Part shown: positions 1 through 64,000 of the stretch, in pieces | Layout: the number at the start of each line of letters is the position of its first letter | How positions within the stretch are numbered: the stretch's first letter is position 1 | Origin: Prunella strophiata | Lineage: Eukaryota > Chordata > Aves > Passeriformes > Prunellidae | Assembly (NCBI GenBank): GCA_036583965.1 | Contig: JAZBQD010000015.1 | Location: 86,131,309-86,195,308 of the forward strand | Length of the DNA: 64,000 nucleotides | Direction of reading: 5' to 3' | Position numbers and translations under genes: made by a program | Notes under the pieces: model-generated | The model's database searches: none | The model's input: only the letters and a program-made list of their open reading frames with translations | What the model was told of the DNA's origin: nothing

Positions 1-316
1 GAGCAGAGGGAGCTAGAGCAGTGACATATATTGGCTCTCAAATTATTGGGAGATATCTTGATTTTATTTCATCTGACACCAGTAGTCACTCTTCTGTTCA
101 GCATGGAGAAACACAGCACAATATGTCCTCGTAAGGGAAAGGTGAAAAGAAGTTGTATTATCTTAGGGCATCAGGTGCTCATTATAGCCAGCAATTAGAA
201 AATCTCAGGTGTTACCATGCTTATTCAAACCTTCTAATACTATACTGTTACATAGGAAATACAGCAAGTATCAGGTGTGCCAATGCCAAGATTTGTGTTT
301 CTCAACTGACCTCAAA

Positions 317-493
317 TTAAAAAACAAAAACAAACACAAAAAAACCCTCAAAACAAACAAATAAAACATATGAACAAATAAAAAAAACCCAAATAAAAAC
401 CAACAACAACAACAAAAAAAAAACACACACAAAAAAAAAAACAACAACAAAAAAAAAGAAAACAAAAAAAAAATAAAAAAAAAAAAAAAAAAA
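317..493. repeat. A-rich low-complexity tract, (CAAA)n/(CAA)n
   Basis: About 175 bp are almost entirely A with scattered C, ending in a run of A. It gives spurious Phe-rich open frames on the minus strand. Confidence 0.95.
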
Positions 494-3400
494 CCCAATC
501 TACACCAAATATAAGCAACTCTTCCCCTATCACTTGGCACATCCAGGTCAGGAAAGAAAAAAATACTTACCTAAGAATTTACATTTGTTTTTAGAAAGGT
601 TAAGTCAGTGGATTTAATTGTAGGTGTTCTTAATATTTTGTTTGCAATCCCTGCCTAACAAGTTGGCAAGAAGTTTTTCACCATTTTAAGAAGATTTTAA
701 GCCTTAAAAGTCACTTGCCATGTTTACAAAAATGGACTAATGCTTTGTATATTGTATATTTTAAAAAGGTTTTGAGCACAATAAGTCCTTGTAACACGGG
801 GCTTTAGTTAAAGTTTTAACATACAAATGTCTGTGGAAAAAATTTAGGTAGCTGCTTTAGAAGGGATAGACCTATTGCAGCACAGATATATCTTTGGTTG
901 GTTTTGTTGATAAAATCTAGCCCAAGAGCAAAAGAGGACCCAGCTGAAGCTCATTGGAAATATTCCTTCTATCTGCTGTGGTCACTGTGTTAGCTCTGGA
1001 TGCTTTTACTGTTTGATGATTACCTAGTGGTCAATGATATTGGTCAAAAATACTGGTATTTTTATTCTCATTCCTCAGAATTAGGACACACAATCCTTCT
1101 CCCATTTAGCGTTATGGTCCAGAGTGCTCTAGGAAAAAAGAATGAGTTATCATCCTAGCCTTTAGGGATGCATAGATTAGTAGGACAAGACAGAAAAGCC
1201 TGCATTGGCAATATTTCAGCTGTACTTGCATGGTGGATGAAGAGAGTCCTTTCATTTTTGGGTATGGTCATGAAAGGGCAGAAAAAACAATGAAATCTTT
1301 GGCATTATAATGAAAACCTTCAGCAAGTGTTCTACATATGCCCAGATGGTTATGTGGATTTATTTTAAAACTAGATACAGTGATCTTTTCATGATTCTGT
1401 TTAAGGTCAGAATAAATTTCTTTTTTGTTGTTCTTAAACGACTGAAGAACATTTTCATTTGTCTCTTCACTGCACTGACTTCCTCTCTGACCATGATTGA
1501 ATAAATGAAAAGTATTACCTCTTATTCCTTCAGTTCCTGCTCAGTAAGCTCAAGGATGACACAAGCAGGTTCCCACTTTTAAGCTATGAACTCACACATC
1601 CAGAAAATAGTTAGCCTCTGCCTCTCTGTTTTTTTTGGTTTTTTTTATTCTCATGGGATCTGGTGAACAAATGGCTTTCTCAGAATATTACACCAGCAGC
1701 CCTATCTTGTTTGTCTTAATCACCTAAGAAGTTTATGTCTGCCTCAGTTGCTTGAGTAATGACTGATTATTTTCCTGAGTGAAGAGGATCACATCCTACA
1801 ATATTGTCATACCCCTTTCCTTTGGCTGCTGCGTAGCATTCATGCCAGGCTCCCTGGTGTAGGTGGGCAAAGTTCCAGCTGATTTTGGAGTGAGAAGGGT
1901 TTCATCCAAGGGCATCCAGTGGAATGCACATCCAGATGTCAGGCCCTGTGGCATTCATTACTCTGCAGTTTGAAATAACTTTCTATACTTTGCACTCTGT
2001 AGACGTCAGCCTGGTCAAAGGCAACTTTGGCCCCAGGGCCCTGTACCCCTTACTCATGTCTCTCTAGTTCTCACCTCTCTTGGCCTTGCTCCTATTGCAT
2101 TTATGTTCTTGGTTTTGTAGTCTGGATTGCATTGCATCTTTACTGTCAGCTCCAGTGTCTGGGCAGAGAGCTGATCTGGTACTGCTGCAGGAAGGATTTG
2201 ACTCCTCTTTCTGTAAAGCACTGAGGCTTTTTTGGTGGAAAATGAAATTCTGTTCAATGGTATTCTGGGGTAGCAGATAAAACATAATTTGTTCTTGGGA
2301 TATCTACAGTATAGAATAATCTAAAAAAAAAAAAAGTATGAGCATTTCAACAATAAAAAAAGTATAATATTTCAACAGAAATTGTTCTTTTACTATGTCA
2401 TGAACACCCTCATTAGTTTTTCTTTGATAATTAGCTGTAACTGTTTAAAAATTATAAGCTGTATTGAAACAAAGACTTTTGAAAGAGAACCAGCATGAAT
2501 ACTTATTGTTAGTGAATTAATTCAGAAAAGCCTTGATTAAGCAATATACACCTAATTTCACATAAAAATGCTGATTTTTTTTCCCTGAAGATTAACTGTG
2601 AATTCCATTAATATGAAGAAAGTTGTGTCTGAATATCAATTAGAGCTTTGAGAAAGCATACTTGTGTGCTGTATTGGAGACAGTCTGAGTCACATATGCA
2701 GAGCATCCAGAAAGAGTGAAGTGACTGGCTTCAGCTTATCTTTGTTCAAGTGGGACCTATGCAAAGGCCCAGGAGTGTCTGTGAACCTCAGTTAGCTCTG
2801 GACTTTCCCCTGGTTTTGGCAGGTCACTTTGTGCTTGACTGCTGGAGCCCAGAAGGAGCAGTAGCTGAAAATCTGCCAAAGGCAGCTGCACCAATAGCTT
2901 GATTTTACTCAGATCTTGCCCATTTTGCGGTCACTTGTAGCCCAGATGCTGCAGAATTAGTACAGCCCCTCTGTGTGGCCAACATGTGTTCCTCCAAAGT
3001 CTCAGCGAGTCAGTGAGCATGGCAGCAAGGGAGGATGAGGATGGGATGGTTCCAAAGGCAGGAAGGCACATGGCCAGCTGCATGCAAGAGATTCTGTGAC
3101 TCTGTGCAGCATTGTCACTGCTGGAGCCTCCACCACTGCCATTAAGACTCAGCCACTGCCACCACCCCCATGACAGCAGCCGGGCAATCTGTGGAGCACC
3201 ACCAGAATCCCTGGACAAGTCCCATATGGCACCACCCTCTCTGGCAGTCCCTTACTCTCCTGGTACCCTGGCATCGACTTGGGTGAGTCTCTGGGCACCC
3301 TTTGTGAGGCTTTCTTACAACCAACATGTGCATGAGGGCTGGGGCTAAGTGAGGATGCTCATGGGTTAATTTCTCAGCTTTCTGTATTTCACAGCAAAGG

Positions 3401-4709
3401 CTGGGGTTATTGCCTCTGAGTCTTTTACCCAGGTAAAATAACACACACAAGCATTTCTTTCTGCCACAACCAAGCAACCCTTGGCTGCCTAATGAAACAG
3501 GATATTCAAAAGACATACATAAGTTCAATTATATTCTAAAAATAAAATAATATAAAATTTGTGAAAAGAAAACCATACAAAAGTGTGTAAGACAGATTTG
3601 CAATTAATTCTCCCTTTTCTTCCCTGGAATTCAAACATAAATCTTTGATTTAAATATAATTTTGAAAGAATCACACATCTCTAAAAGATTAGGGAAATAT
3701 AACTTTTATTTTAATGCAAGTAGTATTTTACAGGACCCTGGCAGGGAATTAGAGAAATTATCATTTTCTCGTTAGTCTAACTGCCAGCCAGCTCTTCTTA
3801 CTTTCCTTTTCTTCACAATGTAGGGTGTCTCAGATAAAACACTACTTAATCAAATTAATTATGAGGGAGTAGATTTCTAAAGAATGAGCTTCAGAAGGAA
3901 TCAGGCCAGAAACTTAGCATGTTCAACACTTCAAATACTTTCTCAAGTTCCAGACTTCAATATTTAATTGTTTTCTTGGGTCAGGTCCTAATGGTTTGGC
4001 TTTAGGATTAAAGCAGGGAAAATTTTTACTTGACAAAAAGGTGCCATCAAATGGATTTATGAAAATTTGGACATGTTGCTGAATTTCTTGTCAAAATAAT
4101 TTCCTTCAAGAAATTCAGCGCTGTCAGTGCATTCATTTTGTAATTAAATGTTTTGACAATTCAGGCTGAAACAATCATTTGTTTGAGAATTCCTTTTTGC
4201 TATACAGTTGTGAAGTGTGAAATCAAAACCACATCTGACTTGATTCTTTCCTAATCAATTGTTCAGAATAACTGAGTTTTGTGCCAAACTGAAATAATTA
4301 TTCTTTGAGCTGTCAGAACTGCTGATGAACACAAAAAAAAAAAGGAAGGAACTGGAATAAAAGTGGTTTGTGTACAGAACTCAAAATTTGTGGGCTACAA
4401 ATAGAAAATCTTTCTTGGATAGTCTATTATAACTTGGTTTATTCAGTTGTCATATGCTGTTGTGTTAACTGCCGTGAATGCAGAGTAACTATACTGTTTA
4501 TGTCAGCATATATATTAAAAACAATACTTATTACTTCAACTAGGACATATTCATCTGCATCCTGTTCTGGAAAGAACTATCTAGTTGCTAGTCGCTTGTG
4601 ATTAATCCCTCATTATTGTAGAATGCTCACTGTAAAAGCTCCCACAGGGAACACCTGTACAAATCAGGATTGTGAACTATCATGTCCTGGTCCAGATGTG
4701 TTGGCTGCT

Positions 4710-4738
4710 GGGTCTCAGTTTGTTGCAAACTGAGTCCC
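4710..4738. repeat. Hairpin: 9-bp perfect stem extended by a GGG/CCC clamp
   Basis: CTCAGTTTG / CAAACTGAG with a 3-nt loop, then one T-T mismatch and GGG pairing with CCC. Intergenic. Confidence 0.85.
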
Positions 4739-7700
4739 ACTGCATTTTCCAGCATGTTACAAAAGACTGGAGTAAAAACTAGACCCAGGCCATTCAGGAA
4801 CCCTCTCCAGAGACAGACCCTTCTTTTTCTCCTTTTCCTCAGTAAAAACCTCTCTTAGCAGTAGGCTCCTGGTAATGATCTACCCCAAAGCTCTCAGCCC
4901 AAAGCTTTAGAAGGCACAATAGCATTTGGGGCTCAGGACAGACAGTAACTGAACACAGGCTGAATTCCAGGGTGGAGGAGATGCCTTCTTGTAGGGCATC
5001 AAATGGGAGATTCTCAGTATCAATCTCCAAGGACTGGTAACCATCCTGGTTTGGTGACACCACAGTACGGAAGAGATATGAGAGCACTGCTCAGTTTTAA
5101 TGTTGCTGCAGAAAAACTTCAGGCTAGACACACAGATGCAGAGGTCTCAGACTGTCTCTGTCAGATATGACAGGTCTGCCATACCAGAATCCTGCCCATC
5201 CACTTGCTTGTTTGAACAACCATCCATCTTTGTCCCCCAGGTATGTTTTTAGGGACAGCATGACAGTAAAGTACAGAGACAAAAGTATATCCCACGTCCT
5301 CCTGTCTCCTCAAGGGTAGAACAACTGTGTAGACCTCTAGTAAACATCATGAGGCTTAGAGCAGTTCCCCTCAGACAGATCTCACATCCAGTATTCAAGT
5401 CCTCCATGGAGACTCAAGGTCTCAGCTCTCACTTTCAAGTCCTTTAAGAAGAGAAGGTTTCATTTGCACTTTGATTTGATTCTGGCAAGAAAGACAACTT
5501 TTGAAATCTGTTTGAAATGGTTCCTACCCTTTCTTGGCAAATATGTCAACTGGGGAAAACCTTGTTCTGCTCTCTGGTGGGACATTGAGGTGAGGGATGG
5601 GGAACAAGGCATTAAGGGGAAGGGGTATATCCACAGTTAGCTCTTCCCAAGCTGAGTTCCCAAAGAGAAAGACACCAAAATTAAAGAGAATAGAGCTTTA
5701 TTTTCTTTGCCCTTTAACAGGCCTGTGATTCAGAGGGTGTAATACGAAAATGTGTGATTCTTTTCTGAAAGGACAGCTATGGCACATCGATATTCATGAA
5801 AACCACTAGAATCTTGCAACAGCCTCTGAAAGCTCATCTATCTCCATTTACCAATTTTCTCCCTTCTCCTCCCCCATATAGCATCATCAGATTGCCAAGA
5901 ATCTTAGGGAAGATGCCAAGAAGGTTGAAATAAATATTTCCATAGAGAAAGAAGTTGTGTTTTTAAAGCATTACAAGAGATTGCTTTATTCTTTTTGTTT
6001 TTTCTTTGTAAGTAATATCAGTTCAGTAATGAACATGAAGTGGAATTAGCTGAGATTAATGTGATACAGACAAAAAAAATTTGAGCGAAAATTGGACAGA
6101 AGGGTTTCTGAAACTAGCCATACCAAAATGAAGAAAGTCATGTAACCAAGAGCAACATACTGCAGATTTTTGTCCTAATTGTTAAAAAATGTTCCCTCCC
6201 ACTCTTGGAACTTCTAGTCCAAGTTTGAGCCTGGAGCAAATTTTTACAGTAAAGTTATAAACCCATGAAAACAGAGGTTTATAATGGAAACACTGGCACA
6301 ATTCTAACTAAAGTGTGGTGCCATGGGGTGCCTCTATAATAAAAAAAGAGTCTCTGAGCTTGTATGCCAGCCAGAAAAGCTAGCAATACCCAAAAAAAAT
6401 TTGACAGAAGTAGATGAGACATTTGCAGTACTGTTTTTGAGATAAAGCAAGCACACAAAGTCCTACACTAGTAAAGGATTACAAACAAACAATTTGTCAC
6501 AGCTTCGAATAAATACAGAATAGGGGCCACACTTTGAGAAAATGATGGGTTATTAAGGTATGGAATTTAATATCATTGTCAATCTATAAAACTTTTACAA
6601 CCTAGTCTTATTTGCACAGAGATTACATCCCCAAAGCTCAGTGCCAAAGACACATGTTAATAAGCTCACAACTTTTAATTAAGCAATATGTATAAGTAGA
6701 TTCCCATTAAGCTGTGATTTGTGGGCTAGTTCATTACAGTGGGTTCCAGCCACCAGACACATATTCAATACAAATCAAGCAGCCTGCATATTATACAGCT
6801 TAATGTGAGCCTACTTGGGATATTTTATCACCAGTTCAGATTGGTGGTTCAGAGAACTATATTTTTTTTCTAAGATTGGGGGCAGCGACCAGAACCTTAT
6901 AATGACCCCATGTTGTTTTCTTAATGAAACTATCCATCTGAATTGTTTAGTTGCAACTGGTAATTATTCATACAGTTAATCATAGTTCTGTTATATACAA
7001 CATGTTTATGACATTCAGCAAGAACACATTTGCTCTCATTTAAATTAAATGTGTAAAATAAGGTGCAAAAGAAGGAAATATGGATACTAAGGAATGCAAC
7101 AATAAAAATGAATTCACACATTTTACTCCGAAGAGAGTGATGACATTTTCTAGGTCTTGGAATAACTCTCTTTTGAGTTCCTGAATTATGCTAAAATTTC
7201 TGCACCCAGTTTGTGACACAGGGTGTCAAGGGGAATTTTTCAATCAGCTTTACTCATGACAGTGTGCCATGCCATTCACATTTTTCTTGCTTAGAGGGTT
7301 TTCCCATTGATTACATCAGCAATGAGTATTGTAGAGCAATTTGATGCTACAGCATTAAAAATAAGATGGATATTCTGCAATATTTAACACTTTTCATTTT
7401 TTGCAGGAGTCATAAGTTCATGGATCATTGGATCATCATCTAGGAGAAATTACTACAGTCAGATTTCTGGAAAATAATACTTCATCATCGCATTTTCTTT
7501 TGGTATTCCTTCTATAACAATAAGTGAATGAATTAACTTTGCTACACATTTACAGTTATCAAGAGTGACAATTGTTTTTAACAGCCCTTTGAGTAAGGAT
7601 TCTACTGTATTTCACTGTAAGAAGATACACATTTTACTTACCAACTGACCTTTTCTCTGTAACCTCTCTTTAGCCCCTATAAACAAACTATTTAGGGTTG

Positions 7701-9860
7701 ATTTTGTTTTTATTTTTATTTTCTAGTTTGCCACTGAAATATTCTCTGAACAGCCAATTTTAGATAACATAATGATACTACCAAGAGCTTTCCAGTATTT
7801 ATTTGGAAAGCAGAATTTGCCATTGAGCCCCAGGTTCATCTTATTCAGTATCTTTCTAATACCAGCAGCTTAGCCATGAGGTTTTATGAAACCAGGGAGG
7901 GAATGAGACCCAGTAGGGGAGACTCCAGGCTGAAAGAGAAAGGAGTGAGCTCCTGAGAAGGAGATGTGAACTACAAATCAAGAAGACAAGGAGAGGAGAA
8001 AGATCATAATTAGTCATAGCCCTAAATGTAACAAGAAGAATTTTTCAATCAATATGGTAAGCTGCTTGTAGCCAATTAAAAGACTATAAAGTAGGGACAA
8101 TGCCATATGTAGATTAGTCTAGTCTCATAAAAAGAGCCTTGAAGCAGTGTTGCATAGTTCATGAATTGATTTTGCTCGAAGGCCGAAAGAAAAAGGAGCT
8201 GCAATATCCCTCAGTCCTATAGTAACAAAAGTGATACCTCACAAAAGTCCATTCAGAGCCAAATGAGTCAGAGGAGTTTTACACATCCCTTTTACACCAA
8301 GGTTTTGCTTCACCTAACCATCTTTCCTAATATCATGCTTGGTGTAAAACTATAATAAAGAGTATTTGGGGTTTGGGGATTTTTTATGATTACACTATTT
8401 CTAAATAAACTAGAGCAATGCAGGCCTGGGAAAATCTGTACCTCTCCCTTCAACTGTAATCCATCCCTGAATCCTAGCACTTTGCCTTTGCCAGCTCTAC
8501 AGGATACAGCAGCATATGGAGGAGAGAGGAAAATACTCTGGAAGCTAAAGTGTTAAAAACAGCCTCCTGAAGACTGCAGAGGAAGCATGGAGTCAAGGAA
8601 AACACCCAGACATATAGCTGTTGAGACAGGAGCAACATTACAGCCATTAAAATCAAATGTCAAAGAAGGAACAATGCCTATTAGCTTTTAGAAGCCAAAA
8701 ATGAACAGTTCAGCTTTATCAAACAAATGGGTTGCACTATCCAATTACTAACTTCTGATAAGCACCATGTCAATTTTGAAATTGTACTGCTGAGTCCGTG
8801 GAGAAGAAAAAGTAAATCTGAGTTATCCACATAACAAGGATAAAAGGAGGCCAAAGTACTACAATCCTGACCTAATTACCCAGGCAAATCACTCTCCTTT
8901 CTGGAGAGCTAGTAGAAACTCTGCAGCATTCGCTGACAAAGCTCTGACCTTGTAGGAAGCTCCTTTTCTCTCCTCTTCATGTTCCATCTGATCAGAAGCC
9001 TTGAGAAGTTCTCTGACCTTACTCAAAGCAATATTTATCTCAGCATCTTTTTATTTCATCCTATCCAGGAGTATAAAATCTGGGACTGTGTATGGCCCAG
9101 TCGAACGGGCTTTGGAATTCTGCAGCCTGCAGAGTGAATGCGACTCCTTATCCAGCACACAGAATTTTGCACAGCTTCACAGAGCTGCTGGCACTCTAAA
9201 TAGGAAACCATTATCCTGTTTGCTTCTCAAGGCTGATGTCCACTGTGTTCAGGGAACACACAGAGGCTTCCATTTCTTCTTCAGTGTTGTTAAGTCTGAA
9301 GCTGCTTGGCAACTCCCATTTTAGCAGTATTCTTACCCCAAGGTATGTGAGTGGTAAATTAGGCATGGGTTGAGTTTCTCAGCAGCAGAGTATATAATTG
9401 AAAGGGTAATGACAATAATAATAAAAAACCTCATAAATTACATTTTATGTAATGTAATATGCACACACTTCCTTGCTTTCTGTTTCATCTCTGTCTAACA
9501 TGTGTGCTAAAGTCCATGTTTCACCCCCAGCCAGTAGGCTGTCTGTAAGAACTCCTGCCTCAAAGTCTGTCTTATCACTCACAACATTCATGACCAAATA
9601 AGAAACATGGGAGTTCCAAATAAACCTTAAACCTCATACACACACACATACAGGTCAGAAATCCACTTCAGTTGTGTTGGATGACAGCATCACTCCCACC
9701 TGTCCTCACCACCCTTCTCCCAGAGATGACTGCACTCAGAACAGCTAGCAGAGTTGCTCATGTGAATGCTTTCTCACCTGTTTTGGCTAAATGTGGTCCT
9801 GTGAGGCTTGAGCAGCTGGAGCAGAAGGTATTTGCTGCTCAATCTGAAATGGGTGAGGGA

Positions 9861-9878
9861 AAGCTCCCATGGGAGCTT
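9861..9878. repeat. 18-bp perfect palindrome
   Basis: AAGCTCCCATGGGAGCTT is fully self-complementary with no spacer. It lies in the 3' flank, inside a 95-codon open frame with no other gene support. Confidence 0.9.
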
Positions 9879-11124
9879 CTCCTGCATGAAAAAGCAGCTG
9901 TAGATGATCTTTTCAGGCTGGCGCAGCTGTGCTCAAAGGAGAGTGTCCACAAGCAATAGCAAGGGTAGAAGAGGAAAGGTAGAAATTAGCAACCTGAATG
10001 CAACATCTTAGTCTGTGCTCACTATTTTCTTTTTGGACAAAGCCATGCCTGTACTGGCTCTTTTGACACCACTTCTAAGATCCCTCAGGCTGTCAGAGGG
10101 GCAGAGACAAGCCCTTAGCTTACACACTCAGTCCCAGACTCAGGTAAAATGTTGCATCCCTGATAAGGTAGATACATGTGCATGAGGCTCATTGGTTCAT
10201 AAGGAAAATCAGCATCTAAGAGTTGGTGGTGGGTCAATGTAACATGATAAGTTTCTCTGTGCTTAAAAAACAGCAGGGGGAAGGAGGGGGAGCAGAGGGG
10301 CATCAGAGGCCACAACCCATTCCTGTCCATCACTTGTTAATGAAAAAATCATGTGATGAGACCATTAAAAAATTTAGGCTTGTTCATCTCTAATTTGAAT
10401 GATATTATGAAAAAAGTAAAGCATGTTCTCTGATATTCAGAGCCTCTCTAATATATTCACAGATAATATCTGGAAAAAACACAAAAATCTTCAAACAGTG
10501 ATTTCTTATTCCAAGATAGAAAATAATGACTGAAACAGCATCAACAACAGAAAAGACTTTGAAAAGGTTTAAAATACAGAGTACTTGCCACTGAAATCTG
10601 TCCTGCTCTCATTCTGTACATGAGCACACATATACATGCATATTCTTGCACTAATTTCAGACACAATCATAGCTGATCCTGCTCCAAATCCACTGTGAAG
10701 ATGAAATTCTAAAACTCATCTGAAACATGAAGAGAAAAAAAAATTCCTTTTTTTTTTTTTTTCCATTTTTATTATTTTATTGTGTAAATACTCCATGCCT
10801 TTGGAGCAGGAAGCTATTATAGATATATGTCATAGTTCAGATGAAGAAGTTTTCCAATTTCATTAACAAGTAGCAAGGTCTGTGCATATACCTCTGATAA
10901 AGAATGTTTTAGAAAAATGCCCCATTATGTCTAGTTAAGTCAACCTTGTGTCATTATTTCATATTAGTGTATATGACAGGATTGGCATACCCAGGAAAGA
11001 TGCATCAGAACCATTATGTGCCAGCCAGGAAAATGAAAAAAGCAATTCTATTTTTTGAAATCTATGCTAAATATCATGGTCTCAAATATTTTGAGAAGGA
11101 AAGGTTCTATTAGTAAAAAAATAT

Positions 11125-11220
11125 AAAAAAAAAAAAAAAAAAAAAAAAAAGGAAATCTGGTAAGGCTTAAAGAAGTACTTTGAATAAAGCTCTAGTAAAC
11201 GGGGGGGGGGGGGAGGGGGA
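11125..11220. repeat. Poly-A run followed by poly-G run
   Basis: A 26-nt A-run (11125-11150) is followed 50 bp later by a run of 13 G, an A, 5 G and an A (11201-11220). The G-run is unusual for this AT-rich context. Confidence 0.95.
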
Positions 11221-12807
11221 GGCCAATTTTGGAGTGTATATTTAAGAAGGAAAAGGCAGGGAAATGAGAATAAAAAGTCTCCTGCATGAAGAGAAGAAAG
11301 CATTGTTTAAATACCTTGTTTTTTAAAATACGTATTTTTTTTTAAAAAGACACATTTTATTTTTCACAAGGAAACTTTTTGAAATAGGTCTAGATTTTCA
11401 AAATATTTCTTTCAGGTCTAATATAATTATCCTACACTATTAATTGAAAGACTTCTATTGTATAAGAATACACTGATTTCACTAAATTAAGCATGCATTA
11501 AGCAAAAGTGGAAAGAGTATATGTTTTGGTAAGATAACATAATTTCCACAGAACCCCAGAAATTTAGGGCCACAAGAAAACTCAAAACACCTCCAGTCAA
11601 CATTTGTACCAAAAATAGATAAACTACATAACTTTCTACATGTTTCTCTTTATCAGTGAGTTGACCTTGATCGGACATCAGATGCCCATCAAACTGCTCT
11701 ATCACTCCTCTCCATAGCAGGGTATGGGGGAGAAGATAAGATGGAAAAAACCCTCATGGGTCAAGATAAAGGCACCTTGATAAATTGGCAGCAAAGGAAA
11801 ACATGAGATTTTATTCCCTACTTCCCATCAGCAGGCAATGTCTGGCCACTTCTCAGGAAGCAGAGCTTTGGTATTTGCAGCAGGTTGCTCCAGAACACAA
11901 ATGTCATAAATACCAAATGCTGCCCTTTTGTCCTGCTTTGTCTCTTGGAGTCAGCTATCTTGGCTGTGCCCCTGCCCAGCTTGTTGCCCATGCCCAGCCT
12001 GCTGGTGAGGAGGAGAATGTTGGAGAAAGAGCGTGAGCGCGCCCCAGCAATGGCCGTAACACCGGCATGGCAGCAGCACCTTCCCAGCTGCCCGTGCCAA
12101 GAACAGCTCTGTGAGGACTGCCACGAGGAAATGGACTCCATGTCAGCCAAACACAAAGAAAACAGCCCTCAAAACTAGTCATAAGAGATAACTCAGAACT
12201 GGATTCCCCAAAGAATGATGCCACAGGGAAAATGAAGGACTCAAAATAGCTTCATGCTCATTGATCTTGTAATTTTTACATCTGAACTGTAATTTTATGT
12301 CCTTCTAACATTTGATTTAGCTGGTGAAGAAGAATCTGTGGCTCAGACCTTGGGCCATCTCCTGCATGTGTCATTCCCAAGATTTTTTTTATGGAGCTCC
12401 TGACTCCTGTTTAGGAGGTGGCAGTGGCTTAGGGATGGTTTGAGACTCAGAAAGGTTTATGACTATTCACTATCTTCAGACAACAGATTTGAGTGTCTTC
12501 CAATGCCCATTGCTGTGGACAAAATAATGTTGCTATGTGATATAAAGGCAGCAAAAAAACACGTCAAAACCTCTTTTGCTGTAAATTCTCACATCTCCAT
12601 TGTCTTTAACTGAGCAGCCAAAAAGTACTTCTGCTGAGGATCAGGCTCCCCATCTTTAGATTACTAGATAATAATATCCTATCAAGGAGATATAAGAGGG
12701 AATCAGAGGAGCTCATCAAAATGTTCGGTGACATGGCAGCAGATTTATGAGAAAAAAAGATGTCATTATAAAGAAGGAAAAAAAAAAAAGGAAAGGTCAT
12801 ATTCATT

Positions 12808-12850
12808 AGGAAGGAAGGAAGGAAGGCAGGAAGGAATGAAGGAAGGAAGA
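12808..12850. repeat. (GGAA)n microsatellite
   Basis: About ten GGAA units with a few substitutions (GGCA, GAAT), preceded by a short A-run at 12779-12789. Confidence 0.95.
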
Positions 12851-15800
12851 TACCTAAAGAAAGTACAGGAAATTATAGATCTACCAGCACTTTAGAGTTT
12901 TGTTGTTAAGAGAGAGGAAGGATTTCTTAGCACATTTATTAAAATGAGGTACTGCTTCCCTTTATTTTTACATTTTCAATCTTTTTATTATCATGGCAAT
13001 ACGTCTTCTACTGCTTCCTTAAGCATTAACAGTGGATTTATTTAATAAAACTGGGGACTGAGCATCACTGAAAATACTGTTTCCAATGGAATGCTCTCAT
13101 GCTGTGATTGGTGAAGTGCTAAGTAATTTGCTTTTAATGCTAGCACATACCACTTAGCACTATATTTAACTGAATGATGAAAATCACTCATTTTTCATCC
13201 CCTTGCTTAACTGGTGCTCAGTGTAATCTATCTACTGTACTGGAAGCCTAGTGCCAGATATATTCTAATAGATCCTGCTCTCCAATCTACAACAAGCATT
13301 TTAATTTTTAATTCATAGTTATGTCTTTATCCTTTAATAGAACAGAACTACAGATGGGGAGTATGTTTTAGATAATAAGAGCACAGTAGGTACCCAGGGA
13401 AACTACACCACTAAAAGGATTCTTTATTTACACTTTTCAGTAATGACTACATATATATAGCTACACAGGAGAAAATTGTTGCAAAGGAACACTGCATAGA
13501 CAGGCAATTACTATCCAGCTATAACTGAGCATTATGGATGATGCTGCTGGTAAGAGCACTTCAGAAAACAATTTCAAAGCCAATGCCACCCACTGCACAT
13601 TGACCAACAAACATAGGAACTCATAAGATGCAAGTAATCACAATTAATAAGTAGGATGCAACATTATCAAGAAAAAAGATAAATTTACCTAATATTTAAA
13701 CATACTTTAAATTCAGCTTTCACAAATATGTAATGTACAGAATTGTACATCCTAGATCAAATGAAAGTCTGTGGAGACACTTCAATATAACTGGAGGAAT
13801 AAAAGTAGTCAGTCAAGTCCTTCATGCTGAACAAAGTTTCAGTACTTGATCCACGTTCGTCAGAAAAATCAACACAGTCCCAGAACTGAAGCTATGGTGG
13901 TTCCACAAATAAAGTCAGTCCCAACACTGTATTATCAACAGCAAAGTTAAAATCTCACAAAACCAGACTGGGATATCTTAACTCAGTGGTGAGAAACCCA
14001 GGGTATAATATTGGCCAGAGGGATTTTTACCACTACAAGTGAGTCATGCTGAAAGGCAAAACTGAGGCCAGCAAGATGCACAAAGTAAGATGCTGCCCAA
14101 AGCATCTTGGTACTGTCACCCAGAAACTGCAATAGGTGACTGGGTGGTTTCTCTTCAGTTAGTTTCTTTTCCAAAGTTATGTAGAAAAGCTTAAAGTGTC
14201 AACAGGCAAAGCAAACATTAAAAGGCAATTTTATTCCAGTTATGACAGAGAGAAGTAATCCAAGTAATATCTTATGCAATAAAAGCCACAAAAATCTCAT
14301 CAATTCTTGTAGATATTCAGAATTTTTTAACACTATTTTTGTCTGGGCATAAGTCATAAAATAACCACAGACGTATGCACACATACACAAATAAACTGGA
14401 AAAAAAAAAAGAAAAAAACAAGTGAAGAGGTGGAAATCAAACTGCTATCTTGCATTCTCAAAGTAAAACTGTGCTCAGTGGTGACATTTAAACCTTTAGG
14501 TTACTACCTAATGTAATTTAGTGTTTATGCAGGTGGATGAGAACTATTAATCAACAATGCTCAAGATATTGGGTAAAATCTTACAAAGTTAAATGCATCT
14601 GAAAAACTTTTACCCTAGCAGTGTGAACAAGGGGACACCAGAAAATCATAACATGCTAGATAAATGCCACTGATTACTACCTTGACTACAGAAATCTACA
14701 TAAATGATTCAAAATAGCAGTAAGATAAGTTTCTTCCAGTTTCTAGCTTCATTTTCAGGACAAAAAGGGAAAACTGAATCAGGATGCTGGCAGCCTGCCT
14801 TGTATTTCCCCATTTGTCTCTAACTTAGATGGCTTTGCACAAATGATTTTACCTTTCATGCCTCTGTTCCCCTTCCCACCTTCTTCTGTTGTCTCTCATA
14901 GTTCTTGCCTTTGGGGCATGGACAACTTCTGAGACGTTTGTATGGAGCCAAATAGAATAAGCACTGACTGGTTCTGACTAAAGAGAACTGACTGGTTCTA
15001 ATTTTAATACTTCTAAGAAAGCATGAACATAAGCTCCAGGTTGCTTTAAGCTGCTGTAGTTCACAGGGAAGCAGGTATGGCCACCACAAAAACCTTAGAA
15101 AAAATGGTCTCTCGGATCTTGTAAATTTTGCAGCATGTTGGGACTTGGTTACAGAACTGGTGGATGAAGTCATCATTGCTCCTCTTCTGGGCGTTCTCAC
15201 AGTCTTGATATTACAATAGCATTGTGCTTTGAACAATTACTGAAAACTGTCAATATTTTAGTCATGAAACCCTGAAAGACAAATCAGCAACATTTTCCCC
15301 ACCACAGCTAACAGGTACAAGCAAAGCTGAAAAAGCAGAAACAAGCAAACCTGAGAAATCTAGCAAGGTTCCCACAACTGGGAAGGGGAAAAAAGTCACA
15401 TGAAATAATTATGTTTGCATGATCCAGTCTGTGATCTGATCCTGTGAGTTCACCACACTGCACAGCTTGTCGAAGTCCACAGAAGATCTACGAAGGGAGC
15501 ATTCAGCAGAACAAGCACTGCGTGAGTGGAGATGCAGCCATCAGAAACGTAAATCCTATCAGACAGTAGCCATACCAGGGATGTGGATCACGATGTAAAC
15601 AACTCCAGGGGCCATGTTTTACTGCAGGAACTAGCTCTTGTCAGAGACAGTGCAATTTCCTGAAGATTAGAAAAAAAGGATGTAGAGAAAGACATGATGC
15701 AAATACATAGACAGTGTATGACCTCCCTCCCCCAAAAAAATGGGTGTGGAGCAAGAGCCCACACACTAAATTTACCATGTTTCCTTAAAAAAAAAAATGT

Positions 15801-18280
15801 GTCTTTTGTGCCCATGTGAAGTGTCCAAGGTTTCTCTGTTAGCAAACAAAATTACTGTGAATTTAAAAGCAACATACACTGCTTTTAACTGAATTTTACT
15901 CCTTAGAGGGCATTGGAAAACTGACAGAGATAGGACTCAGCTGAGTGCAGAGACCTTGTGGAGCCAGCTATAACAAGCCTTGATAAGCAACAAGAAGAAA
16001 TGGATATTTCACAATAACAGTGATGCCTAAGGACACCCAGCATGTTCCGTAGCACTCTGTCATCAAATGCCCTGATGCTAACTTTGGTCAGGAGCAACTT
16101 CACTGAAAACTTGACACAGATGTTCCACTCTGCAGGTACTTCCCCAGGCACAGTGAGGGGGCCAGTGGCTCTCAATACACAGTGGAAAACACAATACAAG
16201 CCTGAGAGGTTTGGAATTTTGCACTTAGAACAATATATCTGGACACATACCTAAATATATATATACAATACTGATTTAAGCCTGCTCCCAACATAATTTA
16301 AATGCTTGCCTAAGTTAGATCACTCTGGATTGCATTACTGCATTAGGATTCTGAATGGAATGTGTGACAGTGTTTGGATAAAGGACAGCACTTCAGTCTT
16401 CAGGATTCTTGCAACAGCTGATGAAACTACCCAGGGATGAAGACACATTGGAAAACACAACTGTGAAATTTCAGCTGTCACTGATCACACCCTAGCCTTC
16501 CCAAAAGAAAATGTTCTAAAATTATTTGGTTTTTTCTGTCCTTCCCATCATTTTATGCTTAGGTATCAGGATTGTTTTTCATCTAGGTATAGAAACTGAA
16601 AATAATACCTTTCCACCTTGCTGTACTCTTTTTCCTCTCCCTCAGCTTGATACGTGTAGATGTAGACAGCACACTGTCCTTTTCCCTTTTATGCTCCTGA
16701 TATGTGCTCACTTTACACAAAAGACTTTCTTCACCAACATCACCAAATGCCTGAAAAACAGAACAGACAAAACCAACATATTATTATGGCAGCATTCCGT
16801 GAAATATCAGAGGGAACATAGATGACTTTGATTACCCTTCCCCACCCCTCTCTTCTTGCTTTCAAAATATCACAGCTTAGAAGCTTTTGTGTGTGTGAAA
16901 TTTTATTCTGTCATACTAATAACCCAGCTTTGCAGCAGCTTACAGTTTAGCTTTCATGGTTCAGTTCCACTCCTGGGCTTATAACAATTTTTCTAACAGT
17001 TCTGCCAAAATATTATAAAGTAAAACTTACTGTAAGTGTATTCACTAATACAGATAGAGCAGTGAGATTAACAATTTAAACACATGTGAAATGTGAATTC
17101 ACCTAATTTTTCTCACTCTAAATGCTTTAGTTAAGCAGTGGAATGGGGATTTTTACACTCGTTGCTTTTCATAATTTTTTCTTATGATGTTCTTGACACA
17201 TGGAGAAGATTTGAATGAATAAAGAATATACACTCAAAGAAGGAAATCATGGCCATGAGGAGGAGATGTTATAGGACTGGAAATTGGTTATAAAGTCAAG
17301 GCACTGCATCAGACTCAGCTCAGTTCATTAGTAGCTACCACATCACATGTCAGATCCTCAGCTTGTATCATGTGGGTGGCATTTTGCACAAGAGTGCCCT
17401 GACTCCAATTGTTTTCATGTTTTGGAGTGCCCATATAAGAGAAATTTTGCTCCGATGAATTTGAGCAGAAATCAAATTTCAGATACTGAGAAGTAACTGA
17501 GCTCAGCTCTGTCTAGCTGCTGTTACTCAAATGTTAGCATGAAAAAGCAGGTTGAGCCAGTAATATAGTAATATTTTAAAGAATTTTGCTATTCTCAATC
17601 TAGTTTAGCACAGCTATAATAAATTTTCCAAACACAGGTACATGTAAGGGAATAATCTGTAATTTCTATTGGGGTTTTTTTTTGTTTGTTTGTTTTTTTT
17701 TTCATTCTCTTATTTTCTGTCTGTTGAAGCATCTTAGAGTCTTTGTTGTACTTCTGGTTTTGATACACTGTGAAGGTAGGAAGTGCTGCTATCTCAGGAA
17801 CAGAGGGAAGCAGGCAAATGTGGTAAATATTTCCCACCTCACATAAAAAGTTGAGACTAAATATTGAAGTGGTCTTGTGCATCCTACATCCTAGGCAAGT
17901 TTCTCTGTACCAGGCTATTCTTTCTTCTCACCTAGATGCCACTCACACAGAACAGCTGCTACTTTATTTTTAGTTTTGTTCTTCCAAACTAAGAGATAGT
18001 CCAGTTTTAGATTGCTCAAAGCTGTTTCTCTCATGGCATAAACAATCATTAGGGCAGGTCAAAAACAGATACAACATCATGGTAGGACTTCATGGCAACA
18101 CTTTTGCAATATACAAAGTCAAGAAGACAGGAGACATAAAGGGGGCCTACAGTGTCAGTGAGCTAACAGAAACAGAAATATTTTTCCAGTTGCAATAATC
18201 TGAGAAAAATATGTGGAAATATCATCAGTGTACACCTGGAGTTGCAACCATAATTCCCTGGAAGTTGGAACTTCATTTTA

Positions 18281-18650
18281 TAGAAGCATTTAGGTAGATT
18301 TGGAAAAGAGCTTTAAGATCATTGGGTACAGCCATAAGCCTAATACTGCCAAGTCCACCACTAAACCATGTTCTCGAGTGCCACATCCACATGTCTTTTA
18401 AATGCCTCCAGGGATTTAACCATTTTTCTGGACAGCCTTTTCCAGTGCTTGACAACCGTTCCAGAAATTTTTCTGAATATCCAATCCATTTCCTCTTGTC
18501 CTGTTGCTTGTTACCTGGCAGAAGAAACCAACCCCCACCTGGCCACAAATTCCTTTCAAACAGTTGTAGCGTAATAAGATCACACTTTTTCTCTTTTTCT
18601 CCAGGCTACACATCCCCAGTTCCCTCCTCTGCTCTTCATAAGATTTGTTT
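18281..18650 (-). mobile_element. CR1 LINE 3' fragment
   Basis: Read on the minus strand, this follows the 3' end of avian CR1. In order it has a GGGAACTGGGG-like stretch, CTGGAGAAAAAG, a segment resembling the CR1 'ggtaacaag...aggacaagaggaaa' module, 'ttggaaaagg', a 'TTTAAAAGACATGTGGATGTGG' equivalent and a terminal TTTGGAAAAGAGC-like motif. It is 5'-truncated and diverged, and the terminal 8-bp repeat is eroded. Open frames in this stretch are remnants of CR1, not host genes. Confidence 0.85.
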
Positions 18651-21600
18651 CTGTGCAAGAAAAATGAGGATGCAGGGGATATTCAAAGCTTTTCCTTTGG
18701 TGCTGCTTAACACATACCAAGAGCTCTTCCAAACCTGATCATTCACATACCCAGCATGTCAGGCTGAAGCAATAGGAACCCTTTGCTACAATTAAGGTGC
18801 TATCATTTACTTGTGTACTTTAAATTGAAGCTTGTCAGATTTTTAAACTTGATCAGATGTTCTGCAGAGTTATGTTCTTAAATTAAAGTCCAAGTTGTTG
18901 TTTCTGAGAGTGACTTAATAGCAGCAACCTTATGGTTAATCAACCATGTAGTAAAGTTCACTGTGCACTTACTGCAGTGTAATTATAAAGTGAGCAAAAA
19001 TATAATTGATGCATTTTGTCAATCTGTGTAGCTGCAAGGTACTTTTTCAAAGGTTATTTTTTTATTCAGATAAAGTAAGTTAATGCTGCTTTAGCAATTA
19101 TCCTTTGACTTCAGAGATTTTACTGCTGATTCAGGTAAAACTGTGATAGATGAATAAAGATTATAAGTATTTAAAAGTACAAAATACCTTCTGCAACAAT
19201 CAGTGGCTCTGCTCTTTCAGCATAAAATCGTTCTGAAAATCACTGAAAATACAACAAATCTTGGTGTTTAAAGTGGGTTGAAACTGAAAGATGCAATTTT
19301 TTAATACAAAATAACACTTTTAAAGTATCCCTTAATTATCATCACTGCTGTTTGAATATAATACAACTAGAGAGCTATGACAGCATTTTTCCCTTGAGCA
19401 CTGGCTGAGATAGAATGAGTGTGCTTGAACTTGCTTCCACTCCTTCTGCAACTGAAGGAAAGAGTTCTAACTCTTCAGCACCCCAAGAAAAAAGAAATTA
19501 AAATTTCCACAATATATTTGTGTATGTTTGATTAGGTAGGCAACCCTTGCACCTCACCCCACATTCTCTGCAACCAAAAAGAGATTTAAAATTGAATATT
19601 CATACACAGAACAAGGCTATAATGCTGTAGGTCTGGTATTTCAGTAATTTTTTGGTTCTCTGAAAGCCAGTGAGTCTTGATGAAAAGGCCCAGCAGTGGA
19701 CCTGTGTCATTCCTTTCCTGGTCCTCCTATCAGTGCACAGACAGCAGCATGGATAAGCAGGACATGGCCACTTGGAGGAAAGAAATCTTTTTCTACATGA
19801 CTCCATGACTTTCTGGGGTACAGAGTATATAAAATCTGAGATTTGTAGAACACTAGGGAGGGTAGAAATGGCCACATGCTGCAACACTACCTCCTGCATT
19901 TCCATCCTGCTGCAACATAGTCTTGACTGCAGCTGATAATAGATTCACAATTAATAGACACAGCTTCCACTTAAAACTCTACCACAATTTATTGAAAAAG
20001 AGCAAGGACCTAATCTTTTACTTGACAGGGAAAACAACCTGAAACAAAAGATATGGAGAAATAGCCTCTGCTCAGCTGAGACACATGCTCATCCACTTCA
20101 TCTGCAGCAGAGGGACTGGCTTACCCACCACAAGGGCAAGGAGCAACAGACTGGGTCCATTTCAGGACAGGGTTTACATGTCACATGTGAGATGACCTGG
20201 ATCAATTTAAGAACAAAGCATACAAACACAAGATTTCTCCAGGAAATCTCTTTTCCTTGTTCTCTTCTTTTCAGTGGGATGAAAAGAGTTGCCTGGACAA
20301 CTGATTTCTTTCTTAAAAGGATTACCTTTAATTGAATTATAACATTAAAGGAGAAATATATACTGGTAACAACAACTTAAAACAGTCTGGTTTATTTCTT
20401 ATTTGAAGTGAAACTTCCATTCTGCCACAACCCTCAACAAAAGGGCTGTAAGTTTGCAGGGTGCACTGATCCAATTGCCTGTGTCCATGGGAGTATCCCT
20501 TAGCTGAGTTGGTAAAAGGTGTGATTCCCAACTGAACCTCAATGCATGTTGAGAGAGATCATGCTCCCACTGAATGCAGTTGCAAAGTGTATTATGCTTT
20601 TAATGGGACAAGATTAAATCTCAGAATTAGGCAGGCAGCAGTGGTAAAGCCTATTCACCCCACAAGTATGTACACATCTACATGCATTAATCACTCTTCT
20701 GTGGGACAAACCTTTCCTGTTAATCCCTGCTTTTATAGGGATTTCCAGGAAATCAACTCATGGTTGGTTTGAACGGGCCATGTTTGTGGATGACCTGACA
20801 TGATGCTGCTGAAGCCACCCAAAGTGGGTCAGTTTACACCAAGTAATTACCTTTGTCCAGCCTCTCTCCCAGCCAAAACGTCCTCACCCACTCCCCACAG
20901 CTGACCCACTCAGCTTACAGAAAAACCAGGAGCTGTGCTGTTCCCTCCCAGTGTCTGGTGAGATGAGGATGAAGTCATGAGGAAGGGCACCAACCTCAGG
21001 TACTGATCTGGAGCAATCCTCCCTCTTCCTCTCCTCCATAAACCTTTAGTCACCACTGAAGTGAGACTCTTCACGAAAACAGCAAGTGGGACTTTTGCAA
21101 TAAACTTGGCAAATTTGTTCCTTTAATGAAATTAGGGCCAGAAAAAGCTGCACTCACATCCATGTATAAACTGTGCTGGAGTCAACTGCATGGCTTATGC
21201 ATACACAGGGAAAAAAATAGGGCCCAATATTCATAGCAACACTGTGTATAAAAAAAAAGAATTTGTGGAATTAAGAATAAAACATGAGGCAATTTGTTGA
21301 TTTGCCCAGGGAATATAAGAGAGCAACAAATGTGTAGATTATTCTAAGGTTGTTTTTTAGTGTCATTATCAGATCCAAGAACTGTATATAAAGGCATGCA
21401 GTCCTTCGCATGCTTAAAGTATAGTTTGCTCAAACAATTGTAAAATATTCAGTATTCTTAAGATTAAATATCTGAATATTGCTTCTGAAGGAACAGCTGT
21501 CAGCTTAAATCTAAAGTCTAGTTTGTTTACTGGCTGTATTTTATATCTGTTAGAAAATGACACCAAATGGCAATAAAATTGTTGTAAGTATTCTACTGGG

Positions 21601-22845
21601 GACTATAAATGCCCTTTGGTTACAGTGTACATATCTTTATACATAATTCCAGTATATTTTCCCTAGAATTATGTTAAATATGTAAAAAGCCTTTTCTCAT
21701 AAAGGTAAAAATGCTAGATGTTTCCAAGCTGTAATTTAGCATTAGTGTCAAGATTGCTTCAGAAAATAAGCTACAGTTACAGTTTCATTCTTTTTAAGTG
21801 TCACTCAGCATACCATATCTGATCTTGTATTCAAAATAAACTTATATGATTTTATTCACTTTTCCAGAAGTGCAGGAGGGTTTAGACATAATTTATAGCA
21901 TATGGATTGATGTAAATAGCTTAAACTAAGTAATTGGCTAGTCACCTATGCTGTCTTATCCTATTACTGCTAGGTACTTTTCAAGTAATTAGGGAAAACA
22001 GATCTCTTTTGTCCAGTAAGTTTAAATTGGATGAATCCTTGACATTTGTGAAGGCTTATTTGATAGATAAAATCATGCTATACAAAAACTTTCTCTACAG
22101 TGCTGAGGCTTACTAGGCCTATAATAAGAAACTGATTTTTTGTTGAGTTAAAGTGACTTATCTTTGCCCTTTTAATAAGAAATCAACTCCAGTCAGCAAA
22201 AGTTGAGATAAAAATCACCAAGTTGGTGTTATCACAACAGTAGACAGCAAACACATACCACTGTCATTAACTTTTCTGTGCATGGATTTCAAATATGTTT
22301 AAAATGTTAAAATTCAATAATTTCCTTTATATTACAATAACATCAGATTAATGAATACCGAAAAGCATGAAAAGTGATTTATTTTGGGAAGGTCATTCCT
22401 TGGTTAGCCAACAGTTAAATTGAATTACTATAAAGGGGAAATATATTATAGGTAAAAAGGAAAATGGTTTTTATTGCATGTGAATTCTGTGAGTTTTACA
22501 ATGCTTATGATAAAAAGACTGCACCTGCAGGTTTAACCTCTATAATTTTTATGTTGCACATTTAAAAAAAATCTTTTTATTTAACATTTCTAGGGCAATT
22601 CATACATGTCACCTTGTACTTAATGTTCCTTTTAAAACAGTTAGTTTTACCTCATCCCTAAGAAACCTATAAAACTACTTTTCATCCCAGATATGAAATT
22701 TCTAGTTATACCAGGAAATCTGGACCTCTAATGGGAATACCACACATAAAGAAATAAGTATTTTAAAGAAGCAATTACTTAGAGGACATTTATCCCTAGT
22801 TAGTATACTTCTGCACACAGCTCTTACAAACTGGCATTGATTACT
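18651..22845. other. Gene-free 3' flank, third part
   Basis: AT-rich sequence between the CR1 copy and the AAAAG tract. It includes a possible non-coding element at 21330-21920 and a weak tRNA-like fold at 20489-20568. No gene was recognised. Confidence 0.5.
21330..21920. promoter_or_regulatory. Possible conserved non-coding element in the 3' flank
   Basis: AT-rich, complex sequence free of repeats, with homeodomain-like and SOX-like (ACAAT) motifs and CCTTTGGTTACAG. Weaker evidence than the intronic blocks. Confidence 0.2.
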
Positions 22846-23028
22846 GAGAAAAGAAAAGAAAAGAAAAGAAAAGAAAAGAAAAGAAAAGAAAAGAAAAGAA
22901 AAGAAGAAAAGAAAAGAAAGAAAAGAAAAGAAAAGAAAAGAAAAGAAAAGAAAAGAAAAGAAGAAGAGAAGAAAAGAAAAGAAAAGAAAAGAAAAGAAAA
23001 GAAAAGAAAAGAAAAGAAAAGAAAAGAG
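22846..23028. repeat. (AAAAG)n pentanucleotide microsatellite, about 180 bp
   Basis: AAAAG is repeated about 36 times, with three small interruptions where one or two A are missing. Lys/Glu-rich and Phe/Ser-rich open frames over it are artefacts. It is purine-only on the plus strand and pyrimidine-only on the minus strand, downstream of the proposed poly(A) site of the gene. Confidence 0.97.
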
Positions 23029-23729
23029 ATAAAAGCAATTAATATTAAAGTGAGTTTTGGCTCCTTGGATAAAATTTGGTTCACATTGAAGTGATTTGCT
23101 GAATTAGGGCTACAAGAAAATCTTGCTTTCACTGAAGTATAAAACAGTAGCATGAGGCTGTAAATATGAAGTGAGTTCCTTACGAGCATCCAAGGACTTC
23201 ACAGCAAGATTATGCAAAATTCCTCTTATGCCTGTCAAAGAATATCTGCAGATACAGAAACATACCTGAAGTTAAAGTTACCAAGAGTTGAACACATGAA
23301 TCTGAGGTAGAATTTGGCCTGATGATTTCAGTGATGTTTTCATGTTCCTGTGTTTGGCAAGAGAAACATTGTTCCAGATCTCACCAGCCTGCTCACACTC
23401 CTCAGTTAGCTGAATGCAAGAATCTACTGCTTATGCTGGTGGTGCCCTCTGAACAATGCCTGTATTTGCACATACTTTTTCAAAGTTATTATAATTCCTG
23501 TGCTGTTTTCTGCCAACTTGCTCATTTCCTCCTATTAAACATATTATTTTTGAAGAACACCCACCAAAACCAACACCCATCATGTTGTAAATGGCACAAA
23601 GCATTAAATATCTGATGGACAGATCTTAGTCCCCAAATGCCTGAAGGTTCCACTATAGTATTTAGGAACAAGTGTTATGGCTCCTTCAGGTATGATTCCT
23701 GAAGCTTACAGAAATTAAAAGTCAGTCTT

Positions 23730-23735
23730 TTTATT
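23730..23735 (-). terminator. Candidate polyadenylation signal AATAAA
   Basis: The plus strand reads TTTATT, so the minus strand reads AATAAA. In my scan it is the first canonical hexamer downstream of the stop codon at 25685. Cleavage would be expected roughly 15-25 nt further, near 23710. No transcript evidence is available. Confidence 0.33.
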
Positions 23736-24574
23736 TTGCTATCTTCAGAGTTACATGCCTTCAGAGTTTCTTAATAAAAGTGAACAAACAAATAAAAATT
23801 TACACTGAAATAATTACATTTTCAGCTTTGGTATGTCACTGTAATAAAAAGGGGGATTGTTTCACAGGGAAGAAGGTGCAAGTAACCCCCAGTTCCTAGA
23901 TGTTGTTGGATTACTCCCTGCATTCTGCAGTTGTACAACAGTAGTAGCCCAGAAGAACAAAATAAGTGAAAATTGATTGTTTTCTTACTCTGTGGATGCT
24001 GCAGACCAGGTAGATGTGTATGCAAAGGTAGGACACATCACAATTGCCACAGAGCACCCCTGTTCTTACAGGGGTAATGTCATGTTCCTACAGTCCCAAC
24101 ACAAAATTTCATACAAATATCTAATCTCCAGTGAGGAGAAAGAGGCTTGCTGATCATGAAGAAAGAAGAAAGGCAGCTGTCATTTTTATGACAGAATGTC
24201 CTAGAAGTCTCCCTGTCTCCTTTGACAGGGAGAGAGAATAGATAATGCTCTCTGCCCTCACCAATGTGGAAGAAAAGCCTTCCCTCCTTCACCACTGCTG
24301 GAAAAGTGAGGAGAGGAATGAAAAGAAAAATGTGAATTCATCTTGTTTCTTTTTGTGAGGTATTGTACCCATTCCAGAATAAAACACGTAAGATTATGAA
24401 ATTCTATTATGTAGGTAAACTTCTGGTAAAGGGAAATCTTATTTAGACCAGTGGGTGGTCCAATGGAAGGTGATTAAATTTAGAATAACAGGAGACTTCT
24501 TACCTTCTTGGACTTCAAACAGACTATAAGGATCCAGAAAAATCTTTCTATTGAGTCACTGGGAGCAAAAATTC

Positions 24575-24612
24575 GTTTACCTAACCCTAAGACAGACTAG
24601 GGTTAGGTAAAC
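24575..24612. repeat. Perfect 15-bp inverted repeat with 8-nt loop
   Basis: GTTTACCTAACCCTA (24575-24589) and its exact reverse complement (24598-24612) are separated by AGACAGAC. The arms contain CCTAACCCTA, close to the telomeric repeat. It lies in the proposed 3' UTR, so it would fold as a stem-loop in the mRNA. Confidence 0.9.
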
Positions 24613-25684
24613 TAAATCACCTGAGTCTTTAGAACTAGCTCTAGATAGCCAAACTGAAAATGCTTATACACAACAAATTGTCAACAGAGGGAGCAAACTG
24701 AAAAGATTTTTCCAAGAAGCCCAGGTGCCTTTCATCTCCTACACTCTTAAAAACTACATATAACATTGCAATGCACCCTTCAGCTCCAAAACAATTTTCT
24801 AGCCTCACTCAAGTACCCCTGCTTGTCTGGCTGCAGCAAAGGGGGAAAAAAATATTCCTGAGGGGTGAAAACAGCAACAAGTAGTAAAGCTCAGGTGTAT
24901 TTTTCCCTGTGGCAGCAAACTTCTCACTTGTCAGTGTATAGTTTTAAAATTCATTAAATATTCCTAATTTGGAACTGAAGTAGAAAGCCCTGACCTATAA
25001 AACACACAAATGTATAATTACATCTGTTATCAGCTAAATGTAAGATCTGTATATGGGCTTTACTGCAATTATTAGTTAAGCACATTTCTTACATGTAATT
25101 GCTTTTAGATCTACAAGTAAAAATGCTGTAAATCATGCATTGATCTACTAAATTAGACGTGCAGCTTTCAAGACAATGAGGTAAGACTCAGTCATGGGGT
25201 TTAGGGATAGGCTATGTTATGATCTGGTGTGGGAAACTATGGAGAAGTGGCTTGAGCCATCCACATTATACATTGCTTACTTTGTGGATGCTGGAAGCTT
25301 CTCAAAAGCTCATCTGGGAAGACAAAACTACATCATACTGAAAACACATTTCTTCTCTTTCAGAAGTACAAAACAGATTAATGAGCTGAAACAGTGCACT
25401 TGATTAAGATTGCCTCAGGTGTTCAAAGACCCTCCTTCCAATACCTGGTGGAAGCTGAATTAAATCTCACCACTAAAAAGCTGAAGAACTTAACTGGGAA
25501 AAACCATTCTGCAAAAATGTACATTTGTAACAGGCAGAAAGCAGGAGTTGGGCTGCCTGGTTGACCTCCAACATGGAAAAGGTGCTTTAGCAAAAGTCTA
25601 GGCAATTATGCACATGAGGAGTTTCTTCAACAGACTTGGGCATGGACCTGGATTTGCCAGTTTCTTTGTTCCAGTAATTAGGTT

Positions 25685-25813
25685 CTACTTCATGTAGGCC
25701 GCATGCCTTCTCTTGTTTTCTTTGGCCAGCTTGAAGACTCTGGTGTCTTCACTCTGGTGAATCACAAGTTCCCCAGGCAGAAAATTATGTTTGAAATCCT
25801 TGAGGACAGTTTC
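25685..25813 (-). CDS. Terminal coding exon D with stop codon
   Basis: The segment encodes 42 residues and a TAG stop in phase 0, following exon C directly. It begins ETVLKDFKHNFLPGELVI, continues HQSEDTRVFKLAKENKRRHA and ends AYMK. An in-frame TAA lies 18 nt upstream, so the acceptor must be close. Two AG positions preserve the frame: 25813 (...TTTAAAG|GAA, weak pyrimidine tract) and 25798 (...CTGTCCTCAAG|GAT), which would drop five residues. The basic, Lys/Arg-rich C-terminus is typical of a cytosolic tail end. The intron to exon C is under 1 kb. Acceptor choice is uncertain; the reading frame and stop are well supported by peptide character and phase. Confidence 0.72.
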   Translation of the reverse strand, partial: ETVLKDFKHNFLPGELVIHQSEDTRVFKLAKENKRRHAAYMK

Positions 25814-26772
25814 CTTTAAATTAAATTTTCTTTAAAAAGCCAAGTAGGGCAAAGACATTAAGAATAAAATCTTTAATGAAGAAAACAGCCTTGAACCATT
25901 AACCAAAGGAGCAGAAGCAACGTTTGCCTCATGCTGCGAAGATGTACTCAAACCTTCACCTTAGAAGTGCGCAGATGAAAACTGTGTTTCATCATCACTT
26001 GTGCCAGTTTTGGTTAAAAGATCTCTGTGATGATGCTCCCACTTCTTATCAGGGTAGGCAAGGTAATATTCTTTGACTCTACTTTCTCTTAAATGCCAAT
26101 CTCTTTTTTTTTAAGAGTCTCTCAACACAAGACCAAAGGCAAAAAGGAAATGTTCTTCTTCAAAGCACTTAGAACAAAAATGGCAAAGCAATGAACAAAA
26201 TGCAGCCCATGAAACAAGTAATGGGTGATACATCTCTTTAATAACATCCTGTATTGTATTTTAGTGCACAAGCTGCTGAAATGCTGACAACATCCAAGAT
26301 TCAATCTAAAACATACAAGATGCCAGTAGGTAATCTAACTGTGCCCTAGCTCTGTGTAACTGAGTACAAACTAAGTGAATGACCATACTCATAGTAATAG
26401 CTGCCTGTTAAACCTGCACAGTACTTACCTTGTATATTTATATATATATATAATTCCTGTACAGAATGACCTTATGTGGTTCTAAGTGATATATATTTAT
26501 AAATAATCTCTATGTGTGTAGTTTCAATGTATATCTTACATAATTGCCTTTAAATGGCTCTATAAACAATCTGAAATTGCTACTTTGCACTGCAAAAGCA
26601 TTAACTCATTGATTATACACTTCTGTTTAGGAGTGAGGTCTTCCTATGGCTTTCAGTGTGTATTTTGGGCAGGGTCAGGCACAGCCTATTTTCCTCTTTT
26701 GACTGTGACCTAACTCTGAAATGCACCCCTTTGCCTTCAAAATCTGGCAGCAAGGAGCCTGCTCGGACCTAC
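25814..26772 (-). other. Intron C-D (about 0.96 kb)
   Basis: This lies between exons C and D. It holds a short (TA)n tract at 26431-26453 and a donor-like AAGGTAAGT on the minus strand near 26431-26423 with no coding sequence attached. Nothing else was recognised. Confidence 0.65.
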
Positions 26773-26982
26773 CTCAATGATAGCCCCATCAGGCAGCCTG
26801 AGGAAGTGCCTGTAGAGCTCCTGCAAGCCGCTGAGGTGAACCGTGTAGACACAGACGTGAACAGTGGTGCTCCCTTCCCAGCTGGCTGCAGCGTCAGGGA
26901 TTTCACGCTGGTGCTGGAGGTCACAGCTGGAGACACCAGGCTGGCTGGCGTGGTCCTTCCAGATGTAATCAGACACTGCCAC
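26773..26982 (-). CDS. Internal coding exon C: middle of the cytosolic tail (210 nt, symmetric)
   Basis: The exon is exactly 210 nt (70 codons, phase 0-0). The acceptor is CTGTCTTTCACTAG|GTGGC and the donor GAG|GTAGGT. It is clearly more GC-rich than its AT-rich surroundings, and G or C dominates third codon positions. The peptide begins VAVSDYIWKDHASQPG and includes VHVCVYTVHLSGLQELYRHF, ending LRLPDGAIIE. The opposite strand is also open here (about 136 codons). The minus strand is preferred because it has a strong donor and acceptor at exact codon boundaries and its phase matches exons B and D. Being symmetric, this exon could be skipped without a frameshift. Four G-runs lie on the coding strand just upstream of the acceptor. 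Confidence 0.8.
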
Positions 26983-26996
26983 CTAGTGAAAGACAG

Positions 26997-27047
26997 CCCC
27001 CCCCGCCCCCCGGACACACGCACACACACAGAGGCCCCCCACCCCCC
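26997..27047. repeat. C-runs flanking a CA tract, just upstream of the exon C acceptor
   Basis: The plus strand has C-runs of 8, 6, 6 and 6 separated by short loops and a (CA)n stretch. On the coding (minus) strand these are four G-runs of at least six, starting 15 nt upstream of the acceptor at 26983. They meet the usual sequence definition of a G-quadruplex if the longer middle loop is allowed. Confidence 0.85.
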
Positions 27048-27779
27048 ACCAAAGGAACATATTTAATTAACTTCTGGCAAGAGCTTAACCGATTTAAAAT
27101 GATTTTACAATAAATCTGCAAAGCCTGTACCATATGCAGTGCTTGCACACAGTTCTCTACTACATATTTTTTTATGACATAGATCTAAATAGAGGAGATA
27201 GACAAATCCCCAGTGTATATTCTATAAAGTTAATTCTGCACAGATGAAGCTGTAATTGACTCCCGTATTAACCAAAAGTAGGGAGATCAAGCAGGGTAGG
27301 TTAAACAATAAAATGGCAATGCTGATTAAAAAAAAAAAAAAAAAAGCTTCCCAAGAATTTTGTGACCGAGTATTTGTATTTCTCTCTCTTTGAGAAGCCT
27401 TTGCTCCTGTACCCACAAGCACTTTTTAGTCTCTGATCTCTGTATTATATTAAAATAACCTTGTGCTGCTAACTGAATTGTAGATGAGGCAGAGTAAATT
27501 AGGTGTATTTTAGGGCATTGTGTAGAGCTAGTTTATTAACAGTTACCTAGCTTCCCAGTTTGTTCTAAACATGTTTGCTTTGGTAGGTTTTGTATCCCCC
27601 TACATCAGTCAGAATTTCCATTTAGCCTTTTTCATGTTAATTCTTTACACAGGCTGAGCAGAATTCAAGACTTCAGACAGATCATGGCACGAGGCTTAAG
27701 CACCCTTTATCCTTAACTAGAAATGATGATGAGAAGCATTATTTTTATACTTCCCCTGAAGTGCAAACATAAGCTTTTT

Positions 27780-28390
27780 AACCCTCACTTTTGCAAGACC
27801 TTTTCGTCATTCATTTTCTCCCATGAGACGCTACTCCTGTTTGTGGAAGGAAGGGATTGGTGATATTGCTACATCCTTACAATACATCAGCATGCTCACT
27901 CCTATTTAATGCAGACAAAATACCACTTTTGCTGGCCTAGCACGTGCTTTTTTCTTTCAAGAATGTGTATTAACTGGCAGAAATGATTGGAACTTACTCA
28001 CAAAGCTAGCTAAAGAAAAGCTCTCATTTAAGATAGGTACATCAAAACCTCTTCTGCATAGTCTTGCTTTTAATTTTTGCTGAAATGAAGAGGTCAGATT
28101 CTTACAAGAGACCGCAAAAACCAGATACAAATTTTTCCCCTCTCTTGGGAAAAGTTAGATTTAGCTCAGTTTGCTTGTGTTCCAGTTCACATTTCCTCAG
28201 CTGTTCTTACGCATTACGAGGAATCCCATAACTAGCACAGTGTGCCAATGCCACGATCCTGACGTGCACGCTGCTATTATCAGACACTGCCTTAGGAGAG
28301 GATTTGTTTTAGGTGAATTAAGAAAGCAAGAACACATAGAGGAAATTATCTCCAACTCTTTTCCAGGAATGACAGAACAATAGGATACTT
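27780..28390. promoter_or_regulatory. Candidate conserved non-coding element, or a cryptic plus-strand exon at 28201-28312
   Basis: The block keeps several CpGs, including an E-box CACGTG at 27941-27946 and a cluster at 28208-28270. On the plus strand, 28201-28312 has an acceptor (CACATTTCCTCAG|C) and a donor (TTTTAG|GTGAAT) around an open frame containing CQCHDPDVHAAIIRHCLRRG. It could be a separate or antisense exon, but it has no partner exon, so the regulatory reading is preferred. Confidence 0.28.
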
Positions 28391-29651
28391 CATTTTAGCA
28401 CCAGCTTCCATTTACATCAGCCCTAATAAATTTTTTTACATTTTAAAAAAAGGAAAGGTCATCTGAAATTTAAGGTAAAATAAAGAGAGTCTGAATTTTC
28501 CACACCAAAGTGTCTGAGGCTCAAAGGCTTTCATTCAGGACAACATATTATATATGAACATACAGCAGCCATAAGGACAAGACAAGGTCTGTATTTTCTT
28601 CAGTCTACCACACAAGACACATGCCTGCATAATACAGTGCTCCATAAGAATTAATGTGACCAGTGGTCTCAAGAAAGCAGGAAAGCAGCTTCCATTGGTA
28701 CAGTGTGAGCACAGAGGAAGCAGCTGCGAGAGCTGCCACACCACAGCCCCTGCAGTGGTTACCTTCCTCTCTCATCCCAGTGTCTCACTACCAGAACTTC
28801 TAATCTGTCCAATTCAAGAGCACCAAGGCTTTCCTGGCCTCAGTGTCTCCTCCCTGATCTATGGCTTCAGGAAACATAAATGGTTGAGAGACCCAGCTCA
28901 GAAACTTAGTCTACAGGAAACACAGCACAGCATGATTTCTGTCACAATCCTCCTTTTATGCTAGATGCATTTTTCCCTGCGTTGCTAGCTTCCTTTATTC
29001 AAAGTTTTCTTCCCTCCTGAATCAGTCCCATGCTTTCCCCTGCTTCTTGTCTGACCTTCATCTTATCTCACTTTCACTGAATCTGCTTGTTCTTCTCTTG
29101 TGTTTGTCCCTATCAGCTAGCAGGGGGCTTATCTACCATGTGTTTTGCAAGCCATGGATATGAAAACAACATTCTTCTTTGCAGCTCTGTTTTGCCTGTT
29201 TTAGCTGCGAGCTCTGGGGGCAAAAATATGCATTCTGTACTTGTCCAGCACAGGGGTGAGTATGGACCTTCCACTATTTTCACACAAATAAATTACCACT
29301 ATATTTTTTCAATCACTGCCAGATCTGAGTGTAATTTACAACACTCAGATGGTACTGTGAAGAAGCCAAAGCCATCTTACTCAAACCTTTGTGCCTGAAC
29401 TAACTCTTCGCCTTGACAGGGCAAAGACCTTCTTTCGAAGTTCTTGACTCTAAGTGCCATTCCCAGGACACCATGGGACCAGGTATGGCATCAGAACTCT
29501 CTGTCTTCCTCCCCAAGAGCAGACAGTTCTGCAGGATAGTGGAAGTAAACAAACCCATCTGATCTGTTGTCACATTTCAAGATCTGGTGAACTCCCTCTG
29601 AGGACATTGATGTGACTAGCCAAAAGAACATGAGAACATGATGATATTGTT

Positions 29652-29725
29652 CTGCATGTCCTCCTCCCATCCCTCCCTGCCCCCCCCCCTCCCCCCCCCA
29701 AAAAAAAAAAAAAAAAAAAAAAAAA
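29652..29725. repeat. Pyrimidine/C-run tract joined to a 26-nt A-run
   Basis: CTCCTCCC, CCCTCCC, then 10 C, T, 9 C (to 29699), directly followed by 26 A (29700-29725). The minus strand carries multiple G-runs able to form a G-quadruplex next to poly-T. Confidence 0.95.
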
Positions 29726-30479
29726 CCAAAAGCACAGACTGATCATCTGACAACTGAAAGAGAAAAGGCACTGCCAAAACTGATGGTGCTGTGGTGAGTT
29801 GCACAGCCTTGGTCTGGGGTAGGCACTAGAAAAGAAGGAAAGAGGACCCTTCACCGGAGTGTCACTCATTAACTCTTCTTCAAAGTCACCTGGTAGAGTG
29901 ACATCACCTGAAAGCAGACTCTTCAATATATGGAGGGGTATAACATTTGTATACCACTTCCAGGAAGGGGGAAGCAGCTCTGTTTGTGGCTGTGGATTTA
30001 AAGACCCCAGTGCAGAAGGACCTTTCCATTTCCTCCTTGCTAGCACCATCTGAAAGTATTTGGCAGACAGATGTCCACTGCCTTGAAACTCTCAAAACAC
30101 ATTTCTGTGAAGTGATAGGTCACTAGAGAGCTGCTGTGGCCTACATAACCTGAAGTAAGCTCCAAAAGTAAACTGTACTGTCATCTGAAATTTCTATCAT
30201 TAAGTTAATCAAAAATGTCCATTCATTTCTACAGGAGTACAATATGAGTTAATAAATCCACCGAGACAGGCTAGTCAAGAGACTGTGCATATAGGACATG
30301 TCAGAGAAACTGAAGTTAGCAATGATCTAGATTCACAAGGGCTGACAAGAAACCACAAAATGCCAGAGCAATGTACAGTAATCCTTAAATGAAATTCATC
30401 TTTCAGCAGAAAAACACATTAAGGATGGTAATTCAATGATAAAAGAGGCAGGCCAGAACAGGTTCAAATGCTGAATATT

Positions 30480-30680
30480 TCACAACATAACTTAATTAAA
30501 GCGGGACTGTGAGGCTGTTAATCGCTTTATAATAGTTCAGCTTGAAATGAGGTCTGATGTGCATGCCCTTATAGTTTATTTGTTTATAATATTATAATCA
30601 TAAAATGTTACATGGACCTAATGCAAATGTACAGTTTTCACTGGCCTTTATTATGTTGGCAGTTTTTTCTCCTTTTGGTC
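30480..30680. promoter_or_regulatory. Candidate conserved non-coding element
   Basis: Contains CTTAATTAAAGCGG, a CDX/HOX-like TTAATCGCTTTATAA stretch and a perfect octamer ATGCAAAT at 30621-30628, in non-repetitive AT-rich sequence. Inferred only. Confidence 0.3.
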
Positions 30681-31628
30681 CTCCTATTTTTGTGCAAGTA
30701 TGAGAAAGGAAGAACTGGGAGGAAGGGTCATGAATTTAGGTCAGATCAGATGATTCAGTAAGTCTCATGTGGGTTTAAGTCTTATTAATAATTTTAATAC
30801 ATTCTTCCTTGACAACAATTATTTCAATCACTGCGCCTTTAGCGTACACCGTGACGTAAAAATACAGGTTTTTGAGAGAGTGGAACATGTTCCTCCTACA
30901 AAAAAGGTAAATTATGTCAACCCCTTGGAAATTACAGTGCATAACCTAGAAAAAAGACAAAAATATATTTGTAAGTACAAATACAAATGTATTTTGTTGT
31001 ATAAATGTATTATGCCACACCAAGTGTAGAGAAATATGAAGCAGAACCCATTTTAAACACAAATATATTGATAAATGTATATTTATAAATATATTACACA
31101 ACTGAGGCACAGCCAAATAATATTATCAATATTTCCTAGGTCAGGGTACAGAAAATGCCATGCTAGTGTGTAAAGGTACTATGATGTTTTCTATTGTTTG
31201 ACAGCTTTTGTGAAAGAAGAAAGGAAAGAATATTTCCTCAGATTTTCTGAGCTGCAGTGAGAATGAGAGGAAGACTCACTTCTAGTATCTTAACAAAAAG
31301 ACATCAGCATGAAAAAGCTCTTTTATAAAGTTGAAAAATATACATGGGTGTCCAAACACTTGATTATGATTAGTACTGATTCTTAACTGTTTGCAGCAGC
31401 ATTATTATTAGTAATTTCATGTGAATCAATTCCAGGCTCATACATTGCAAAATGTATAAAAAAAACCTGTTTGAAAACAGCATTCAAAGAAAATGCATAA
31501 AATGAGTAAAATGGACCAAATCAACCAGTTGAGAATGGGTGGAACTGAACACTGGTCGTGACAAATAATTAGCAAAAGTTACAAGCTGTTAACTTTAGTC
31601 CAAAGGGCAAAAAAGTGTGGAAATGATA

Positions 31629-31644
31629 GGGGGGGGGAAAAAAA
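31629..31644. repeat. G9-A7 homopolymer junction
   Basis: Nine G are followed directly by seven A. Only this short tract is notable here. Confidence 0.9.
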
Positions 31645-34581
31645 GACATCAAAAGTCAAGGGTGCTGTATTTATTTCAACTTTCATAAACATGGTAAATG
31701 CATTTTCTGTGGTAAGAGTTGTAAATATGGGAATTACTGTCCTGGAGGCAATCTTTGTTAAGCCAGCGTAGCTTTACAATTAAAAAAACAAAAGCTGGCT
31801 AGTGCTAACCTCTGAGGGAAGCACAGCACCCCTCAAGCACTACAAACCCCATTTCTGACAAACTGTTACTTGCTGGCAACTCTGGTAAAAGAAGAATTTA
31901 CATGGAAATATCTGAAAGCATCTTTCCTGTCCATGTCAAAGGCACCTTGGTAGTGTGCAGGTTCCAGTGAGGCTGTCACTGGGCCTCGGTCGGAATTAGA
32001 TGTGGCAGTGGGGAGAGATTCCAAGCCACTGTAGGAAGGATGGAGCACTTTACGAGTCATGAAAATCAACTCAGTTTGAATAAATCGTGAAATTGGAGAA
32101 ATGGCAAGCAAAGGCACGAACAAGAAAAGCAATTAGGATTGCCAGAAATCATACCACCACGAGAAAGCCACACCAACACCCCTCATGTTTAACCCTTACA
32201 TGCACCAAGCACTCACACATGTTTCTGCTAGTGCAGTGTGCTTTGGTGGGGCAGCAAGCATGTGCTCTTGTTGCTGGGGTAATAACAAGGCACAGGAGTG
32301 TCTCAGGTTAGCAAAGGCCTTTGTGGGCTCCTGGTAACTCTGCAGAGAGATAACTCGTTTCTAGATCATCCTATTTATCAACATAATGGACCAGCATAAG
32401 GGACCAGCAGTATCCAGGAATTGTTTGTTTCAGTCAAATTATGAATGCCTGAAGCATTGTTGTTAGAGTCTTCCCTGATTTATTTAACAAACAGACATGG
32501 ACAGACTAAATGGTGAAAAAAGGCATATACAGAGAATAACCTCTTTGTAAATGACTAAGGAGAAATCCCAGAATAGATTTATGGAAAGCTGATTAGCACC
32601 ATAGCACTAGGAAACAGCAGTGGGTCTTTTCGTTTCTGATTTGCAATAGCATCCTATTTATGAATATGTCCAGTGAACAGCAATGCAGATCTTTTCTAGG
32701 GAATGATTCTCATCTCCTGCTTTTAGATATTACAAAGTTCAGCCACATATTCTGTAGCTACACTGCACACACTTCTTGTGTAGTCTGCTGTTCACCATCC
32801 CATTTTTTCAGATCTAAATCTTTTGTGGTTTTAAGTGTCCACACTTCAGTCAACCATTAAAAAAATAGCAAATGTAGAAATACTCTCTTCCAAACAATAA
32901 TAAATCTGGGGGGAAAAAAGTCATCTCAAGAATTAATTCAAGGAAAACTGATATTCAATGCAGCAAAAACCTTAGTGAGTAAAAATTAAAGGCCACAGCT
33001 TTCTTGCATTTCCTTGTGCATAGCAGTGTCTTTGTCCATTGATTTGCCCTAAGGAAAGGAGATAAAATACATTCCCATCCTACTCCAGAGAATCCTGCTA
33101 TATTCTGAGCCCAGAGTGAGTTTGGTTCAGATGGGCAAGAGAAATCTCTCTCCATGCCTCATTTCCCAAATTTTACAAGGGATGCTGGAATCAGTTACTT
33201 AAGAAAGCATCTTCAGTAACTTCAGACAGACAGGATTTTATATACAAAAGTGTTTAGGAAAAGTTATTTTCCCTATGGAAGTCAGGATTTTAATGCATAC
33301 AAGGGCATATCTGTGTAAATAAGAGTGTCTGCTATTCATTATCTGCTCATCAACATTTGTTATTCATTACTCATGTGTTTACAAATGTAATGCAGTCAGA
33401 AAGCAGAAATAATACTATATGACTTTGGTGACCAAAAATACACCAGAAACAACAAATAGTAAATAGATCCATGGAGCAGTTAATCTTATGGGATAAAGTT
33501 TGCCCACAGAAGACATTCTGTGAAAAATTTGTGAAAATAACCCTGACAGATCTGTAAGTAACAATGCAGTTCAAAACTAATATGTAAACAGAAAACAAAG
33601 GAGCTAAGTTTGTCAATTAAATTATTGGCAATGAGGATTTTATTTTTACTGTTTGGAACTGATTAAATGCAGAGAAAAGATAGTTAAAAGAAACAAGTCC
33701 GTGTTCACAGATTTCATTCAATTTGTCCAAGACCTTGTGAATTCAAGATGTGTGTCTGGGAATGAGACAGGCTTTTATTCACCTGTGACTGACATCAGAT
33801 GGACAGATCTTTTCCTGGCAGCTAAATAACATTTTTAAACCTGTATCATCACATGGACAGTAAATCAGCTGAGAACTTAAAATTAAAATGCATTGGACTA
33901 GTGGCTTCTAGTTGCATCTTCTTCAGCTTCAGAAAATTTCCTCCTGTGCAGGCAGTGGCATAATATATCCTTGGGCTAGTGTGGTTGAGCAATGGTGCTC
34001 TTGTAGAAGGTGCCTTTTAAATTTTAATTTCTATTTTCCTTTTTTTTAATTCAAACAATAGCAAAATTGCTATAAGGTTTTACTAAGTACCAAAATGTTC
34101 CTAGTTTCCCTATTTAGATCCAGTTTTATTTTGAAGCAGATGGAAGTAGGCTAGGAAAATGAAAGTGAAACAGAAAAGCAAATTTAAACACTTTTAGTAA
34201 AACATATGTGAACATCTGTGAAGGGTGGTTGCCCTCTTTTAGAAATACTGTAATTTTGCTCTGATCTTTCAGTAACCCTAATAAGTACACTCCAGCACAG
34301 ATGTTAATTATTAGCAAACATTCACCACAGAAGTACCTAGAATCTCTCACTCACACTGCAGCCCCATTGCTTCAGCACTGTAGGGACAGGTAGGAATGGG
34401 CTGCTTGCAGAACAAGGAGTTGGCAGCCTGTGTTGAGATCAGAGGACATTTATGTGGCTACTTGCTTTAGCTGCCCATAAATTATCTCATCTGATTTTCC
34501 AGATAATAACCAGTAATCAGATGTATTCTTGCAGTCATCACTGCAGAAATAGACCATGGAGGAAGAACTGAAAAAAAAGGT

Positions 34582-34615
34582 TTCACAAACACCTCCCTGG
34601 CAAGGTGTTTGTGAA
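34582..34615. repeat. Perfect 13-bp inverted repeat with 8-nt loop
   Basis: TTCACAAACACCT (34582-34594) pairs exactly with AGGTGTTTGTGAA (34603-34615). It is intronic and no gene is attached. Confidence 0.9.
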
Positions 34616-37600
34616 GGAGTAGTGGAAGGGCCTGACATGTTTTTGTAAGCTGTGGTGCTAAAGCAGATGCTGGTATCATTATGGAAAAGATGGGAAGAAA
34701 GAAAATTAAGATGGCAGAGGTTTGGGTATTCCTTTGTGATTAAGGTTGACATTCACCATTCTCATGTCATCCCCTCTGCCTTCTTCACCCCAAGGATGTT
34801 TTTTCTGCCTCCATAGGGCCAGCATCCCAATTGCAAGCTCATCAGAAACTAAACCCAAAGTGCCTCAATTACTAAGGTATTTCCTTGTCAATTTACTACT
34901 TCTTTTTCCTGTGCCAGGGTTTTATTTTTGACTCTTGAAAACCGTTTAACCATGCCTGGAATTGATGCTTCTCTAGAAATCTAGGAACGGAAATCCACTG
35001 TAGCAAGTAGAGACAAAGAGTTAAAGGCTCAGGGAAGTTTGCATGAGCTTTCAACAGGGTATGCAAACCCATTGGGTCTGCCACACTTGCAAAAGTAACT
35101 TGCAAGATCAGGCTGTCTCCCAAAGCTCCTCTGAGTGTACTCAGAGCTCCTCTGGGTGTATCAAGAGCCTCTCAGCAATGTCTTCTTCCCTGCTTCAGTT
35201 AAGAAACCAGATAGCAAGAATTCTTCTCACAATAGTATTTTCCACTTGTAGGACACTATTGCAAAAATGGCCCTTTTGTGGTATTTCAGCAGTTTTGTCT
35301 TCAGTTCAAGCAGGAACCATGAAATGTACAAAAAAAAAAAAATTACAAACAAAGCAAAAATTACTACTAGGAACCCTAAGAAATGGTTTATGGTACAGCT
35401 TAAAGTTTTGTGCAAAGGTGTGGCATGACTTTATGCATGCAAGAAATATTCTGCTTGCATTTGATTTTACCTTAATTAGTTTACTTTTTCTGAATTAAAA
35501 GTTACAGTCTGAGATATCCAGAAACAATTGTATTGTATTACTGAATTTGATGTGCTTGGTTTGTAGAAAAATGGTTTAGTCTAGTGTGACCAATTGTCTA
35601 TTATAATGAAGCTTATTATTAATGGAGTATACTCTTATATCCTTATTTTTTCCTTCTCGGAAGATAGCAGAGTTCAGCATCCGATAAACATGTAAATTGC
35701 ATTTTTCTTTTCACACAGGACACATTTCAACTTCTGAACCAGCAGTCAACAAAGATTCCCCCAGCTGCTAGGGAAAAAAAAAAAAAAAAAGTAAGTATTT
35801 GTGAAGAAAGGCATAATAAGATCAGAGGGAAGCCTGTCATAAAAATGCACATTGCATAATACATGATGGATCAGTTCTATTATTTAACTTTTGCATAGAT
35901 ATAACAATACAGAGATATGCTAACCATCATAGTCAGCATTAATTTACAGTGGGAAAAATAATTAGAATCTCACTTTTTCTGAAGAATGGAGTGAAAATGT
36001 AAACAATGCTTCCCTCCAGGCAAGTGCTTTATCAACTTGACAGGTGCATTTGAATTTCCATGGGTGGGGGACATAATAGGTTATTTATGTGTCATTTTAA
36101 TAGAAAGGCCCAACCATCAAGATGGACAGGAGACTTTATCAGTACTGCTGTTTGCAACTAATCCACCAATTTAATACCCCATGAAAATACCTGCAACAAA
36201 ACCTGGACATTTTTCTTTTCCACTCCATTATAGGCAAATCAATATGGGTGCTATTCATCTCAAATCTTTGGCTCAGCAGGTGCCCACTACACAGAGCTCC
36301 TCACAACACTGGTGCACTGGCACAGCCACATAAACATAGACACTTTGGCTCCTGGTGCCATCAGTGACTCCACAACAGGATCACAACAGTGCTCTTGGAT
36401 CACTAATTTGCCCCTACATAGAAGTAAGCAATTTAAAAAAATCTTTTTTCTAGGGCTCTTTTTTTTTTTTTTCTTGTTTTGGTTTGGTTTTGAGAAGAAA
36501 AAATCCAGCACAATTTTTTTTAAAGTTTCTGATTACTATAATTTTATCTGAAGTAGCCACTCACTAATTTTCACAGTGTATTCCTGCCTGGAGAATAGCC
36601 ACAAGCCAAAAAAACATTATACATCCCCTAGCTGTAATATGTTTCTTTACACAAATTTACCATGAAAAAGAAAGATGCCAAAATGTGTATTCCAGTCACA
36701 CCTTCTTGTGCATTAGCTCTGACAAAAGCTGCCTTTTTTTGTTCTGTGTAGGGCTGTGCCATTGAGTGACACATAGTCCCAGTGTGACCCAGGGTAAATT
36801 TGGTATCCATGCTCCAATTTCTTCTTCCTCCTCCCTCCTTGTTACTGTCATCTGTACAAGCACAGGTTCCCCCTGTACTTCTCTACACAGCTATTCCTGC
36901 CACATTTTTAACACACAGCATTGTACTGATAGCCCCCCAGTCCTTCACTGGTGTACGTGTATGCACAGTCAAAATCAGCCTGATCCACACCAGAAAAAAA
37001 GTATTTTCCATTAAGGAATCCTTAAAAAAACCCAAGCATTTTTGAGAGCTGAAGATTTCCATTATTGCAAGTCCATCCTCCTCTGTGTGCTAAAGTCCAG
37101 CTTGCAGATTCATGATCCACCGAGGTCTACATGGACTGGAAGACAGTCCCCAAGAAGCTTAAAAAGGTTTGGAAAATGTCTAAGGAGGACAGAGATAATG
37201 AGATCATCCACCATTCCCATGTCTACTCAGAAGTGTGCTCTACTTCTGCAGAGATAATTCTTTTCTAACTAAGGCAGGTATGGCTCCAGAGATGTTTCAA
37301 GCATGTAACTGGAAGTATCTTTACACCCCCTGGGTAATTCCTCAGACTAGCTACTCCTGAAACTTTTTGCAAAAGCAAGCAATTCATAAGGACATAAACT
37401 TGATTAAAACCAGACCTGGGACATTTCCTATGCTCAGTCTTTCAGTCTGCAAAGCTCATGAATCCCTGTGGTTAATTAGGAAATATTACTCATAGTAAGA
37501 TCCAGTTATAATAAAATGTATTTTGCCTGAACATAGCATCTTAAAAAGTTTCAGAAACAGTCATTCCCCCATTTTCCTCCCACAGCTTCTAGTTTGGTGA

Positions 37601-38373
37601 CCATGTTTGCTGGTAGGAGGACAATGCCACTTGTCCCACTTGCAGAGAAGGACTGCATACTGTCCTCTCTCCTGGGGGTCACTGAGGCTCTCACAGCAGT
37701 GAGGTTGCAGGCCAGATGAAATCCCCTGGGAGCAGTGTCAAGCAGTGTTTCTACTGGGACAAGGGAAGGGAGCCCTGGGAAAAGCACAGTCTGTGAGGGT
37801 ATAACTTGAGCCCTCAATCCACAACAGGGGGAGGTAATGCCTTGTAGTTCACTCATATATTACCACAAGAGGTATATCACAAGTTACAAGTGGTAAAGTG
37901 TGGAAAAGAAACCCAAATAAATTAAGTTAGTCTCAACTGGTATATTAAAAGGCAGCTAAGTCTGGGTAGAAGACCATAATAGCAAAGAGACAAAACTGCA
38001 GGATGCTGGGTTGGCAAACCAAACAGATCTGGAAGTCTAAATTTTAACAAAGTTTTATACCAGTATCTATTTTTTGCTCTGCTTGGATAGCAACTCTTTC
38101 CACAAATCATGTAAGGAATGCAAGCAGTTCACCATCCTCATTACGTCAGATAGTGGATACTGAGCAGGAAGATGACTGTTTACTCCCTAATGATTTTGCT
38201 TCAATTCTGATAGCCTAATACAGCACAGGTTTCTTATCCACTCACAGAACCAATGAAAGATGTTCTTGTTTTATACTAGATATTTGTTGCATAATGAAGA
38301 TATAAAAAAAGGTGAACATTGAAAATTACTTTGGTCCAAGTAAAGCTGAATGAGCTTATGCTACATGGAATAC

Positions 38374-38395
38374 AAAAAAAAAAAAAAAAAAAAAA
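38374..38395. repeat. Poly-A run, 22 nt
   Basis: Uninterrupted A-run inside the large intron. No attached SINE or LINE body was recognised. Confidence 0.95.
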
Positions 38396-39248
38396 CAGCA
38401 CCTATAGCTGACACAGTTACTTTCAAAAGGGCAAATTTTTAGAAAATTATTTGTAAAATTAACAATAGATCTTTAACAATATAGATATAATGTCTTTTTA
38501 CCATTTGTTCTAAGTAAATGTCTCTTGCAGTATCACATTTTATAAATCTTTAATTTCAGCAGAAAACATATACTGTACTGTAATTTAGATAATACTCTGA
38601 AGTAATTTCACATTTCATTAAAAAATTTGTTTTCTGCTTTGCATGTGTGCTTGATTCACTGCATCTCTGGTGCTTTTATGCTGGTGTAGCTACTTTGATC
38701 AAGTAAAATTAGAGTAAGGGACAGCAGCACAGGAATGTACACACCCATACATTTTATGTTATTTAACTGTAACCAGAACATTTCCCCATTGTCAAAGAAA
38801 AACATATCAATCCACAGAATGATAAGCATTGAAAGAGACCAATCAAATTAGTGTATTATTTGAGAAGAAAAGGGGCAAGTGTACCCACGAGTAATGTAGT
38901 GACTTCTGAAATTGGCAGTGTTAACACAAATTTGGCTGATATTTTTCAAGGATCAAAAGCACCAAGAGCTGGTTTCTGGGTACTGAAGTTACTTTAGATT
39001 GATTTAACTGTCCACCTCAGTTTTTTGGTACATGTAGAAGTGTGAGTTTCCAATCAGAGGACCATTTCTCAGCTCTTTGCTGGTTCCTTTTCTCATTACA
39101 TGGGATGAGGATCTCTTGTGGGAAGGAGAGAACCCCATTCAAAGTAAATCAGAAAATACTCAACACATCTCTTACTTCAAGCACATTTTAATGGTTTGAT
39201 TTTAGGGAAATACTTCTAAAAGGCTGTTGACTTCCAAAGTCTTAGCAC

Positions 39249-39299
39249 ATGGGGATACTCCATTTTCTATCTACTGGATAGAAAATGGGGATACTCCAT
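39249..39299. repeat. Nested direct and inverted repeat
   Basis: ATGGGGATACTCCAT occurs at 39249-39263 and again at 39285-39299. Between and overlapping them, CCATTTTCTATC (39260-39271) and GATAGAAAATGG (39277-39288) form a perfect 12-bp stem with a 5-nt loop. This arrangement is typical of a local template-switch event. Confidence 0.9.
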
Positions 39300-40429
39300 C
39301 TTTTTCTCAAGTTAAAATAGATTTTGAGAAAAAATAATGAGAAAAATATTTTGAGATCTTTTCTGGAAGTTAATTTGAGAACGGGTATTTGTGAATTATT
39401 TTTTCTTTCATATTAAGGGCACATTTCCCATCATTTCAAGAGGATCACCAGTCCTGCTTGACTCTGCTCTTATTTAAGCAGTTTCTAGCCAACTGTAACT
39501 TGCATTTCTAGTTAAGATTACAAATTAAAGGTCAGGCTATGTTACTATGCAATCACCCATGAAAAGCACTCTTCTGTTTGCCCAGACTATCTGCTTTCTT
39601 GAAGCAGGACCAGCTCCAGGCATAACTAAAGCAGGCAGATGCCTGGGACATGAGTTTTTCTTCTTCATCTCTTTTGCCTGCAGCAGTGCCCCAGCAGCCA
39701 GACTGATGCCTGCTACTGCAGCCAGGGAAGATGTTGCTCTAGAGACAGCAAGACCAAAGGCAGCTTGGGAGTCTCCATCATAACTGCGATGCAGCAGCCA
39801 AAACCACCTTGTCCCTGTGGTAGCAGCATCCCATTTTACCTGTGCTGCAAAGAAACCTTGAATTTGAGATGCTGTGGACAAGGACTGATGACAATAGGAT
39901 CTGTTCTTCTGGATTTACCTAAAAGCAGCCAAGTGCTGTAGTGTCCTGTCTGGCAAAAACCATTTCAACAGAATGCTAATTTGACTCCCAGAATTAGATC
40001 GTGTGTGGCCCCTTGGAACTCCAGCTATCTTAATCACTAAAGTGTGATCTTTAATAACTAATTTCAGAATCCCATTTCTATTTCCTGGAATAATACTAGT
40101 ATTTGTGAAACAAATGGTCTCTCCAACTTCCAGCACAAATGGATTTATATATACAATAATTCATTGAAATTGAATGGCTAGAAGAACTACTTTAATCTTC
40201 TCTGCCTTGAGATGTTGCAGTTCCATTTTCTAGACTTGTGTTTTCCTCACAGTTTTTTCATACCTCACAGATATATTAGCATGTAATATATAAATCTTTA
40301 CTGATCCATTTATCCACCTGTAACTCTCAGAGACAGTTCTATCTATTTCCCTTCAAAGCTTTCATCTGCACATCAGTATCTTCTGCACTTCGTACTCAGA
40401 AAGATGACAGAAGAAAAACCATAAAATTA

Positions 40430-40641
40430 CAGAATCACAGAATGCTTTGGGTTGGAAGGGACCTTAAAGATTATCTAGTTCCAGCCCCCCTGCCATGGAC
40501 AGGGACACTTTGCACCAGACCAGGTTTCTTAAAGCCTCATCCAACCCAGCCCTGAACAGTTCCAGTGATGGGGCATTCACAACTTCTCCGGACAACCTGT
40601 GCCAGTGCTTCACCACCCTCACAGTAAAGAATTTCTACCTA
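40430..40641 (-). mobile_element. CR1 LINE 3' end, short truncated copy
   Basis: On the plus strand it begins AGAATCACAGAATGCTTTGG, GTTGGAAGGGACCTTAAAGA and continues with the 'agttccagccccc...catggacaggga' module. This is the reverse complement of the avian CR1 3' UTR ending in (ATTCTATG)-type repeats. It is severely 5'-truncated, about 210 bp. Divergence is moderate, lower than in the copy at 18.3 kb. It lies in the large intron in the same orientation as the host gene. Confidence 0.9.
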
Positions 40642-41077
40642 AAATGCTCTCAAAAGAACAGATAGCATCCAAGGTAGAAGCAACCCAATTGGGTTATGGT
40701 GCACCATGCAACCTCATGTTCTCACATTCTTGTTGTTGGTTTGGGAATTTCAAGAACATCTGCTTATAGGGTCAGCCACTATGTGGCAAGGAAAAAAAAG
40801 ATATTGGGCAAAAAAACGATATTGCCCAAAATAAGCATTGGGCATTGTTACAGTCCAGTTGGTCTCAGGCAGGAGGGAAGATGTGCAATGGGTTGAAACC
40901 TCAAAGATGTTGTACAAGAAACTACATCCAAACTAGGAGCTATGTTATACACCAGGACGGTTTCAGGTGAACTGTAAAACTACAACTGTACAGTAGAGGA
41001 AAGATGCCTAAACTCAAATGTTTTGAGATTATTATTATCTTTAATGGTTTAAGTTTATTATTGCAAATATTTGATGG

Positions 41078-41179
41078 AAAAAAAAAAAAAAGAACATGCT
41101 TTTTCATGACTAACTTCTATGCTGTTCTAAGTTCCACTTCAATACTGGTTATATATGAAAAAAAAAAAAAATAAAAAAA
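41078..41179. repeat. Two A-runs about 80 bp apart
   Basis: A-runs lie at 41078-41091 and 41158-41179 (one T interruption). No element body was recognised between them. Confidence 0.9.
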
Positions 41180-41825
41180 GGTACATACCATAAATTGACA
41201 ACAGATTTTATAGAGAGTTCAGACAGCGTTAGATGCTCAGCTACCTAACAAATTACTTGATCTTTGAATCTTGTTCATATAAGGATTTAGAAGTGGCAAA
41301 GAATAAGGAAAAAGCAATTGAAGTGGTATGAACAAACTATGTTGATTTAGAAACCAAGCCAAAGAAAAACCATTACAGAGTTTCAAAAAGTTATGTTTGC
41401 AATTTAAAATACCCATAGGGCAGATCTGACTTACATGACCAACACTTAATGTATGGGACGTGATAAGATGACACATGCAGTTTTGAAACTTGGCAGTAAT
41501 TCAGAAAAAGAATACTTTGCTGGCCATTAACAATTTCTGAGCAATGTATTAATTTTTTATATATGTCTGTAGTTTGAGTTCCTGAGTGATTATAGTGATA
41601 ATAGTGTCTTCTCATGTAATCTTAGGACACCAAAAGCTGCATGGCAAAATGAAAGTAAGGATTAATAAATTACCTCCCTCCTTGCTCATGCTAACAGTTC
41701 ACTAAATTCACATCCAGTATTTGCTTTCTGCTATCAAATGCAAATGAAGAGAAGCTGCCACAGATACAGGGGTACAAATGGTACAAGAACCAGGCTTGTA
41801 CTTTAGTAAAGGGCTTTGAGGGGGG

Positions 41826-41826
<1 letters not shown>

Positions 41827-41872
<46 letters not shown>
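41827..41872. repeat. Compound (TG)n(AG)n microsatellite
   Basis: Seven TG units (41827-41840) are followed by about sixteen AG units (41841-41872). Confidence 0.97.
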
Positions 41873-41873
<1 letters not shown>

Positions 41874-44480
41874 AGGGAGGAGAATCAGTATGAGCATTAT
41901 ACCGAAACATTTTAGCATGCTTTAATGCACCTAAATAGTCTCACACAGGGAACTCAAACTAAAATAGTAGGCAACAATGAGCAACCATAGTTTAACGTTG
42001 GCAAAGTTTAAATAATACACCAAGATTCAGGGTTGTTGGGTTTTATGTTTTTGTTTGGGGAGGGGTTTTTTTTGGAAATGCGTGCGTGTTTTTCAATGGA
42101 GCTGGTAGTGACTTGCAGCTGTTTGATATTAGAGGCAAGACCTACCAGCCTTCAAACCTCACATTAGAAACAGACCTTTGGCCAAGTTGTGTCTTCGTTT
42201 AGACCCTGGCAACCCTGCTTACATCAGTGGGGGTAATTTGACCTCTCATTTGAATAACACAGTGTGGTGATATGGTTCTGGTTTGTATTTTCTGTGATTG
42301 TTCCAGTCTAAATGCAACAACTCCCTGGATTTGTGTGTGCGAGATGAAAATGCCTTCCAGAGGTAACAGAGGTACAGATACAGGAATCATTTCTCTGATC
42401 AGACAAATCATGTGGCAGGCACAGGTCACAGCACCTTGCCATTCTGGCAACAAACATACCTGCTAGGGCCTCTCCTTGCACTGAAAGGATCAGAAAAGGT
42501 GCTGTGGGTGATGGCAAAGCAGCAGAAATTCAGAGCAGAGGGATCAGCTTCCTGGCACATAAGTGAATTATGTGTGTGTACATGATCTTTTGAATGAAGA
42601 AATGCCCCTTCTCTCTCTTCTCCAGACACAGCCAAGTTCTAGAATAAGCAAAATTCAGCCCAGACTAGAGAAAAAAAAACCCTTTCAGTTGAAAGAAGTG
42701 CATTAGAACAGGATTAATGTTACAGTAAACATGATTCAGCAATCCACTGAAGACATATCCTAGCTGATTGTGTCATTACCTCTCTGAATTTAGGGAAGTT
42801 ATGAAAATGGTTGTTTGTGCTCTGAAACAGCTTTTACTCCCTTATGAAAGAAAAAGAAAATGGAGTATTAGAATCCTTCAGGAAATAAGAAAAAGTCTTT
42901 GACCTTTGGTAACTTTCAACATCACATGCTTAATATAGATATGAAAAACAAAACGTTACGGGGTTGCAAGCATGAAAAAATACTGTGAGCTCTCTGTTTA
43001 TTTTTTTTTTTGGTTTGTTTATTCGGTAAAATGTCTCCTTGCTCAATTGCAGTGATAATGATTCTCCAAAAATGTCTGGGCTGAGAATCTGCATCCTAAG
43101 CTTTTAAGTTAGAATCTCTGCCTGGCTGCACATCAGTCAGAAAAGCAAACAACAAACTCTAGTCATGGTGATGCCACATCACCACAAAAACAGAATGAAT
43201 GTATTTGAACTGCAGCATCTTTGCCTTATTCAAGAATTTTCATTAGGTTTCATTTAAACTGTTCAACCTTTCTTGTTCAGGCAGAAAGGTTTGTTCCATG
43301 AAACTAAAGAAAAACAAAGCAAAACAATCTTTTAAAGCGAAAACACTTAGCTTAATCCATCTCTAAATCCTATTACACATTCAACAAATGGCAATAAGTA
43401 ACCCTTACTGACCAGAGATGAGGCAATATATGGCAGACCAAGCAGAGTTCCTCCAGGGTTAGCCTAAAGGGCACTGCCAGGTTCGAAAATCATAAATCTC
43501 TGTCTCTTTGTACACTGCTCAGGCCTTTTCACACAGCTCTGGCATGCATTTATGCCCAAGCTAGAGCTTTGTCGAGATGTCAGGACCGCATACATGAGAG
43601 TCAGACCCCTGACATTTACAACAGACACCACTGCTTGCACCATCACCACTGCAAAAGCAAAGGTGTTTTTATTTTCTGGAAAATTTGACTCACTTATTTT
43701 CATGGTGTTTTGCATTCAGCTTTGACAATAAAAAAAATTCAACAGGCATTTATAGTAAATAATGATGATAGAAATATTGCCTCACTCCTGATTGCTTACC
43801 CTCTCCAGTACCCCAGCATTCAGAGTGTAACCAGTGCAGAAGAATTTTGTGTTTACTAAAAGATTCCAATATTTTGTTTTGGTTTTGAGGCTTTTTGTTT
43901 GTTATTTGTCATTTTTGGTGTTTTTCTCTCTCTCTCTTCCCCCAAAATCCCATTCCATTGGCTTTTAGTTTTCATCATAGGGAATTCATTTGGAAGCTAT
44001 CCAAAGGGTCGATTTCAAGTATTTAGTATCACATACAAATAAATTAGCACCAATGAGACATTGAAAACAATGTAAAAACTGCTTTTGTAATGTCTAAAAG
44101 CTGTTTATAGCTTCTCAAGATGGATATATATGAGTGACATCAATCCAGGTCGACATGCGTGCTTTTCAGAGTGTAAGCAAGAGGAAATTGCGGGTAAGGA
44201 CTCAAAAACAGTCATAATCCGTTGTCATATCATTCTCACTCATGCACATATGTTTATACTTCTACTTACAAAAACTGATCGAGAAAATATTTTGTATACT
44301 TTACTATTGCTGGGCCTCCTTTTCTTTTAGTCACTCTGTACAACATCTAGCTGCATGGCCTAGGGTTTCTTTGCAAGCGTCCTCCATAGCCCAGGGTTCT
44401 CCAGCCATGAAGCATTACGTGTACAGGGAGCCATGGTACCTGGGTCCCTGACCCAGCACAGCTAAGGATCTCCATCCTTA

Positions 44481-44510
44481 GATGAAGAGTGATGAAAAGT
44501 GATGAAAAGG
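44481..44510 (+). repeat. Three tandem 10-bp units
   Basis: GATGAAGAGT, GATGAAAAGT, GATGAAAAGG. A short minisatellite-like repeat in the intron. Confidence 0.88.
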
Positions 44511-44914
44511 GGATGTTTCAACCTGCTAGCAAGCTCTGCAATAGGCTTCTGCTCTCCCCATGCAGCCTAAAGCACCTTCTCAGTCACTGGCTGGACATCT
44601 GGTCATTTTAAAGACATCACAAAAACTTGCAGTGCTTTTCAGATGAGCAGTATGCCTGTGCCACGGTGGGTGCTCAACATCCTTCAGATATTTGATTGTA
44701 CATCTGTTTTTTTGAAGAATGCATCTCAAATCCTAAAATTGTCCTTCTCTGCACACCCATGCTGACCTGGCACCACCACAGTGGTCAGGACTCACTTGTT
44801 CAGGTACAGAACAAAAAGATTACCCTGGCCCCTACTTTACACAGAGGTGGGGGACCAAGGGATGGCAGAAATGGTCAGGCAAGCACAAGGAAGCCATGGT
44901 ACCAAGAAAGAAGA

Positions 44915-45536
44915 CACTGGATTGGCCATCCATGTCCTGGGGAGCATCAGGCACAGCATGGCCAGTCAAGGGAGAGGATTGTCCAGCTCTCCTCTGCACT
45001 GAGGTGGCCTCACCTCAAGTGCTGTGTGCACTTTCAGGCACTGCAATATAAGAAAGATATTAAGCTCTTAAAGAGCATTAAAGGAGGGTGAGGAAGATGA
45101 TGAAGAGCCTTGAGGGGAAGCCATATGAGGGGCAGCTGAGGTAATTTGGTCTGTTCAGCCTGAAGAAGACTGAGGGGAGATGTCATTTTGGTCTACAATT
45201 TCCTTATGAGGGGAAGAGGATGGGCAGACACTGATCTCTTCTATCTGATGATCAGTTACAGGACCTGAAAGAATGGCCTGAAGTTGTGTCAGGAAAGATT
45301 TAGGCTGGATTTTAGAAAAAGGTTCCTCACCCAAAGCGTGGTTGGGCACTGGAACAGGCTCCCCAGGAAAGTCGTCATAGCACCATGCCTGACAGAATTT
45401 AAGAAGATTTTGGACAGTGCTCTTGGGCACATGGTGTGACTCTTGGGGCTGTTCTGTGCAGGGACAAGAGTTGGAATCAATAATCCTTGTGGATCACTTC
45501 CAAATCAGCATATTCTTTGATTCTATGATTCTGTGA
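44915..45536 (+). mobile_element. CR1 LINE 3' fragment, longest copy in the window
   Basis: In order it shows the end of CR1 ORF2 ('ctgcactgaggtggcctcacctcaagt', 'aatataagaaagatattaag', 'gaggggaagccatatgagg'), then 'tggtctgttcagcctgaag', 'ggaacaggctccccaggaaa' and the 3' terminus TTGATTCTATGATTCTGTGA at about 45517-45536. ORF2 carries frameshifts and stops, so the copy is dead. The 5' limit is approximate; homology fades upstream of about 44915. Orientation is opposite to the host gene. Confidence 0.9.
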
Positions 45537-46724
45537 AGTTTGGAGAGGAAGAAGACAAGAACAGATGGGCCTATGACAGAAAGAGCAGAGCTTTTGAGAA
45601 GGCACTTTAAAAGTCAGACATCCCAGATCTTTTCCCATTCCAAAGACCTTTTTCTCTGTCACTGGAGCAAGCAATTTAATGTTGTGGACACCACAGACTC
45701 AGCTATTCTGAAATGGGGGACACTGAGAGTACCAAGCAACAGAAGATCTCCCCATTGAGGAGGGCTGAACCAGGCTGTATGCGAATACATTGCTCCAATC
45801 CTGGCACTGCTCTTTGAAGGGAGGAGTGACCCACAGAGGTCTGCTGCGTGCTGATGGAGGTTCTGACTCCCTCATCCTGTGCAAGGGCCTGATGAAATAT
45901 GCAGGGCTTATGTCAGTGTCACACCTACCTACTGAGCCAAAGGCACCCACAGCTATCTCTAGCCCTGAAGGCCTGCATACATCCAACAGGTGCTGCCCAG
46001 ACTTGAGCATGAGGTGGGATAACCTTTGCTGATAAAGCATTTCACATCAGTCCCAAATACTAACAATTGCCTGAACCCCACAAAAACCACTTGAAAAGAC
46101 ACTAGTTTGCAAACAGCAAATTAACTAACATCCTCCAAGTTGTTATTCAAGCTGCAGTGCACACTGCTTCAAACAATGCCATTTATAAAGCGATAATGAA
46201 AGGAACTAGTCTATAAACCTTGCCCTAGCAGCAGGAGGGCTTAAGCTCCCAGGTTCACAAGACTTCAGTTTATTTGAAACCCATCAGACTTCAGCAAAGA
46301 GGAAACAATCAAGGTAAAGAGAAGAGTAATCCTATAAAGCTTAACAAGGCACTATCATGTATGTTTTTTCATCTGCGTATATTGACATTGAAGGAGACAG
46401 AAACCAGCTTTCTACCTTCACTACATTATTTCCCACTTGTTAAATGGCAGTGCATAGCCCAAGTGTGTTTCATAAGGCTAAAATAAGCATCCTTCTTTGT
46501 GAACTAGTGAAGTAAGGATCCAGTTGGCAGGCTTGCTCTCTCAGGCAAGACTCATTAATACAAAAGGGGGTTTATCTGAGAAAAGTCTAAATTACGAGTT
46601 CTAAATGGGTAATCTCAGCTGCAAAAGAAAACAAGGCTGGGGAGGTTTTTATGCCATGACTGAGCTTAAGCTTCAAGCCTGCAGGCTAGCACTACTCAGA
46701 GTGTTTCTGATGGGATAATTTTCT

Positions 46725-46870
46725 ATGCAAAAAGACTGATTCATTGAAGAATTACTCATGTCATGGCCAACGTGCCAATTTCAATGGCCGTTCATCTGAC
46801 AGGCGCAACAACCCCTTCTGAAATGTTTTAAATGACCAGGTGCAATTTTCCTATTTTTAAATAACCTTTC
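46725..46870. promoter_or_regulatory. Candidate conserved non-coding element
   Basis: A compact block with four retained CpGs (CAACGTG, GGCCGTT, AGGCGC) and TGACAGG, unlike the CpG-poor flanks. No open frame or repeat explains it. Confidence 0.3.
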
Positions 46871-49357
46871 ATGGTTACTCTAGCCAGACAAATGCCCTGC
46901 AAAACCAGATGAGCTGCTCCCACTGCTGTAGCCTAGGCAAAGTTCAGGAGGAGCACAGCTCCCTAAGGCACTGCCTAGCTTTGCCCTTTTCCTTTTTTTC
47001 TCTCTTATTTTGAGGAAACAGTCGTAGTGCTTGGTAGTAGAACTGAAATGTTATATCAATATGCTGATTCAAGTGTCACTGGGTAAATTATGCACTTTAG
47101 ATCTATAATCAGGGAACTTGATGTGCAAATAAGTCCCTGTTTGGGTGATGTGCACCCAAACAGTGAAGGAGATAAACACCTCAGAACTGCTGAGGTGATC
47201 CCAAAACCTTGTGTTAGGAACAGTGAGAGGTATTCCAAGCCAACAGGAGAGAAGGCCCTAGGATTCATGTGGAAAGTACATTGTCTGAACAGTGCCCATT
47301 TCGATCAAGGTGGCGTGAGGCTCAAAATTTGGCTTCATCTTCATCAGAGCATGATGAAGTTAGAAGCTTCCAACCTTTTCTCAACATTCCTCTGTAGAAC
47401 TGTAGTATTTTATTCCAAAAATGTGGATTTTTAAAAGTCCATTCTGTTTTTGACAAAACTAAGTTTCAAAACTATAAATCCATATAACTTGCTGTATTTA
47501 CATGTCACCTGAAAGGCATGATTATCCCTCTCTGGCCACCCAACCTGTCAGATTTTCCATTAATATTAATACACAAACCCTTACAAACGCAACTCCCATT
47601 TAACTGTTTAGGCTAATATTTTGAAAGATGAAGAGAACAGCTTTCAAAATACAGGAAAAAATCCAGAGCACGCGACCACATTTCACAGGTCAGTGGCTGG
47701 GATAGCAGGAGCTGCTGAAGGAGAGCTGAAGGAACAAACTTGCTCAGGGGCATTTTAGCACTCTTGTGATACGATACCCGTTATTCATCAGCATGCAACA
47801 ATCCCCTCTCCAGATGAAAAACACTACAGATCATGTTCCTAATAAAACAGTCAATTTGCCTCCTTCTCTTTTTTGTTGTTGGAAGGAATTCCTTACAACC
47901 TCACCTCCCTGGGGCATGTCTTCCTCTCCCCCTTTGTCGATCAGGAGAAAACAAGGCTCTGTTCAACAACAAAGTCTAGCTGGCCGGCCTCAGAGATGCT
48001 CACACCAGGTTTCAGACAGACCCAGGAAATTACTGTTGGTTTAGATGCCCTGATTATTGCTAAGATAGGAAAAATGGTGTAGATGGGAAGCATGATGAGA
48101 GCACATTTCTGCCCTGACAAACATGTCAGGGTGAAAATTGTGACCCCTTCAGGAAACTTCAACATATAAGCTCTGGACAGTGCTTTCAGCCTTCAGCAGA
48201 GGAAGTCTAATCCATCCCCTATTTCTAAGCTTCCAAGGGTAGCTACTTCAAATCCACAGCTGGGGTTTGTAGCCCACTGAGACCACAGGTTTTAGCATAT
48301 CTATAGCAGGAAGGACAGGTATCCTCACTGAGTCCTATGACCTACATTCATTCTGCCAGCACTTGGTTTTAGCTACGACAAAGCTCACCTGTAGGCTCAG
48401 GCACAGTTTACTTTGCCTTATGAGGTCAGGTTAAGACAGAAAACAGAATGGACCTGCCCCATTCAGTGGGCAAAGAGATTTCGCTCTGCCCTGTGCAAAT
48501 GTGTTCAGTACTCTCTGCTGTCAGTGTGTGGAATTTTACATTTAAATATCATTCGTTCCCAGAATATTTAAAGGTCATTACTAGAAAGCAAGCTACTGAG
48601 GCTTCAGTTTTGTAGCATTGTTTAAGTGATCTCTAGTTCATCTAAAGTAATTCAGTCTTTGTCAGCAGCCTTATGTGTGACTATTACAAAATGGTAGTAA
48701 ATTTAATTTCCTTTAAAAGAAGAAAAAAAAAGCCTGATCTGCAAAACCATTCTTGCAGTCGCATACACAACTGACACATGAACTTCATGCTTTTGCATAT
48801 GCAATCTCACAACCACATGGTAATTTAGATTCTACCTTGGTTAAGAATTTCACTTACCCCTAACATGACTAAATCAATGGGCATCAACAGTACCCTGCCC
48901 AAACTCAAAGGATGTCTGATGCCAGAGTTGTAATAAGACTAATTACATCTTAAATAGAGAATTTAGTAATTAGAGAAGACTGAGACATTTTAAAACATCC
49001 ATATCCTTGGAAAAATTAAATTCATTTAACACCAGGGAGTATAAATCAGAAATTTTTAAGCAAATACTAGTTTTTAACTGCTATACATACCCATAATGGA
49101 CAACAACACAATAACTTCTCCATAATGTGAGTTTTTTCTTAAGCCCCATATGTTAGCGATTACATTGTGTCCTTAAATCATCAGGGTTGATATTTCATAC
49201 AACATTTTTACTCTACTATTGTAATGTTGAATGTTCTCGTTATTCAGCTACATTGCTATTTTTTCAGAATCCTGCTAAGTTACTGTTCTTGAGATGTTGT
49301 ATATGCCAAATGAGTTACCTGTATTAAACACTCCAAGAGAACAAAGGAGTGCAGGGA

Positions 49358-49400
49358 GTAACCTTGTTTACAGCACTAATGTAACCTTGTTACAGCACTA
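49358..49400 (+). repeat. Tandem duplication of about 20 bp
   Basis: GTAACCTTGTTTACAGCACTA and GTAACCTTGTTACAGCACTA lie 23 bp apart and differ by one T. Confidence 0.88.
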
Positions 49401-49779
49401 CCCAACAACCACAGAAGAGACCTAGTGGCTAATTCTGCTTTGTGCAAAAAAATGAAGAGTCAGCTGATTTTTGTTACAAAGAGTAGGAATCACCGTTGTT
49501 AAATAAGTGACTGTCCTGGGGGTTTTCAGAACTGCTCACATCATACTTCAAACTACCAAGGGGAGGAGGGAGTCATTGTATGAATTACTCCTGCAATATT
49601 TCATGAGCTAGTAAATTTTCTATGGAAATTATCCAGCTTGATGAAAATGTCTGTATTTCAAACCTCACAAGAGTCTGATTTAGAAGAGAAATAGTGCTCG
49701 TTTACTGCAGCTTCATTGAAGACAAAGATGGAGAGAACCTGAAGTGTTGAAATGTTAACGTTCCAAGAAAACTAATTAT

Positions 49780-50220
49780 CATATTTTCACTTGCAAACTT
49801 CAAGCCTGATGCTAATTAATCTCTGTGGAAAGGCTGTGTATGAATCAAATTATAATGTAAGTCAGATTATACAGGATGAGATGTATAACATACCCTGCCA
49901 CTGAGGAGAAACAAAATGGATTGCTTGCACAGAAATGACAAAAAACTCAAAGAGCTTGCTCTTCATTAGTGCACCGATCTGTACCAGCCGGCTGATGACA
50001 GATTCACCCCAACGGAGTGTTGCAAACCACCTTGGATTTTCAAAAGTTTGCCTGTGGTCACAAATTATCTAGATGCAAGGAGAAAAAACTATTTGACTGA
50101 GCAAACCTTGATGTGGCACTTGCAGAATTCTGTTGTGAAAACATCTTGAGGGCAATCAAGTGCCATTAGCACATGTCAATGAGGCTTCCCATGAATTACT
50201 ACAAAAATTACAGTTAAGTG
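49780..50220. promoter_or_regulatory. Candidate conserved non-coding element
   Basis: Within AT-rich DNA, 49970-50040 keeps a cluster of CpGs (ACCGAT, GCCGGCT, AACGG) and TGATGACAG. It is flanked by GCTAATTAAT and by CAATCAAGTGCCATTAGC, which contains an NKX-type CAAGTG and an ATTA core. No open frame covers it. Confidence 0.35.
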
Positions 50221-53074
50221 TACTCCTCCTCCATCACTGTCCAACACCTCTGACAAAAGAGTTTGGATGTCTGTTGAAGTATTAGAGAAATTAACACCTT
50301 TCTGCCAGTGTATAATCAGAAGGATGTCAGCAGATTATTAGTTTGGTTCATCTTCACTAACGCCTTTTTATAATTAATTTATTGATTTTAGGATTAAAAT
50401 AATTTGTTACCATTTACTCTGGAAATACTATATTATGGGTATAATGGGGATAGTTAAGAAGACTTGAATAAATCAGTTCTCATTTAAAAGGGAAACAAAA
50501 TACATACTTGAAAGGGGAAATAAAATACATGTTTTCTTAACACAAGATAATGTTTACTACCTCTCTAAGTAAATTCCATGGAGTCTGACTAAATCATTTT
50601 GTTTTCAATTTATAGACTCACCATGAACATGCCAACCAAAAAAAAGAAGTGCTGTAAGTAGCTCATAGTACTTGCATCCACATAGCTTGCATAGCTTGCT
50701 ATTCTTTTTATCTGTTTTAATCTATTAATTTATTGTCAGGCAACTTTCAGATTCAGAGAAACTTTCACAGATGTGGAGGTTTTAGTCCCCATTTTCTCCT
50801 TTTTTTTTTTTAGTTATTTTTTTTCTCTTTAAGATGGGATACAACACGGAATCAAGCAAGTTCTGTGCAGTGTTACTCTAACAGCTCAATTTTTAATGCT
50901 GTTTCCATTAGTTTACTTGTTGATTATATCTGTTCTACCATTGTTATAATTTATTACAAAGCCTCCTTTTTGTGTGTACATCTGTTTAAGCACTTCCACT
51001 TGTTAGACCTATCCACACAGGCAAAAGAAGGTTTTCCTTTACCTAGACTGCATTACCTTGTTTTCCAAAGCTTGCACTTGCACACTTTCTGATGAATTAC
51101 TAATCAACAGTTGTGAGGTTTAATGGCACGCCTGGGTATGGTCAGCATATTTGGCTATTCCAGATGTTTCCGAGCATCTGCATTTCCCCCCCCTTTCTTC
51201 TTTTCACCCACCATTCCCTGTGGAATAAATACTCAAAAGGAATAGAGAGCAAAATGTTTCAGGACCATATGGCCATTTCAATCCTACACAGTTCAAGACC
51301 TTGTCTTTTCATACAGAAATCATTTTGGTTTAAATCTAAGAGGCAAGAGAGTGCTACCCTCTTTTCTGACCTTACATTTTGCTCTGTTTTCTGTAACATA
51401 CCATTACTGTGCTGAGCCTTCCCTCTGCTCATCTCTGACTTTCAATCTCCATTTAATCTTTAAAAAAAATACAGACTCTGCCTTCAATAATTTATCCCAA
51501 ATGAGAATCTGACCTTATACACAGATCATGAAGAATTTCAGTGAGACATGGCCCGATTTCTTTCCCTCTCCTTTGCTTCCAAATAGATGAAAATTCTGGC
51601 CCTAATAAAGTCAGTGCAAGTTTTGCTGTTGACTCCAAGATGCTGAGGTTCTCCTCCTACAATTTCTGTAGCAGACAGGTGATTACATGTCACCTTAACA
51701 TGCTGAGCTACACTGTTCTGCACTAGTAGGGTAGTTTGCTTGTGCTGGCTGTAACAATTGTGCATTACCTCAGATCAACACAGTGATTTATTCATACTGG
51801 CATGTAAGGAATTAAATTCTATATTGCTGCTAATTTTTCTAGATAGGCTCACAATCAGCTTTGCTATTGCTCATTTCTCTCCTATGCTACTCTTACATCA
51901 TAGAATTTTTGATTCTTCATACAATCTAAATTGTGGGAGACGTTGTAGTGAGAGCTCCAGTTAGCAGCTCCACAAATTTTTGCAGTATGGGTTAAGGTTT
52001 GGACAAAGAAATCTAATTGTAAATTTAAAAATGCTAGATTTCTAAAAGATCACTGAAAGTAGTTTAGGGAAAGGAAACCACAGATCAAAATTGTAAGACC
52101 TTATGGGCAGCAGCTTGAGCGATGCCAGCCATTTGTTATTTCATAAAGATATAATGCAGTGTACATGAGGTATTTATATATATAAGGTATAACTCAGTGT
52201 AAGAAAAAGTTTGCAAACAGAAGAGTGAATGAATAAGAAAGAAATTTGCATTTTGTATGCTTCTGCTTTCTCAACATGTCTTCCTGTCTCTATTTGCAGA
52301 TCAATGGTATCTAAATCAGCAATTGGAGAAGAGTTCTTCTACAGAACCATGATTATAGTTACCTTGTATAGTTGTCCTTTCCAATCAACTTCTCTTACCT
52401 TGCATTTCTCTCAGTTTCTTTCTATTTTCTTTGGTATGGTTGTGTCTTCTGCATAAATTCCTCAACCATTTCTGTTTCTTTTCTCCTATTACTATTGTGT
52501 GCTGTCTGACTTTTCCTTCAAGCCCCCACAGTCAGTACCATGGTATTATCCCTTCCAGCTCATTTCCTCAATCATTTTTTATTTTAAGTCAAAATACCCA
52601 GTCAACTTTTCACCTGTCTTTTGGAAAAGCAACAGCAAAATTTCTGTTTGTGTTCATGGGAAAAATTCACTCTACAACTCCAGAAAGACCAAATTTAAGA
52701 TGATCAGATCTGTCAGAGTCACAGAAATAGGCTGGTGTTCTTGTTCAAAATTTGGCCTGGTCTCATCCTTTTTGTTTCATTCCAAAAGAGGCAAGAAATC
52801 ACACTCAGAGTAGTGCTAAATCTTCAAACAGAAAATATACCAATTATGATGTCAGTATATTTTTCAGCCTTTTTTGATCTACACTACAGTCAATGTATAT
52901 GAGGGGATCTGGAGAGCATGAATCTGGGATTTTGAATTAGAGCACCGTTAGGGATTCTACTTTTTCCAATATCCAACAACAAGAAAGCAATGTACCTATG
53001 TCCATTTCTCACTTCACATTGTGTGCCACCCTCTCCTCAGTCTAGAGCTGGCTTTCAGATGACTTCAGCTTTTG

Positions 53075-53099
53075 AAGTGAAGTGCCCTTCACTTCACTT
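53075..53099. repeat. 10-bp inverted repeat with 5-nt loop
   Basis: AAGTGAAGTG / CACTTCACTT. Intronic, about 350 bp from an enhancer-like block. Confidence 0.85.
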
Positions 53100-53419
53100 T
53101 ATCCACCATCCTATATGTGCAAGCAAGCTCCAAACTCCAGTGTTGGAGGAAGACCAGGACCATAACAAGGGACAAATTGCAGCAGCCTCTGGTGTGGTAC
53201 TGCCTGCCTTCATCAGCCTCCACCTGTGGTCCAGCAGCTTCACTGCAGCACAAACTGGAAGCTCATTAAGCCTCCTCTAAGACAAAATCAAAAGTTAACC
53301 CCCTTGTGCCAAATGAGTTAAAAGACTTGCTCTCCAGCAGCCCTTGCAATGCTGCCACATCCAACATCAGTTTCCTCTCCTGCCAGTGCTGATTCCACTA
53401 GCAAGGGCAGAATTTTGCC

Positions 53420-53720
53420 CTCAACTATTCACAAGTAATTAATGCATTATTGAACAGGAATAAATAGATAGCAATTAAATAACAAGTATTAATGACTTAT
53501 TTATTAACATATTAATAGTTGGCCTGAGAGTAATAAATGCAAATTAGTGTAAAGTGGTACCAAAAATTGTGTCGATAATAGGCCCTGAAGTAATCTTGTG
53601 TGTTCAAGATAATTACAAATATATTTTCCTTTCAAAAATCTACTGCCGGGTAATTTTTTATGGTTTGCTATAATATCATTTTAAAATTAGAAAATTAGCC
53701 CTAGTCTCATTAAAATAATT
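53420..53720. promoter_or_regulatory. Candidate conserved non-coding element (intronic enhancer-like)
   Basis: The block is AT-rich, not low-complexity, and dense in TAAT/ATTA homeodomain cores. It has a perfect octamer ATGCAAAT (53537-53544) and GTCGATAATA (53571-53580), which recurs at 54840-54849. Retained CpGs (GTCGAT, GCCGGG) in AT-rich DNA hint at constraint. The function is inferred; no alignment was possible. Confidence 0.35.
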
Positions 53721-54131
53721 TTGCAGTGCATCAGGCTTTATTTCAAGTGTAAGATTCACATTATCTTCTTGCCTACAGACCTTGCATTTTTTTTTTCCCT
53801 GAAAACCTCCTTATGTGCCAATATTTTGGGCCTGTGCTTGGTATGCAGTTTTGTTTCAGCTTACTACTTGCACAACTTTTCTCATCAGTTAGTATTACTA
53901 CATAAAAAGTCCCACTGCAAGCAGGGGTGGTACTTTGAGAGCTAAGTCCAGCAAAAATCTCTAAGGGCCATACTTATTCCTTTTTATTCCTGCTTATAGC
54001 AATTAACCTGATAAATAGTGCAGAGGCTTTAGACATGACCAAACTGATGCACACCTAACAGCCTGATCACAACAGACCCCACTTAAAAGACCATCTCTGG
54101 TCAGCTGTTCCACTAGAAATACTTCCCCCGT

Positions 54132-54167
54132 CTTTTTTTTTTTTTTTTTCTTTCTTTTCTTTTTTAA
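54132..54167. repeat. T-rich tract
   Basis: A run of about 17 T is followed by CTTTCTTTTCTTTTTT. Confidence 0.9.
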
Positions 54168-54779
54168 TTCTTATTTGTTTAGACAAAAGAAAACCCCAGC
54201 TCATACCTTGGCTCTAAAGTATTAGTTAACAATGGAAAAGCAATTACTTGGTGAGGACAGAAAGACATTGCCACTTTTATCAGTTCTAGAAAGAAAAGGA
54301 AATTCTTGGCTAAAATCCAGGGTCCTGCCCTCATCACTGATCTGCTAACAATAGTAGATTAAAATATTCCAGTCTGCCACCGGTCCTGATTTTAGCAATT
54401 CTAGAATCTGACACACATTTAACACGTGATTGTCTCTAATAAAAGATCAGCAAACATTCAGCTCTGCCTCCATGTTTGTAACAGGAATGGAGGAATGGGG
54501 GCCCACGGCTTCCTCCTAGCACTGGTGCACAGAACGCTGCTTCAGCACATGTTTGTTTCTAGAAATGTTTCTGCCTGCCTCTGTAGGTGGCATTTTTCCT
54601 TCTTTGCAGCTTTCCTCATTAAAGGCATTGTAAATGGCTTTTTCCAGAATAATCAAGGGCCTTTCTGTGAGGTACAGGGCTATGGTGGCTCTCCCTGCAC
54701 AGTGCCTTCCAAACCACTACATAAATGTGATTGTGGCCATGTAATCTGTGTACCTGGAAATAGAATTCGTTTTGTTGCT

Positions 54780-55060
54780 AATGAAGGTCCTACGGCACAA
54801 ATTTATTAAAGGTATACTTTTCCGTGGGATAATAATTGGGTCGATAATATTAAACTCATAGGCTCATTATTTAATTGCAAGGGCAGATTATGAATACAGC
54901 TTCTAAAATGTATTTTAATGAAAAACACTACATCCTGACCTAATCATATCAACCTTATGCTATCTAATTAAGGATGCAAAAAATCATTAGAGTTGCAAAA
55001 TATTAGTTCCAGCTCCATCAGGCTGTTAGCTGCCCCTTCATGAATATATATATTTTTTTA
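54780..55060. promoter_or_regulatory. Candidate conserved non-coding element
   Basis: AT-rich sequence with many homeodomain cores (ATAATAATTG, TTTAATTGC, CTAATTAAGG), a second GTCGATAATA (54840-54849) and isolated CpGs (TCCGTG, TACGG). Its start overlaps the end of a 127-codon plus-strand open frame that has no splice or start support. Confidence 0.35.
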
Positions 55061-55089
55061 CTCTATGATAAATAGTTAATGAGGTAAAA

Positions 55090-55480
55090 ATGACAAAATT
55101 TGCATGTAGGCAAATTAGTTTAATAGACTGATGTCTTCCTGGTCTACAGAAAGTGACCTTTTTCCTATCAAAAGAAAGACTGAAAATGCTTTGAAATTAT
55201 GGCATGGATGTCATTCCACAAATGACAAATCACTCCTCTGAACAATATAAAAATTATAAAATGCAATAACCTTAAATTCTCATCATATTGTAAATGTGTC
55301 CTCTGCTGCTGCATTTATCAATTTAATAAAAGGAAATTAAGCATATTATAAAATACCCATTTATGGGGCAATTTTTAATCCAGCGAATAAAAATGAGAAG
55401 CTCATGGTTAATAGCAAGAAAATATTGCAAAAATGTAGACCTATTTTTTCCAAAAGGTTTGACTGACTATTTACTTGAAT
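55090..55480. promoter_or_regulatory. Candidate conserved non-coding element
   Basis: AT-rich, non-repetitive sequence with a TTTAATCCAGCGAATAAA-type stretch and several ATTA/TTAAT cores, adjacent to the block at 54780-55060. The texture is that of vertebrate developmental enhancers. Inference only. Confidence 0.3.
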
Positions 55481-58357
55481 GACCTCCATTTAAAATATAT
55501 TTTTTATATGGAGTGATGTAAGATATGGCAGTCTCATGCTTCCTTTTATAAAAATTGTTCACAGTTAATTTCGTATTTTATTTAAAAATTAACACATTAA
55601 TAATGCACGCAATAAGACCTAGTGATGTGTCTTCCATACTGATTACTTTGTACAATTAGACATACAAAAAGGAAGGGACAAGATAAATACCTTATGCAAA
55701 TCTATGGCAGAAAAAAGGGTCTTTCAGTATCTGCAATGCCTAGGAGCATAAAAAGACCTGCAAATACAGCTCCCACTCTTGCAGGGAGATGCTCCATGTG
55801 GAGAATATATTTGTAGAATGGAGCAAGTTTTTATTGCAAAACTAGAGATGCAAAGAGCTAACAACACTTCCTTTGATGGTTCCCTTTTTCATCAAAATAA
55901 TACCAAAAAAAAAAAAAAAAAAGGAAGAGAGGGGGAAGATTTTGATTATTTAAGACGGGTTCTTTTTTCATAGTATTTGTGTTTTGAACCCATAATTCAG
56001 GAGTTTTGAACACTAGTCTCCACTCACAAATTTTCCCCATTGTGAGGCAGATCCTGTGACCACGGAAGTAGATGGTAGAGGTCATCTCTAGAGATGCCAG
56101 TGATGCAAATTCCTTTTCTCTTTCCACATTACTCATATCTTCTTATGCCATATAGTCTGCACCAGCATGTGCCCCAGAGAACAGGAATGTTTAACACTGT
56201 CACAGCCTAGCTTTTGGTTAGGGATGATGTAAAGTAAAAGGCATGAAATTCATGTAGATGTAGACAGAATAGGAACCAGGGACTTTAATAAAGACAAAAC
56301 TGTGCATCACTTTGCTCTGTTGAATGAAATGTGTCCTGCTACCTGTGAGGCATTGGGATTCTTCCCTCTATTCCAACTGCATCCTCTGAGGTGCTGGATC
56401 TAGCTGAGGCTGGGTCCTATTTTAAAGGATCTCAGACTAAGATTTCACATTTCAATGTGGCCTTTCATGCATGGCTGCATACTGGGAGCACAGCTAGGCA
56501 CTTACACATTTCTATAGCTAAGGGTCATGCCTTTCAGTGTTCTGTCCCTTGAATTATGTCTTACTGCAGCAGTGGACAACCCATTCAGGTTTCCTCCATT
56601 CAGGTACAGACTACCTGTCTGTATTCTCTGTACACAGAGAAGTAATTTTTCCTTTTCTTTCCATTCTTTTCCACTTTACCCCCACACTTCTTCCTTTCCT
56701 TCCATCTTTTTTTTTTTTTTCCTTATCCAGCCCTTTATGTTCTGCTGCAAGAAATTGTATGCTGGAAATATCATTCTAAATTTATTCAGTACTTATAAAT
56801 GCAGTTATATGCAGTTTCCTCATCTGCCACTTTTTTCAAATGCCATTGGTGGTCCTGGCATGTAAAACTAGGTCCACTACAAGTACTCTTTGTTTGACCT
56901 TACTTAACTTGTAACAAAGATAATAGAAACCAATTGGCAGTGGTTATACTTTAACTTGTTGCAGAAAGTTTTGAAGTGCAAAAAAAAAAAAAAATACTTT
57001 ACTTACTGGAAAAGGCAAAATAAGTTCTATTTCTACAAAAAGCAGGAATGTCTGAGGCAGGTGGAAGCACATTCACTCTTTCAAACCCTTTCCCTCCCCT
57101 CTGCTGAAATGCCATGTGCTGCTCTACACTTTCCCACAAAATTTAAGCTTACTGAGTATCTGCTTTTTCATTCAGTTTTTCCTTTCAGGGTCCAAACTGT
57201 CATCACAGGGGAAAAAAAAAAAGCGGAAAATAATTACAGCTGTGGCAGATGTTTATAACAGTGACAACTGAGGCTATATATTTATATAAACTGCTGATCT
57301 TTCAGAGGTAGTTATAGAGATTTGAAAAACCTGCAGACCCTAATCTTAAGTCCCTTGTTTCAGAGGGTTAGAAAAGAAAAACAAAACAACTCATATATGC
57401 TTAAGAGGACTAATTTCCTTCCTATCAGGAATCTGTTCTTTTTTGCATTGAAGCAGGAGAGTTACCAAACAAAGCATTGTACACAGAGGCAATCACAGAA
57501 ATACAAATCAAAGTGATGGGCACTTTACCAACTGTGTAAGAGCTGGTTTGCATATTAGTCCTATGGGAATTAATAACACTGATACAAAGCTAGAAGAAAG
57601 GAGGGAAGGAAGATAATGCTCCTCAGAGACTACTGACCATGTTACTTCTTCTATTTTCAATTCTCTGAAAGCAATTATGACCAGAAGCCTCATCTGTGGA
57701 TGGCATTCCCACCACTGGGCCCTTTGCAAACACAGAATGTATCTCCTATACAACACAGCTTAAAGTCTTTATATGGGACTAGAGGCTAGGGGCTTAATGG
57801 AAAAGAAAGAGGAATTATTTTGATAACCAAAGCAGAGTATTTTCCCTGCAAATTCCCAGCCTAGCCCACTCTTCTGGGCAATCCTGGAGGAAAAGGGCCA
57901 GGGAGAAGAGCATGGCTCTCATCTCTGACTGACCAAACTCACACCCCCTTCTCAGAGCAGCCACACCTTGCCTCTTAAGGAATTAATTCTACTTGTTCAT
58001 GGAAATACTCAGTTTGCTGAGCTGGCTGAGAAATTATCTTGGATGATACTGATATTTAAACCAGTAGGAAGTTTCTAAGAGCCAGTCAAGAACCATCAGA
58101 CGGCACAGATAATTTTTGACATCAGTGATGCCTCTAAGCCTTTGGTTACTAAGCAGATTGTAACCCCTCAGGATGTTCAGGCAATGCACATGCAATGTCA
58201 TAAAATTCTTCTGAACCTGCTGCTTCTCAGCTTCTCCATTCAATGAAACACCCTAAGAATAATTTTCTAATATCTAGATTCTTTTGAATAATACTAAGAA
58301 ATACAAAGCATTAATTTGGACCACAGACTCTTTCTGGAGACTCTCTTCACCACTCAC

Positions 58358-58517
58358 CATTCGTCTTTCACCATTGATTCCTCTCCACTGCTCAGCCCTC
58401 TTCATAATGTAGCTCAGCTCCTGACTGGAAATCTCCAAATCCAGTGGAACAAAGAATGCACCTTCCTCACCATGAATACGTCGAAATACATCCAACAGCC
58501 AACCTTCGCTATGTAAC
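58358..58517 (-). CDS. Internal coding exon B: start of the cytosolic tail
   Basis: The exon is 160 nt, with acceptor TTTCTATCTTTAG|G and a strong donor ATG|GTGAGT. Its first base completes an Arg codon begun in exon A; 53 codons follow, ending in phase 0. The peptide starts LHSEGWLLDVFRRIHGEEGA, continues FFVPLDLEISSQELSYIMKR and ends AEQWRGINGERRM. It is rich in charged and aromatic residues, has no low complexity and shows no transmembrane segment. The pattern looks like a folded cytosolic domain starting just after the membrane helix. The open frame runs past the donor into the intron, so an unspliced reading would misplace the exon end. I know of no named domain with this pattern. Confidence 0.84.
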
Positions 58518-58567
58518 CTAAAGATAGAAATTACATATTTGGCTCATCTTTGAAAAGACTCTCAATG

Positions 58568-58587
58568 AAAAAAAAAAAAAAAAAAAA
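58568..58587. repeat. Poly-A run, 20 nt
   Basis: Located 50 bp upstream, in gene orientation, of the exon B acceptor. On the transcribed strand it is a T-run and may extend the pyrimidine context of that intron end. Confidence 0.9.
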
Positions 58588-60539
58588 TCATTCTTTGGTA
58601 GATTTATGTTTTGGTTTTTCCTTCATGACTATGGTCTCTGCCCATGAGTAAGAAGTTCTCCAACATCTCCTCCCCAGCCCTCTGGAGAATTTACAGTACC
58701 TGAATCAAATCACATAAATGTAAGCAGCAATTTAATTTAATTTTTACAGATATTGGCTTCCCAAAAAGATTCTGATCTTCCTTCCCTTCAGAAATGTCTA
58801 ATGTCTGTCCTTAGCACAGGGCTGGGTAACTAGTTCCAGTAGCATGGTTAGACATGAATGGAAGTCCTGCTGTGCCAGAGTTCAATAATGGGCAAACCAC
58901 ATCATATAGAAGGGAACCAGTCACCCTTTTGTTCAACCCCAAGCCTGAAGCCTATACAATCTAAACTTCTCTTGATGTTAGAAAAGTTCATTTCATTTGT
59001 TGGCTTTGTTTTTCTATGACATTTCTGTTCTGTGGTAAGGAATTGACTAAGCACTACACAGTAAAATTTTCTACCACAAGAAAGGCTTGCTGTGTGGCAT
59101 TTCTTGATGTAGGTGAAACCAAGAAATATTGTGGGGCTTTTGGAAAAGCCTGGTGTCACATTTTTAGCCTAAAATGAACTTGAAAACATCAAAACACTGC
59201 TGTTTGATTCAAATGCATCTGGTTCAATTAATCTCTTTCTCATTCTACTTTTATTCCAAAAACAAGGATTCAGAAAATAGAAATCAGAAAATCTGGAATC
59301 TGAGTTTTGGATATTGAACAGAGGTCTTTTCTTTTGTACCCTTTTCTGAGATAATACTTTACTCCAATTCAGCAGTTTCTTGGTTCCAATTTCAATATTT
59401 TCATCCTTCCCATAAACTGGCTGGGTGATCATGAGAAGTGCATGGATTGCTGTGGCACTGCAACCAACAAAATGCCTGGATTTCTGTGGGGCTGTTTAGG
59501 TCCTTCATTTCTTGGCAGGTGGGAGATGAAGCAGAGGCATAACTCCTTAGGCCCTCTGAATTCTTAGCCTTCTCATATACAGCAGCACCAGTGACAGTTC
59601 TTGTGGCTGGTCCTTATCCCTGGGTCTTGTGCTGGCCTGTAGGTGGTGAACAATGTATGTGTGTGTGCCTGGCAGAGGCAGAAGTTGTTGAGCTACACCA
59701 GAATGAAGTTCACACTGACATCAGCTCTACATCATACCTTACAGTGCCCACAGAAAGTGCAGAGCAGCACACTCAATAAGTTAGCTGCTTAGTACAATTT
59801 TGCCCACAACTGAGATTTAGTGTGGAACAGAAATAAGGAGATGCACCAACAGACAATTTTTCAACTTGATCTCGGGAGGAGCTTTAGCTCTCTCTTCAAA
59901 GGGGAATGTGTACCTCAGGGTCAAGGACCATATCCAAGAGTTTCTGTGATGAAGTAGCTATTCTGATCCCAAAATCTGGCAGCCTGACTCAACATCAGAT
60001 TAGGAATTTATATCTCAGGCTTTGCTGCAAAGGTTCTCTCTGTACTTTTTTCCCCACCCTTCTTTTTTAAAACATTCCTTTTTGAAGCTGTAGTAAATTT
60101 GCTGTAGTTTCAAGATGCCATTCTGGGATTCTCTTATCAAAAGGGGAAAGCAGGTGGAAGATCATCTAATCAAGATGTAGGTAGTCTGGGAATATAAACA
60201 AAATGGCTATCAAGAAATAATAGAAAATGTGCTAAAGTGTGTAATACTAATCAGTGCTAAAGCAGAGCAGAATACTAAAGTAGCTTAGAGCATACTACAG
60301 AAGAGATTATTTTTTATAAATAACTAGTACCCTCTATGTAATAGTAAACTCCACAGTATCTTTAAATAAATTTTTTTTCTCTTAATCTCTGGATCTACAT
60401 CAGATGTTCTTTCGATACAAGAGATATATTTTTGGAAGAACTGACTCATAATTTAGAATTGTGTTTGGTTGAAAAACTAGCAATTAAGCTGGTGGAATTT
60501 CTGACCTTCTGTTCATGTTGAAGCAATATTATTCCATGG

Positions 60540-60790
60540 TGTTTGTGTTTGACATTCCAGGTCAGCAGTTTAAATTGTTTGCCACTTGTCTTGCTAAACA
60601 AGAGAAAGACCTTGCCATTTATTTAAGCTTACTTAATGCAACATTCTTATTTCAAATTAAGTAAAATTTAATGCAGTTAAATTACTGTCTATTTGCTGCC
60701 ATAAACATTTTCTATATGAAGATTTTAAGCACATGGTTATAAACAATATAATTAACTTTGAATTAATTAAGAATCATGAAGCCTGTCTTT
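60540..60790. promoter_or_regulatory. Possible conserved non-coding element in intron A-B
   Basis: Contains NKX-like CCACTTG, a 9-bp inverted pair TTACTTAAT/ATTAAGTAA (60629-60637 and 60656-60664) and clustered TTAATTA sites. AT-rich but not simple sequence. Confidence 0.22.
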
Positions 60791-63614
60791 CAGCTTTGTT
60801 CCTTTTGTCCAAAAGTATTCAGCCTGCTCCTGTTACCTGCTTTAATTTCTTTTCTTTGGCATAAAGACTAATAAAACACTTCTTATACCTTAACATACCT
60901 TGTTATAAGCATGAGAGTAGTTATTTTTATTGCTAATATAACAGAAAGAACAAAACACAGATCATGTTTTCTAGACATATGAGAACCACTATAACAGTCT
61001 ACAGGTTCATTTATTTACCTATCAGAAAGAACAGAATACATTGAAATTATTTCCTACCAAGAGTCTGATTAAAAAATGGGCTTTTCAAAGAATTACACAA
61101 ACCAAAAATTAAAGGGTAGTTTTAGTGGTTTAAAACAATTTATTGCATCTTAGCTTGAGCCTTTCTCATCCTTTTTTGGAAAACCACCATTGAAAAGACA
61201 AAGCCAGTTTTGCTATTAACACTGAAAAATGTAAATTTCTGAAGCTTTTCCCTGAAAAATATTTCAATACCAGGAAATTCAGATGCTTTCCACCAGAAAC
61301 ATTTCGTTCAGATGGGACTGCATTTTCTCACAGTGCAGAAAACATTTCACCAACAAACTCCTGTCTGTTTCTAATATCTAGTAGAATTAGAAAGAAGGAA
61401 TTACAACCAGTGTCTCTTCATTGTTCCTAAAAGTAATTAGAATATCTCTCCATGCTAGTTGTACTACAGACTCCCAGGACAAACAAGGGGAACCAGATTT
61501 ATTGAGATATTTTGGTTTATAAAGACACAAATAAACGCCTACTGCTACTTAGCCCCTGCCCCTTATTTCATTAGCTTCCTGGCTGTTCACAAATGCTGCC
61601 ATGAAGTTTTCTAGCTGTGGCAGAAACAGACACTTCCCCTGCTTGCTTTGGTGGTCTTGTGGGCTCAGTGTTCTTATCCCTTATTTTACACACTGTCAAA
61701 CCCTTCAGTTTAATGGCCAACTGCTGAGTAATTCCAACAAACAGCACCTCCTCCTCCATCCAACAGCCACAGTCTCCCTTGTGGATTGGAGTCTTCAGGC
61801 ACAGAAGGTATCCCTCAATATTTATATTGGTTTACCTTGCAAGAGAAAAATGTGGTGGATGCTTATTTAAAAATATATGTTTTCTGTGCTGAGCAACATT
61901 CCACTTGAATATATTTGAGATATGGCATCTCAGAAATATTCTCACCAAGGGATGCTACTGCCCTGGCAGTAATACTATTCTCTCTTGAAAACAAATGCTG
62001 TTATATCCACATTCAGGAAACAGTGTTATGAAATGCAGAGATGTTGTCCTTAAAAGCATTTTAAAAGGTTTTAATTCTATCATTATTTGGCTGAAAATGT
62101 GCTGCTCAAGAGTCCTACCTAAGTCCAAGTTTCCCATGGTGTTGGCTGTAGATACTCAAGGAAAAGAAAGCTGATACAATTGCAGAAGCTCATTATATAA
62201 CTTTACTTTGCACAGACTCCAGTATTCAAAATGTTTCCTTTTGTTATCAAGCAAAGAACTTCAAAGACCTTATGCACTGTAACAGATTTTGTTATCTTCC
62301 CTTTGCTTTTGTATTTTGCTATGAATCATTTTTAAAATGTGTTGTGCTAAGACAACTTTTTTTCCCCCTAGTAACATTATTCCCCCACCCCTTTATTGGA
62401 AAACATTACGGGAAAATTGATCCAGAAGGAAAGATACCTTTGATGATCTTGCACCTGTTCCCCAGACAATGAAGATGTTGGTAATATTCTCATAAAAACC
62501 TGCCTTACAAATGTTTTAATTTAAATTAATTTTCCTGAGTAATAAACGACAGCAGCTAAAACTTATGAAGCTATTCAAAACTATTAAGTCAATGATTAAG
62601 AAGGCATTAACGTCTCAAAAACTAATTAACTAGACTGCCAGTACATTGGAGTTGTGTACAGCTCCCAGGAACGTAGGAGCTCTGAAATACTTTGCAGAAA
62701 TTTAGATTGCCATTTATCTTTTTCTGCCTGCTGCAACAGAGTTTGTTGAAGGGGGACTGAGGGAGGATACAGTAAGGTGGAGGGTGTATGCTGAGATTTT
62801 CTGTTCTTACACCTGCCTGCATCTTGCCTTTGCACGTGGCTTTTTATTGGTGTGTGCCAATGTTCATCACTGGGTGAATCAAGGGCCAGCACAAAATTCC
62901 TACTGCATTATGAACAACCCACTTAAAAAAAAATATACACTTTTCATTCAATATATTAGACAATCTATGTAAATAATTTTCAGTGTCCCACACCTGTCCT
63001 GCACAGCTCCTGGTGTCTACTAGAAAGCTGTCAAGAAAGGTAGTTGGCCAAATGTCATGAGGAACTGAGTTTAGAAAATTAGCTAATGTCATAGAAATAT
63101 TATTTGAATTAAAACTTGTCATGATGACTCAGTCACAAATCAAAAATCCTGTATCATCAAAAAGCTGTAAGGCTCTGAAAGCCACTGCAGATTCAGAGAT
63201 TTTGCTCTTCATATCATACGTAGCTTTCTGAAATTTTTCCTATTTCTCACAAAACCCCTTCTTGTAAGGCTAAAGACAACATCTTCCAAAGTACCTAAAT
63301 GAAAGGTACGCATACTTTACAGCTTAAGCCCTTTCATAGGCACAATTGCCTGAAGCCAAAGAAGCAGAGGCTTCTAGAATCTATGAAAAATCATTATATC
63401 AGTTGAGGAAATAAGTGACGCCGTCTCTGACTTGCTGTGCCCATCAATCCCAGTGCATTAAAGTTAAGCAGGAGCAAACCCCTCCTTGATTATCTGCACT
63501 TTTGATCTCTGGGTGTGTGACACTGATACATCTTTTCTGATGTCACTTTATTTTATCTAACAGAAGAGTCACAAACCTAAGTTCCTAAGGGAATAATGAG
63601 ATTAAGAGACATAC

Positions 63615-63778
63615 CTCAAAAAATACAGGTACAATGTTGCTGATGAGATCATGAACAGGATGGTATAAAGCATCACTGTGATTAAGGCTCCAGGAACTCC
63701 TGACTCCCCTGCTCTTAGAAACACCCAGGAGAGTTTTGCAGCATCAGCAATGGGTTTCTCTACGCTGTTCCCAAATCG
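63615..63778 (-). CDS. Internal coding exon A: lumenal segment plus transmembrane helix
   Basis: The exon is 164 nt. The acceptor follows a T-rich tract ending in CATGACAG, and the donor is GAG|GTATGT. Only one of the three forward frames is open throughout; the other two hit stops early. It encodes 54 residues plus two bases, starting RFGNSVEKPIADAAK and running into SWVFLRAGESGVPGA. A strongly hydrophobic stretch, LITVMLYTILFMISSATLY, follows and then LYFLR. That stretch is long enough for one membrane-spanning helix. Basic residues right after it (FLR, then FRR in the next exon) suggest a cytosolic C-terminal side by the positive-inside rule. The exon ends in phase 2, as the next exon requires. 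The upstream exon is outside the window. The protein is unidentified; exon status is well supported by the splice sites and phase. Confidence 0.82.
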
Positions 63779-64000
63779 CTGTCATGGAGAAAAAATCAAC
63801 ATAAGAAAATGTCACACTATAGAGACAAAAGAACATGAATCTCTATATAATAAGGATCTAAATGTAATTTGTGGGGCACACAGTCTGAAACTTAGGAGTC
63901 TGCTAGACAGAATTTGAAACGAAGCACAGGATGTGAAATAAACTATTTTCTAGCTTATTTCAGTACAATTAAAATCTACCATATAGAGGTGGCTTATTGG
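63779..64000 (-). other. Partial intron upstream of exon A
   Basis: This is AT-rich sequence with no open frame of interest. The T-rich tract and branch-like region for the exon A acceptor lie at its left end. The gene continues beyond the window. Confidence 0.6.

What the first reader, a model, noticed from the sequence alone, without database searches (positions are those of the whole stretch)
25685..63778. A four-exon membrane-protein gene hidden in an apparent gene desert
No single open frame in the window is long enough to suggest a gene. Four short minus-strand blocks nevertheless join perfectly in phase across introns of 5.1, 31.4 and 0.96 kb, giving a 220-residue C-terminus with one membrane helix and a tail of about 165 residues. 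Motifs such as GEEGAFFVPLDLEISSQEL, GERRMVAVSDYIWKDH and LSGLQELYRHFLRLPDGAII look like a conserved folded domain, but I cannot assign them to a family. It may be a poorly described vertebrate membrane protein.
Basis: partly seen in the sequence, partly recalled or inferred. Interest (0 to 1): 0.88.

Follow-up and report, generated by a model that had tools for sequence, protein, structure and literature searches.

The report
Tail end of bird ojoplano/OFCC1 gene
The scattered blocks are the last exons of the known but poorly understood eye-shaping gene ojoplano/OFCC1 in a bird, and its membrane part resembles an intramembrane protease that has lost its catalytic residues, which would give a first idea of how it works.

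Summary
In the bird's own genome a full-length manakin OFCC1 matches 17 stretches, all collinear on one strand over about 153 kb; the window holds the 3' end. Its fourth block (25813-25685) is at best an alternative bird ending: 5 of 244 retrieved homologues match it, 28 match the usual end. Relatives occur in invertebrates and a choanoflagellate. Pfam's OFCC1 model covers only the N-terminus. For a predicted structure of the membrane part, site-2 proteases take Foldseek ranks 1, 2 and 4, none below E 0.001. Profile comparison puts the invariant HYxxQ on their HExxH motif (P 0.0065, but probability only 6%; 2 of 400 shuffles reach the score; four control families score lower). Pfam's M50 model does not match. 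Best reading: a C2-domain protein with a site-2-protease-like, catalytically dead membrane core. The gene identity is near certain; the pseudoprotease reading is likely but unproven.

The parts
63615..63778 (-). Exon A of OFCC1: end of the loop after the third core helix, the invariant D and K of 'IADAAK', and the last membrane helix
   Evidence: 225 of 244 homologues match; own-genome match of P0203 residues 758-822; splice borders
58358..58517 (-). Exon B of OFCC1: start of the C-terminal domain (GEEGAFFVPLDLEISSQEL ... GERRM)
   Evidence: 235 of 244 homologues match; own-genome match of residues 815-885
26773..26982 (-). Exon C of OFCC1: strand-rich C-terminal domain (VAVSDYIWKDH ... LRLPDGAIIE)
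   Evidence: 195 of 244 homologues match; own-genome match of residues 871-943
16609..16750 (-).
   Evidence: 28 of 244 homologues match; own-genome match of residues 939-989; in phase with C; joined to C in the unnamed protein P0038 on a 1,499-base contig
15631..15659 (-). Exon F, usual last coding exon (ends GNCTVSDKS, stop)
   Evidence: Found by scanning for the ending of four other bird proteins, 8 of 9 positions, next best 5 of 9; in phase with E and with AG before it
25685..25813 (-).
   Evidence: In predicted models of starling, falcon and kiwi (38, 34, 33 of 42 residues identical) and in part in a parrot; 5 of 244 homologues

Best explanation
The window holds the 3' end of OFCC1/ojoplano of a bird. 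Shown: exons A-B-C-E-F give an intact 234-residue C-terminus, and D is a rarer possible ending. The whole protein has a largely disordered N-terminus with the Pfam OFCC1 motif, a C2 domain, and a membrane core followed by a small strand-rich C-terminal domain (predicted models). Inferred: the membrane core has the site-2 protease (M50) fold, probably by descent, with the catalytic HExxH replaced by an invariant HYxxQ, so it cannot cut by the known mechanism. It would work as a pseudoprotease: the C2 domain places it at a membrane, the dead active-site cleft holds a membrane client, and that changes the client's endocytic traffic. This would fit the published role of medaka Opo in opposing Numb/Numbl-driven uptake of integrin beta-1.
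Confidence: 0.7

Rival explanations
1. It is OFCC1, but the membrane core is unrelated to site-2 proteases; the likeness is a common arrangement of helices and a few chance motifs.
For: Weak statistics: Foldseek E 0.018 at best, profile probability about 6%, no Pfam M50 hit, helical bundles often give middling Z (note). GPxxN, found in 35 of 45 non-vertebrate sequences, is not the usual form in my M50 set: 7 of 98 have N there, 79 have S.
Against: Structure and sequence comparison agree on family, and the profile runs agree on register; control families score 11.3-14.5.
Confidence: 0.25
2. The reader's A-B-C-D is the main transcript and block D the normal C-terminus in this bird.
For: Starling, falcon and kiwi models end in D; D is 33-38 of 42 identical there, above the 0.39-0.55 of seven intron read-through tails in other sequences.
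Against: 28 of 244 homologues go to E, none has both, and these include passerines (P0055, P0203, P0224). The pyrimidine tract before D is weak, while E and F have strong ones. The read-through tails come from other species than the D models, so the comparison is rough; one 12-residue starling tail reaches 0.92.
Confidence: 0.07
3. The gene is decaying in this bird, as human OFCC1 (called a pseudogene) is.
For: Human OFCC1 is called a pseudogene (passages of PMC7555810). 9 of the 17 own-genome matches carry one stop; the seven upstream ones could not be read.
Against: A, B, C, E and F are open, in phase and have GT/AG borders. The two stops in window matches lie in the intron flanks of A and C. 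84.7-89.3% identity to three passerine models over 229-235 columns.
Confidence: 0.05

Closest known systems
OFCC1 / ojoplano (opo) / MRDS1
   Same: Homology over exons A-C, gene order of exons in the own genome, N-terminal PF15680 stretch
   Different: Nothing of note except the possible avian ending D
Site-2 proteases, peptidase family M50 (SpoIVFB, RseP, MjS2P)
   Same: Predicted fold of the core, strand pair after the first core helix, register of H, GP and an Asp
   Different: HExxH is HYxxQ in 100 of 100 sequences; no Pfam M50 hit; C2 domain in front
EGY3, plant site-2 pseudoprotease
   Same: An S2P relative that lacks HExxH and is said to stabilise other proteins (passages of PMC10978774)
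   Different: Chloroplast protein of plants; not compared by sequence here
iRhoms, rhomboid pseudoproteases
   Same: Analogy only: dead intramembrane proteases that act on membrane protein traffic (abstract starts of PMC3149277 and PMC7554728 in listings)
   Different: Rhomboid profile does not match OFCC1: scores 13.8-13.9

Membership tests
OFCC1 / ojoplano | Sequence homology of the C-terminal part | tested here: met
   A-C matched by 176 of 244 homologues, among them named OFCC1 models; medaka opo P0232 matches A, B and C at 43, 60 and 46%
OFCC1 / ojoplano | Collinear upstream exons of a full-length OFCC1, including the N-terminal PF15680 stretch | tested here: met
   17 of 17 matches of P0203 in order, residues 23-989, on C60; PF15680 covers residues 5-112 of P0203
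OFCC1 / ojoplano | Gene neighbourhood next to TFAP2A (recalled) | not tested
   -
Site-2 protease (M50) | HExxH zinc and catalytic motif | tested here: not met
   HYxxQ in 100 of 100 aligned sequences, and in 174 of 174 proteins with the RLYxH context
Site-2 protease (M50) | Third metal ligand, Asp of the LDG motif | tested here: inconclusive
   D112, 100 of 100, aligns with it and, at low confidence; D128 is also invariant
Site-2 protease (M50) | S2P fold | tested here: inconclusive
Site-2 protease (M50) | Match to the Pfam model PF02163 | tested here: not met
   Not listed for 5 full-length proteins at E up to 1 or for 32 members at E up to 10
Intramembrane pseudoprotease (EGY3 or iRhom kind) | Regulates membrane clients without cutting | not testable with these tools
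   Only the loss of catalytic residues is seen

The most novel reading that the evidence does not exclude
Ojoplano/OFCC1 is an ancient pseudoprotease of animals and choanoflagellates: a site-2-protease core with an invariant HYxxQ in place of HExxH, tethered by a C2 domain, that binds membrane clients such as integrins and controls their endocytosis, as iRhoms do in the rhomboid family.
Probability: 0.6. Interest if true: 0.8.

Novelty: new variant of a known kind. Interest (0 to 1): 0.6.

Why it matters
Medaka opo is needed to fold the eye cup (passages), but the passages I read give it no biochemical activity. A dead site-2-protease core would supply a testable mechanism and a short list of residues (H, Y, Q, D) to mutate. 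As far as I recall it would be the first such protein described in animals. Separately, the gene is older than vertebrates, and its most widely conserved part is in no Pfam family, which may be why many records call it 'uncharacterized protein'.

Tried and rejected
Pfam and PDB sequence searches of the joined 220-residue peptide found nothing. PDB profile searches gave one chance row each (E 0.59 and 0.51). Rfam gave one marginal hit. Ten of the window's longer open frames have no Pfam match over a curated cut-off. A strict pattern for exon F found nothing useful; a looser one found it. The idea that D128 is the metal ligand was weakened, which puts D112 there. The two medaka opo papers (10.1242/dev.033563, 10.1016/j.devcel.2012.09.004) are not held, so I rely on passages of reviews that cite them. 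Papers: 0 hold 'ofcc1' with 'site-2 protease'; 3 hold 'ojoplano' with 'protease' (listing only, plus opo passages of one of them). Only open-licence papers are searched. The E. coli stretch L002 was meant to hold rseP, mostly holds bamA, and was not used. The last part of the script failed and was redone. A second structure search showed only the C2 domain at its top, so the S2P match rests on one model.

Full report
WHAT IS THERE. The four minus-strand blocks are at the stated places and join in frame: A 63778-63615, B 58517-58358, C 26982-26773, D 25813-25685. The introns computed from these coordinates are 5,097, 31,375 and 959 bases.

WHAT IT IS. A search of about 5.8 billion proteins returned 48 proteins at E up to 10, led by a starling model named orofacial cleft 1 candidate gene 1 protein (7.5e-127, 87% identity over the full query). 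Two wider searches (151 and 180 proteins found, the best 120 listed each) bring the total held to 244. That block, exon E (16750-16609), follows a strong acceptor and joins C in phase. A tiny last exon, F (15659-15631), ends in GNCTVSDKS and a stop, close to the ending of other bird proteins. A-B-C-E-F reads 234 residues and a stop. P0038, an unnamed 127-residue protein on a 1,499-base contig, runs through C, E and F and begins with the Met that ends exon B. These exons span 11 kb in the window, so that contig points to spliced RNA or a processed copy, unless the introns are very short in its species.

THE GENE AROUND IT. The window lies at C60:86131309-86195308 of its own genome, 1.05 Gb. Full-length manakin OFCC1 (P0203) has 17 matches there: all on C60, all on the minus strand, and in order from residue 23 (at 86300679) to residue 989 (at 86147921), 152.8 kb. 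With exon F the gene spans at least 153.7 kb. Nine of the 17 matches carry one stop. The two in the window lie in the intron flanks of A and C.

BLOCK D. D ends predicted models of starling (38 of 42 residues identical), falcon (34 of 42) and kiwi (33 of 42, two records of one species); a parrot model holds a broken piece. Read-through tails after exon B of seven other sequences align at 0.39-0.55 identity; one 12-residue starling tail reaches 0.92. So D seems more conserved than most intron sequence here and may be a real alternative ending in birds. But the tails come from other species, all support for D comes from predicted models, and no DNA of those birds was at hand. Whether D is repeated elsewhere in the genome did not complete; within the window it is single.

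SEQUENCE TEST. I compared the OFCC1 core (100 sequences) with 82 M50 sequences: MjS2P, SpoIVFB and 80 loci, the best of 435 confirmed. Score 23.5, P 0.0065, probability 5.8%; the alignment sets H15-Y16-x-x-Q19 on HExxH and G61-P62 on GP; the reverse run gives 21.5, P 0.016. On match columns only the score is 22.6, and 2 of 400 hydropathy-preserving column shuffles reach it (mean 13.9, highest 25.0). Four control alignments from the same genomes (rhomboid 22, CPBP 25, VTT 29, PAP2 26 sequences, so smaller than the M50 set) score 12.5-14.3 in both directions. With 45 sequences that I took as non-vertebrate (some unnamed), M50 scores 23.9 and 24.1, controls 11.3-14.5. With a broader M50 set of 98 the scores fall to 21.9 and 18.2 (P 0.011, 0.051), or 19.7 and 22.6 for the non-vertebrate set (P 0.026, 0.0098). 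The tool's own comparison of 32 OFCC1 proteins with SpoIVFB and MjS2P aligns 137 columns (P 0.0079, probability 5%) and puts D112 on the metal-binding Asp. H15, Y16, Q19, G61, P62, D112, D128 and K131 are the same in 100 of 100 sequences. The first H lies 46 residues before GP in 99 of 100 OFCC1 sequences, 44 in MjS2P and 47 in SpoIVFB; 80 of 98 M50 sequences have 46. GPxxN is in 35 of 45 non-vertebrate OFCC1 sequences, but only 7 of my 98 M50 sequences have N there, so it adds little.

READING. The core is probably of site-2 protease kind and inactive, since the general base Glu is Tyr in every sequence aligned. I do not file it as an M50 member: HExxH is absent and the Pfam model does not match. 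The window encodes the part after D112: the invariant D and K of 'IADAAK', the last membrane helix and the C-terminal domain; the HYxxQ and GP exons lie upstream. Reviews say that medaka opo encodes a transmembrane protein at the basal feet of retinal precursors that opposes Numb/Numbl-mediated integrin endocytosis (passages). A pseudoprotease that holds membrane clients would fit; that step is inference. Of 49 retrieved proteins with the usual vertebrate start, 40 have an NPAF near it; that NPxF motifs bind Numb-type PTB domains is recalled, not tested. Against an essential role everywhere: the mouse knockout had no eye or head defect (abstract of PMC3248446) and human OFCC1 is called a pseudogene (passages of PMC7555810).

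Noticed in passing
window 14061-14195, - strand: One cuckoo model (P0002) continues past exon E into a segment that matches here at 47% over 37 residues; likely a prediction artefact or 3' UTR.
   Followed up: no
window 27718-27793, + strand: SNORD36-like match, 32.8 bits against a gathering score of 30, E 0.24, in the large intron and antisense to the gene; may be chance or a retrocopy.
   Followed up: no
window 26006-26086, - strand: A budgerigar model (P0062) reads on from exon C into the C-D intron and matches here at 59% over 27 residues.
   Followed up: partly
window 58319-58357, - strand: The starling model P0001 extends exon B by 12 residues, and several bird models end in the read-through after exon B; an alternative donor or a prediction artefact.
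   Followed up: partly
window 22847-23027: Tandem array of 36.6 copies of AGAAA.
   Followed up: no
P0023, P0025, P0101, P0133, P0190 (source jgi): OFCC1 relatives from unnamed jgi contigs of 1.2 to 17.9 kb, 40-43% identical where given against the bird protein: probably invertebrate or protist DNA.
   Followed up: no
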